NCBI GenBank assembly: GCA_017442155.1
Contig: JAFSAU010000005.1
Span: 1-45,918 of the forward strand
Length of the DNA stretch: 45,918 bases
Reading direction: 5' to 3'
Source: Clostridia bacterium
GTDB taxonomy: Bacteria; Bacillota; Clostridia; UMGS1883; UMGS1540
The notes under the pieces were generated by a model, which was given only the letters and a program-made list of their open reading frames with translations, was not told where the DNA came from and made no database searches. Below are positions 1-45,918 of this stretch, in pieces (position 1 is the first letter of the stretch; each line of letters starts with the position of its first letter). The translations under genes and the position numbers were made by a program.

Positions 1-1
1 C

Positions 2-172
2 CGGGTGTATAAGGCTTGCAGCCAGCTCCGCATGACAGATGATCCGGTGACAGAAATTGCATACAGCTGCGGTTTCGGGGATTTGAGCTATTTTATCAAA
101 CAGTTTAAATCTACCTATGGTCTCTCCCCCGCCGCTTTTCGGAAAATACAGAAAAACATCCCGGATACTTGA
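2..172 (+). CDS. AraC-family transcriptional regulator, C-terminal fragment (cut by window edge)
   Basis: The window opens inside a plus-strand frame giving 56 residues that end in TGA at 170-172. The fragment matches the second helix-turn-helix of an AraC/XylS DNA-binding domain: D-x-V-x-x-I-A-Y-x-C-G-F-G-D-L-S-Y-F-I-K-Q-F-K, followed by the usual G-L-S-P-A-A-F-R-K end. It is a DNA-binding regulator whose effector domain lies outside the window. Its stop codon lies inside the -35 hexamer of the promoter for the next AraC gene. The family assignment is firm; the target is unknown. Confidence 0.85.
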   Translation, partial: RVYKACSQLRMTDDPVTEIAYSCGFGDLSYFIKQFKSTYGLSPAAFRKIQKNIPDT

Positions 173-197
173 CAGTGCTCAGGAAAAATGATATACT
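169..197 (+). promoter_or_regulatory. Sigma-A promoter of the AraC gene at 217
   Basis: TTGACA at 169-174, a 17 bp spacer and TATACT at 192-197, preceded by TGA, form an extended -10 promoter. The upstream gene's TGA stop is embedded in the -35 box. The expected transcript start, near 204, falls at the ribosome binding site, so the leader would be very short. Confidence 0.75.
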
Positions 198-216
198 GAA
201 TTTGAGGTGGAATGTA

Positions 217-1056
217 ATGCTCTACTCCGTAGCCGATAAAAAAGATGACGTTTTATTTCTTTACAACCGCAGACTGCACGAAAAACCCATATCCATTCCG
301 TTGCACTATCACGATTGGTATGAGTTTTTTATGCTCTTGTCCGGATCGGCTACATACACGGTGGACGGAAACCGGTATGCCCTGGAGCCGTTTGATCTGA
401 TTTTTACCAATAATCTGGAAGTCCATTTCCCTGAATATCACGACGGTACACAGGCCGAACGCATCTGTGTTTCCTTCACGCCGCAGTTTATTCCCTTTGT
501 TATCACAGAAGAATATAACCCCTTCTCCGTTCTGGGACGACGGAAGTTGGGTACATCCAACAAGATTCCGGCAGAAATTATTAAAAAAGCCGGCGTGCAT
601 GAGGATTTAATTCAAATCGGCTCACTTTGCGAAACAGATACGCCGGCCTCACGAATGCAAATTCGTCTTGTTTTTGCCAATGCTCTTTTAAAAGTGGCAG
701 ACAATTTCGGTGCCGCCTCCGCTGCAGATTTTCATACGCACGCCCTTGTCTCTGAGGTTGTGAAATATATTGACTCCCACATTTCAGAGGACTTACGGCA
801 TAAAACGATTTGTGATGCATTTTATATCAGTGCCAATCACTTGCAGCATATTTTCCGGGAACAGACAGGCTACACATTAAGCGATTATATACGGCTGAAG
901 CGTATTCTGCACGTCCAGTCCATGATTGCAGGAGGCGTTTCTGCAACAGAAGCGGCTGCCTCTGCAGGCTTCAAGGATTATACCACTTTTTATAGAAGCT
1001 TTAAGTCCGTTACCGGTACCACACCAAGAAAATTTTCAGCAGCGACGAATTTTTAA
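217..1056 (+). CDS. AraC-family transcriptional regulator with cupin sensor domain
   Basis: This 279-residue regulator has an N-terminal AraC-type cupin. It carries the histidine-rich strand P-L-H-Y-H-D-W-Y-E and then G-x-x-x-Y-x-V-D-G-x-x-Y-x-L-E-P-x-D-L. The C-terminal double helix-turn-helix spans roughly residues 180-275 and ends G-T-T-P-R-K-F. Such proteins sense a small sugar or metabolite and activate a nearby gene set. I chose the ATG at 217 because GAGGTGG at 204-210 sits 6 nt upstream. A longer frame starting with TTG at 169 would begin inside the promoter -35 box, so it is unlikely. The gene follows another AraC fragment on the same strand and faces the PaaI gene; the target is not obvious. 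Confidence 0.85.
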   Translation: MLYSVADKKDDVLFLYNRRLHEKPISIPLHYHDWYEFFMLLSGSATYTVDGNRYALEPFDLIFTNNLEVHFPEYHDGTQAERICVSFTPQFIPFVITEEYNPFSVLGRRKLGTSNKIPAEIIKKAGVHEDLIQIGSLCETDTPASRMQIRLVFANALLKVADNFGAASAADFHTHALVSEVVKYIDSHISEDLRHKTICDAFYISANHLQHIFREQTGYTLSDYIRLKRILHVQSMIAGGVSATEAAASAGFKDYTTFYRSFKSVTGTTPRKFSAATNF

Positions 1057-1074
1057 TATTTATCGATAGAAAGC

Positions 1075-1115
1075 AAATCCCCAAAAGCATTTTTGCCTTT
1101 GGGGATTTATTTTTA
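1075..1115. terminator. Terminator between convergent AraC and thioesterase genes
   Basis: Inverted repeat AAATCCCCAAA (1075-1085) and TTTGGGGATTT (1098-1108), followed by a T-rich tail on the plus strand. It lies between two converging genes. The tail is better on the plus strand than on the minus strand. Confidence 0.75.
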
Positions 1116-1127
1116 CTACGTATATTT

Positions 1128-1520
1128 TTAACCGACCACAAATCCATTGACAACCATGTGTGCAACGAGAATGTCCTCTTCGTTTGTGACGCGAACGCTA
1201 TAGTGGCAAGTCCTGCCGCCGGCAGAAAGTTTTTGTGCACAAGCAGTCAGTTTTTTTCCTTTGCCTGGTTTTAAAAAGGACACGGAAGCGGACTGCGTAA
1301 CCGTTTTCCTTCCCTCACAGTTCGCCGCAACAGCAAAAGCCAGGTCTGCAAGAGTGAAGATTGCGCCGCCCTGTACCGTACCGCCGGCATTAAAGTGGTT
1401 CGGCGTAATTTCTAAAGTGCAGATGCTTTCCTCCGCATCTGCCTTTTCGATACGGATACCCATTTGCATTGCAAACGTATCGTTTTCAAAATAATCTTTT
1501 ACTTTTTCAAGCTCTGCCAT
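1128..1520 (-). CDS. PaaI-type hotdog-fold thioesterase
   Basis: A 130-residue protein of the usual length for PaaI/YbgC-like thioesterases, which hydrolyse acyl- or aryl-CoA thioesters in the cytoplasm. The hotdog signature is visible around residues 40-65: H-F-N-A-G-G-T-V-Q-G-G-A-I-F-T-L-A-D. The paired motif S-V-S-F-L-K-P-G follows near residue 85. The ATG at 1520 has GGAGG 5 nt upstream. It lies downstream of serA beyond a strong hairpin and has no promoter that I can see, so it may depend on read-through. The substrate cannot be told from the sequence. Confidence 0.85.
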   Translation of the reverse strand: MAELEKVKDYFENDTFAMQMGIRIEKADAEESICTLEITPNHFNAGGTVQGGAIFTLADLAFAVAANCEGRKTVTQSASVSFLKPGKGKKLTACAQKLSAGGRTCHYSVRVTNEEDILVAHMVVNGFVVG

Positions 1521-1538
1521 TTTTCCTCCATGAAATCC

Positions 1539-1565
1539 AAAAAGCCGCCCACCGGGCGGCTTTTT
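1539..1565 (-). terminator. Terminator after serC-serA
   Basis: AAAAAGCCGCCC (1539-1550) and GGGCGGCTTTTT (1554-1565) make a perfect 12 bp stem with a 3 nt loop and a T run in either direction. It lies just past the serA stop, before the thioesterase gene. Confidence 0.85.
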
Positions 1566-1571
1566 CTCCCT

Positions 1572-2732
1572 TTAGTAAATAACACGGACACGAAGTACGC
1601 CGTCAATTTCCGCAAGCTTCCGGACAATATCATCCTGCACCTCTGCGGCAGTGTCTATAATTGTATATGCCCATTCACCCTTATTTTTATTCACCATATT
1701 TTCTACGTTTTTATCCTGCAGAAGACCCAGGAACTGGCTCAGCATATTCGGCACATTCTTATGCGCAACCGTAATACGCATTACACCTGCGCGGGCACAC
1801 TCACAGTTCGGGAAATTCACAGAATTATGGATGTTTCCGTTTTCAAGAAAGTCTATAAGCTCTTTGGCCGCCATCACAGCGCAATTATCCTCGGACTCGG
1901 GTGTAGAAGCACCGAGATGCGGAATCGGAATTACATTTTTCATACTGAGCACTTCATCGCTGGGGAAGTCGGTAACATAGACAGCAATTTTTCCGTCTTC
2001 CAGTGCTGCACCCACTGCTGCATTATCCACAAGACCGCCACGTGCAAAGTTTAAGAGTCGAGCTCCGTCCTTCATATTGGCAATCATGGAAGCATTGATC
2101 ATATTCTTTGTGCTGTCCAGAAGCGGTACATGAAGCGTAACATAATCGGCAACAGAAAGTGCCTCTTCAATGGTATTTACAACGTGAACGTGTCTGGACA
2201 GGCTAAGTGCCGCCTTAACGGAAAGATACGGGTCATATCCCACAACATCCATACCGAGCGCATATGCAGTATTTGCAACCATGGCACCGATTGCACCAAG
2301 GCCAATAACTGCAAGCTTCTTCCCTTCAATTTCGGGACCAACGTAGGACGACTTCCCCTTTTCCACCATTTTGGCAACCTCGGCTCCGTTTCCCTCGAGA
2401 GTTCTGGCCCATTGAATACCATCTACAACCTTACGGGAAGCAAGAAGAATACCGGTAATAACAAGCTCTTTTACGGCATTTGCATTGGCACCAGGCGTAT
2501 TAAATACCACAATACCCTTTTCTGTGCACTTATCAACCGGAATGTTGTTGACGCCGGCACCGGCACGGCCGATAGCTTTCAGGTTTTCCGGCATTTCCAT
2601 TTCATGCATGGAAAAGCTACGGAGAATAATGGCATCCGGGTTTTCAGTTTCGGCAGAAACAGTATAATTATCCGCACCGAAAAGCCCCAGGCCACAATCA
2701 GCAATTTTATTTAAAGGTTTAACTGTATACAT
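1572..2732 (-). CDS. serA: D-3-phosphoglycerate dehydrogenase
   Basis: Oxidises 3-phosphoglycerate to 3-phosphohydroxypyruvate with NAD, the first step of serine synthesis. In 386 residues I see the Rossmann fingerprint G-L-G-A-I-G at 144-149. The catalytic Arg is in F-A-R-G-G-L-V-D (R231) and the catalytic His in P-H-L-G-A-S-T (H272). A C-terminal ACT domain from about residue 317 is the usual site of serine feedback. It lacks the extra intervening domain of long SerA forms. I prefer the ATG at 2732, which has AAGAAGGG 8 nt upstream, over a GTG three codons earlier that overlaps that site. It follows serC closely and is cotranscribed with it. Confidence 0.95.
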   Translation of the reverse strand: MYTVKPLNKIADCGLGLFGADNYTVSAETENPDAIILRSFSMHEMEMPENLKAIGRAGAGVNNIPVDKCTEKGIVVFNTPGANANAVKELVITGILLASRKVVDGIQWARTLEGNGAEVAKMVEKGKSSYVGPEIEGKKLAVIGLGAIGAMVANTAYALGMDVVGYDPYLSVKAALSLSRHVHVVNTIEEALSVADYVTLHVPLLDSTKNMINASMIANMKDGARLLNFARGGLVDNAAVGAALEDGKIAVYVTDFPSDEVLSMKNVIPIPHLGASTPESEDNCAVMAAKELIDFLENGNIHNSVNFPNCECARAGVMRITVAHKNVPNMLSQFLGLLQDKNVENMVNKNKGEWAYTIIDTAAEVQDDIVRKLAEIDGVLRVRVIY

Positions 2733-2746
2733 TTTCTTCACCCTTC

Positions 2747-3835
2747 TTATTTGTTATTGGCTTCAAATTCCTTCATAAAAGCAACCAGTTTTTCTACGCC
2801 GGCCTTAGGCATAGCGTTATAGATGCTGGCACGCATACCGCCTACAGAGCGGTGGCCCTTCAGGTTTACGAGGCCTTCTGCCGCCGCAGCCTTTACGAAA
2901 GCTGCATCGAGATCTGCATCCCCCGTTACGAAGGTTGCGTTCATGAGAGAACGGTCCTCCGGTACAACAGCGGCTTTGAAAAGCGCACTCGAATCAAGGA
3001 AGTCGTACAAAATTGCCGCTTTTTCTTCATTGATTTTCTGCATGGCCGAAACGCCGCCCATGCGTTCTACCCATTCCATAACCAGCTTACACATGTAAAT
3101 GCTGTATGTGGGCGGAGTGTTATACATAGAGCCGTTTTCAGCATGGATTTTATAAGTCAGCATTGTGGGAGTGCCGGCAATCGGCTCGCCGATAAGGTCC
3201 TCGCGGATGATAACCACCGTAAGACCAGCCGGGCCCATGTTCTTCTGCGCACCTGCATAGAGAAGTCCGAACTTTGTAACGTCGATTTCTTCCGACAGAA
3301 TGATGGAAGAAACGTCTGCCACCAGCGGCACATCGCCCGTATCAGGAATATAGGTATAGCGTGTGCCGAAAATCGTATTGTTATATGTGATATGTACAAA
3401 ATCAGCTTCCGGGTCAAAGTCCGCACGGGTCAGCTTCGGGATATAGGAGAAAGTCTTGTCAGCACTGGAAGCCACACGGTTTACCGTACCGAACTTTTCA
3501 CATTCCTCTGCCGCTTTTTTTGCAAACTGACCGGTGATGATATAATCTGCCTTGCCGCTTTTTTTCAAAAGATTCATAGGCACCATTGCAAACTGGGTGG
3601 ACGCACCGCCCTGCAGGAAAAGCACCTTGTAATTTTCCGGAATGTGCATCAGCTTTCTGAGAAGTTCTTCCGCACCTTCAATGATGGCTTCGTACGGCTT
3701 TGAGCGGTGGCTCATCTCCATTACGCTCATGCCGGCGTCGCCGTATGACAGCATTTCCTCCGCCGCCTGTCTGAGTGCTTCTTCAGGAAGCATGGACGGG
3801 CCTGCAGAAAAATTGTAGACTCTTTCTTTTGCCAT
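2747..3835 (-). CDS. serC: Phosphoserine aminotransferase
   Basis: PLP-dependent transfer of an amino group from glutamate to 3-phosphohydroxypyruvate, the second step of serine synthesis. The 362-residue protein opens with the family hallmark Y-N-F-S-A-G-P-S and has the PLP-binding lysine in G-A-Q-K-N-M-G-P-A-G (about K198). It ends with the S-V-G-G-M-R-A-S-I-Y-N-A motif. The ATG at 3835 is preceded by GGAGGT at 7 nt, which rules against the start five codons upstream. It is the first gene of serC-serA, driven by the promoter at 3872-3900. No serB phosphatase gene is adjacent. Confidence 0.96.
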   Translation of the reverse strand: MAKERVYNFSAGPSMLPEEALRQAAEEMLSYGDAGMSVMEMSHRSKPYEAIIEGAEELLRKLMHIPENYKVLFLQGGASTQFAMVPMNLLKKSGKADYIITGQFAKKAAEECEKFGTVNRVASSADKTFSYIPKLTRADFDPEADFVHITYNNTIFGTRYTYIPDTGDVPLVADVSSIILSEEIDVTKFGLLYAGAQKNMGPAGLTVVIIREDLIGEPIAGTPTMLTYKIHAENGSMYNTPPTYSIYMCKLVMEWVERMGGVSAMQKINEEKAAILYDFLDSSALFKAAVVPEDRSLMNATFVTGDADLDAAFVKAAAAEGLVNLKGHRSVGGMRASIYNAMPKAGVEKLVAFMKEFEANNK

Positions 3836-3871
3836 TGTAACTACCTCCATAAAAACTTACATATTTAACAT

Positions 3872-3900
3872 ATTATATACCAAAAAAAGGCCCTTGTCAA
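3872..3900 (-). promoter_or_regulatory. Perfect consensus promoter of serC-serA
   Basis: Read on the minus strand: TTGACA (3895-3900), 17 bp, TATAAT (3872-3877). Both hexamers match sigma-A consensus exactly. The leader of about 30 nt is too short for a riboswitch or T-box. Confidence 0.9.
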
Positions 3901-3946
3901 GAAAAAAAGGCATAATCCGTAATTATGCCTGCGAAACACGATTCGT

Positions 3947-4711
3947 TTATCTCTTTTTATATACAACCAATTCCGGATTCGCACCGTCTTTTTCATATGT
4001 GCACACAAGCAGAAAATCCATATTTGCAACAATACCGAAGCATCTGTCCCCACCAAATTCACATGCAAGCTGATTGCCGAGATACGTTGTATTATCATCC
4101 AGAAGCTTTACTATTTTCCCATTTGGAAGTCTGTACGGAAGGTTAGCATAGCTCCCAACAAGCGCGTTAAGGCTTTCAACCTCAGGCATTCCCTCAATTT
4201 GCAAGCTGTTAATCTCGCCAATAAGCTGCCTTTTAAATGCATTAAACCTTTCTTCACCACCAATACTTTTATAGTTCTTCCAGTAATTAAGCTTTGGTAG
4301 TTTTTCCTTCATATGAGCCCGAATCTGTTCGGAAGAAAGGGTTTCATCTGCCATATGCTCTGCGCAGAAATCGATTAAATCATCCATACTGTTATAAGTA
4401 TATTCCCCGTCGGAATAGCACCATTTACAATACTCCTCGTTAAAAACACCATCACTCTCCCTACTGATATTCGTGTCTTCAAGAGGCATACCGCAACACT
4501 GACAAATCAATTTTTGCGGAGAACCCAAAAGCGTATTGATAGAAACATCAAAAAATTTAGAGAGCAGTTTCAGGCTTTCTGTATTTGGAAGTGTCTCACC
4601 ATTTTCCCAACGGGATACCGCCTGTCGGGTCACAAAAAGTTTTTCTGCAAGTTCATCTTGTGATAATCCCATTTTGTTTCTGAGTTCAAGTATAATATCT
4701 TTTGTTTTCAT
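3947..4711 (-). CDS. XRE-family regulator with zinc-ribbon domain
   Basis: A 254-residue protein. Residues 3-62 form a Cro/C1-type helix-turn-helix (M-G-L-S-Q-D-E-L-A-E-K-L-F-V-T-R-Q-A-V-S-R-W-E-N-G). Residues 70-98 carry a C-Q-C-C plus C-x-x-C set typical of the putative zinc-ribbon domain often paired with acetyltransferases. The last 80 residues form a separate small beta-rich module (L-P-N-G-K-I-V-K-L-L-D-D) that resembles short domains of uncharacterised clostridial proteins. The start at 4711 has GAGGTG 9 nt upstream. It sits alone between MATE and serC with its own promoter. The target is unknown. Confidence 0.8.
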   Translation of the reverse strand: MKTKDIILELRNKMGLSQDELAEKLFVTRQAVSRWENGETLPNTESLKLLSKFFDVSINTLLGSPQKLICQCCGMPLEDTNISRESDGVFNEEYCKWCYSDGEYTYNSMDDLIDFCAEHMADETLSSEQIRAHMKEKLPKLNYWKNYKSIGGEERFNAFKRQLIGEINSLQIEGMPEVESLNALVGSYANLPYRLPNGKIVKLLDDNTTYLGNQLACEFGGDRCFGIVANMDFLLVCTYEKDGANPELVVYKKR

Positions 4712-4732
4712 TAAATTTATCACCTCACAAAT

Positions 4733-4761
4733 ATTATACTGTAAAGAATCAAAACAAACAA
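4733..4761 (-). promoter_or_regulatory. Promoter of the XRE/zinc-ribbon gene
   Basis: On the minus strand, TTGTTT (4756-4761), 17 bp, TATAAT (4733-4738), ending about 20 bp before the chosen start. The -10 is perfect and the -35 matches at four of six positions. Confidence 0.65.
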
Positions 4762-4790
4762 GCAACTCGCTGTTGCTGTCAGAAACAAAG

Positions 4791-6206
4791 CTATTTTCCT
4801 TCCTCCAAATACGTACTGAGTGCCGCTCTCCCCGTTTCAGTTACCGGCTTTATCCACCGGCGGGATTTAAAATGCCGGATACAGAGAATTGCCTTGAGAT
4901 AATCCTCACAAAGATAACTGCAGGCAAACACTGCCACAAAAGGAAGCTTCAGGACAAACGCCGCTATAAACGTCATGGGGACAGAAATGCCCCAGAGGCT
5001 AAACATCTCATACAGCATCCCTTTTTTTGTATCACCGCCTGCACGGAACACCCCGACAATTGCCACGTACGGTATGTTACGGACAGCAAGCTCAATTGCG
5101 TACACGAGAAGAATGCCCCGGGCCGCAGTCAATGTTTTATCCGAAATTGTTCCGCCCAAATTGAAAATGCCAATCAAGCTGTCCCTGCCAAGAAGCACGA
5201 CCGCTCCAATCAAAAGCCCTGTTACCGGCACAATAATCATAAATCTTGCGGCATTTCGGATGCCATCGCGGATTCCACCGCGCCCGATGTCCTGTCCGAC
5301 AATAACGCCTGCTGCATTTGTCATACCCACAAAGAAGGAAAAGGCTATGTTTTCAAACGTTCTGAGAATAGACACCGCGGCAGAATACTCATATCCCATG
5401 TTTGCAAAAATAGCGTTATACGCAACTGTCCCAAGCCCCCATAGTGTTTCGTTCATAATTACCGGAAAAGCCCGGCGGGCAAAATTCCTTACAAAATCCC
5501 GGTCAAAGCCAAAAAGAGCTTTCAGGGGCGCAAAGAAAATATCGTCCCTTGTAAAGGCCATCACCGACAAAATAATAACCGGACCTGACCATGCAGAAAT
5601 CACTGTCGCAAAGGCTGCACCGCGAATACCGAGACACGGCAGACCAAAGGCACCGAAAATCAGTCCGTAATCCAGGAATGCATTCAGTACTGTTGTAAAT
5701 ATAGCAACAACCATGGGAAGCCGCACACGCTTTGTGGAACGAAGCACCATATTTATCAGCATGTTCATCATAATGGCCGGGTATGAAAACACGGCAATCC
5801 TGAGATACCGCACGCCCTGGTGAAGCACCGCCGGATCGCGGTTAAATACACTGATGACTGCGCGGGGGGCAAAAAAACCAACCACCATAAACAAAACTGC
5901 AAAAAAAAGGCCGGAAACCGAGGCCAGTCCGTAAGCATGGATAAACCCTTTTTTATTGCCCTCCCCAAAAAACTGCGCGAAGAATACGGACGCTCCGGAG
6001 CATATACCGAAAACTACCATGTTCAGGAGCCAGCTCCACTGTCCCGCCATTCCCACTGCGGCAAGGCTGACATCACCAAGCTGCCCTACCATAAGCGTAT
6101 CCACCAACGTAAAGGAACTGGTCAGCAGATTCTGTACTGCAATCGGCACGGCCAGTGTCAGCAGCATCCGCCAGAACTGTTTATCGGAAAATAGTGTTTT
6201 GCGCAC
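4791..6206 (-). CDS. MATE-family efflux transporter
   Basis: A 471-residue integral membrane protein with about 12 hydrophobic segments in two homologous halves. It begins with the usual A-V-P-I-A-V-Q-N-L-L and V-D-T-L-M-V-G-Q-L-G motif of multidrug and toxin extrusion proteins, which use Na+ or H+ gradients to export cationic compounds. It starts at a GTG (6206) with GGAGG 6 nt upstream. It follows yhbY by 10 nt, so the two are probably cotranscribed. The family is certain; the substrate is unknown. Confidence 0.93.
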   Translation of the reverse strand: MRKTLFSDKQFWRMLLTLAVPIAVQNLLTSSFTLVDTLMVGQLGDVSLAAVGMAGQWSWLLNMVVFGICSGASVFFAQFFGEGNKKGFIHAYGLASVSGLFFAVLFMVVGFFAPRAVISVFNRDPAVLHQGVRYLRIAVFSYPAIMMNMLINMVLRSTKRVRLPMVVAIFTTVLNAFLDYGLIFGAFGLPCLGIRGAAFATVISAWSGPVIILSVMAFTRDDIFFAPLKALFGFDRDFVRNFARRAFPVIMNETLWGLGTVAYNAIFANMGYEYSAAVSILRTFENIAFSFFVGMTNAAGVIVGQDIGRGGIRDGIRNAARFMIIVPVTGLLIGAVVLLGRDSLIGIFNLGGTISDKTLTAARGILLVYAIELAVRNIPYVAIVGVFRAGGDTKKGMLYEMFSLWGISVPMTFIAAFVLKLPFVAVFACSYLCEDYLKAILCIRHFKSRRWIKPVTETGRAALSTYLEEGK

Positions 6207-6216
6207 GGTGAGCCTC

Positions 6217-6510
6217 CTATCTTTTTGGAATCACAATCGTTTTATTATTCCTGGATTCCCGGTAAATCACGAATTTACTTCCTATACACTGTACCGGCTC
6301 CGCGCCCGTTCTCGCACAAATTTCTCCGCAAGCCTCCCTTACATCCATCATAGAATTCTCCAGCACCTTGATTTTTATCAGCTCCCGCGCTTCCAGAGCC
6401 AGGTCAATCATCCGCACCGTCGGCGTGTCGATACCGCCTTTTCCAATCTGAAATTTTGCGTCGATACCATTAGCAAGGCCGCGCAGGTATGCCCGTTGTT
6501 TTCCTGTCAT
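6217..6510 (-). CDS. yhbY: YhbY-type RNA-binding protein (CRM domain)
   Basis: A 97-residue single CRM-domain protein of the kind that binds pre-50S ribosomal particles. It starts M-T-G-K-Q-R-A-Y-L-R-G-L-A and carries the Q-I-G-K-G-G-I motif near residue 28, the CRM-type GxxG loop region. The ATG at 6510 has AAGGAG 7 nt upstream. A longer frame extends 33 codons into the hairpin and ftsY end, but those residues do not look like the family. It sits between ftsY and the MATE gene on the same strand. Confidence 0.9.
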   Translation of the reverse strand: MTGKQRAYLRGLANGIDAKFQIGKGGIDTPTVRMIDLALEARELIKIKVLENSMMDVREACGEICARTGAEPVQCIGSKFVIYRESRNNKTIVIPKR

Positions 6511-6539
6511 TTTTTCTCTCCTTCTCTGTACACAAAGGA

Positions 6540-6560
6540 CCGCTGCACTTTTTGCAGCGG
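6540..6560 (-). terminator. Hairpin after ftsY
   Basis: CCGCTGCA (6540-6547) pairs with TGCAGCGG (6553-6560) just past the ftsY stop. On the minus strand the downstream tail is only weakly T-rich, so it may be a leaky terminator or a processing site between ftsY and yhbY. Confidence 0.5.
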
Positions 6561-6571
6561 ACCCGAAATAT

Positions 6572-7516
6572 TTATTCTTCTTCGCTGAAATCAAACAATG
6601 CGGCGGCAAAATCCGGTGCTGAGAAAGGCTGCAGATCCTCTACTTCCTCACCTACACCAATGAATTTCACCGGTACACCGAGGCGGGTACAGATGGCAAT
6701 CACAATACCACCCTTCGCTGTACCGTCCAGCTTCGTAAGTACCAGACCCGTCAGCGGAACCGCCTTATCAAAAAGCTCTGCCTGGCTCACGGCATTCTGA
6801 CCCGTCGTAGCATCCAACACAAGGAGGCTTTCGCGGGAGGAACCGGGCAGTTCTCTGTCTATCACCCGGTACATCTTTGCCAGTTCATCCATCAGATTCT
6901 TTTTATTATGAAGCCGTCCGGCCGTATCCACAATCAACACATCTGCGTTTCTTTTTTTTGCGGCATTGCAGGCATCATATACAACAGAAGCCGGGTCGGC
7001 ACCTTCGCCGCCCTTTATGATAGAACAGCCCACTCGCTCTGCCCAGACCTCCAGCTGGGAAATAGCTGCCGCACGAAAGGTATCAGCCGCGGCGAGAAGC
7101 ACTTCCTTCCCTTCCTTTTTCAGTCGGGCTGCTATTTTTCCTATTGTGGTTGTTTTCCCTACACCGTTTACGCCGATAACAAAAATAACCGCAGGGCTGC
7201 CAGAAAGGTCCAGAGAAGCTTTTGTATCACCCAGCGTCTCCGCAAGCAGAGCCGCCAGTTCACGCTTGACCTCCTGTCCGTCCGTAATACGCTTTTCCTT
7301 GACCCTGTCCCGTAACGCATCCGTAATCTCCATCGCCGTTTCTGCGCCCATATCGGCAAGCACCAGCGCATCTGTCAGCTCTTCAAACAGTTCCTCATCC
7401 ACACGTACAAAAGCCTTAAACACATTGTCCACATGCTGGGAAAAGGATTCTCTTGTTTTCGTAAGACCAGCTTTCAGTTTTGAAAAAAAGCCCTTCTTTT
7501 CTCTTTGTTCTTCCAT
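6572..7516 (-). CDS. ftsY: Signal recognition particle receptor FtsY
   Basis: The SRP receptor GTPase that docks ribosome-nascent-chain complexes at the membrane. The 314-residue protein has a short N-terminal region, an N-domain helical bundle to about residue 100, and then the G domain. The G domain shows G-V-N-G-V-G-K-T-T-T near 115, D-T-A-G-R at 197-201 and T-K-L-D at 261-264. The C-terminal G-V-G-E-E-V-E-D-L-Q-P-F motif is typical. The long acidic A-domain of E. coli FtsY is absent, as is normal in Firmicutes. It has its own consensus promoter overlapping the end of the upstream alarmone synthetase gene. Confidence 0.96.
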   Translation of the reverse strand: MEEQREKKGFFSKLKAGLTKTRESFSQHVDNVFKAFVRVDEELFEELTDALVLADMGAETAMEITDALRDRVKEKRITDGQEVKRELAALLAETLGDTKASLDLSGSPAVIFVIGVNGVGKTTTIGKIAARLKKEGKEVLLAAADTFRAAAISQLEVWAERVGCSIIKGGEGADPASVVYDACNAAKKRNADVLIVDTAGRLHNKKNLMDELAKMYRVIDRELPGSSRESLLVLDATTGQNAVSQAELFDKAVPLTGLVLTKLDGTAKGGIVIAICTRLGVPVKFIGVGEEVEDLQPFSAPDFAAALFDFSEEE

Positions 7517-7539
7517 TTTTCTTCCTCTCTTTCCCGTAT

Positions 7540-7568
7540 ATTATATATGATGTTTTCCAGTTTGTCAA
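7540..7568 (-). promoter_or_regulatory. Perfect consensus promoter of ftsY
   Basis: On the minus strand, TTGACA (7563-7568), 17 bp, TATAAT (7540-7545). The TGA stop of the upstream synthetase gene (7565-7567) is the TGA of the -35 hexamer. Confidence 0.85.
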
Positions 7569-8266
7569 GTATCTCCTGATGCCTTTTCGTCCTCCGGCTG
7601 AACCGAGGCCCGGATTCTGTCCATTCGCACGTCGAGCTCCGCACTGAGGTCCGCGCAGGTTTTCAGTTCCTGTATCATGCTCTCTGAAAAATCAAAATCC
7701 TTTTTATACCGGAGCTGATGCTCCAGACTCGCCCAAAAATCCATTGCTATGGTACGAAGCTGTATTTCAACCTTCATCACCTTTTTTTCCTTCGCCAGAA
7801 AAATAGGTACAGTGACAATAAGATGCAGGCTCCTGTAGCCGTTGGACTTTGGATTTTGTATGTAATCCTTTTTCGTTACAAGCGTAATATCATCCTGTGA
7901 AAGCAAAGCATCTGCCAGCATATATACATCCTCCGGAAAGGAGCATACAACCCGCACGCCGGCCACATCACAGAGGTTTTTCTCGACGGAATCCACGGAA
8001 AGCGGCAACCCCTTCTTTTCCAGCTTCGCTCGGATGCTTTCCATGGATTTCAGACGCGTTTTCATGCCGTTTATAGGGTTGCGGTCATACCGAAGGGAAA
8101 ATTCTTCATTCAGCACATTGAATTTCGTTTCGATTTCCATCATTGCGCAGCGATAATACGCCATCAGCTTATGGAATTTCTGCACAAAATTCTGTGAGCG
8201 ACGTATAAGCTCCGGGCCAAAAAACTCCCGGATCCGCTTCTCTTCAAAATTCAAATTTCTTTCCAT
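7565..8266 (-). CDS. Small alarmone synthetase, RelA/SpoT-domain (p)ppGpp synthetase
   Basis: A 233-residue single-domain (p)ppGpp synthetase of the YjbM/YwaC class, which moves pyrophosphate from ATP to GDP or GTP. The synthetase motifs are in order: the basic R-Y-D-R-N-P-I-N-G-M-K-T-R patch, D-V-A-G-V-R-V-V-C-S-F, N-P-K-S-N-G-Y-R-S-L-H-L, and V-E-I-Q-L-R-T-I-A-M-D-F-W-A-S-L-E-H. There is no HD hydrolase and no TGS or ACT domain, so it is not the long Rel. The ATG at 8266 has AAGGAG 7 nt upstream. A palindrome sits in its leader region. Whether it is RelP-like or RelQ-like I cannot decide. Confidence 0.9.
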   Translation of the reverse strand: MERNLNFEEKRIREFFGPELIRRSQNFVQKFHKLMAYYRCAMMEIETKFNVLNEEFSLRYDRNPINGMKTRLKSMESIRAKLEKKGLPLSVDSVEKNLCDVAGVRVVCSFPEDVYMLADALLSQDDITLVTKKDYIQNPKSNGYRSLHLIVTVPIFLAKEKKVMKVEIQLRTIAMDFWASLEHQLRYKKDFDFSESMIQELKTCADLSAELDVRMDRIRASVQPEDEKASGDT

Positions 8267-8292
8267 ATCCTAACTCCTTTCACTCTGACAGT

Positions 8293-8316
8293 CTTTAGTA
8301 TATACTAAAGCTTTAG
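8293..8316. promoter_or_regulatory. Overlapping palindromes upstream of the alarmone synthetase
   Basis: CTTTAGTATATACTAAAG (8293-8310) is a perfect 18 bp palindrome and overlaps a second one, CTAAAGCTTTAG (8305-8316). This gives three CTTTAG half-sites in alternating orientation. A TATACT on the minus strand lies within it, so it may be an operator across a -10 box. No good -35 is visible at 16-18 bp, so the promoter itself is unproven. The arrangement suggests a repressor site. Confidence 0.45.
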
Positions 8317-8354
8317 CTTCTTGGTGAATAAATTGTAAATAGTTTGTAACGCTG

Positions 8355-10202
8355 TCAGTTTTTCCGTTCCAGATATAATACAGATAGGGGTGGCAGGGTG
8401 ATCGAAATGCTCATCGGCAGACCATGCATTGATTTTTTTATGGCTTTTGCACGGGCAGTTCGTATACCCTCGCCGCCGTATTTTTTCCGATCTGTGGAAA
8501 AAACGCAGCTGTATTCGCCTTCCTGCGGCACGCCAATGCAATACTTTTTCCTGAGAACAGGGCAAAAATTGCAGACAGTGATAAGTTCCCCGCCACTCCG
8601 GTCTATCCGCCGAAAAGCAATTACACTCTGTCCCGCGTCATCATTCGCAATCCATTGAAAACCAGTCCAGTCTGCATCATTTTCCCACAGTGGCTTATTT
8701 TCCAGGTAAAAGTGATTTAAATCCCTGACAAAGGTCTGCATCTTTTTATGCATCGGATAGTCGAGAAGATGCCAGTCCAGTCCCTTTGCGAAGTCCCATT
8801 CTATAAACTGGGCAAACTCACTGCCCATAAAGGTCAGCTTTTTCCCCGGATGCGCCATCATATATGCGTAAAAGGCCCGCAGATTCTGAAACTTTTCTTC
8901 ATATGTGCCCGGCATCTTTTCAATCAGTGAACGTTTTCCATGCACCACCTCATCATGAGACAGCGGAAGAATAAAATTCTCCGAAAAAGCATAGGTCAGC
9001 GAAAAGGTCAGGTGATTATGCATTCCCCGACGAAACAACGGGTCGGCAGACATATAGGAGAGCATATCATTCATCCAGCCCATATTCCACTTAAACCCAA
9101 AGCCAAGTCCACCATCATAAGGGGGTTTTGTAATCATAGGAAAAGCCGTGGATTCCTCAGCAATCATTAAAACAGCCGGATTTGCTTTGTAAGCCGCCGA
9201 GCAGAGTCTGCGAAGGAAAGCAATCGCCTCCAGGTTCTTATTTTCACCGTATTGATTCGGCCGCCAGGCCCTGTCCTGCTTACCATAATCCAGGTACAGC
9301 ATGGAGGCCACCGCATCCACACGGAAACCGTCAATATGGTACATTTCCATCCAGAAAATTACGTTTGAAATCAGAAACGACATGACCTCTCGGCGGCCAT
9401 AGTCAAAAATTCGCGTGTTCCATTCCGGATGCTCATTCTTTAGTGCATCTGCGTATTCATAGCAAAAACCGCCGTCGAACTCATATAGCCCGTGTGCATC
9501 CTTTGGAAAGTGTGCCCCCACCCAGTCAAGAATTACACCAATTCCCTTTTTATGCAGCGTGTCGACAAGGTATGCAAAATCCGAAGGTGTGCCGTATCGG
9601 GAAGTAGGCGCATAATATCCCGTGACCTGGTAGCCCCAGGAAGGGTCAAAGGGATGCTCGGAAACAGGCAGGAGCTCTACATGGGTGTAGCCCATTTTCT
9701 GTACATACTCTGCCAGCGCATCCGCATTTTCCCGATAACTGTAAAAATTGCCGTCTTCCTTCCTTTTCCAGGAGCCAAGATGTACTTCGTAAATATGCAT
9801 CGGCACGGAAAACGGGTCTTTTCCCTTCTGTTTTTGTCGAAACGCTTCATCGCTCCAGGAAAACTGTGAAATGTCGTAGACCTTGCTGGCAGTTTCAGGC
9901 CGGGTACCGGCATGAAAGGCATACGGGTCACTTTTATAAAGCGTTTTTATCCCCTCTATCCGGAATTTGTAGTTATCATATTCTTTTGCAATGTCTGACC
10001 GCCCCTCCCAGATTCCGCCGCCAATGTTCTGCATAGGAATGGCCGATGTATCCCAATCCGTAAAGTCACCAACAAGAAAAACTGCATGAGCGTGCGGTGC
10101 CCAGACCCGGAAAACGTACCCGTTTTCTTGAGGATGACACCCCAAAAGACGGTACGCTTCCGTACAAATATCTTCCTGGAATGATTTTAGCAGTATATCC
10201 AT
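8355..10202 (-). CDS. glgB: 1,4-alpha-glucan branching enzyme (GH13)
   Basis: Forms alpha-1,6 branches in glycogen-like glucans. The 615-residue protein has the N-terminal CBM48 domain (residues 20-105, V-F-R-V-W-A-P-H-A), then the GH13 barrel. The active-site motifs are D-G-F-R-V-D-A-V with nucleophile D296, M-I-A-E-E with acid/base E349, and L-S-H-D-E-V with D417. The length is normal for GlgB. The ATG at 10202 has GAAGGGAG 6 nt upstream. It stands alone, with no glgA, glgC or glgP in the window, and is divergent from an AraC regulator with which it shares a 154 bp intergenic region. Confidence 0.95.
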   Translation of the reverse strand: MDILLKSFQEDICTEAYRLLGCHPQENGYVFRVWAPHAHAVFLVGDFTDWDTSAIPMQNIGGGIWEGRSDIAKEYDNYKFRIEGIKTLYKSDPYAFHAGTRPETASKVYDISQFSWSDEAFRQKQKGKDPFSVPMHIYEVHLGSWKRKEDGNFYSYRENADALAEYVQKMGYTHVELLPVSEHPFDPSWGYQVTGYYAPTSRYGTPSDFAYLVDTLHKKGIGVILDWVGAHFPKDAHGLYEFDGGFCYEYADALKNEHPEWNTRIFDYGRREVMSFLISNVIFWMEMYHIDGFRVDAVASMLYLDYGKQDRAWRPNQYGENKNLEAIAFLRRLCSAAYKANPAVLMIAEESTAFPMITKPPYDGGLGFGFKWNMGWMNDMLSYMSADPLFRRGMHNHLTFSLTYAFSENFILPLSHDEVVHGKRSLIEKMPGTYEEKFQNLRAFYAYMMAHPGKKLTFMGSEFAQFIEWDFAKGLDWHLLDYPMHKKMQTFVRDLNHFYLENKPLWENDADWTGFQWIANDDAGQSVIAFRRIDRSGGELITVCNFCPVLRKKYCIGVPQEGEYSCVFSTDRKKYGGEGIRTARAKAIKKSMHGLPMSISITLPPLSVLYLERKN

Positions 10203-10226
10203 AAATTACTCCCTTCTTTTTATCTC

Positions 10227-10255
10227 AGTATACCACAGCGTCTCTGTTCTGTCAA
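10227..10255 (-). promoter_or_regulatory. Promoter of glgB
   Basis: Minus strand TTGACA (10250-10255), 17 bp, TATACT (10227-10232). It is about 50 bp from the divergent AraC promoter. Confidence 0.85.
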
Positions 10256-10303
10256 AGATTATTTCCAGTTTTTTCCATTTCTTTCGGAAAAGGTAAAAAA
10301 GTC

Positions 10304-10332
10304 TTGACTTTACCGTCCGAAAACTGTACAAT
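10304..10332 (+). promoter_or_regulatory. Promoter of the AraC-phosphatase pair
   Basis: TTGACT (10304-10309), 17 bp, TACAAT (10327-10332), ending 24 bp before the AraC ATG. Confidence 0.75.
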
Positions 10333-10356
10333 AATACCCGGAAACGAGGTATTAGT

Positions 10357-11247
10357 ATGACGCAGGATATTAAAATATTTACCGGCAATGAATTTTTCAG
10401 GCCCGGAGAATCGGTGTACATTCACCGTTCAGAACAATTTCCGGGTTTTATCGGTGTACTGCACAAGCATCGGTTTATTGAAATTGTCTACGTCCTCCGC
10501 GGAGAAGCAGAGCATGTCGTAGGTGAAAACCGTTATTCCGTAAAAAAAGGGGACGTAATTATTGTTAATTACGACACACCCCATATGTTCCGGGCAAAAG
10601 AAGGTTTTTCTGCCTATGACCTGATGTTTACACCTGACTTTTTTGACGCCTCGGCTCTGGATAGTGCCAGTTTTGACGCACTCTCCAGTTCCTTCCTGTT
10701 CTACTCCCTGTTTCCGGACGAAACGCCACTCGGTTCGGACTTACAGCTTTCTTCATCTGCGGGTGTGGAGTTTGCCGCACTTTTTGATAAGATTTACACC
10801 GAGTACAGAGCACAGGATAAAGGATATATTGAACTCATCCGCGCCTACGGAATTGAACTTATTATCAAGCTGTTCCGCCATCTCGAGCAGGACCGCCGCC
10901 GCTCTATTTCCGTAAAACAGCGTCAGCTTGTAATGCAGGCAGTGGACTATTTAAAAGAAAATTTTGATTCCCGCGTTTCCCTCGGTGACCTTGCCGCCCG
11001 CACCTTTTTAAGCAAGGACTATTTTGGTCATTTATTCAAAGATGCCACCGGCGTTTCCGTCTCTGCTTTTCTGCAGAAGCTGCGGATAGAGGAAGCCTGT
11101 CGCCTGCTTACGGCCACAGACAGGACCGTGACGGATATTGCCATGACCTCCGGTTTCAGTGATATGAAATTCTTTTACCAATGCTTTAAAAAAGCAACCG
11201 GTACCACACCGGCACGATATAGAAACAAGACAGAAAAGGAGACCTGA
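10357..11247 (+). CDS. AraC-family transcriptional regulator with cupin sensor domain
   Basis: A 296-residue regulator with an N-terminal cupin (L-H-K-H-R-F-I-E-I-V-Y-V-L-R-G-E-A, about residues 32-48, followed by V-K-K-G-D-V-I-I-V-N). The C-terminal AraC DNA-binding domain runs from about residue 190 (V-S-L-G-D-L-A-A-R-T-F-L-S-K-D-Y-F) and ends G-T-T-P-A-R-Y-R. The ATG at 10357 follows GAGGT. It is followed 2 nt later by a histidine phosphatase gene and then by a GH106-like glycosidase, so it probably controls a carbohydrate function. The effector is unknown. It resembles the regulator at 217-1056 in layout but is not a close copy. Confidence 0.88.
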   Translation: MTQDIKIFTGNEFFRPGESVYIHRSEQFPGFIGVLHKHRFIEIVYVLRGEAEHVVGENRYSVKKGDVIIVNYDTPHMFRAKEGFSAYDLMFTPDFFDASALDSASFDALSSSFLFYSLFPDETPLGSDLQLSSSAGVEFAALFDKIYTEYRAQDKGYIELIRAYGIELIIKLFRHLEQDRRRSISVKQRQLVMQAVDYLKENFDSRVSLGDLAARTFLSKDYFGHLFKDATGVSVSAFLQKLRIEEACRLLTATDRTVTDIAMTSGFSDMKFFYQCFKKATGTTPARYRNKTEKET

Positions 11248-11249
11248 AT

Positions 11250-11990
11250 ATGCGCATTTTACTTATACGCCATGGCGATCCGGATTATGCGAACGACACG
11301 GTAACCGAAAAAGGAAAGCGTGAAGTTATGCTGCTTGCAGACAGATTAGAAAAGGAGAGCATTGATACAATCTACTGTTCTCCTTTAGGCCGGGCACAAG
11401 CGACCGCTGCTCCTACAGCACAGAGAATCGGCAAGAAAATCCATACACTACCCTGGCTCCGGGAGATGAGTTTTCATTACGACATGGGGGATAAAGTTGT
11501 CTCCCCCTGGGATATTTACCCGCAGACCTGGACACAGAATCCCTCTGTACATGAAAAAGAAAATTGGGCCGATTATGCTCTCTACGAGGGGAACGCCCTC
11601 AAAGAAGCCGTCCAAAAGGTGGAGCAGTCGCTGGATGCTCTGCTTTTATCCCATGGTTTTCGGCACAAAGGGAGAATGTTTGAAATTTTGCCGGGATACG
11701 AGGACAGCACCGAAACCATTGCCCTATTCTGTCACATGGGGCTTGGAAACGTGCTTCTTTCGCACCTTGCAGGCATTTCTACTCCGCTTTGGTGGCACAC
11801 CATGTTCCTCCCGCCCACCTCTGTAACCACCGTATATATGGAGCGTCACTGCAGCGATACCTCCACGGCTCTGGCCCACTTTGTAGGTGTAGGCGACATT
11901 TCCCACCTTTACGCCGGTGGCGAGCCGGCCTCCACCTCCGGTCTGAAAAACTGCAAATCCCCCACTTTTCCGCCTGAGCCTGCCGTTTAA
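11250..11990 (+). CDS. Histidine phosphatase family protein
   Basis: A 246-residue member of the phosphoglycerate-mutase-like histidine phosphatase superfamily. It begins with the R-H-G motif (M-R-I-L-L-I-R-H-G-D-P), whose histidine forms the phospho-enzyme. It also shows the C-S-P-L-G-R-A-x-x-T-A motif near residue 47 and a second catalytic histidine in L-F-C-H-M-G around residue 160. It starts 2 nt after the AraC stop, with AGGAG inside the end of that gene, so the two are translationally linked. The tail beyond the fold is longer than usual and Pro/Ser-rich. The substrate is unknown; sugar phosphates are a reasonable guess from context. Confidence 0.85.
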   Translation: MRILLIRHGDPDYANDTVTEKGKREVMLLADRLEKESIDTIYCSPLGRAQATAAPTAQRIGKKIHTLPWLREMSFHYDMGDKVVSPWDIYPQTWTQNPSVHEKENWADYALYEGNALKEAVQKVEQSLDALLLSHGFRHKGRMFEILPGYEDSTETIALFCHMGLGNVLLSHLAGISTPLWWHTMFLPPTSVTTVYMERHCSDTSTALAHFVGVGDISHLYAGGEPASTSGLKNCKSPTFPPEPAV

Positions 11991-12013
11991 TTCCGTCATT
12001 CCTTTACTTTTTC

Positions 12014-12042
12014 TTGACAAATCCTCTTTTTTTTGCTAAAAT
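12014..12042 (+). promoter_or_regulatory. Promoter of the GH106-like glycosidase gene
   Basis: TTGACA (12014-12019), 17 bp, TAAAAT (12037-12042) with TGC just before the -10 (extended -10). A 45 bp leader with GGAGA precedes the ATG at 12087. Confidence 0.85.
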
Positions 12043-12086
12043 AAGGAAAATCACATCTATATTGTAACTATAATGGAGACGTAAAC

Positions 12087-14243
12087 ATGTATACCACAAC
12101 GCTTAAAAATTCTTTCCTGACACCAGATGCAGAATACACACTCTATCCTTTCTGGTTCTGGAATGATGCCTTTAGTTTTGAAGAGATTGACCGGCAGATT
12201 CTGGATTTTAAATCCAAGGGGGTTGACGGGTTTATTATTCACCCACGTATTGGCGTGCCGGAGAATATTCCGTATCTTTCCGATACCTTTATGGAATTTG
12301 TCCGTCACGCAGTAGAAACGGCCGCAAAAGAGGGAATGCATGTTATTTTGTACGATGAAGCCATGTATCCCTCCGGTTCCTGCCACGGTATGGTGGTAGC
12401 TGAAAACCCCGCCTATGCCTCCCGAGGTCTCCGCATGGAGGAGGGGGACGTTTCGCCTGCAGACGGCGAAGAACTTGTTGCAAGTGTCACACTGGGAGAT
12501 AAAAAATATACATTTTTAGAGGGATTTACTGACGGTCGTATCCGTGGGATTCATTTTGGCGAAGATGACGGTGAGCCGGGTGCTCCCGCTTCCACTGACC
12601 TGTTGAATCCGGAAGCAGTTTCCACCTATATACGTCTGACCCACGATCGTTACTACGAAGTTGTGGGCGAATATTTCGGTAACACGATTATTGCAATGTT
12701 TACCGACGAGCCAAGCATCATGGGTCGTGAACACAAACCGGGTATGAAGCCCTGGACGCACGGCTTCCTTGATTATTATATAAACAGCGGTGGAAGCTAT
12801 GAAGATTTACCGCATTTCTGGCTCGATATTGACGAAACCTCTTCCGAAAAACGAAAAAAATACCGTCGCACATATACCACGCTTCTCGGCGAAGTCTATT
12901 TTAAAACCATCAGTGAGTGGTGCCGGGACCATGCTATCGCCCTGGCCGGGCACCCCGGTGCTTCCGATGAAATAACGCTCCTGCAGTATTTCCACATTCC
13001 CGGGCAGGACTTGATTTTCCGCCGTGTCGCACCGGAAAACGGCTCTGCCATAGAGGGTATTGAAAGCGTTCAGGCCAAATGCTCTTCGGACGCTGCCCGT
13101 CATAGTGGCAGACGACGGAACATGAATGAATGCTTTGCCTGCAGCGGTCAGTTTGGTGAATGGTCGTTTACGGCAGAGGACATGAAGTGGATGGCCGACT
13201 GGCTGTTCGTCCGCGGTGTAAACATGCTGGTTCCTCATGCATTTTTCTATTCCATGCGGGACGCCAGAAAGGACGAGAGACCGCCGGATGTGGGCCCGAA
13301 CAATCTCTGGTGGCCCTATTACGACAAGTTTGCTCTGTACGCAAAGCGGATGTCCTATATGCTGACGGATGCCGTGAACCAGGCCCGCGTAGCTGTGCTC
13401 TGCGGCGCATGGGCACTACCCCACGAATCCGTAAAACCCTTCTACACCTCGCAGATAGAATTTAATTATCTTGATGATGAGAATCTACTGCGGTGCACCG
13501 TGGAAAACGGAACGCTCCGCATAAAAAAACAGGTTTATACCCATATTTTTGTGGAGGACAGCGCACTTGTCACCCCACCGGTTCAAAAAATCCTGGATGA
13601 ATTTGAAAAGGGCGGCGGAATTGTTGACTACGGAATCTGCTCTGCTTCGCCTCAGGTACAGCTCTTTCCCCATTCCGACATGCTCCGCGTAACCCATTTC
13701 ATTAAAGACGGTACGCACTTCTATCTGCTTGTCAATGAGGGCGATGTCCCGGTTGCGGGACGACTGCAGCTCGACGGTGTCTGGCGTGCAGAGGCTTGGG
13801 ATGCCTGGAACGGTACCATTACAGATGTGAATCTCGACGCCTTTTATCTTGAACGGCGGCAGAGTATCCTCCTTTGCGCTGTAGAGGAAGCAGAAGAAGT
13901 TGTGCTGGATACCTGGAGCCGGCCGCTGACAGACTGGCTGGAGGATGAAAGCCTCTGCAGTTTTTCCGGCAGCATAACCTACGAAACCATATATACTGCG
14001 GCAACGGAGACGGACGCCGTTTTGTCCCTCGGTCGTGTGGAAAACATTGCAGAAATTACTGTAAACGGCAAGCAGTGTGCCGTGTGCATGTGGGCACCGT
14101 ATTCCTGTACTGTGCACCTGGAAAAAGGTGAAAACCGCATTGAGGTACGCGTTACAAATACGCTGGCTAACCGCTGGGGTAAAAACCCCCTCCCGTCCGG
14201 TCTCTTTGGTCCGTGCACGCTTCACTGCAGAATTCCCGGATAA
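12087..14243 (+). CDS. Putative cytoplasmic glycoside hydrolase, GH106-like
   Basis: A 718-residue protein without a signal peptide. Its start, Y-P-F-W-F-W-N-D-A-F at 20-29, followed by R-Q-I-L-D-F-K-S-K-G-V-D-G-F-I-I-H, resembles the N-terminus of GH106-type alpha-L-rhamnosidases and their uncharacterised relatives. Candidate catalytic acids are E208 in F-T-D-E-P-S and E348 in M-N-E-C-F-A-C-S-G. The last 120 residues look like a beta-sandwich sugar-binding domain (I-T-V-N-G-K-Q). Lack of a signal suggests it acts on imported oligosaccharides. It has its own promoter, downstream of an AraC regulator. The fold class is fairly sure; substrate and exact family are not. Confidence 0.65.
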   Translation: MYTTTLKNSFLTPDAEYTLYPFWFWNDAFSFEEIDRQILDFKSKGVDGFIIHPRIGVPENIPYLSDTFMEFVRHAVETAAKEGMHVILYDEAMYPSGSCHGMVVAENPAYASRGLRMEEGDVSPADGEELVASVTLGDKKYTFLEGFTDGRIRGIHFGEDDGEPGAPASTDLLNPEAVSTYIRLTHDRYYEVVGEYFGNTIIAMFTDEPSIMGREHKPGMKPWTHGFLDYYINSGGSYEDLPHFWLDIDETSSEKRKKYRRTYTTLLGEVYFKTISEWCRDHAIALAGHPGASDEITLLQYFHIPGQDLIFRRVAPENGSAIEGIESVQAKCSSDAARHSGRRRNMNECFACSGQFGEWSFTAEDMKWMADWLFVRGVNMLVPHAFFYSMRDARKDERPPDVGPNNLWWPYYDKFALYAKRMSYMLTDAVNQARVAVLCGAWALPHESVKPFYTSQIEFNYLDDENLLRCTVENGTLRIKKQVYTHIFVEDSALVTPPVQKILDEFEKGGGIVDYGICSASPQVQLFPHSDMLRVTHFIKDGTHFYLLVNEGDVPVAGRLQLDGVWRAEAWDAWNGTITDVNLDAFYLERRQSILLCAVEEAEEVVLDTWSRPLTDWLEDESLCSFSGSITYETIYTAATETDAVLSLGRVENIAEITVNGKQCAVCMWAPYSCTVHLEKGENRIEVRVTNTLANRWGKNPLPSGLFGPCTLHCRIPG

Positions 14244-14275
14244 ATCCGGAAAAATCCGAAAAACGGAGGTGCCAA

Positions 14276-15214
14276 ATGTCTAAATCCACTGATTTTTCAA
14301 GCATGACACTGGAGGAACTGACTCCCATTGTTTCCATGCGTCCCGGTAAAGAATATACACGTGAACAGCTGCGCGAGGCTCGGTCGGCTTTTATGGCAAA
14401 GCTCGCCTCCTCGGACGGTACAGATTGTTTGCCGACAGAGGATTGCTCGGTTGAAAACCAGGCATACGAAATCCCGGAGGCACCCTCTGTGCCCGATATC
14501 CCGGAGGTAACAACCGGTTGTGAAGCTCCCTTCACTGACACTGTTTCTCCGGAAACCGAGGACAGTGTGGCGACGACAGAAGATATGACCATTCCTGTTT
14601 TTGAGGAAGCATCGGCTCCCAAACAGGAAACGCCGGCAGAAGCTCCGGTGCCGTCTCCCGCGTCGGACCACGTTGCCTCCTCTGCCGTTCCCTTTACACC
14701 GACGGAAAACATAGTGGACACTTCCACCACTACTGCGGAAGCTGCTGCGGATGCACCGGAAGACGTAGCCGAAGAATTTCCCGAAGAGTTTGAAGAGGAG
14801 TTTATTCTAAAAACAGAAAGCCGTCTGGCCCGATTTCTGTATATCTTTTACGCTTATTTTACTGTTCCGCTTTTGGCGGCAGAAGCACTTATCTTTCTGC
14901 TGACCAGTGTGGCAACAGCTGTAGCGGTACCGAATATTCCCTATCTTCTTTTACATATTTTCTGCGCCGCTTTATACACCATGACGGTGGCCCTTGCCTG
15001 GCATCAGCTTCTGCACCGCACGAAGTTCGGGCTCCTTTTAAATCGCGCTCTAATCGTTGTCTGCATACTGCGGGGTATTTCCATGCTGTTTTTTGGGGAA
15101 ACGATACTTTCTGGTATTCTCTTTATTGCGCTGTCACTCTTATTTCTGGTTTTTTTCCTGGGTTATGACAGCACCTTCACCATTAAATCTCCAAAGAAAC
15201 AGCATGTGCGATAG
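14276..15214 (+). CDS. Membrane protein with long acidic disordered N-terminus
   Basis: I do not recognise this 312-residue protein. Residues 1-40 form a short ordered start (M-T-L-E-E-L-T-P-I-V-S-M-R-P-G-K-E-Y-T-R). Residues 40-190 are very rich in Glu, Pro, Thr, Ser and Ala and likely disordered, ending in an E-E-F-P-E-E-F-E-E-E-F stretch. After that come about four transmembrane segments (residues 195-305), ending in a short basic tail. The ATG at 14276 has GGAGG 6 nt upstream, which excludes the 21-codon N-terminal extension. It is 32 nt after the glycosidase stop and likely cotranscribed. Its last 32 bp overlap the end of spoVAD on the other strand. Confidence 0.75.
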   Translation: MSKSTDFSSMTLEELTPIVSMRPGKEYTREQLREARSAFMAKLASSDGTDCLPTEDCSVENQAYEIPEAPSVPDIPEVTTGCEAPFTDTVSPETEDSVATTEDMTIPVFEEASAPKQETPAEAPVPSPASDHVASSAVPFTPTENIVDTSTTTAEAAADAPEDVAEEFPEEFEEEFILKTESRLARFLYIFYAYFTVPLLAAEALIFLLTSVATAVAVPNIPYLLLHIFCAALYTMTVALAWHQLLHRTKFGLLLNRALIVVCILRGISMLFFGETILSGILFIALSLLFLVFFLGYDSTFTIKSPKKQHVR

Positions 15215-16193
15215 CAGGGATGCTCTCGCCCTGTAATGTTGTTGTAGGCGAAAGAAGTGCGCCGGTTGCTACAAAAAGCAGCCGGCTTATTTTTTTCTGC
15301 TCCATCTGCGGTAAAAGGTGTCCGCAAAGCACAGACGCACTGCATCCGCAACCACTGCCGCCGGCGTGTGTATCCTGTTTTTTACTGTCAAAAATCATCA
15401 TGCCGCAGTCTTTATAATTTTCACCGAAGGAATATCCTTCCTTATCCAAAAGCTCTGCCGCAATTTCCCGTCCCACCGCACCAAGGTCTCCGGAAATAAT
15501 TAAATCGTAGTCATTAGGGGTGCGTCCCGTATCTTCAAAATGCGCTTTCACTGTGGAAACAAAGGCCGGTGCCATGGCCGCTCCCATATTGTTGGCGTCT
15601 TTAATACCCATATCCTCAATTTTTCCTGTCGTGGCATAAGCAATTTTCACACTGCCGCCCTGGCCCACGGCCGCCGCCCCGCATCCCGTTACGGTCCATT
15701 GTGCTCCAGGGGGTCTTTGTCCGCCGTATTCAAGCGGAAAACGGTATTGCTTTTCTGCCGAACAAAAATGACTTCCTGCCGCACAGATTACGCGGGACGC
15801 ATAGCCGCCGTCCACCAGCATCGCACCGATGGAAAGACCCTCTGCCATCGTGGAGCATGCACCGTAAATACCGAGATAGGGTACGCCCAGCGCACGCAGC
15901 CCGAAACTGGAGGCCGTGCACTGATTCAGTAAATCTCCCGCCACTATAAAGTTTACATCCGAAGGAGACAGCGCACTCTTTTTCAGACATTCTGTCACCG
16001 CCTTCGTAAACAACATGCTCTCCGCTTTTTCCCAGCTTTCCTGCCCCAGCATCGGGTCGTTTTCCACGCACTCAAAATCCGGGCCAAGCGGTCCCTCTGC
16101 TTCCTTGGGACCGACGACCACACCGGTGCCGAGAATTGTGGGCCGGCTCAGAAACTCCACCGTCTGTCCGCCCAGTCTTTTTGTTTCATTCAT
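15183..16193 (-). CDS. spoVAD: Stage V sporulation protein AD
   Basis: A soluble, thiolase-fold protein that binds dipicolinic acid and is needed with SpoVAC for its uptake into the developing spore. The 336-residue length matches the family. It shows the start Q-T-V-E-F-L-S-R-P-T-I-L-G-T-G-V-V-V-G-P-K-E, then N-D-P-M-L-G-Q-E-S-W-E-K-A-E, and the G-A-C-S-T-M-A-E motif. It follows spoVAC by 10 nt. spoVAE, usually next in this operon, is missing: the next gene converges on it and overlaps its 3' end by 32 bp. Confidence 0.95.
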   Translation of the reverse strand: MNETKRLGGQTVEFLSRPTILGTGVVVGPKEAEGPLGPDFECVENDPMLGQESWEKAESMLFTKAVTECLKKSALSPSDVNFIVAGDLLNQCTASSFGLRALGVPYLGIYGACSTMAEGLSIGAMLVDGGYASRVICAAGSHFCSAEKQYRFPLEYGGQRPPGAQWTVTGCGAAAVGQGGSVKIAYATTGKIEDMGIKDANNMGAAMAPAFVSTVKAHFEDTGRTPNDYDLIISGDLGAVGREIAAELLDKEGYSFGENYKDCGMMIFDSKKQDTHAGGSGCGCSASVLCGHLLPQMEQKKISRLLFVATGALLSPTTTLQGESIPAIAHAVSLEI

Positions 16194-16203
16194 GCCGTTC
16201 CTC

Positions 16204-16638
16204 CTACATCAAAAACAAATAGTAAATCACACCTGCCAAAATGGATGATACGACGCCGTAGGTAATGACCGGTCCTGCCACTACGAACATTTTTGCGCCT
16301 AACCCCAAGATATACCCCTCTGTCTTAAATTCCATAGCCGGAGATGCTACAGCATTAGCAAATCCAGTAATCGGTACCAGGGTCCCCGCTCCGGCGTGCT
16401 TCGCGAGTCCGTCATACAGGTCCAATCCTGTAAAGAGAATACTCAGAAAAATCAGTGAAATGCTGACAGCGGCAGAAACCGCATCCTGTTCCATTCCTCG
16501 GGACCGGAAAAAATCGCCGAGCAATTGCCCTACCGTACAGATGGCACCTCCCACCAGAAACGCCCATGTCAGATTTTTCCCCATCGGAGAATCTGGCGTG
16601 TGTTTCTCCGCATACTGTTTATATTCTGTTTTCTGCAT
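16204..16638 (-). CDS. spoVAC: Stage V sporulation protein AC
   Basis: A 144-residue inner spore membrane protein that forms part of the dipicolinic-acid channel and, in Bacillus, acts as a mechanosensitive channel in germination. Typical sequence is clear: Y-A-E-K-H-T-P-x-S-P-M-G-K-N, then about four membrane segments, with G-T-L-V-P-I-T-G-F-A-N-A-V-A-S-P-A-M-E-F in the middle. The ATG at 16638 is preceded by AAGGAGG, which lies inside a small upstream open frame that ends 20 nt into spoVAC. Late, forespore-specific expression is expected from the family, but I could not fix a sigma-G promoter. Confidence 0.95.
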   Translation of the reverse strand: MQKTEYKQYAEKHTPDSPMGKNLTWAFLVGGAICTVGQLLGDFFRSRGMEQDAVSAAVSISLIFLSILFTGLDLYDGLAKHAGAGTLVPITGFANAVASPAMEFKTEGYILGLGAKMFVVAGPVITYGVVSSILAGVIYYLFLM

Positions 16639-16765
16639 AAACTTCCTCCTTTATAAAAACTGCATTTGCTTTTTCTTCCTCTCCGCGCGCTCTCACGGCC
16701 ACGAAAACTGCCAGCACAAGCAGCAAGAGCACAATAGCGAAAAACCACCGTGTCTTTCTTTGCAT
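16619..16765 (-). CDS. Small single-span membrane peptide (48 aa) overlapping spoVAC
   Basis: Read from the raw sequence: ATG at 16765 with GAGGTG 6 nt upstream, 48 codons, TAA at 16619-16621. The peptide has a basic start (M-Q-R-K-T-R-W), one hydrophobic helix of about 17 residues (F-F-A-I-V-L-L-L-L-V-L-A-V-F-V-A-V) and a charged tail with E-E-E-K. It overlaps the first 20 nt of spoVAC in another frame and contains the spoVAC ribosome binding site, so translation of the two is likely coupled. I do not recognise it as a known SpoVA component. A spurious frame is possible, but the ribosome binding site, start and composition are all good. Confidence 0.6.
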   Translation of the reverse strand: MQRKTRWFFAIVLLLLVLAVFVAVRARGEEEKANAVFIKEEVYAENRI

Positions 16766-16888
16766 ACTATCACCTCTCTTAGTTTTTCAAGGCAGATTTT
16801 TTTTATGCAAATATGCCATAAAAAACTCCGCGCAAAATAAATCGTCTCAATGTTTTTGCTTTTCGTGCGGTAAATTTTACAAAAACAG

Positions 16889-16916
16889 TTGATTTTTTCT
16901 TTCTTTATGATATAAT
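16889..16916 (+). promoter_or_regulatory. Promoter of rho-radA
   Basis: TTGATT (16889-16894), 16 bp, TATAAT (16911-16916) with TGA just before it (extended -10). The leader of about 75 nt is very T-rich and contains a small GCCGC-CTT-GCGGC hairpin at 16964-16976. In E. coli rho is autoregulated through its leader; nothing here proves the same. Confidence 0.7.
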
Positions 16917-16999
16917 AATATTATACGCTATAGAGCTATCTCATTTATTTTTATTCTTTTTTCGCCGCCTTGCGGCAGAATCAGATGTTGGAGGACTAT

Positions 17000-18409
17000 A
17001 TGACGAAATCCGAATTAGAAGGAAAAACTCTATCCGAACTTCAGAAAATTGCCAAAGAATTCAGTATTAAGAATGTAACAAAATACCGGAAGCCGGAGCT
17101 TCTTGCAATTTTATGTGATGCCATGGACCGTTCAGAAGCAGAAGAAAAGACGGTACGGAGGAAATCGGCACCCAGACAAAAAAGACCGACTATAGAAGCA
17201 AAGAACCCGGAATCTTCCGCAAAGGCATCCACTCCGGAGAAACCTGGGGCAGGTACAGACGAAGCCCCACAAAAACGCGATTTCCCTGTGGAATCCGACC
17301 CAGCCGACGGTGTTCTCGAAATTCTTCCGGACGGATTTGGCTTTCTGCGCTGTGCCAATCTTCTCACCGGCACCAGGGATGTCTATGTTTCCCCCTCACA
17401 AATCCGTCGCTTTAATTTAAAAACCGGCGACTATGTGACAGGTAGGGCTAAGTTTCATAAGGATGGAGACAAGTTTCAGGCCCTGATTTTTGTAGAAACC
17501 GTCAATGGTGACGGCGTGGACAAGGCCATTCGTCGCCGTCCCTTTGAAACCCTTGTACCCATTTTCCCGGACACCCGGATTCCGCTCAGCACCGGCCAGA
17601 CAGACTTTTCCATGCGGCTGATTGATTTAATTGCCCCTATTGGGTATGGCCAGCGCGGTCTGATTGTGGCTCAGCCGAAAGCCGGTAAAACAACCATTCT
17701 GAAAAGTATTGCCAAAAGTGTTTCGCAAAACAAAGATGTGAAGCTCATCGTTTTACTGATTGACGAACGGCCGGAAGAAGTAACCGATATGCAGCGAAGC
17801 ATCGACGGCGAAGTGGTGTATTCCACCTTTGACGAGCCGCCGGAGCATCATATCAAGGTGGCAGAGCTGGTATTGGAACGGGCACAACGACTTGTGGAGC
17901 ACGGCAAGGATGTGGTAATTCTTCTGGACTCCATCACCCGCCTTTCCCGTGCATATAACCTGACGATTCCTCCTACGGGCAAAACCTTATCCGGCGGTCT
18001 CGACCCCGGGGCACTCCATAAACCGAAGCGGTTTTTCGGTGCCGCCCGGAATATTGAAAACGGCGGTAGCCTTACAATTCTGGCTACGGCACTGATTGAT
18101 ACCGGAAGCCGGATGGACGATATGATTTTTGAGGAATTCAAAGGCACGGGCAATATGGAAATCCATTTGGACCGTAAACTCAGTGAAAAACGGATTTTCC
18201 CGGCGATTGATATCAACAAATCCGGCACACGCCGTGAAGAGCTTCTTCTCTCGATGCGCGAAATGGAGGCCGTCTGGGCCATACGAAAAGCCTACAGCAA
18301 TCTCCCTATGCCGGACGTGACGGAGAATATTATCCAACGGTTGGTCTCCACAAAAACTAACGAAGAATTTATTGAAAAAACGATAAAATTATCGTTTACA
18401 AATGAGTAA
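17000..18409 (+). CDS. rho: Transcription termination factor Rho
   Basis: Hexameric RNA helicase that terminates transcription. The 469-residue protein has an N-terminal helical Rho-N motif ([11 protein letters not shown]). A basic, disordered insert of about 60 residues follows, common in Firmicutes and absent from E. coli. Next come the cold-shock-like RNA-binding domain ([14 protein letters not shown] at 104-117) and the ATPase domain with Walker A A-G-K-T-T near 228-232. The R-M-D-D and [10 protein letters not shown] motifs are also present. The ATG at 17000 has GGAGG 5 nt upstream; an upstream in-frame TTG adds ten residues with no support. It is followed after 6 nt by radA. Confidence 0.96.
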
Positions 18410-18415
18410 AACAAT

Positions 18416-19783
18416 ATGAAAAGTAAAACGACTTTTATCTGCCAGGAGTGCGGATATACCTCTCAAAAATGGCTCGGCAAGTGTCCGGGCTGTGAAAACT
18501 GGAATACGATGCTGGAAGAAACAGTTGTTCCCGCCGCAAAGGGAGACCCTTTGTTTACTACCGGTGCAGACCCGGTTTCTATACGGGCAATTACCGCCGA
18601 CCGGGAGGGCACACGGCTTGGAACAGGCGTCGGAGAGCTGGACCAGGTTCTCGGAGGCGGTCTTGTCACCGGCTCTCTGGTGCTGGTGGGCGGTGAGCCG
18701 GGCATCGGCAAATCCACGCTCTTACTACAAATCTGCTCTGCCCTTTCCTCCTACGGAAATGTTCTCTATATCTCTGGCGAGGAATCGGAACGTCAGCTGA
18801 AGCTTCGGGCAGACCGGTTGTCTATTCATGCAGACAATCTGTATATTCTGAGTGAAACGAATATTGACGCGGCACTTATACATATGAAGTCCCTTTCCCC
18901 CGCCGTAGTCATTGTAGACTCTGTGCAGACCATGTTCACGCCCTCCGCGTCCAGTGCCAGCGGCAGCGTGACGCAGGTGCGCGAAATCACACTCAGGCTA
19001 ATGCGCTTTGCCAAGGAAACCGGTACGGCCGTTTTTCTGGTAGGGCACGTAACAAAGGAAGGGTCCATTGCAGGCCCAAGGGTGCTGGAGCACATGGTAG
19101 ACTGCGTTCTGTACTTTGAAGGAGACCGTCATCAATCCTACAGAATTTTACGAGCCGTAAAGAACCGCTTTGGTTCCACAAATGAAATCGGCGTTTTTGA
19201 CATGGGCGAAAAAGGGCTTACGGAGGTACTGAATCCTTCGGCCATGCTCCTTTCCGAACGTCCGGAGGATGCTCCCGGGTCAGCAGTTCTGTGTTCTCTC
19301 GAAGGCTCACGGCCGCTTCTTGCCGAGGTACAGGCCCTCGTAGCTCCCACCGGCTTTGGGATTCCACGGCGCATGGCTTCCGGCATTGACCTCGGACGAA
19401 TGAATCTTCTCATTGCCGTTTTAGAAAAACGGGTGGGGTTGAATTTGCAGAATCAGGATGTTTACGTCAATGTTATCGGAGGTCTTCGGATTGATGAACC
19501 GGCCGCAGACCTTTCCATTGCCGCCGCCATTGTTTCCAGTTGCAAAGCTGTAACCATACCGCCGCACATGGTTTTTCTCGGCGAAATCGGTCTTACAGGG
19601 GAGCTTCGTTCTATCGCTCATGCAGAAAAAAGGGTGGCAGAATCAATTCGTATGGGATTTCGGGACATTGTACTTCCGCAAGAGAATGCCAAAGCACTTC
19701 GTTCTCCCGATTCCTCCGTGCGTTTTCTCTCTGCCGGAACTGTTAAAGAAGCCTTGTCCCATCTGAAAACCGCAAAAAGATAG
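18416..19783 (+). CDS. radA: DNA repair protein RadA
   Basis: A RecA-like, DnaB-type helicase that promotes branch migration in recombinational repair. The 455-residue length is standard. The zinc finger is C9-x2-C12 and C23-x2-C26. The Walker A is G-E-P-G-I-G-K-S-T at 93-101, the RadA-specific K-N-R-F-G-S motif is near residue 245, and the C-terminal Lon-protease-like domain ends with the E-K-R-V motif. It starts 6 nt after the rho stop with no clear ribosome binding site, so it probably relies on coupled translation. The start was kept because the zinc finger follows at once. Confidence 0.96.
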   Translation: MKSKTTFICQECGYTSQKWLGKCPGCENWNTMLEETVVPAAKGDPLFTTGADPVSIRAITADREGTRLGTGVGELDQVLGGGLVTGSLVLVGGEPGIGKSTLLLQICSALSSYGNVLYISGEESERQLKLRADRLSIHADNLYILSETNIDAALIHMKSLSPAVVIVDSVQTMFTPSASSASGSVTQVREITLRLMRFAKETGTAVFLVGHVTKEGSIAGPRVLEHMVDCVLYFEGDRHQSYRILRAVKNRFGSTNEIGVFDMGEKGLTEVLNPSAMLLSERPEDAPGSAVLCSLEGSRPLLAEVQALVAPTGFGIPRRMASGIDLGRMNLLIAVLEKRVGLNLQNQDVYVNVIGGLRIDEPAADLSIAAAIVSSCKAVTIPPHMVFLGEIGLTGELRSIAHAEKRVAESIRMGFRDIVLPQENAKALRSPDSSVRFLSAGTVKEALSHLKTAKR

Positions 19784-19862
19784 TCAATTTCTTTTCTGCA
19801 TCAGGGGCCACAAATACTCACTGTACTTATATATGAATATATATATGCAATACACATCATCG

Positions 19863-19893
19863 GCACCGCAAAAGCCAGATGCTTTTGTGGTGC
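19863..19893 (+). terminator. Hairpin after rho-radA in a 302 bp gene-free stretch
   Basis: GCACCGCAAAAGC (19863-19875) pairs with GCTTTTGTGGTGC (19881-19893) with one G-T wobble. The T run after it is poor, so termination could need another factor. The surrounding gap, 19784-20085, also has an AT-rich ATATAT tract near 19830-19850 and the lipoprotein promoter; I see no gene in it. Confidence 0.6.
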
Positions 19894-20025
19894 TCATTGT
19901 TTCATAAGTATAATTTTTATGCCTCCGGAAAAGACTTTTTTCTAAAAAATTTAATTATCCGAAAGAAAATCGAAAAAGAAAAAAAGCGAAATGAAAAAAA
20001 TTGATTGGAAAAAGTCAAAATAATA

Positions 20026-20054
20026 TTGTAATTTTCTTCAAAAAATGATATACT
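20026..20054 (+). promoter_or_regulatory. Promoter of the lipoprotein-sugar kinase operon
   Basis: TTGTAA (20026-20031), 17 bp, TATACT (20049-20054) within AAAAATGATATACTG, an extended -10. The same 15-mer block recurs at the promoters near 185 and 37200, apart from flanking bases. Confidence 0.75.
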
Positions 20055-20085
20055 GTATAAAAATAATACAGAAAGGATTTTTTTA

Positions 20086-20817
20086 ATGAAAAAAACAATT
20101 TTACTTCTGAGCATTTTCTGCTTACTTCTTTCCGGCTGTTCTTCCAAAACGAATAATGAACCGGCTGAAACAATGCCGGCTGAAAGTATGGCTCCGGCCG
20201 AATCTGCAGAGGATGATGCCACCCCTTCGGAGATGCCGGCCGGACAGACAGCCAGCCCCACTGCCACTCCTGCGGCGGCAGAAAATAATACGCCGCTTTC
20301 ACAGATGTATGTGGATATCATTAAAAGCGGTGACTATTTTATGAAAGCAAAGGTGCAGGCCGCGTCTGGCGTTAGTGAATTTGCCGTATCGGTAAATCAG
20401 GAAAGTACCGCCATGGAAACGGAAACGGACGGCGTTTTATATACTGTTGTTATCCGCGACGGTGTTACCTACATGATAAACCATGAAAGCAAAATGGTTA
20501 TTACAAGCAGTGCGGACGTGGCCGGCTCCGCCAGCAACATGGCGGCCGATGCTCTTTCCACCGAAGAAATCACCTACACCGGAAAAGGAACAGCTACGTT
20601 TAACGGCGCATCCTGTTCGTACGAGGAATATAAAAACCCTGCCGGAGGCACGATGCGGTTCTATTTCAGAAATTCAGCTCTTGTCGGCATAGAAAATGTA
20701 GCTGACAGCCTGACTACAACATATTTTATTGAAGAAATTTCCGCAGGCCACCGCGCCGGAATGCATGAAATTCCGGCGGACTACCAGCTTCTGGACATGG
20801 CGGCACTTGGCGGCTGA
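20086..20817 (+). CDS. Secreted lipoprotein of unknown function
   Basis: A 243-residue protein with a lipoprotein signal peptide: K-K-T start, hydrophobic core, and lipobox L-L-S-G-C with the lipidated cysteine at residue 18. Residues 20-70 form an acidic Pro/Ala/Glu linker with repeated P-A-E-S-type units. Residues 80-243 form a beta-rich domain that recalls LolA/LppX-like or outer-surface lipoproteins (Y-T-V-V-I-R-D-G-V-T-Y-M-I-N), but I cannot name the family. It starts after AGAAAGGA and ends 17 nt before the kinase gene, in one operon with it. It has no solute-binding-protein features, so it should not be taken as the operon's sugar receptor. Confidence 0.75.
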   Translation: MKKTILLLSIFCLLLSGCSSKTNNEPAETMPAESMAPAESAEDDATPSEMPAGQTASPTATPAAAENNTPLSQMYVDIIKSGDYFMKAKVQAASGVSEFAVSVNQESTAMETETDGVLYTVVIRDGVTYMINHESKMVITSSADVAGSASNMAADALSTEEITYTGKGTATFNGASCSYEEYKNPAGGTMRFYFRNSALVGIENVADSLTTTYFIEEISAGHRAGMHEIPADYQLLDMAALGG

Positions 20818-20834
20818 TAAAAAAGGAGGAGATT

Positions 20835-22241
20835 ATGTATTTACTTGGCGTTGACATCGGCACCACTTCCATGAAAGCCGCCGTCTATGACGAAACAGGC
20901 GTAGAAAAAGGAAGTGTGCATCTGGAATATACCTTGAATTCCCGGGGCGACTTTGTGGAATTTGACCCGGAGGAATACTGGAACATGTTTCAGAAAGCAT
21001 ATAACACGCTTTCTGAGGGCATACACATTGACGCACTGTCCATCGACACCCAGTGCGAAACTCTGATACTGGCAGACGAAACGGGCGCGCCCCTCTGCGA
21101 TGCGATTGTCTGGCTCGACAACCGTGCAACAGCCGAGGCAGCAGGGATTGAAAAAACCTTCGGCACCGAAAAAGTGTATACCGTGACCGGCCAGCCGGAA
21201 ATTACGGCCACATGGCCCGCCGCAAAGCTGATGTGGGTCCGTCGCAACCAGCCGGAAATCTGGGGCAAGGTGCGGAAAATCTTCCTTCTTGAGGACTTTA
21301 TTCTGTACCGGCTTACCGGTCGGTTTGTGACAGAACGCACACTTCAGTCCTCTTCCCTTTACTTTGACATCCGTTCCGGTGATTGGTGGACCGAAATGCT
21401 TGATTTTGTGGGTATTTCAAAGGACATGCTTCCGGAGCTTCTGCATAGTGCAGAGCGGGTTGGTGAATACCAGGGTACAGCCGTAATTACCGGAGCCATT
21501 GACCAGATTGCCGGCGCAATCGGAGCCGGTGTTACCCGCAAGGGAACCATCAGTGAAATGACGGGTACAACCATGGTTATTTTTGCCGGAAGTGATTCGA
21601 TTCCACCCTATAATCCTGACAGCAAGGTGCCCTGTCACTATAATTATGACGATAAATACTGCCTGATGCTATGGACACCCACAGCAGGCATGACCCTTAA
21701 ATGGTTTAAAAATGCTTTCTGCGAAAATGAAAGCTTCGCAGACCTTGACAAGCTTGCAGAAAAGATTGCACCGGGCTGTGACGGCCTTACCATGCTCCCC
21801 CATCTCTGCGGATCGATGATGCCAAAATATAATCCGTCGGCACGGGGTGGCTTTTACGGTTTCAGTTTAGAACATACCCGCGGACACTTTGTGCGCAGTG
21901 TACTGGAAGCCGTGGCCTGTATGCTAAAGGAAAATCTGGAATACCTCGGTACATATGTGGAAGAAATCCGCTGTATGGGCGGCGGCGCAGCCAGTCCCTT
22001 ATGGAATCAGATAAAAGCGGATATGACCGGCAAAAGGCTTGTAACACTGCAAAACAAGGAAACAGCCTGCCTTGGCTCTGCGATTTTAGCCGGAGTTGGT
22101 GCCGGTATTTTTCAGGATGTGGATACTGCGGCAGAAAATATTGTTAAAATTGATAAGAGTTTTACACCGTCCGGTACGGATTACACAGAGGTTTATAACC
22201 GCTATCTGAACTTAGACGGACTTTTGAACACTGTAAAATAA
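20835..22241 (+). CDS. FGGY-family carbohydrate kinase, xylulokinase-like
   Basis: A 468-residue sugar kinase. The N-terminal phosphate-binding loop is L-L-G-V-D-I-G-T-T-S-M-K (3-14), the motif V-W-L-D-N-R-A lies at 92-98, and the catalytic Asp is D223 in G-A-I-D-Q-I-A-G-A-I-G. The C-terminal ATP-binding motif G-G-G-A-A-S-P-L-W-N-Q is near 382. It has AGGAGGAG upstream. FGGY kinases phosphorylate pentoses, hexuloses or glycerol. The neighbour downstream is an isomerase-like protein, so the pair fits aldose to ketose to ketose phosphate. The exact sugar is not readable from the sequence. Confidence 0.9.
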   Translation: MYLLGVDIGTTSMKAAVYDETGVEKGSVHLEYTLNSRGDFVEFDPEEYWNMFQKAYNTLSEGIHIDALSIDTQCETLILADETGAPLCDAIVWLDNRATAEAAGIEKTFGTEKVYTVTGQPEITATWPAAKLMWVRRNQPEIWGKVRKIFLLEDFILYRLTGRFVTERTLQSSSLYFDIRSGDWWTEMLDFVGISKDMLPELLHSAERVGEYQGTAVITGAIDQIAGAIGAGVTRKGTISEMTGTTMVIFAGSDSIPPYNPDSKVPCHYNYDDKYCLMLWTPTAGMTLKWFKNAFCENESFADLDKLAEKIAPGCDGLTMLPHLCGSMMPKYNPSARGGFYGFSLEHTRGHFVRSVLEAVACMLKENLEYLGTYVEEIRCMGGGAASPLWNQIKADMTGKRLVTLQNKETACLGSAILAGVGAGIFQDVDTAAENIVKIDKSFTPSGTDYTEVYNRYLNLDGLLNTVK

Positions 22242-22254
22242 GGGAGGACACGAA

Positions 22255-23610
22255 ATGAAAATTGGATTTATTGGTTTTGGGGAAGTTAACACCCCCATCG
22301 ACATCATCATCAGAAAATGTACTGACGCGAAAGCGGCCCTTCAAAGTGAAGGACTGGACCTGGTTTCCGTATTTCCCGTAACAGATGACCGGGAAGAGAA
22401 GGATATAGAGAAGGCTGTCTCGACGCTTTCAAATGAAAAGCTTGATGCACTTGTTGTCTGCATTGCCGGATGGATTCCTACACATGCGGTGATAAAAGTG
22501 ACGGAACATTTCCGTCATCTGCCCATGGCTCTCTGGGGGCTTTGCGGCTGGATGGAGGGCTCTCGTCTTGTAACAACTGCGGACCAGGCGGGCACCACTG
22601 CCCTTCGCAAAACCTTTGCCGACATGGGGTATACCTTCCATTATTTCTATGATATTATCGGAAAACCTTCCCGCGCAGGTGCTGTGGCAGATTATATGCG
22701 CGCCGCCGGTGCCGCGGCCACTATCCGGCACGAAAAGGCCGGCATGATGGGCTACCGGGATATGCAGCTTTACGGCACACTTTTTGACGGTGCCTCTTTA
22801 AAGAGAGAAATCGGTCCCGAGATTGAGACCTTTGAGATGCTGGAAGTACAGCAACGCTACGAAAAAATTACAGATGCTGAGAAGGAAGCTGTGATTGAAA
22901 ATGCCATGAAAAACTGGCACTTTTTAAAACCGGCACAGAAGGAAGGGATGATGCGGGCAGCCGGATATTATCTCGCACTGCGCGACATTATTGCCGAGCG
23001 GAACTATAAGGCTATTTCTCTTAAAGACGTGGACGGCATGAAGCAGCTTCTGGGCTTCCCCCCTGCACCGATTTTCATGCTCCTGGCAAACGAGCTGGGG
23101 ATTCCCACGGTGCCCGAAAATGATGCTCTCGGATGCATCACCCAAATGATGGTGAAGGCCCTCACCGGACAGATTGCCGCATATCTGGAATTTTATGAAT
23201 TTTTTGAGGACAGTGTGCTGGCCGGTGTGCCGGATTATATCCCTGCCGAAATTACCGACGGCGAAATTACCGTGATGCCCGCTGCTTTCGGGGAGCTTTC
23301 TGAGGGCATCCTGAATGTTTCCAAAGTAAAAACCGGTGAACTTACTATGTGCCGTCTTTTCTGTGAAAACGGAAAATATGCACTGCACATTGTAAAAGGA
23401 AACGGCAAGACGCCAATGCAATGGGAAGAAGCCGGATGGACCCAGCCCGCGCCGCAATTACCGGGTCTGCAGATTGAAATGTCCGATGTATCACACTTCG
23501 CTGAGAATGTGATGTGCCAGCACTACATCATTGCCTATGGCGACCAGGTAGAAAAGCTGAAATATCTCTGTGAAATTCTGCACATCGACGTTCTGGAAAG
23601 TGGTAAATAA
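22255..23610 (+). CDS. L-fucose/L-arabinose isomerase-fold protein
   Basis: A 451-residue protein of the fucose isomerase-like superfamily. The N-terminal Rossmann-like domain has I-G-F-I-G-F-G-E-V-N-T-P and C-I-A-G-W-I-P-T-H, then A-L-W-G-L-C-G. The central part has P-V-P-E-N-D-A-L-G-C-I-T type spacing (residues 280-298), where metal ligands lie in the family. A C-terminal beta-barrel follows. True isomerases here convert aldoses such as fucose, arabinose or xylose into ketoses; some members are inactive or act on other sugars. It follows the kinase by 13 nt with GGGAGG upstream. The catalytic class is likely, the substrate unknown. Confidence 0.8.
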   Translation: MKIGFIGFGEVNTPIDIIIRKCTDAKAALQSEGLDLVSVFPVTDDREEKDIEKAVSTLSNEKLDALVVCIAGWIPTHAVIKVTEHFRHLPMALWGLCGWMEGSRLVTTADQAGTTALRKTFADMGYTFHYFYDIIGKPSRAGAVADYMRAAGAAATIRHEKAGMMGYRDMQLYGTLFDGASLKREIGPEIETFEMLEVQQRYEKITDAEKEAVIENAMKNWHFLKPAQKEGMMRAAGYYLALRDIIAERNYKAISLKDVDGMKQLLGFPPAPIFMLLANELGIPTVPENDALGCITQMMVKALTGQIAAYLEFYEFFEDSVLAGVPDYIPAEITDGEITVMPAAFGELSEGILNVSKVKTGELTMCRLFCENGKYALHIVKGNGKTPMQWEEAGWTQPAPQLPGLQIEMSDVSHFAENVMCQHYIIAYGDQVEKLKYLCEILHIDVLESGK

Positions 23611-23623
23611 GGGGGCAGTTTTT

Positions 23624-24391
23624 TTGGAGTATAATGCAGAACAAAGGAAAGAAAAAATTCTGGAGCTTCTGAACGAATCGGGAAAGGTCCGCGTGTCTGA
23701 CCTTTCCCGTATGTTTCATATTTCAGAGGTGACAATCCGCATTGATTTAGCGGATTTGGAATCCCATGGGCTTCTCTCGCGTGTTCATGGAGGTGCCGTG
23801 AGTTCCTATAAAAACTATTATAATATGAATTTTATCCAGCGTTCCGGCACAAACGAGTCGGAAAAACGTGCGATTGCTGAATATGTGGCAACAACGGTGC
23901 GTGATAATGATACTGTTATGATGAATGCGGGAACTACCACATTATTTACTCTTCGTGCCTTGAATTCCCGGCAAAATATCAGTATAGTCACAAATTCTAT
24001 TGCCATTGCGCTGGAGGCCTCCGGCAACTCGAATTTCAACGTGGTGCTTCTGGGTGGACTTGTCAATACAAAATACCAGTTCACCTATGGCGATGATGCT
24101 CTGCATCAGCTAAGCCATTATCATGCCGACAAACTCATTTTATCCGTGGACGGTATCCATGCTGAAACAGGGTTCTCAACCTATTACAATCAGGAGGCTG
24201 AAATTTGCCGTCGGATGCTCCGGCTTTCGGAAAGCGCGGTTATTGCCGCTGACTATACGAAAATCGGACGAACAGCACTTACGGCCATTGCCCCTATAAA
24301 TACCGCTGAAATCCTGGTTACGAACAAAACTGCACACCGGGATGACCTGGAGACAATTCAAGCAGCCGGGCTCCACATCATCACTGTTTAA
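23624..24391 (+). CDS. DeoR/GlpR-family transcriptional regulator
   Basis: A 255-residue sugar-phosphate-sensing repressor. The N-terminal winged helix has the family signature V-R-V-S-D-L-S-R-M-F-H-I-S-E-V-T-I-R-I-D-L and then L-S-R-V-H-G-G-A. The DeoR-type sensor domain follows, with N-A-G-T-T-T-L-F-T-L and I-V-T-N-S-I-A-I-A. I place the start at TTG 23624, which has GGGGG 9 nt upstream; in-frame starts further upstream lie inside the isomerase gene. It is the last gene of the kinase-isomerase operon, so it most likely represses that operon in response to a phosphorylated intermediate. Confidence 0.88.
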   Translation: MEYNAEQRKEKILELLNESGKVRVSDLSRMFHISEVTIRIDLADLESHGLLSRVHGGAVSSYKNYYNMNFIQRSGTNESEKRAIAEYVATTVRDNDTVMMNAGTTTLFTLRALNSRQNISIVTNSIAIALEASGNSNFNVVLLGGLVNTKYQFTYGDDALHQLSHYHADKLILSVDGIHAETGFSTYYNQEAEICRRMLRLSESAVIAADYTKIGRTALTAIAPINTAEILVTNKTAHRDDLETIQAAGLHIITV

Positions 24392-24428
24392 ATCCATAAA
24401 AATGCAATGTTTTCATATGTTTTTGTAA

Positions 24429-24457
24429 TTTACAAGCTGCACTTTTTCTGTTATACT
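24429..24457 (+). promoter_or_regulatory. Promoter of the oxidoreductase gene
   Basis: TTTACA (24429-24434), 17 bp, TATACT (24452-24457) with TGT before it (extended -10). It lies 33 bp upstream of the ATG at 24490. Confidence 0.75.
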
Positions 24458-24489
24458 AAGGAAAACATTTTTTGAAAGGATTCGAGAAC

Positions 24490-25611
24490 ATGAATAAAGT
24501 TCGTTACGGTATTATAGGTCTTGGCGTTATGGGGACCGGGCACGCAAAATATCTCTCTGCCGGAGAGGACCCGAATGCCGTGCTGGCCGCAGTATGCGAC
24601 AACAGCCCATCCGCTTTGGAAAAAGCAGAAAAAACCTTTGGTGTTCCCGGCTTTGCAGATTATAAGGAAATGTATGCATCGGGTCTGATTGATGCCGTGC
24701 TTATTGCAACGCCCCATTATTCCCATTCAGAAATGACGGTTGAAGGTTTTAAGGCCGGACTGCACGTCCTGTCAGAAAAGCCCGCCGGCGTATATACTGC
24801 CCAGGTCCAGGAAATGAACGATGCGGCGGCGAAGTCAGATAAGAAATTCGGAATCATGTTTCTGATGCGTCTCTACCCTGCCTTTGCGAAAGTCAAAAAG
24901 CTTTTAGAGGATGGCGAGCTTGGTGCTATCAAACGCGTCAGCTGGGTCGTTACCGACTGGTATCGCCCCCAGGCCTATCACAATTCCTCTCCCTGGCGTG
25001 GCACCTGGGACGGAGAAGGCGGAGGCCTTCTGATAAATCAGTGCCCGCATGACCTGGATTTATGGCAATGGTTTTTTGGAATGCCGGATTCCGTATACGC
25101 CAAAATTGCTTTTGGAAAATATTATGATATTGACGTTGAAGATGAAGTGACAGCTTTCCTGTCTCACCCCGGTTTTACAGGAACGTTTATCGCCTCAACC
25201 GGAGAAGCTCCCGGCACAAACCGCCTGGAAATTGCAGGTGATATGGGTAAGCTTGTACTGACCGACAACTCAAAACTTGAATTTTACCGGAACATCATTT
25301 CCGAACGGGAATATAATCGCACGAATACCTCTTCCATGGCAAAACCGGAGTGCTGGAAATGCGAAATCCCGATTACCGGTGAAAATCTTGCCCATAAGGC
25401 TGTTACAAGAAACTTTTCAGAAGCTGTTCTATTTGACAAGCCGCTTTTGATTCCCGGTGAAGAAGGTATGAAATCACTTCAGATTTCCAATGCCATGCAC
25501 CTCTCGGCCTGGACCGGCTCAGAAATCAGTCTACCGGTAGACGGTGACCTCTATTACAAAATGCTGCAGGACAAAATTAAAAATGCAAATCGAAAGGTAT
25601 TTAATAAATAA
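24490..25611 (+). CDS. Gfo/Idh/MocA-family oxidoreductase
   Basis: A 373-residue NAD(P)-dependent sugar or cyclitol dehydrogenase. It has the Rossmann motif G-L-G-V-M-G-T-G-H at the start, the S-E-K-P-A-G motif near residue 95 and the C-terminal domain motif Q-C-P-H-D-L-D-L-W-Q-W-F-F-G, whose His-Asp pair is the usual catalytic site. The ATG at 24490 has AAAGGA 9 nt upstream; a longer TTG start has no support. It has its own promoter downstream of the DeoR gene and ends in a strong terminator. Family members oxidise glucose, inositols or related sugars; the substrate here is unknown. Confidence 0.92.
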   Translation: MNKVRYGIIGLGVMGTGHAKYLSAGEDPNAVLAAVCDNSPSALEKAEKTFGVPGFADYKEMYASGLIDAVLIATPHYSHSEMTVEGFKAGLHVLSEKPAGVYTAQVQEMNDAAAKSDKKFGIMFLMRLYPAFAKVKKLLEDGELGAIKRVSWVVTDWYRPQAYHNSSPWRGTWDGEGGGLLINQCPHDLDLWQWFFGMPDSVYAKIAFGKYYDIDVEDEVTAFLSHPGFTGTFIASTGEAPGTNRLEIAGDMGKLVLTDNSKLEFYRNIISEREYNRTNTSSMAKPECWKCEIPITGENLAHKAVTRNFSEAVLFDKPLLIPGEEGMKSLQISNAMHLSAWTGSEISLPVDGDLYYKMLQDKIKNANRKVFNK

Positions 25612-25646
25612 CAAAAAAGTGTCCGCTTGGACACTTTTTTGTTATT
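25607..25646. terminator. Strong bidirectional terminator
   Basis: A perfect 18 bp stem (25607-25624 against 25629-25646) with a GCTT loop. The stem is GC-rich at the loop with six T/A pairs on each outer side, so it works for both converging genes. The left arm starts inside the oxidoreductase stop codon region. Confidence 0.92.
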
Positions 25647-25686
25647 CAAAATCATATTGCTCCAGAAGAATTTATGTGCGAAATCC

Positions 25687-28245
25687 TTAGTTCATGGACA
25701 GAATTCTGTCCATAATAACCGCGGCTTCGGCACGGGTTGTGTTCCCCGTAGGATTCAACGTGCCGTCTGCGTTACCCTTGATAAGGCCGGAGGAAATCAT
25801 GGCCTTTACATGCGCAAGTGCATAGTCGGCAACAAGGCCGCTGTCAGAAAATACGGTCATATCCGCTTCACCGGCAAGATTCATGCCACGGGAAATAATT
25901 GTCATCAAATCCTGACGTGTGATTTCGGCTTCCGGATTATAGAGATTCTCTCCAATACCGTTTAAGATTCCCGCCGCACGTCCGATAGCGATTTCCTTCG
26001 CATATTCGGCGTTCGGGTCTACATCGCTGAAGTTTTCGGTCGCATCACCGGTAAGCCCCAGCGTGCGCACCAGGAACATGGCAAATTCGCCTCTTGTTAT
26101 TTTGGTCTGGGGCGAGAAGATACGCGGGTTTCCGCCATCATTTACAATCCCCAGAGAATCCAGTTTTTCGATGGAATCCTTGGCCCAGATGATTTCGTTC
26201 AGGTCACGAAAGCGACTGCGGAGACGAAGACCCGAAAGGTCTACACTCTCATCAGGCGTGATGGTATATACAGCGGCCTGCTTTGCACCGAGAGATACTG
26301 TGACCGCATTGTTTTCACCTCTGTACGTTTCCTGCGCGCCCCAAAGACCGTTTACCGCGGCATTGCCCAGCGCGATTTTCCCGTCTGTCGAGACAAGCGG
26401 AACTGTAACCTCTTTCGCCGCATCTGTTCGGTTTACAATAACAGCATACAAAATGCCGTCTTTGACATAAACCGTATATGCCTCATCCTCTGTCACCTTT
26501 TCGCAAAGGGACGGATATTCATTATGCACAAAGTGGGAAAATGCTTGCGTAAGCTCACCACTTTCGTTCATTGCCACAAGGTCTGAAAGTAGCGTGCCTA
26601 ATTCTACCTTGAAGAAATATTCAATACCGTACATACCCGTTCCTACTGCCCCTTCAAAAAAGGCATCGTAGAATTGGAAGCGGTAAGTATCAATCGTATC
26701 GCGTCCTTCGGTGAAGGTCGGCAACAGCGTATAGACAGGTCTATCAAAGTTATGCAGCTCCTGTATTGCTTTTGTATTCTGTCCGTAGCTTTTCTTATAG
26801 GCATCAATCAAAAATACATCACTGTAGCGAGAAATGCCTTCAAGATTCTGACATTCACAGATGTACACAGGATGATGCTTATCCAGTTCGCGAATGTTCA
26901 GATATGCGGCTATAAGCTCATTATCCCGGTTTTGCGTCGGGTCGTCGGTGGCATAAATCTGCTGGAACGGCTCATCCATGACTGCCCATGCAAATACTGC
27001 CGGATGGTCTTTATAAGTGGTGACGATTTCCCGCGTAAGCGGAATAATTTCAGGATTTCCCGCAGAGGTCATATCGGGATACAGACATACAAGACCCATA
27101 AGTCCGTATTGCTGCAGAAGGTCAAGCTGAACACCAACCTTTGCAGGGTCTGTCCCTGCCGCCATCTGCACGACATTTGCGCCCACGCTTTTTGCCTCTT
27201 CCAGATAATGCTTCCCGCCCTTGGATGCCGCAGACATGCCTGCATGATACGCAAACACAGGGTCCAAAATCTCGCCGCTGTCCAGAACATAAAGCCCTTC
27301 TTCATTTAGCGTAGTGGGCGGGTCAAATTTATAAATTCGCTGTACAAATTCGTAGGTTTTTCCGTCACCATCGGTCAAGGCTGCACAGAATTTATATTCT
27401 TTTTCTTTCTCTGCGAGTAAGGAGAAATCAAAGCTTGCACTTACGGTTTCCCCTGTAAACGGAAGTGCTTCTGTCTTTTGCAAAACAGTTTCGCCGTCCA
27501 CAATAGAAAATACGACTGTGGCATTTTCCATATTGACGTGGTTTGTGCTGATTACAAGGTTAGAGCGGGTAAGCGTTCCCTCGATGTCCCCCGTGTGCCC
27601 TGTTTCATAGAAAATATTATTGGTAAAGAAGGTTGCGGGCTTTGCGATGGATTCGCTGATTTGCGTGAGGGATACATCGTCAAAATAAGCTATGCCCTTC
27701 TTATACATGCGGACATATACAACAACACCTACGGCAAGATCGGGTGCAATGGTGTCAACCGTATACTGCTTCCATTCTCCACCGGTATTTCCAAGTCCGT
27801 TACCGGACTTATTGCCGCCGGGGTTTTCGCCGGCAAAAAGCGTATCGGTCTGCCATTCAAACTTAAAGCCTGCACCTTCCTTAACGTCAGAATCGCACCA
27901 CACCCAGTAGGAAAGACGATAATAAGCACCGGGAATCATGCCATCGGGAATATAAAAGCGTACCCAGTCCTTTTTCCCGGCGGTGTTATCCACCTTTATG
28001 GAATAGCTACCTGTGTGTGCTTGTTCTGTGGACCATGTGATAAAATCTGCACTCTGGCTCCAGTCCTCTTCGGTTCCCTGCCCATACGGTGTCCATCCTG
28101 CCGCGCCGTTTCCGGCGGCATTGGGGGTTTCAAAGCTTGTATTTCCCAGAAGCTCCACCCCCAAGCCTTGCGGCTCTGCCTGTGCGGAAAAGCACGGAAC
28201 GAGCATGAAAAGACTTAGTAGCACAGTAATAATTTTTTTGGTCAT
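25687..28245 (-). CDS. Secreted SLH protein with CBM-like module and TIM-barrel-like domain (protein A)
   Basis: An 852-residue surface protein. A signal peptide of about 23 residues (M-T-K-K start, A-Q-A end) is followed by a CBM4/9-like beta-sandwich (30-195, L-L-G-N-T-S-F-E) and an Ig-like domain (205-310). A TIM-barrel-like domain (315-575) has H-P-A-V-F-A-W-A-V-M-D-E-P (D424, E425). A small beta domain and three SLH repeats (677-850, each with T-R-G-E, T-R-Q-D or T-R-A-E) complete it. SLH repeats anchor proteins to pyruvylated wall polymers. At the presumed seventh strand, L-L-P-T has Pro509 where clan GH-A enzymes carry the nucleophile Glu. It may be a glycosidase with altered chemistry or a binding protein. 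The ATG has AAGGAG upstream. Confidence 0.75.
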   Translation of the reverse strand: MTKKIITVLLSLFMLVPCFSAQAEPQGLGVELLGNTSFETPNAAGNGAAGWTPYGQGTEEDWSQSADFITWSTEQAHTGSYSIKVDNTAGKKDWVRFYIPDGMIPGAYYRLSYWVWCDSDVKEGAGFKFEWQTDTLFAGENPGGNKSGNGLGNTGGEWKQYTVDTIAPDLAVGVVVYVRMYKKGIAYFDDVSLTQISESIAKPATFFTNNIFYETGHTGDIEGTLTRSNLVISTNHVNMENATVVFSIVDGETVLQKTEALPFTGETVSASFDFSLLAEKEKEYKFCAALTDGDGKTYEFVQRIYKFDPPTTLNEEGLYVLDSGEILDPVFAYHAGMSAASKGGKHYLEEAKSVGANVVQMAAGTDPAKVGVQLDLLQQYGLMGLVCLYPDMTSAGNPEIIPLTREIVTTYKDHPAVFAWAVMDEPFQQIYATDDPTQNRDNELIAAYLNIRELDKHHPVYICECQNLEGISRYSDVFLIDAYKKSYGQNTKAIQELHNFDRPVYTLLPTFTEGRDTIDTYRFQFYDAFFEGAVGTGMYGIEYFFKVELGTLLSDLVAMNESGELTQAFSHFVHNEYPSLCEKVTEDEAYTVYVKDGILYAVIVNRTDAAKEVTVPLVSTDGKIALGNAAVNGLWGAQETYRGENNAVTVSLGAKQAAVYTITPDESVDLSGLRLRSRFRDLNEIIWAKDSIEKLDSLGIVNDGGNPRIFSPQTKITRGEFAMFLVRTLGLTGDATENFSDVDPNAEYAKEIAIGRAAGILNGIGENLYNPEAEITRQDLMTIISRGMNLAGEADMTVFSDSGLVADYALAHVKAMISSGLIKGNADGTLNPTGNTTRAEAAVIMDRILSMN
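25703..26242 (-). repeat. 540 bp SLH-coding tract, copy 1
   Basis: This tract, coding the SLH repeats of protein A, is nearly identical and without indels to 28462-29001 in protein B; by eye well over 90 percent of bases match. The rest of the two genes is clearly more diverged, which suggests gene conversion or a recent duplication of the anchor region. Confidence 0.85.
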
Positions 28246-28272
28246 TGTTTTTCTCCTTTTTGATGAAAGCAG

Positions 28273-28320
28273 ACAATCCCTCCGTCGCTTCGCGGCCCCT
28301 CCGCATGCACAAGGGAGGCT
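28273..28320. repeat. Partial copy of an ACAATCCCTCCGTC repeat element
   Basis: The stretch opens with ACAATCCCTCCGTC, has a short GC-rich middle and closes with CACAAGGGAGGCT, matching the outer parts of the element at 38315-38475. It lies in the 196 bp between proteins A and B. A similar short element is common in intergenic regions of several Oscillospiraceae-type genomes (from memory). Confidence 0.65.
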
Positions 28321-28381
28321 TTTTTGTGCCCTTCGGTTTTTACAAAAAGACGTCTGCTTTGCAATATTTGATTTAGTTTAG

Positions 28382-28418
28382 AAAAAGGCTGCCGCAGCAT
28401 ATGTTGTCCGCGACAGCC
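28382..28418 (-). terminator. Terminator of the protein B gene
   Basis: On the minus strand GGCTGTCGC pairs with GCGGCAGCC across a 14 nt loop, followed by TTTTTC. It lies 24 bp past the protein B stop, so proteins A and B are probably separate transcripts. Confidence 0.75.
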
Positions 28419-28441
28419 TCTCCTTCATTTTCCCTCTTTTT

Positions 28442-31400
28442 TCAGACCGTCTGGCTATAGATTCTATCCATAATAACCGCGGCTTCGGCACGGGTTGTGT
28501 TCCCCGTGGGATTCAGCGTGCCGTCTGCGTTACCCTTGATAAGACCGGAGGAAATCATGGCCTTTACATGAGCCAGCGCATAGTCGGCAACAAGGCCGCT
28601 GTCAGAAAATACGGTCATATCCGCTTCACCGGCAAGATTCATGCCACGAGAAATAATGGTCATCATATCCTGACGAGTGATTTCGGCTTCCGGATTATAG
28701 AGATTCTCTCCGACACCGTTTAAGATGCCCGCCGCACGTCCTATGGCAATTTCCTTTGCATACTCTGCATCGGGAGCTACATCGCTGAAGTTTTCGGTCG
28801 CATCACCGGTAAGCCCCAGCGTACGCACCAGGAACATGGCAAATTCGCCTCTTGATATTTTGGTCTGGGGCGAGAAGATGCGCGGGTTTCCGCCATCATT
28901 TACAATACCCAGAGAATCCAGCTTTTCAATAGAATCCTTCGCCCAGGTGATTTCATTCAGGTCGCGGAAGCGGCTACGGAGGCGAAGTGCGCTAAAGTCT
29001 ACCGCGGCATCGGGTGTTATTTCATAGACTGCCGCGCGTTCTGCTTCAAGCTTTATAGAAACGGCGCCATTTGCGGCGCGGTACGATTCAGAAGCACCGT
29101 AAAGTCCTTTTACCGTCGCATCACTAATCACAGTTTTCCCATCGGCACTTACGAGCGGTACTGTAATTTCCTTCGCTTCCGTGTTGCGGTTTGCCACAAC
29201 GGCATATACCTTGCCTTCTTTTACGTATACTGCATAAGCCTCATCGGCTGCAACCTTTTCGGAGAGCGTCTGATACTTATTGTGCACAAAATATGCATAC
29301 GCATCTGCAAGCTCGCCCGACTGATTCATTTCGATAAGTGCATCCTTCATCGGGAAGAGGTAGGAGAAGTTCTCATCGTAGAAGTACTCCATAGCGTAAA
29401 CACCTGTGCTGAGTGCGCCTTCAAAGAAGCCATCATACATATCAAAGCGATAGGTGTCAATATTATCCCGTTGTGAATAGGCGGGCAAAAGCGTGTAAAC
29501 CGGTCTTGTGAAGTTAAATTGTTCGTTAATCATCTTCGTATTCTGTCCGTAGCTCTTTTTATACGCGTCAATGAGAAATACGTCACAGTAACGGGAAGAA
29601 TCTTCAAGTCCCTTACATTCACAGATATAAACCGGTTTAACCTTATCAATTGCCCGAATGGTCAGATATGCATCAATCAGCTCATTATCACGATTTTCCG
29701 CCTGATTCATGCCTTCCGGTGCAAGCAGCTGCTGATTCGGCTCGTCCATGACAGCCCATGCAAAGACGGCCGGATGATCCATAACTGCTTTGACGGTTTC
29801 TTTAACATACTCAATGTTTGCCGGATTACCTGCGGATGTCATGCTGGGGTACAGGGAAACAAGTGCTTTAACGCCTTTTTCCTGCAGAGTATCGAGCTGC
29901 TCGAGTACCTTGCCCGTGTTTTTTACGGCTGTAATCTGCATAACATTCATGCCCATGGCAATAGCATCATCCAGATAATTTACACGGTTCGGGACGTTAC
30001 GAAGCTCACCTACGTGGTAAGCAAATGCGGGGTCAAACACCTCCCCGTTTTCGTCGATATAAAGACCATCCTCCCGGATTGCGGTAGGTCTGTCAAACTT
30101 ATAAACGCGCTGCGAAAATTCATATGTTTTTCCTGCGCCGTCCGTCAAGGTTGCCACAATGCGGTATTCCTTTTCCTTTTCCGCCATGAGCGTAATGGGG
30201 AAGCCGTAGGACATTTTGTCTTCTACAAAGGGGATGGGTTCGCTTTGTGCCAGAACAGCATCACCGTCACGGAAAGAATAGGTAACGGTTGCACCATCCA
30301 TCGGAATATTATTCGTTTCAATAATCAGGGGTGCTTTTTTGATGGAAATTTCCACATCGCCCTCATAGCCTGTTTCAAAGAAGATGTTGTTTGTCATACT
30401 GGTTGCAGGCTTTGCACTGGAAGCACTGACGCGGTAAAGGGATGCATCGTCAATATAGGCAACACCCGGAATGTAGAGACGGATATAGGTTACAACACCT
30501 GCAACGGTATCCGGTGACAGGGACGTAGTAGAAAAACGTCTCCACTCGCCGTTTGTGTTGCCGAGACCGTTACCGAAGCTGTTGCCTGCCGGTTCTTCGC
30601 CGTCCAATGCATCATTTACAATCCATTCGAATTTAAAGCCAACACCATCCGAAATTTCGGATTCGCAGTATGCCCAGAAGGAAAGCTGATAGTACGCACC
30701 CGGTAACATACCGTCATTTACCTGGAAGCGAATCCAGTCCTTCTTCCCTGCCGTGTTATCAATTTTTACGGAATATTCACCGGTATGTGCTCTTTCGTTT
30801 GTCCAGGTAACATATTCAGAGGATGCAGACCAGTCTGCCTCTTCCCCCAGTCCGTACGGCGTCCAGCCTGCGGCACCGTTTCCGGCGGCATTCGGGGTTT
30901 CAAAGCTTGTGTTCCCGAGAAGCTCTGTACAGGTTTCGTCGTACGGCTCTTTAAATTCAATAGGAAGCTCGTAGATTTCACCGGTGATGGAATAATCATC
31001 CACCGTTACCTTGCCTTCCACCTTTTGCGTACGAACAAAGGTCACGTAAGAGCCGCTCATAGGTGCGGTAAATTCGAGGGTGGTTTCCTTCCATTCTTTC
31101 GTGCCCAAATCATCCACGAAAATATAAACTGCGTCTTCACCCGTAAATTCCACCTTGAAGCAAATCTTCATGCCCTCGGAAGCATCCTTTGTAAAAATGC
31201 TGAACTTATATCTTGCACCGGCCACGAAGTTTACTCTCTGATTTAAGAGTGAAATGTAATCTCTTTCTTTGCCGCCCGTGGAATCGAGAATGACGGCATT
31301 ATTGCCGCTGTGGGCATCGTTTGTGATGCTGCAGTGCTGTGCTGTGCTGTTTTTCCAGCCTGAGGGCAGACCATCCTCGCCCAGTTTTTCAAATCCACCG

Positions 31401-31996
31401 TTCATGGTGATTTCTCCGGTTTTTCCGGTTGCTACCTTCGTATCGTATACAACCGGCTCGGGTGCATCCACCCCGCGCTCTTCGGTCATCTGGCCGGTGA
31501 GCAGAGCATTATCGTAGGCCACATCGCCGCTGTTTTTACGGCTTCTGAGATATACCGCCACGGTTGTGGCATCTTCCGGTGCCGTGAAGGTATGCTCACA
31601 TCTTTTCCACCTACTCTTTTCTGCGGTAATATCGATTTTTTCATTTTTAATATTCCCGCCTTCGTTTTTCCAGATTACGTAGAAAAACGGTTCGGCAGAG
31701 CGTTCTGTGCGGACATCTGCGGAGAGAACATACTCCGTTCCACCGACGAGTCCGTTCACCGTCTGGGTGATATAGCCGGTTCCGGCAATGAAAATAGCTT
31801 TTTCGCCTTCGGACACTTTGTCCGTGATAATACTTACATTTGCACCGCTTGTGGTCCATTTGTACAGTCCCACCTCGGTACGGGTCATGTTTTCAAAGCT
31901 CCCGTTTAAAAGGAGGTTTTCTGCCGCCTGCACGGGTACTAAACATGAGACAAACAGGAGCAGACATAAGGATAGTGTTAAAAGTTTTTTGTACAT
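28442..31996 (-). CDS. Secreted SLH protein with three CBM-like modules and TIM-barrel-like domain (protein B)
   Basis: An 1184-residue surface protein, essentially protein A with two more CBM-like modules in front. Order: signal peptide (1-24), CBM-like modules at about 25-170, 190-340 and 357-530, an Ig-like domain to 635, barrel-like domain to about 890, beta domain, and three SLH repeats from about 1005. The third CBM-like module copies that of protein A (L-L-G-N-T-S-F-E-T-P-N-A-A-G-N-G). The barrel has A-W-A-V-M-D-E-P (D751, E752) and Pro838 at the presumed nucleophile site. The ATG at 31996 has AAGGAG 8 nt upstream; an in-frame TTG nine codons earlier is not needed. Its substrate is unknown. 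Confidence 0.75.
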   Translation of the reverse strand: MYKKLLTLSLCLLLFVSCLVPVQAAENLLLNGSFENMTRTEVGLYKWTTSGANVSIITDKVSEGEKAIFIAGTGYITQTVNGLVGGTEYVLSADVRTERSAEPFFYVIWKNEGGNIKNEKIDITAEKSRWKRCEHTFTAPEDATTVAVYLRSRKNSGDVAYDNALLTGQMTEERGVDAPEPVVYDTKVATGKTGEITMNGGFEKLGEDGLPSGWKNSTAQHCSITNDAHSGNNAVILDSTGGKERDYISLLNQRVNFVAGARYKFSIFTKDASEGMKICFKVEFTGEDAVYIFVDDLGTKEWKETTLEFTAPMSGSYVTFVRTQKVEGKVTVDDYSITGEIYELPIEFKEPYDETCTELLGNTSFETPNAAGNGAAGWTPYGLGEEADWSASSEYVTWTNERAHTGEYSVKIDNTAGKKDWIRFQVNDGMLPGAYYQLSFWAYCESEISDGVGFKFEWIVNDALDGEEPAGNSFGNGLGNTNGEWRRFSTTSLSPDTVAGVVTYIRLYIPGVAYIDDASLYRVSASSAKPATSMTNNIFFETGYEGDVEISIKKAPLIIETNNIPMDGATVTYSFRDGDAVLAQSEPIPFVEDKMSYGFPITLMAEKEKEYRIVATLTDGAGKTYEFSQRVYKFDRPTAIREDGLYIDENGEVFDPAFAYHVGELRNVPNRVNYLDDAIAMGMNVMQITAVKNTGKVLEQLDTLQEKGVKALVSLYPSMTSAGNPANIEYVKETVKAVMDHPAVFAWAVMDEPNQQLLAPEGMNQAENRDNELIDAYLTIRAIDKVKPVYICECKGLEDSSRYCDVFLIDAYKKSYGQNTKMINEQFNFTRPVYTLLPAYSQRDNIDTYRFDMYDGFFEGALSTGVYAMEYFYDENFSYLFPMKDALIEMNQSGELADAYAYFVHNKYQTLSEKVAADEAYAVYVKEGKVYAVVANRNTEAKEITVPLVSADGKTVISDATVKGLYGASESYRAANGAVSIKLEAERAAVYEITPDAAVDFSALRLRSRFRDLNEITWAKDSIEKLDSLGIVNDGGNPRIFSPQTKISRGEFAMFLVRTLGLTGDATENFSDVAPDAEYAKEIAIGRAAGILNGVGENLYNPEAEITRQDMMTIISRGMNLAGEADMTVFSDSGLVADYALAHVKAMISSGLIKGNADGTLNPTGNTTRAEAAVIMDRIYSQTV
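28462..29001 (-). repeat. 540 bp SLH-coding tract, copy 2
   Basis: Second copy of the tract at 25703-26242, at a constant offset of 2759 bp with no gaps. Confidence 0.85.
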
Positions 31997-32025
31997 GTTG
32001 TTTCTCCTTTTTTTGTTTTGCAAAA

Positions 32026-32068
32026 GGGGATTTCAAAGGGGCTTTAATGGTCCTCCTATGAAATCCCC
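32026..32068 (-). terminator. Probable terminator of the 498-residue CBM protein gene
   Basis: GGGGATTTCA (32026-32035) and TGAAATCCCC (32059-32068) form a perfect 10 bp stem around a 23 nt loop, followed on the minus strand by TTTT. It lies just past the stop at 32097, before the protein B start. Confidence 0.6.
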
Positions 32069-32096
32069 ATCTCTTTAAAAAATGCTATCGTGTTTT

Positions 32097-33593
32097 TTAT
32101 GCGACCGGCGCGACAAGCATTTCCGCAGGAAATGCATCAAATTTTTCTAAGGATGCAAGCGATTTGTAAGAGAACACGCGGATGCTGTATTTATCCGCAT
32201 CTGTCTCCGGTATATCAAAGCTTCCCACGTTAATCGTTGTGTATGCCCCCTTTGTCAAGGTTGCAGGTGCAGAAATAATTAAGTCCACAAAGCTCTTGGC
32301 TGTGCCTTCAGCTTTGTAAAGTGCTGCAATAGTAACAACGCCCGGGGCATCCCCTGTATAAGAGGATTGCAGATATGCATCGTAAGAAACTGCAATTGTG
32401 CCTGCGGCATCGCCCTCGCCGTTCGTGTACGTTACTTTGGATTCTGCGGGCAGTAATGAAACATTGTCAAGATATAATGTACCATTTTTGTCGGCAGCCG
32501 TAGCATCCTGGGAATTCTGGAAGCGGATGTCCATGATCGCGGCATTCTGCGGCATCTCCGTGCTCGGTATAAGGAGAGAAAAATGCTTCCATGTATTTTT
32601 CGGTTTTGCATCCTGAGATGTGAAGGATTTTATCCATTCATCACTCCCGTTATAAATCTTTGTCCCATCCTCATCTCTAAAATAAATTACAACATTAAAT
32701 TTGGTATTACCACCGGTTTTAAACCCATCAAAGGTTAAAAGATAATCCGTACCGGAAGCTAAGGGAGAAACGTCCGGCGAAGTAGTAAATGTAATGTTTT
32801 GTCTATTTGCAGGGTTTACAAAGGCAACAACATTGCTCTCCACACCGTCGGCTCCGGCAAATTTCTGAATGGAAATATAGGTGTCGGCATTTCGTTCCCA
32901 TCCGGTTGCAAATCCGTCTGCACCAACCATTTCAAAGTCACCGTTCTGAATTAAATCCTTTTTGGTTTCTGTTACGTCTTCTTCGTTACTGTCGTCTTCT
33001 TTCTCATCTATCGTAATATTGTCAAGATATAATTCAGCTGCACTCTCCGAAGCGGAAACATTCTGGTATGTCTGAAATACGATTTCAAAAATTCGTGTTG
33101 TTTCCGGTAGGTCGGTAACATTGAATTCAAAATGCTGCCAGGCATCCTTGTTGGTAGGCTGCACTGATTGTTCCGCAAAATACAGGTCTGCGTTTAATTC
33201 ATCCTTTATCTTATCGCCTTCATCATCCCTATAGAAAATGTTGATATTGAATCTGGATGCACCGGCCGTTCTGTAAGCATCAAACGAAAGGACATACGCC
33301 TTTGCAGGGTCAACCGGAGAAGATTCCAAATCTGTCCTGAATTTAATATTTTCCGAGTCTGCCGGTTTTACAAATGCAACAACCTTGTTGTCGGCATTTC
33401 CGCTTGCATCCTTTACGGTTTTAACTAAAACAATTGCAGAATTGCTACGCTCCCATCCTGTTGCAAACCCATCTTCACCAACCAATTCAAAATCGCCGTT
33501 TTGAATCAGATTCTGTCCCGCAGCGGATGCGCCCACTGCCGGAAGCATTGTGAGTGCCAAAAGCACTGCTAAGATTGCCGATAATTTTTTCAT
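32097..33593 (-). CDS. Secreted protein with two tandem CBM-like modules and a small C-terminal domain
   Basis: A 498-residue secreted protein with a clear signal peptide (M-K-K-L-S-A-I-L-A-V-L-L-A-L, ending A-S-A-A). Two tandem repeats of about 180 residues start with I-Q-N-G-D-F-E-L and I-Q-N-G-D-F-E-M (at about 29 and 215) and share F-A-T-G-W-E-R and L-Y-L-D-N; both resemble CBM4/9 sugar-binding sandwiches. A C-terminal domain of about 110 residues follows (V-T-I-A-A-L-Y-K-A-E-G, ending F-S-Y-K-S-L-A-S-L-E). It has no barrel and no SLH repeats, so it is a binding or accessory protein. The signal peptide and ribosome binding region match those of the next gene upstream, pointing to duplication. 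Confidence 0.75.
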   Translation of the reverse strand: MKKLSAILAVLLALTMLPAVGASAAGQNLIQNGDFELVGEDGFATGWERSNSAIVLVKTVKDASGNADNKVVAFVKPADSENIKFRTDLESSPVDPAKAYVLSFDAYRTAGASRFNINIFYRDDEGDKIKDELNADLYFAEQSVQPTNKDAWQHFEFNVTDLPETTRIFEIVFQTYQNVSASESAAELYLDNITIDEKEDDSNEEDVTETKKDLIQNGDFEMVGADGFATGWERNADTYISIQKFAGADGVESNVVAFVNPANRQNITFTTSPDVSPLASGTDYLLTFDGFKTGGNTKFNVVIYFRDEDGTKIYNGSDEWIKSFTSQDAKPKNTWKHFSLLIPSTEMPQNAAIMDIRFQNSQDATAADKNGTLYLDNVSLLPAESKVTYTNGEGDAAGTIAVSYDAYLQSSYTGDAPGVVTIAALYKAEGTAKSFVDLIISAPATLTKGAYTTINVGSFDIPETDADKYSIRVFSYKSLASLEKFDAFPAEMLVAPVA

Positions 33594-33767
33594 ACGTCTT
33601 CTACCTTTCTTTTTTTATTTATTTAATCCTGCTTCGCGAAAAATATTCCTCGAAAGCATTGCAGATAGTAGCACATCCTGCAGTCTATGCCCTGCTTTGC
33701 CTGCTTGAATCATTCTTAGCGAAAGCAGTTTAAATCAAATTCCAACTCCCATACGCATCAAAGGAAT

Positions 33768-34658
33768 TTACCGAAATACTTCGCGAACCGGGAATTCCTC
33801 ATACGGGGCATACGCATTTTCAAAATCAAGCGAAAATACTTTCAGTATATACGTCGCGTTATCCGCAGGCTTTTCAAAGCTACCTAAAGTGACTTCTGCG
33901 AAATCCGCTTTTATAAGCTGTGTCGCCGGAGAAACAATTACTTTTGCAAGCGTATTGGAAACGCCATCTGTTTTGTAGAGTGCTGCAACTCCGACAATAC
34001 TCGGTGCATCCCCTTCATACGAAGACGGACAATATGCATTATACCCTACGGTGATTGCACCTGTTTCTTCGACGTTGTAGGTAACTTCGGAAATAACTTT
34101 GCTAAGATATATATCATCAAAATACAATGTCTTACCTGCAGAGCCTTTTTTTGTGGCATTAAGCAATATTTTAACTCTTACTGTGCCTTGGGGTATTGTA
34201 ACAACGTAATCGTCAACCACAGAAGAACTCGAAGAATTTAAGCGGACCTTGAACTCCGTCCATGTATTTGTCTTGGTCATGTTCTCCGTGTACGATTTAT
34301 CACCGAGCATTTCACCAGCAGTATCATAAAAATAAAATTGCATTTTTCCAGCATGTGACGATGCGTCAGTCCAATACCAAAGTGAAAAATTGTAATCTGA
34401 ATTTCCTTCAATAGCAATGTCCTGCGTAACCCACTTATCAAGTGCCGTGCCACCTATAAATGAAAGTGCTTTTCCTCCTTCATCATGCGAGAAACTTTCG
34501 CTGATGGCCGCTTTCGCCGTACCTGTATAGCTCCAACCATCAAATCCATCCGTAAAACTTGGATTTGCAACTAAGTTCACACCATTTGCGCTTACGCCCG
34601 CCACCGGGAGCATTGTAAGTGCCAGAAGCACTGCCAGGATTACCGATACTTTTTTCAT
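33768..34658 (-). CDS. Secreted protein with one CBM-like module and a small C-terminal domain
   Basis: A 296-residue paralogue of the 498-residue neighbour with a single sugar-binding-like sandwich (about 28-185, N-L-V-A-N-P-S-F-T-D-G-F-D-G-W). The same type of C-terminal domain follows (V-G-V-A-A-L-Y-K-T-D-G, ending L-K-V-F-S-L-D). Signal peptide M-K-K-V-S-V-I-L-A-V-L-L-A-L-T-M-L-P is almost the same as in the neighbour. It has GAAAGGTAG upstream of the ATG. It has no catalytic motif and no wall anchor. The 174 bp between it and the next gene downstream holds no terminator or promoter I can support. Confidence 0.75.
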   Translation of the reverse strand: MKKVSVILAVLLALTMLPVAGVSANGVNLVANPSFTDGFDGWSYTGTAKAAISESFSHDEGGKALSFIGGTALDKWVTQDIAIEGNSDYNFSLWYWTDASSHAGKMQFYFYDTAGEMLGDKSYTENMTKTNTWTEFKVRLNSSSSSVVDDYVVTIPQGTVRVKILLNATKKGSAGKTLYFDDIYLSKVISEVTYNVEETGAITVGYNAYCPSSYEGDAPSIVGVAALYKTDGVSNTLAKVIVSPATQLIKADFAEVTLGSFEKPADNATYILKVFSLDFENAYAPYEEFPVREVFR

Positions 34659-34690
34659 AATGAATCTACCTTTCTTTATTAATTTTATCT

Positions 34691-34709
34691 AAAACCGTTT
34701 TACGGTTTT
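34691..34709 (-). terminator. Small hairpin after protein C
   Basis: AAAACCG (34691-34697) and CGGTTTT (34703-34709) with a 5 nt loop, starting in the stop codon of protein C. The stem is short with T's at its 3' end, so it is a weak terminator at best. Confidence 0.4.
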
Positions 34710-37038
34710 ACGAACAGTAGATTTGCCGCACACCCATCATCGGGTGCAGGACGTTCTTATCCCAGTAGAAGCCGGACAGCTTACAATTTGTTCTATCCGC
34801 CGGAAGAGTGATTTCGCAGGAAAGCATGTCTCCTTCTTCCGATGCGCTGTACAATCCGACAAGCTCGTACCGACTACCGGTCTTTTCATAAAGTGCCGCA
34901 TAAAGGGTGCCGGATTCGTTCAGCTTTTTGCATTTCAGAGTCACCGTGCCTTCTTCCGGCAGGGCAGAAAGCACAGCACCGTCCTCATCCAAAAATACAG
35001 GTGCAAAGCCATCTTCCAAAACCTCTACGGAAAACACGTGGGCAGTTTGTGCGGAGAGGGTAACGCGGTCATCATACCAATATCCCACCGCTTCCGGGTT
35101 TTCTCCGTACGGCTCGGAAAGCGCATAGTACGACCATTCTTCCCCGAGCACCTCCGGAACGGAAATCTCTTTCGAGGTGGTGTTCGTATTAAGAAGCACC
35201 AGGTGCGTTTTATCTGCCGAAAGGCTCCACTTTATGCCGGATTCTGTCACACCGCCCGAAGGGGCCTGCCCCTCAAGGAAATGTGCGAATGCCGCCGCCT
35301 GCTCACCGCTTGCCGTCATATTCAGAAGACCGGAAAGCAGTGCCGAATTCCCTGTGATGGAATTTCCATCCGCTTCATAATACGGGTAAAAGCCTACACC
35401 GTCCGCACCTGCCATGAGTCCATCATAGAACATATAGCGAAGCATGTCAGTGGTTACAGGGATGGTACCATCCACTTTATGACAGCGCATCAGCGTATAC
35501 ACCGGGCGTTTCCCATGGGATGCTTCCTTCACGATAGAAACATTCTTGCCGTAGTCATACACATGATACCTATCCATACAGAATACATCGGCATACCGCT
35601 GTACATCCGCGAGAGAAAGAAAGTCGCATATATACACGGGGCGGTGCGGGTCAATGCTCCGGATGAGGTTATACGAATCGCGAAGCAACCCGTCGCGCTC
35701 ATCATGCAGGAGATTCGAGGAAGGCTCATCCATCACGCCATAGGCAAACACGGCAGGATGGTTTTTCACCTTCTCTATCAGTGCCTTTGTTGTTTCCACA
35801 TTATCCGGATACGCCGCCGGCTTCATTTCCCCATCTATCTTATTATAGAGGTTTACAATGGCCATAAGCCCTGCTTTCTCTACTTCCTTCAGGCGATTAA
35901 ACAGCGTGCTCGGATTCGTTGTAAGCCCAAGCTGCACCACATTGATGCCAAGCTTTTTCACCTCTGTCAGATTGGACTGGGTGATACTCCCCACATGATA
36001 GGCAATGACGGGATGAAACGTTTCCGCCTGCTGTGCAAAGGAATACGTTCCGTCTTCCTGCTCCGTAATCGTAAGCTTATGATAGTTACCGTCTGCATCG
36101 AGGGCGGTAGGCCTCGGCCAGACGCGCAGGATATGCTGTGCCGTATGGCTTTTTCCGTCGGTATCTATCATGGTGGCAGAGAAGGTATAGTCCTTCCCTT
36201 CTTCCATCAGAGAGACGCGGAAGCGGTAGGACACCTTGCCGTCCGTAAAGCCCGTGCCGTAGGTTTTTACCACGGTGCCGTCCGGCGCTGTAAGCGTAAA
36301 CCGTACCTTTACCGTGTCTGAGAAGGTGATGCCGCCGAGGGTCATCATCCGCTCATTGAGCGTTACGCTTGCATTGCAGTAGTCATCATCCGTATAATAA
36401 AATGCACTGTCGGTAGTAAAGTTAAAGGGCGGGTAAAGCGAATCGGACGTACGCATAAGAGAAACATTGTCAAACCAAACTGTTCCCGGTGCATACAGCC
36501 GCATATACACTTTCATATTCACCGTGTCATACGGTACTATGAAGTGCCACACCTTTTTTATCCATGCACCGTCGGTATCCGTTACAAACTCATCATTTAC
36601 GGTTCCTTCCTGGCTGGCTTCGTTTTCAGCGGTTCTGAATTCCACCTTGTAGCCCGCGCCCTTTTTGGAGGTTCCGGTTGAGACCTTCATCCATGTGGAA
36701 AGCTGATATTCTGCACCGGGCACCACGTTGTATGCCCAAAAGGATACGGAAGGCGCACTATCTCCGGTTTCTGAAATTTTCACACAGGCCGTGCCGGCGT
36801 TTTCATATGTGGCTCCCGCGGGCGAATCAATGATAGCCTTACCGCCCCAGATGCCGGGCGTAATCCAGCCGGCGGTTGGCATCGTACCATCGTTTTCTTC
36901 AAAGCCGCCGTTTGTGACGAGCTCACCCGTTCCCGACACGGGTAACTTCTCTTCCGCGTCTGCAGTTGCCGGTAGAACACCAATGCTGAAAACGAAACAG
37001 AAGCAAATGAAAAAGACTATGCACTTTGTTTTCACCAT
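34708..37038 (-). CDS. Secreted protein with CBM-like module and TIM-barrel-like domain, no SLH (protein C)
   Basis: A 776-residue secreted protein. Signal peptide to about residue 28, one CBM4/9-like module (37-200, V-T-N-G-G-F-E-E), Ig-like domain (205-308), barrel-like domain (340-600) with H-P-A-V-F-A-Y-G-V-M-D-E-P (D437, E438), a small beta domain, and a C-terminal domain (695-776). That last domain (T-L-Y-A-A-L-Y-E-K-T-G, L-S-G-F-Y-W-D-K-N) resembles the one ending the two short CBM proteins. At the presumed nucleophile site it has Arg518. There is no SLH anchor, so it may be released or bound through partners. It is divergent from an AraC gene. The ATG at 37038 has AAGGGAG upstream. 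Confidence 0.75.
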   Translation of the reverse strand: MVKTKCIVFFICFCFVFSIGVLPATADAEEKLPVSGTGELVTNGGFEENDGTMPTAGWITPGIWGGKAIIDSPAGATYENAGTACVKISETGDSAPSVSFWAYNVVPGAEYQLSTWMKVSTGTSKKGAGYKVEFRTAENEASQEGTVNDEFVTDTDGAWIKKVWHFIVPYDTVNMKVYMRLYAPGTVWFDNVSLMRTSDSLYPPFNFTTDSAFYYTDDDYCNASVTLNERMMTLGGITFSDTVKVRFTLTAPDGTVVKTYGTGFTDGKVSYRFRVSLMEEGKDYTFSATMIDTDGKSHTAQHILRVWPRPTALDADGNYHKLTITEQEDGTYSFAQQAETFHPVIAYHVGSITQSNLTEVKKLGINVVQLGLTTNPSTLFNRLKEVEKAGLMAIVNLYNKIDGEMKPAAYPDNVETTKALIEKVKNHPAVFAYGVMDEPSSNLLHDERDGLLRDSYNLIRSIDPHRPVYICDFLSLADVQRYADVFCMDRYHVYDYGKNVSIVKEASHGKRPVYTLMRCHKVDGTIPVTTDMLRYMFYDGLMAGADGVGFYPYYEADGNSITGNSALLSGLLNMTASGEQAAAFAHFLEGQAPSGGVTESGIKWSLSADKTHLVLLNTNTTSKEISVPEVLGEEWSYYALSEPYGENPEAVGYWYDDRVTLSAQTAHVFSVEVLEDGFAPVFLDEDGAVLSALPEEGTVTLKCKKLNESGTLYAALYEKTGSRYELVGLYSASEEGDMLSCEITLPADRTNCKLSGFYWDKNVLHPMMGVRQIYCS

Positions 37039-37069
37039 TTCTTCACTCCCTTGCCTTTATTACATTTGC

Positions 37070-37099
37070 ATTATAGCATCCACAATCCGTCTTTGTCTT
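37070..37099 (-). promoter_or_regulatory. Likely promoter of protein C
   Basis: Minus strand AAGACA (37094-37099), 18 bp, TATAAT (37070-37075), with TGC before the -10. The weak -35 suits a promoter that needs an activator, such as the divergent AraC protein. Confidence 0.5.
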
Positions 37100-37177
37100 G
37101 GATTTAGCGTTTTTTATAAGTAGAATGTAACAAATTACAACTTGATAAGCTTTTTCAATTTTTTTTCAAAAAACGTC

Positions 37178-37206
37178 TTTACTTTACGGGATAAAAATGA
37201 TATACT
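37178..37206 (+). promoter_or_regulatory. Promoter of the AraC gene in the SLH array
   Basis: TTTACT (37178-37183), 17 bp, TATACT (37201-37206) in the AAAAATGATATACTG block, an extended -10. Confidence 0.7.
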
Positions 37207-37274
37207 GGTATCAATAGATAGGTAAAAATAAAACGTATTGCACCCTAAATTACGAAGGAGGAATATTTGAAAAG

Positions 37275-38243
37275 ATGGCTGAACGCAATCTGTTACAACC
37301 TAAGCGACTGTTTTCAATAAGCAAATTCGTTTCGGCATATTATTTTGAATTTCTGCCGAATGAATCTTATACAAGTGACCGTATTCGTTCCTATGATTTC
37401 TACTCCGTCTTTTTCGTTGCACGCGGCGAACGCTATATTTGTGTTAATGGGGTTCATTATCATCTTTTTGACGGTGACATGATGCTGATTGCCCCACATA
37501 CACCCCATCAAATTCTACAGAGCGACAACTTTATTTCTAACGATTTTTGTTTCTATACCTTTACTTCAAAATCACCGAAGTTAAACAAACTGAAGAACAG
37601 GGTTTTCTCGCTGAACAATAAAGAGCGTTCACTGTTCCTGAACGCCATTTTCAGTATTATTCCCAGGATTATTCACATACGGGATGTACCTAATCTTTAC
37701 GGCTTTAGACTTAGCGAGGATGTCTCGCCGGATGTTCTGTCTCTTTCGGTACAGTACATGGAGCTTTTACTCACAACTCTTTATCTTGATAGGTATAATC
37801 TTCTTTCCGCCTCTCCGCTTCTGAATGTCAGTGCTACCTCTCAGGATACACCGGTTGACACGGACCTTACTGCACGCATAAAACAATTTCTTCTTGAAAA
37901 TATAGATAAGAAAATTTCGCTTACAGACGTGACGAGGCACATGTGCATGTCGCTCTCCGGTTTAGAAAAGAACTTCAAGAAAGATACGGGCTACAGTATC
38001 ATTGAATACCTGAATGTTCTGCGCCTCAACCGTATTAAAAATCTCATCTTATATACGGACCAGAATCTGACCGAAATTGCAAAGCAAACGGGCTTTTCGA
38101 ACATTCAGTATTTTTCGAAATTCTTTAAAACACATACGGGATTTTCTCCCAGTGAATATGCAAAGCAAAGGGTGAAATCATCCCTGCATTCAGGGCGAAC
38201 ACTGAAGCTGGCAAATCCGAAGAACAGGACCAACCAAAATTAA
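37275..38243 (+). CDS. AraC-family regulator embedded in the secreted-protein array
   Basis: A 322-residue regulator with an N-terminal cupin-type sensor (V-A-R-G-E-R-Y-I-C-V-N-G-V-H-Y-H-L-F-D-G-D) and, after a mostly helical linker, an AraC DNA-binding domain from about residue 205. That domain shows I-S-L-T-D-V-T-R-H-M-C-M-S-L-S-G-L-E and ends F-S-P-S-E-Y-A-K. The ATG at 37275 has AAGGAGG 13 nt upstream, a rather long spacing. It is the only plus-strand gene among eight minus-strand secreted-protein genes, divergent from protein C and followed by a strong terminator, so it is the natural candidate to control the array. Confidence 0.87.
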   Translation: MAERNLLQPKRLFSISKFVSAYYFEFLPNESYTSDRIRSYDFYSVFFVARGERYICVNGVHYHLFDGDMMLIAPHTPHQILQSDNFISNDFCFYTFTSKSPKLNKLKNRVFSLNNKERSLFLNAIFSIIPRIIHIRDVPNLYGFRLSEDVSPDVLSLSVQYMELLLTTLYLDRYNLLSASPLLNVSATSQDTPVDTDLTARIKQFLLENIDKKISLTDVTRHMCMSLSGLEKNFKKDTGYSIIEYLNVLRLNRIKNLILYTDQNLTEIAKQTGFSNIQYFSKFFKTHTGFSPSEYAKQRVKSSLHSGRTLKLANPKNRTNQN

Positions 38244-38253
38244 CCGGGCACAA

Positions 38254-38293
38254 AAAAAGACTGTATCAAGCATTTTTTTGATACAGTCTTTTT
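38254..38293. terminator. Strong bidirectional terminator after the AraC gene
   Basis: A 16 bp stem (38254-38269 against 38278-38293) with AAAAA/TTTTT at the outer ends. It serves the AraC gene and could stop transcripts from protein D on the other strand. Confidence 0.9.
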
Positions 38294-38314
38294 ATTATCT
38301 ACGCACCTATCGGT

Positions 38315-38475
38315 AGGCTCCTCTGTGTAAGGGGAGCTGTCAGCGAAGCTGACTGAGGGGTTGTATTCGTCGAAAAACAATCCCTCCGTCACGGCAAGCC
38401 GTGCCACCTCCCTTTACACAAGGGAGGCTTAAAATACGGCGTTTTATTGGCTCCCTTGCCTAAAGGGAGGCTGAA
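38315..38475. repeat. MITE-like inverted repeat element
   Basis: Two half-units of about 50 bp face each other: one from 38316 with CTGTCAGCGAAGCTGAC at its centre, and one from 38377 starting ACAATCCCTCCGTC and ending AAGGGAGGCTT. Each has internal hairpins, and together they make a 115 bp imperfect palindrome. A third partial unit, GGCTCCCTTGCCTAAAGGGAG, follows at 38449. No transposase is present. A short related copy is at 28273-28320. Confidence 0.7.
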
Positions 38476-38509
38476 GATGGCTGCCGCATTTGCGGCGGTA
38501 GTCATGTCT

Positions 38510-41500
38510 TTATCGCGGGCGAAGCATTTCATCCCACCCGAATACACGAACGGTTTCATTGCCGGACAGCACCACCGCGCTGTTCTCCGGATAAAAAGTG
38601 ATGAGCTCCGGTGTGTCTCCGTAAAAAACATATTTTCCGGCCACACCTCCGCGCACTGTATACGTCATTCCGGGCTGGGGCACAAACACACGCTTATCCC
38701 CAAGATACAACCCTGCCGAAGAGCTTTCCGACCAGCTCAGCACCCGGTCTGCCAGCACTGCCGCATCGGCGCGACTTAACGTTTCCCCGGCAGAGATGCC
38801 GCCGCGGCTCTGAGCCGCCGCAAATGAAGCCTCTATATCTGCAAGTGCCTCCTGCAGCGTTTCTCCCGTAAACTGAGAGGAAAGCGCATCCGTGCAAAGG
38901 GCGATTGCAGCTGCAAGCGTGAGCGGTCCGTCTGTCACGTTCTGCATTTCCGTTTCTGTAACCGCAGAAAGAAGCTCCGCCATTTCTGCCTTTGTGAAGA
39001 AATCCTCCGGCGCAAATTCCCACCGGCTTTTTCCTTCTATCAGGCCGAGCCCGGCAAGACGTGCTATCTGCTGTCTCGCCCAGCCATACTCCCGTAAATC
39101 CTCAAAGGATGAACGATAAAGCGATGAGAAATTCATCGTTTGCTTTGGTGTGATTTTGAAAAGCACTGCTTCGACACCGTTTACGGTCAGGTTCAAGCTT
39201 TCACTACCCTTCAGGGTCTGCGCTGTCCTCCCCGCTATCACTTCGGCTGAATATTCTCCTATGCATATATCGCCTGCAAAGCTTTCCAGGGGAATGGAAA
39301 CCGTCTTGCTCTGTCCCTCCTTCAGACCCAGAACAATCATATACACACTGCCGCTGGACACCCATCCGGCATACCAATAGTCCGAATATTTCGCCTCGCA
39401 AAATGCCGGAGACTTATCGAAAACAAAATGGTCATATGCAAGCTCCAGCTCCTTTTCGCCAAAGGTGCAGAGCGCATTCCAGAGTGCACCGCCGTCGCGG
39501 GCGTTCCAGATTGGGACCTCACTTTTCCCTGTAGCCGGGTTTACATCCGAGTCGCTTATAGTATAGTACCCCACCGCTGCAGCACCGGAAAGAAGAGCCT
39601 GCCAGTTATTGTTTCGTCCGTCATCTGCAAGGGGCCATCTTCCGTGGGTTGTATAGTAGGTTTCCAGAAGCGAATACACCGGCTTTTTATATCCCACTGC
39701 TTTTCTGGCAAGCTCCGTGGATTTCGAGGCATTTTGTCCTTCGGCAGAGCTGTAGGGGTCGATGCAGAGAATATCCACATATTTTCCTGTTTCTGCGTAA
39801 TAATTACTTACCGCTTCCATTGCCATAACCGGATGCTTTTCATCCAGCATACGCAGGAGACGGAAGGAATTTTCCAAATCCTGCTGGGGGCTATTCAGTC
39901 CCAGAAACACCTCGTCCATTACCCCGTACCCAAACAACGCAGGATGGTTTCTGACGCGTTCATCCCCTACAATTCCGATGGTTCTTTCGATGTTTTCATG
40001 GCTTCCGGCCGGGGTCATACCATAATATAGAGCGATAAATCCCATAATGCCGGCCTCCTGCGCCTTATCGAGCGCGGCAAGAGCCTGCTCCGCCGTATTA
40101 AAGGCCCCCATCTGTACAACGTTTACACCGCTTTCAGCGGTTTTGGCGTAATGTCCCGTATTTACATGATAAGCATACACCGGGAAAAGCGGCTCCGTCC
40201 CGTTTTTCCGGTACACACCGTCCTTGCCGAGATACGTCGGCCGGTTGTATTTAAAAATCTGCTGTACTTTTTTCTCCATCACCGTACCATCTGTATTATA
40301 CAGCGTAGCCACTGCGACATAGGTTTTTTCTTTTACCTCCAGATGCGACAGCGGAAACGTAGCCGAAGCCTTTCCTGCCTCGCTCACAATTCCCTTTTTC
40401 TCCCATTTTACGGTATTCCCGTCAAGAATAGAAAAATCAACCTTAGCCGAAGAAAGATCCGGGAAATATTGAAGATTTACAGAGGAGGAAAGCTTGCCCT
40501 CGGTTTCATCCGTGTAAAAGAAAACGGAGCCGGTGTCAAATTCCAGCGGAGAAGGCGGATTTGTCATGCGAATTTTAACATTATCTATGTATCCCTCGGC
40601 ATTCACGGTTTCCGAGCTTTGCAGAAGCCTTGCAAGCACACTGGCTTCCCGTGCATTGGCCGGGGGATAAATTTTTTCCGAATAAAAATGCCATTTCCCA
40701 TCTGATTTCCCGCCGCTGAAATGCTTCCCTCCACAGCTGACTGCGCCGGGAAGCGAACGGTCCGTATAGTATTCCAGCTTAATGCAGGCATCACCGCCGG
40801 TGGCCTTATACCAGAAGCTAAGCTCATATTCCGCGCCGCCTACGAGGTTCTGCATCTGGGAATAAAACGGGTGCTTCAAGCCATTTCCGGCGGGTACAGA
40901 AATCCGGATGCAGTCGCTGCCGTCATGCGAAGCATTTTCTGCTACGGAAGCATACGGCGCGTGGGCGGCAGACCGTCCCCAGCCGGAAAAGCTTGTGCCG
41001 TTTGTCGATTCCAGAGCACCATTTGTCAGAATATTATCCGGCTGCCCTGCCACGGTGGATCCATCGCCGGATCCGGAGTAGCTGACCGCAAGGCTTTCGC
41101 GCAGGGCGGCCTCCTGCTTCAGCGTATCCCGGAACTCTACGGCAGTCTGTATGGTTTGCGGTGCTTTTCCTGCAAGGCACGCGCTGTCCACATGAAATTC
41201 AGCCTCCCCGTCCAGGCGAATGATAAACAGCACCCGCGTGGTTTCCGCTACTACTTTAAAGCTGTATTCCACTTTTGTCCACTCCGTGTCGAGTACAATG
41301 GACTGATAATAATAGTTTTTTACTGTGATATGGGTTGTGCCGGACGGCTTCTGACAATCCACATATAGCATTGGATTTGCCGTGCCGGACACTTTACGCA
41401 TAAAAGCTGAGAAGGTATAGGTTTCCCCGGGTACGAGGGTGGAAAATCTCTGCGTTAAATAAATTCTTCCACCCTCTTTTCCGGAAATGACGGCAAAATT

Positions 41501-41773
41501 CTCTCCATCCTTCGCATCCCCGCTTGCCGTCAGAAAAAAAGCACCTTCCTTTTTGATTTGATGAGAGGGTTCCCATCCGACAGGCACGCCGGACTCATCC
41601 ACAAGCTCCATGTCCCCGTTCAAAAGAAGGTTATATACGCCGTCCCCCAATTTCGACGGGTAAGCCTCCCGGTTTTCGGTGGGCAATGCCTCCGTATACG
41701 CGGCCTGCACAAGGGCCGGAAAAAGCATACTGAGCAGAAGAGCGCACAGCACAAGTGCTATTTTTCGTTTCAT
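38510..41773 (-). CDS. Secreted protein with CBM-like modules, TIM-barrel-like domain and decayed SLH region (protein D)
   Basis: A 1087-residue protein. Signal peptide to about residue 25 (A-L-V-Q-A-A), CBM-like modules at about 45-205 (L-L-N-G-D-M-E) and 245-405, Ig-like domain to 510, barrel-like domain to about 790 with H-P-A-L-F-G-Y-G-V-M-D-E-V (D620, E621) and P-V-Y-S-L-L-E-T (E704). These two Glu sit where clan GH-A acid/base and nucleophile are expected. The end (884-1015) is SLH-like in its first part (F-T-K-A-E-M-A), then degenerate, and is followed by a unique 60-residue tail. The ATG at 41773 has GGAGG 8 nt upstream. It is a close relative of protein E. Confidence 0.75.
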   Translation of the reverse strand: MKRKIALVLCALLLSMLFPALVQAAYTEALPTENREAYPSKLGDGVYNLLLNGDMELVDESGVPVGWEPSHQIKKEGAFFLTASGDAKDGENFAVISGKEGGRIYLTQRFSTLVPGETYTFSAFMRKVSGTANPMLYVDCQKPSGTTHITVKNYYYQSIVLDTEWTKVEYSFKVVAETTRVLFIIRLDGEAEFHVDSACLAGKAPQTIQTAVEFRDTLKQEAALRESLAVSYSGSGDGSTVAGQPDNILTNGALESTNGTSFSGWGRSAAHAPYASVAENASHDGSDCIRISVPAGNGLKHPFYSQMQNLVGGAEYELSFWYKATGGDACIKLEYYTDRSLPGAVSCGGKHFSGGKSDGKWHFYSEKIYPPANAREASVLARLLQSSETVNAEGYIDNVKIRMTNPPSPLEFDTGSVFFYTDETEGKLSSSVNLQYFPDLSSAKVDFSILDGNTVKWEKKGIVSEAGKASATFPLSHLEVKEKTYVAVATLYNTDGTVMEKKVQQIFKYNRPTYLGKDGVYRKNGTEPLFPVYAYHVNTGHYAKTAESGVNVVQMGAFNTAEQALAALDKAQEAGIMGFIALYYGMTPAGSHENIERTIGIVGDERVRNHPALFGYGVMDEVFLGLNSPQQDLENSFRLLRMLDEKHPVMAMEAVSNYYAETGKYVDILCIDPYSSAEGQNASKSTELARKAVGYKKPVYSLLETYYTTHGRWPLADDGRNNNWQALLSGAAAVGYYTISDSDVNPATGKSEVPIWNARDGGALWNALCTFGEKELELAYDHFVFDKSPAFCEAKYSDYWYAGWVSSGSVYMIVLGLKEGQSKTVSIPLESFAGDICIGEYSAEVIAGRTAQTLKGSESLNLTVNGVEAVLFKITPKQTMNFSSLYRSSFEDLREYGWARQQIARLAGLGLIEGKSRWEFAPEDFFTKAEMAELLSAVTETEMQNVTDGPLTLAAAIALCTDALSSQFTGETLQEALADIEASFAAAQSRGGISAGETLSRADAAVLADRVLSWSESSSAGLYLGDKRVFVPQPGMTYTVRGGVAGKYVFYGDTPELITFYPENSAVVLSGNETVRVFGWDEMLRPR

Positions 41774-41871
41774 TCTTAATTCCTCCATTTCTGAAGCCGC
41801 ACGGACGGAAACGCACACGATTTTATCGCCCGGAGCAGAGTGTCACCACCTGCCCGGCATTTTCATTTTCT

Positions 41872-44800
41872 CTACCCTAAGATTCTGTCCATAATGACAG
41901 CCGCTTCCGCGCGCGTTGTATTCCCGAGGGGGTTGATCGTTCCGTCTGCGTTTCCCCGAATCAATCCGGAAGCCACCATTGCGCTCACATGAGCTGCGGC
42001 ATAACTGGCAATCAGACCGCTATCACTGAAGGACGAAAGGTCGGCCATACCGGAAAGCTGCATTCCCCGGGAAATCATAGTCATCAGATCCTGACGGGTG
42101 ATATTGGCATCCGGGTTATACATATTGTCACCGATGCCGTTAATAATCCCTGCCGCCTTGCCCTGCGCCAGTTCCCTGGCGTAAGGATGGGTGGCGGGCA
42201 CATCTGCAAAGTTTTCGCCGGCCGCATTCGTAAGACCCAAAGTACGGACGAGGAAGGCCGCAAGCTCGGCACGGGTTACATTCTCGCCGGGGGCATATTC
42301 CCACTCGCTTCTGCCGTCCACAATATCGAGACTATCAAGCCGCGCAATCTGTTGCCGTGCCCAGGAATGATTTTCTAAATCCTCAAATGCAGTTGCACTA
42401 AGTTTTGAAAAATCAACGGTTTCCGAAGGCAATATTTTGAATAAAACAGCTTCTACACCGTTTACCGTCATATCCAGCGTTCCATTGCCGACAATGGGCG
42501 TTTTATCTGCCCGACCGGCAATTATCTCAGCTGTATATGCACCGATTTTAATGTCACCTGCAAAGCTCTGAAGCGGAATGGATACCGGCAGACTTTGTCC
42601 CTCTTTTCTTCCGAGAACAACCATATAAACACTGCCATCCTGCACCCAGGAAGAATACCAGTAGTCACTTCCGCGATACTCTGCGAAATCAGGTGTCAGA
42701 TTCTGCACAAAATGTCCATAAACCAAATCTTTTTCCACCGTGCCAAAGGTATAAAGCTCATTCCAGAGTGCGCCGCCGTCCCGGGCATCCCAGATTGCAA
42801 CGTCCTCCCCGTTTGCACCCACATCCGAATCCGAAATGGAATAATATCCCACAGCGGTAGCCCCGGAAATCAATGCCTGATAATTATTATTTCGTCCGTC
42901 ATCGGGAAGGGGCCAACGGCCATGGGTTGTATAATAGACTTCCAGAAGTGCGTAGACAGGTTTTTCGTAATTCACTGCTGCCCTTGCCGCATCACTACGT
43001 ACGGATGCACTTCCCACTTCTGCAGAGCTATAAGGGTCAATACAGAGAATATCCACATATTTTGCGGCCCAGCTATAATAATTTTCCATGGCTTCCATGG
43101 TCATAATGGGTCTGTTTTTATCCAGAGAGCGAATCAGACGGTAGGAATTTTCCATCACCTCATAAGGATTAGAAAGCTGCAGGAAAACCTCATCCATAAC
43201 GCCGTAGCCGAAAAGAGCCGGGTGATTCTGTACCCTGGGGTCACGCAGAATATCAATTGTACGATCGATATTCGTTTCATCTCCGGCCGGTTTCATGCCA
43301 TAATACAAAGCGATAAAGCCCATAATGCCGGCTTCCTGCGCAGCATCCAGTCTTTCCACCGCCTGGTCAGCGTTAGAGAAGGAACCCATCTGCACGAGAT
43401 TGATTCCGGCAGTGGCGGCCTTTTTAAAATGCTCGGGCCGGACATGATAGGCATAGACCGGATAAAAAGGCTCTGTCCCATTTTTCATATATACACCGTC
43501 AGCACCAAGCCAGGCCGGACGCGGATACTTAAATATATTCTGGGTCTGTACATCGGCAACACGTCCGTCAGGATAATATACGGTTGCTTCCAGGCAATAG
43601 GGGTGTTCTGTTTTCGTAAGGTTTGCAAGGTCAAAGGAAACAGAAGCCTTTCCTTCCACCGCCTGCACAGTGCCGCTTTCCCAGATTTTTGCATCCATGT
43701 CATAAAGGCAAAAATCCACATTCGCATGAGAAAGCTCCGGGAAGAAGGGCAGATTCAAGTTCGCAGTAAAGGTGCCGCTTTGCATATCTTCATAGTAGAA
43801 AATCTGGTTTGTGTCCAGCTTCATGGCAGAGGGTGGCATCGTCATGCAAACTGCAATATCGTCCAGATAAACTAAGGCATCTTCTTCCCCGCTTTGCAAG
43901 AGACGCGCCAGTACTGTCATTTCCGCTGCATTTTCTGCGGGATAAAACTTGATACTTGCTTCGTGCCACTGTCCGTCATAAATATAATTTTCGGCACGGG
44001 CATGAAGACTACCGGTAGAGCCTGCACCGGGGAGGCTTCTGTCGGACCAGTATTCCAGCTTTACAACCGGCACCGCACTGCTTCCCGCAGTGATTTTATA
44101 GCGATAAGAAACCTGATATTCTGCACCGCCCGTGATTTTTACATCCTGCGAATAATAGGGATTTTTAAGTCCATCCTCTTTTCCTATGGAGAAGCGAAGT
44201 GCATCACTGCCGCCGTGCCCTTCGCCTTTTGCAAGGCTTCCAAATGCGGAAAACTTGTCTAAAAGCGACCAATCTTCCGGCACAGTGCCATTATTCGCTT
44301 CAAAGCTGCCGTTTTTTAGAATGTTTTCGGGCTGACCGGAGGCAGGCGCATCCTTTACGTACTTTTCACCAAAGGTCTTTTCTACCCGCCGGCTTGCCGC
44401 TTTTTCCGCTGCAAGCTTTGCACGGAATTCTATGCCGAAAGCCATGTCTGCATCCACAGAGCCAGTGCACTGCACATTATCCCAATGCATTTCCCCGCCA
44501 CCGATTAAACGAAGCATGAAAATCAGACGGGTGGTTTCTGGCGGAACTGTGAATGCATGGGTTACATGCTTCCATTTTCCTTCCTCTGTTTCCAGCTGAA
44601 CCTTCACCGTTTCAATGGTTTCATGGGAAGAGCCGGACGGCTTCTGACATTGAATGTTCAGCGAAGCATACCCTGCCGTTTCCGGCATTTTTCGGACATC
44701 TGCCGAAAAGGTGTAGGTTTCACCGGCTATAACGCCGGTTACTGTCTGGGCCACATAAACAGAAGAGGTTTCTCCGAAAAACCGCAGAAAATTATTGCCC

Positions 44801-45606
44801 TCTGCCGCATCGGAGGCCGCAGTCATCGCTTCTGAATAGGCAGCACCGCCAAAAAGATTCCAGCCGGTTGGTAATCCCTTGGAAGCAACCGTTTCAAAGC
44901 TTCCGTTTTTCAGAAGATTAAACGTTCCGTTTCCAAGGCTTTTGATTTGGATGTCCTGGGTCGCACTCACCGGTGCCTGCGGATAGGCATCATCTGCCGG
45001 TGCCGTTAACTTTTCTTCAGATTCAGCAGATGACGATACCGAACCAGCTCCGGCCTGGCCCAGAATTTTCACATCGTCCCACCAGCATTCCCCGGACTCA
45101 TGCAGGCGAACAAGAAGAATGACACGTGTGGCGGCGGCGGGGGCAGTGGCTTTATAGGAAACGGTTTCCCATACGCCCGAGCGGGACGGCTTAAAAGCAG
45201 CACTGTGATTGTCCAGTGTTTCAAAAGAGCCTTTTCCGTCCGGCTTCTGCCAGGTCAGTTTAATGGAGGGACCACTCTGAAAAGAACCTTTTCCTTTCAG
45301 ACTTGCCGTAAATTCATATTCCGTTCCGCCCACAACGTTCCCCACGTTGGAAACATACATATTCGTTCCCGTGTGGGTGAAATGGACGGCATTTTTTCCC
45401 TCTTTGGCACCCTCGGTGGCAATTTCAAAACCGTTCCCCACCGTGGCACCGGAAAGTCCCCATCCGTTCGGCTTTCCCTCCGTCACTTCCTCAAAACCAC
45501 CGTTTTTCAGAATGTTTCCTTTTTCCGCCAAGGCGGGCATGGCACATGTCATCAGAACCATTGCCATCAGCAGAATAATGGACAGTAATTTTTTTGTTGT
45601 CTGCAA
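41872..45606 (-). CDS. Secreted SLH protein with three CBM-like modules and TIM-barrel-like domain (protein E)
   Basis: A 1244-residue surface protein, the largest in the window. Signal peptide to about 27 (A-L-A). CBM-like modules lie at 30-185 (L-K-N-G-G-F-E), 228-385 (L-K-N-G-S-F-E-T) and 428-590 (L-K-N-G-S-F-E-A). An Ig-like domain runs to 690. The barrel-like domain to about 970 has G-Y-G-V-M-D-E-V (D805, E806) and P-V-Y-A-L-L-E-V (E889), the two Glu expected of a retaining clan GH-A glycosidase. Three SLH repeats cover 1072-1244. It starts at TTG 45606, with AAGGGAG upstream and a good promoter. Protein D lies 98 bp downstream with no clear terminator between them. Confidence 0.77.
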   Translation of the reverse strand: MQTTKKLLSIILLMAMVLMTCAMPALAEKGNILKNGGFEEVTEGKPNGWGLSGATVGNGFEIATEGAKEGKNAVHFTHTGTNMYVSNVGNVVGGTEYEFTASLKGKGSFQSGPSIKLTWQKPDGKGSFETLDNHSAAFKPSRSGVWETVSYKATAPAAATRVILLVRLHESGECWWDDVKILGQAGAGSVSSSAESEEKLTAPADDAYPQAPVSATQDIQIKSLGNGTFNLLKNGSFETVASKGLPTGWNLFGGAAYSEAMTAASDAAEGNNFLRFFGETSSVYVAQTVTGVIAGETYTFSADVRKMPETAGYASLNIQCQKPSGSSHETIETVKVQLETEEGKWKHVTHAFTVPPETTRLIFMLRLIGGGEMHWDNVQCTGSVDADMAFGIEFRAKLAAEKAASRRVEKTFGEKYVKDAPASGQPENILKNGSFEANNGTVPEDWSLLDKFSAFGSLAKGEGHGGSDALRFSIGKEDGLKNPYYSQDVKITGGAEYQVSYRYKITAGSSAVPVVKLEYWSDRSLPGAGSTGSLHARAENYIYDGQWHEASIKFYPAENAAEMTVLARLLQSGEEDALVYLDDIAVCMTMPPSAMKLDTNQIFYYEDMQSGTFTANLNLPFFPELSHANVDFCLYDMDAKIWESGTVQAVEGKASVSFDLANLTKTEHPYCLEATVYYPDGRVADVQTQNIFKYPRPAWLGADGVYMKNGTEPFYPVYAYHVRPEHFKKAATAGINLVQMGSFSNADQAVERLDAAQEAGIMGFIALYYGMKPAGDETNIDRTIDILRDPRVQNHPALFGYGVMDEVFLQLSNPYEVMENSYRLIRSLDKNRPIMTMEAMENYYSWAAKYVDILCIDPYSSAEVGSASVRSDAARAAVNYEKPVYALLEVYYTTHGRWPLPDDGRNNNYQALISGATAVGYYSISDSDVGANGEDVAIWDARDGGALWNELYTFGTVEKDLVYGHFVQNLTPDFAEYRGSDYWYSSWVQDGSVYMVVLGRKEGQSLPVSIPLQSFAGDIKIGAYTAEIIAGRADKTPIVGNGTLDMTVNGVEAVLFKILPSETVDFSKLSATAFEDLENHSWARQQIARLDSLDIVDGRSEWEYAPGENVTRAELAAFLVRTLGLTNAAGENFADVPATHPYARELAQGKAAGIINGIGDNMYNPDANITRQDLMTMISRGMQLSGMADLSSFSDSGLIASYAAAHVSAMVASGLIRGNADGTINPLGNTTRAEAAVIMDRILG

Positions 45607-45641
45607 AAGAATCGCTCCCTTCCATATTGCTTTTCTCTACA

Positions 45642-45670
45642 AGTATACAACAAAAAAAGTGTATTGGCAA
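45642..45670 (-). promoter_or_regulatory. Promoter of protein E (and perhaps D)
   Basis: Minus strand TTGCCA (45665-45670), 17 bp, TATACT (45642-45647), 36 bp before the TTG start. Confidence 0.75.
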
Positions 45671-45720
45671 CAGAAAAATACTCCATTTTTGGTATAATTA
45701 CAGTTTTTTAACCATTTATA

Positions 45721-45751
45721 ACTGTGAACACTTCGGAGAAGTGTTCACAGT
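45721..45751 (-). terminator. Hairpin after the rightmost gene
   Basis: ACTGTGAACACTT (45721-45733) and AAGTGTTCACAGT (45739-45751), a perfect 13 bp stem with a CGGAG loop. The T run after it is weak on the minus strand. Confidence 0.65.
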
Positions 45752-45769
45752 ATAAATCAGAATAATAAA

Positions 45770-45918
45770 CTATTGTGTAACAGCCGGAAGTGTTGCCTTC
45801 GCCGCCGCCGGATGCATGGTAGAGGCACCATCCCAGAACATTGCCTTAACAGAATAGGTTACACCGTCCGCAGCTTCCGGAACATTGACAGTGTGGTCCA
45901 GCATAACGGGACGGTAGC
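45770..45918 (-). CDS. C-terminal fragment of a secreted protein (cut by window edge)
   Basis: Read from the raw sequence: 48 codons entering from the right edge and ending in TAG at 45770-45772. The fragment contains T-Y-S-V-K-A-M-F-W-D-G-A-S-T-M-H-P. It resembles the end of the small C-terminal domain in the two short CBM proteins (Y-S-I-R-V-F-S-Y-K-S-L) and in protein C (L-S-G-F-Y-W-D-K-N-V-L-H-P). It is therefore probably another member of the array, an eighth secreted protein, without SLH repeats at its end. The rest lies outside the window. Confidence 0.65.
   Translation of the reverse strand, partial: YRPVMLDHTVNVPEAADGVTYSVKAMFWDGASTMHPAAAKATLPAVTQ

What the first reader, a model, noticed from the sequence alone, without database searches (positions are those of the whole stretch)
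25687..45918. Array of eight secreted CBM/barrel/SLH proteins: a possible new surface glycan system
Eight consecutive minus-strand genes encode exported proteins built from a limited set of modules: CBM4/9-like sandwiches, Ig-like domain, a TIM-barrel-like domain with an H-P-A-x-F-x-x-x-V-M-D-E motif, SLH repeats and a small shared C-terminal domain. I cannot place the barrel in a named glycosidase family. Five barrel paralogues plus two barrel-less binding proteins side by side suggest a surface complex for one class of glycan.
Basis: partly seen in the sequence, partly recalled or inferred. Interest (0 to 1): 0.85.

Follow-up and report, generated by a model that had tools for sequence, protein, structure and literature searches.

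The report
Giant family of altered glycosidase barrels
One bacterium gives about a tenth of its genome to 74 related proteins, most of them predicted to sit on its surface, whose enzyme-like barrels keep the acid residue of known sugar-cutting relatives in every copy but in most copies lack the partner residue those relatives need, so they likely cut or grip polysaccharides in an unusual way.

The parts
25687..28245 (-). Gene A, 852 aa: predicted signal, CBM_4_9, Ig-like region, barrel (26383-27330), beta domain, 3 SLH; Pro at the strand-7 slot
28442..32023 (-). Gene B, 1193 aa: 3 CBM_4_9, barrel (29141-30103), 3 SLH; Pro at the strand-7 slot; nearest paralogue is A (58% in the barrel)
32097..33593 (-). 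Gene C, 498 aa: CBM-like by iterated HMM (no Pfam CBM above cut-off), C-terminal Ig-like domain, no barrel, no SLH
33768..34658 (-). Gene D, 296 aa: CBM_4_9 and C-terminal domain, no barrel, no SLH
34708..37038 (-). Gene E, 776 aa: CBM_4_9, Ig-like, barrel (35146-36129), no SLH; D437-E438 at 35725-35730, Arg518 in the strand-7 slot at 35485-35487
37275..38243 (+). AraC-family regulator, divergent from E (236 bp gap)
38477..38505 (.). terminator-like hairpin (11 pairs) between the convergent ends of the regulator and F; consensus match only, 30 such sites in the region against 22.4 in shuffles
38510..41818 (-). Gene F, 1102 aa as listed, likely start at 41773: 2 CBM_4_9, Ig-like, barrel (39281-40270), degenerate SLH; D620-E621 at 39911-39916, Glu704 in the strand-7 slot at 39662-39664
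41872..45606 (-). Gene G, 1244 aa: 3 CBM_4_9, Ig-like, barrel (42565-43533), 3 SLH; Glu in the strand-7 slot
24472..25611 (+). Gfo/Idh/MocA oxidoreductase next to A (75 bp, convergent); the same family recurs beside other barrel clusters

Best explanation
The seven genes are two likely units of a 74-copy family of CBM/Ig/TIM-barrel proteins, predicted to be exported and mostly held to the cell wall by SLH domains, whose barrels likely cut polysaccharides at the cell surface with a clan-GH-A-like fold but, in most copies, without that clan's usual nucleophile residue. Shown: the copy number, the domain order, the clustering with AraC regulators and varied glycosidase genes, the invariant Glu after strand 4 preceded by an acidic residue instead of the clan's Asn, the Asp-x-Tyr after strand 6, and Gln or another non-acid at the strand-7 position in most copies. 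Inferred: each cluster is switched on by its AraC protein in response to a glycan; CBM-only proteins and CBM-rich barrel proteins capture the polymer; the strand-4 Glu acts as general acid. In the Gln-type barrels a conserved Asp (D620 or D672 in F numbering) would be general base for a single-displacement, inverting cut; the F/G type, with Glu at both places, could still work by the classical retaining route. How the products enter the cell is unknown.
Against: No activity, expression or localisation data. Binding-only function would also keep a conserved pocket. 10 of 199 barrels lack Asp672. Conserved columns are only modestly enriched at strand ends (6 of the top 20, P 0.04). 82 of 199 rows have an acidic residue at, or from -2 to +3 of, the slot, the 17 slot acids included, so in some a nucleophile could be hidden by a small shift. 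No coordinates were available, so carboxylate distances were not measured. 11 of 37 clusters have no AraC within 6 kb and 11 no CBM-only gene; in G002 and G161 a CBM-only neighbour was seen for 1 of 34 and 1 of 21 barrels (limited flanks). Few transporters lie nearby.
Confidence: 0.5

Rival explanations
1. Most barrels are non-catalytic: a retired glycosidase fold reused as a glycan-binding surface lectin, the Gram-positive counterpart of binding proteins in Bacteroides loci; only the F/G type with two Glu still cuts.
For: 182 of 199 lack a carboxylate in the nucleophile slot, and the slot changes often (Q versus other: 14 changes on the tree); proteins are rich in CBMs; clusters contain recognisable glycosidases that could do the cutting.
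Against: The strand-4 Glu never varies in 199 barrels (mean pairwise identity 32% among the 74 of this genome), and Gln in the slot is shared with all 7 distant relatives and so looks ancestral, not like decay.
Confidence: 0.27
2. The barrels cut N-acetylhexosamine glycans by neighbouring-group help from the substrate, as GH20-type enzymes do, which needs an Asp-Glu pair and a Tyr but no nucleophile.
For: Adjacent acidic pair in 199 of 199 and Tyr in 198 of 199; four genes of one BLASTP group lie by barrel loci, one of them tested and matching GH20 in Pfam. The GH20 residue pattern is recalled, not taken from a call.
Against: No sequence relation to a GH20 of the same genome (hhalign probability 0.25%); neighbouring genes at other loci match GH28, GH2 and GH31, so one sugar type for all is unlikely.
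Confidence: 0.13
3. Ordinary retaining clan GH-A glycosidases whose nucleophile is misplaced by alignment.
For: Clan fold; 15 of 199 have Glu in the slot, F and G among them; 82 of 199 have an acid at or near it (-2 to +3).
Against: 117 of 199 have no acid there; the Asn that the clan keeps before the acid/base is absent in all 199; in BuGH158 loss of that Asn or of either Glu abolished activity (PMC7157763, passages).
Confidence: 0.1

Closest known systems
Clan GH-A glycosidases (GH2, GH42, GH157, GH158, GH164)
   Same: TIM barrel, Glu right after strand 4, Tyr after strand 6
   Different: Asn before the acid/base is Asp/Glu in 199 of 199; the strand-6 N-x-Y seen in the 4 printed PDB alignments that reach it has Asp at the first place in 189 of 199 barrels; Glu at the nucleophile position in only 15 of 199
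Gram-positive polysaccharide utilisation loci (gpPULs) of Roseburia/E. rectale (PMC5320581, passages)
   Same: regulator of AraC type beside glycan-enzyme genes; many loci per genome
   Different: gpPULs by definition include a carbohydrate transporter; few barrel clusters show one nearby, and the genome has 6 PF00528 matches, 1 PF01547 and no PF13347
Bacteroides loci with surface glycosidase plus surface glycan-binding protein, such as the GH158 locus (PMC7157763, abstract start and passages)
   Same: surface enzyme-like barrel next to a binding-type protein
   Different: SLH domains as predicted anchors; one barrel family repeated 74 times; SusC/SusD were not searched for

Membership tests
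Clan GH-A | (beta/alpha)8 barrel of the clan's type | tested here: met
Clan GH-A | Glu after strand 4 as acid/base | tested here: met
   199 of 199; role not tested
Clan GH-A | Asn before the acid/base | tested here: not met
   0 of 199; D 192, E 7; feature taken from PMC7157763
Clan GH-A | Glu after strand 7 as nucleophile | tested here: not met
   15 of 199, F and G among them; Q 135; present in F and G, absent in A, B, E
Clan GH-A | retention of configuration | not testable with these tools
   needs NMR on products
GH2 (Pfam) | barrel above curated cut-off | tested here: inconclusive
   of the five window barrels only E passes, 21.9 against 21 bits; 16 of 58 family members match at E 0.01 or better, how many above the cut-off is not shown
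GH2 (Pfam) | N-terminal sugar-binding domain PF02837 | tested here: not met
   no match at E up to 1 in the seven proteins
GH158 | full-length match with both catalytic Glu | tested here: inconclusive
   best PDB profile hit, E 5.6e-15, but only profile positions 43-175, which stop before the slot
GH164 / GH42 | catalytic Glu pair with Asn beside the acid/base | tested here: not met
   F has the pair but Asp620 in place of Asn; GH164 Glu-160, Glu-297 and Asn-159 from PMC7105311 (passages)
GH20-type substrate assistance | adjacent acidic pair on strand 4 | tested here: met
   199 of 199; the criterion is recalled
GH20-type substrate assistance | sequence relation to GH20 | tested here: not met
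   hhalign probability 0.25% against one GH20 of this genome
gpPUL | transcriptional regulator | tested here: met
   AraC at 37275-38243; AraC within 6 kb of 26 of 37 clusters
gpPUL | carbohydrate transport system in the locus | tested here: not met
   window: no ORF with 4 or more predicted TM segments within 6 kb of the barrels (the far side of G is not in the window); all fetched stretches: 8 such ORFs within 6 kb of 74 barrel genes, of them 2 MFS-type (one under the Pfam cut-off) and 1 ABC permease; a PTS EIIC lies 6.3 kb off
gpPUL | polysaccharide-degrading enzyme | tested here: inconclusive
   known GH genes in several clusters; barrels themselves unproven

The most novel reading that the evidence does not exclude
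A glycosidase family that has left the clan GH-A mechanism: it kept the acid, traded the clan's Asn for Asp and its nucleophile Glu for Gln, cuts by another route, and was amplified more than once in Clostridia until it filled a tenth of one genome as the main surface machinery for many different polysaccharides.
Probability: 0.35. Interest if true: 0.8.

Novelty: new variant of a known kind. Interest (0 to 1): 0.62.

Why it matters
If the Gln-type barrels cut glycans, the clan GH-A fold contains a branch with a different mechanism, and these bacteria carry dozens of enzymes that the family libraries used here do not name. If they only bind, it is a very large case of an enzyme fold turned into surface lectins. 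Either way, a genome that spends 9.7% of its length on one predicted surface family while showing very few classical ABC sugar importers poses a clear question about how it feeds.

Tried and rejected
GH20 relation: hhalign gave no match. C17_318 hit the barrel HMM but is a true GH2 and was dropped, so 74 of 75 ORFs are counted; it is still in the 75-row counts. gpPUL filing: dropped because transporters are missing. A search of genome contigs with the 58-row alignment was not possible; the F/G subset found 4 loci. Protein database searches gave 25, 79 and 16 relatives, each scoring only the roughly 8,000 candidates sharing most words. The 50 rows shown by each VIA search list no GH20, GH18 or GH123, which excludes nothing. 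Papers: the listings (nothing found in 108) showed no description of this family or this genome that I recognised; passages of four papers were read. GH71 (PMC12394665, passages) was considered as an inverting TIM-barrel precedent; no sequence test was made.

Full report
Observation. Open reading frames and Pfam show seven minus-strand genes, A to G, with N-terminal signal-like segments, and an AraC-family regulator on the plus strand between E and F. No long minus-strand ORF lies in 45607-45918. Gaps of 49-196 bp within E-D-C-B-A, 53 bp between G and F, a 236 bp divergent gap between the regulator and E, and a convergent 266 bp gap with a terminator-like hairpin between the regulator and F suggest two units rather than one array. 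That is inference from spacing.

Scale. A whole-genome search with E found many paralogues. In 633,859 bases around them, window included, an HMM finds 75 ORFs, one of which is a true GH2, leaving 74, 235,896 nt, 9.7% of 2.43 Mb. A separate profile search of the whole genome also gives 74 at E 1e-20. The genome is rated 92% complete with 0.09% contamination. At that threshold relatives have 31 and 34 in the same genus, 32 in another genus of the family, 0 in two others; 27 and 2 in two genomes of another family. In a class sample 8 of 391 genomes have a match and in a phylum sample 4 of 398, G000 included in both; there at most 4 candidates a genome were scored, so weak or few copies may be missed. 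On a tree of 197 of 199 barrels, the 34 of G002 need 2 changes and the 21 fetched from G161 need 4, so these look like largely separate amplifications, while G000, G001 and G004 copies interleave. The tree is a quick one with several long branches.

Active site. In 199 barrels (74, 31, 34, 30, 21, 2 from six genomes and 7 distant ones from six more; 2 of 32 G004 hits and 6 of 27 G161 hits were not fetched) the Glu after strand 4 is in 199, the residue before it is Asp in 192 and Glu in 7, Asp667 in 199, Tyr674 in 198, Asp672 in 189. The last residue of strand 7, Glu704 in F and Arg518 in E, is Gln in 135, Glu in 15, Asp in 2, others in 47. All 7 distant relatives have Gln. In clan GH-A the acid/base and nucleophile follow strands 4 and 7 and an Asn precedes the acid/base; in BuGH158 loss of any of the three abolished activity (PMC7157763, passages). 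The printed PDB alignments show N-E in 5 of 5 and N-x-Y in the 4 that reach it, where this family has D-E and D-x-Y. So the fold is the clan's, the acid is kept, the other parts are changed. On the tree, Glu in the slot needs 4 changes and Gln versus other 14. Caveats: 82 of 199 rows have an acid at or from -2 to +3 of the slot, and enrichment of the 20 most conserved columns at strand ends is modest (6 of 20, P 0.04).

Setting. The 74 genes form 37 clusters when same-strand neighbours within 4.5 kb are joined (this joins the two units of the window); 52 of 74 proteins carry SLH; a CBM-only gene lies 5' of or inside 26 of 37; an AraC regulator lies within 6 kb of 26 of 37; 30 of 65 AraC genes lie in this territory against 12.4 expected by length, P 6e-7 under random placement, which operon structure makes optimistic. 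AraC number does not follow the family strictly: G015 and G017, with 0 barrel matches and 2 at E 1e-20 or better, have 53 AraC matches each. Among 48 proteins of the G000 stretches scanned by Pfam (of 406 ORFs picked; 5 of the 48 are barrel, SLH or CBM-only proteins) are GH2, GH20, GH28, GH31, GH106-like, GH5, GH123_N, a BNR-type protein, a GDSL esterase, Gfo/Idh/MocA and xylose-isomerase-like proteins. The variety argues against one glycan. In relatives, neighbouring barrels recur (24 of 31, 28 of 34, 21 of 30, 5 of 21) but the CBM-only neighbour is seen mainly in G001 and G004 (10 of 31, 8 of 30) and rarely in G002 and G161 (1 of 34, 1 of 21, limited flanks and short contigs).

Transport. 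The genome has 6 PF00528 matches, 1 PF01547 and no PF13347. Within 6 kb of barrel genes there are 8 ORFs with 4 or more predicted TM segments (a crude hydropathy count): two MFS-type, one ABC permease beside the genome's only PF01547 match, one EamA, two chromate-type, one cation efflux and one manganese efflux; a PTS EIIC lies 6.3 kb off. The loci therefore mostly miss a defining part of gpPULs (PMC5320581, passages). MFS_1, SSF and PTS were not counted genome-wide.

Verdict. The best-supported account is a lineage-specific surface polysaccharide machinery built on an altered clan-GH-A barrel. Whether the Gln-type barrels cut or only bind is open; invariance of the acid and the ancestral-looking Gln favour cutting by another route, but no distance or assay could be obtained here.

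Noticed in passing
genome G000: Very few classical sugar importers (6 PF00528, 1 PF01547, 0 PF13347 matches) in a genome rich in glycan genes; route of uptake unexplained.
   Followed up: partly
window 20835-24391: FGGY kinase, fucose/arabinose-isomerase-like protein and DeoR regulator just upstream of the array, suggesting a deoxy-sugar or pentose pathway.
   Followed up: no
window 12087-14243: GH106-like (alpha-L-rhamnosidase) gene; relatives of it lie beside other barrel clusters.
   Followed up: partly
L025:1911-4826, L018:1936-4703, L042: Several Glu-slot barrels sit near a Peripla_BP_3-type regulator group and an unassigned 527-615 aa protein group (f6, f8) instead of AraC, a possible second sub-system that may include G-F.
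   Followed up: partly
genome G000: 36 Gfo/Idh/MocA matches (34 over the cut-off), several beside barrel clusters with xylose-isomerase-like partners, as in oxidative glycoside cleavage (partner function recalled).
   Followed up: no
window 15183-16638: SpoVAD and SpoVAC/AEB genes: a likely spore-former.
   Followed up: no
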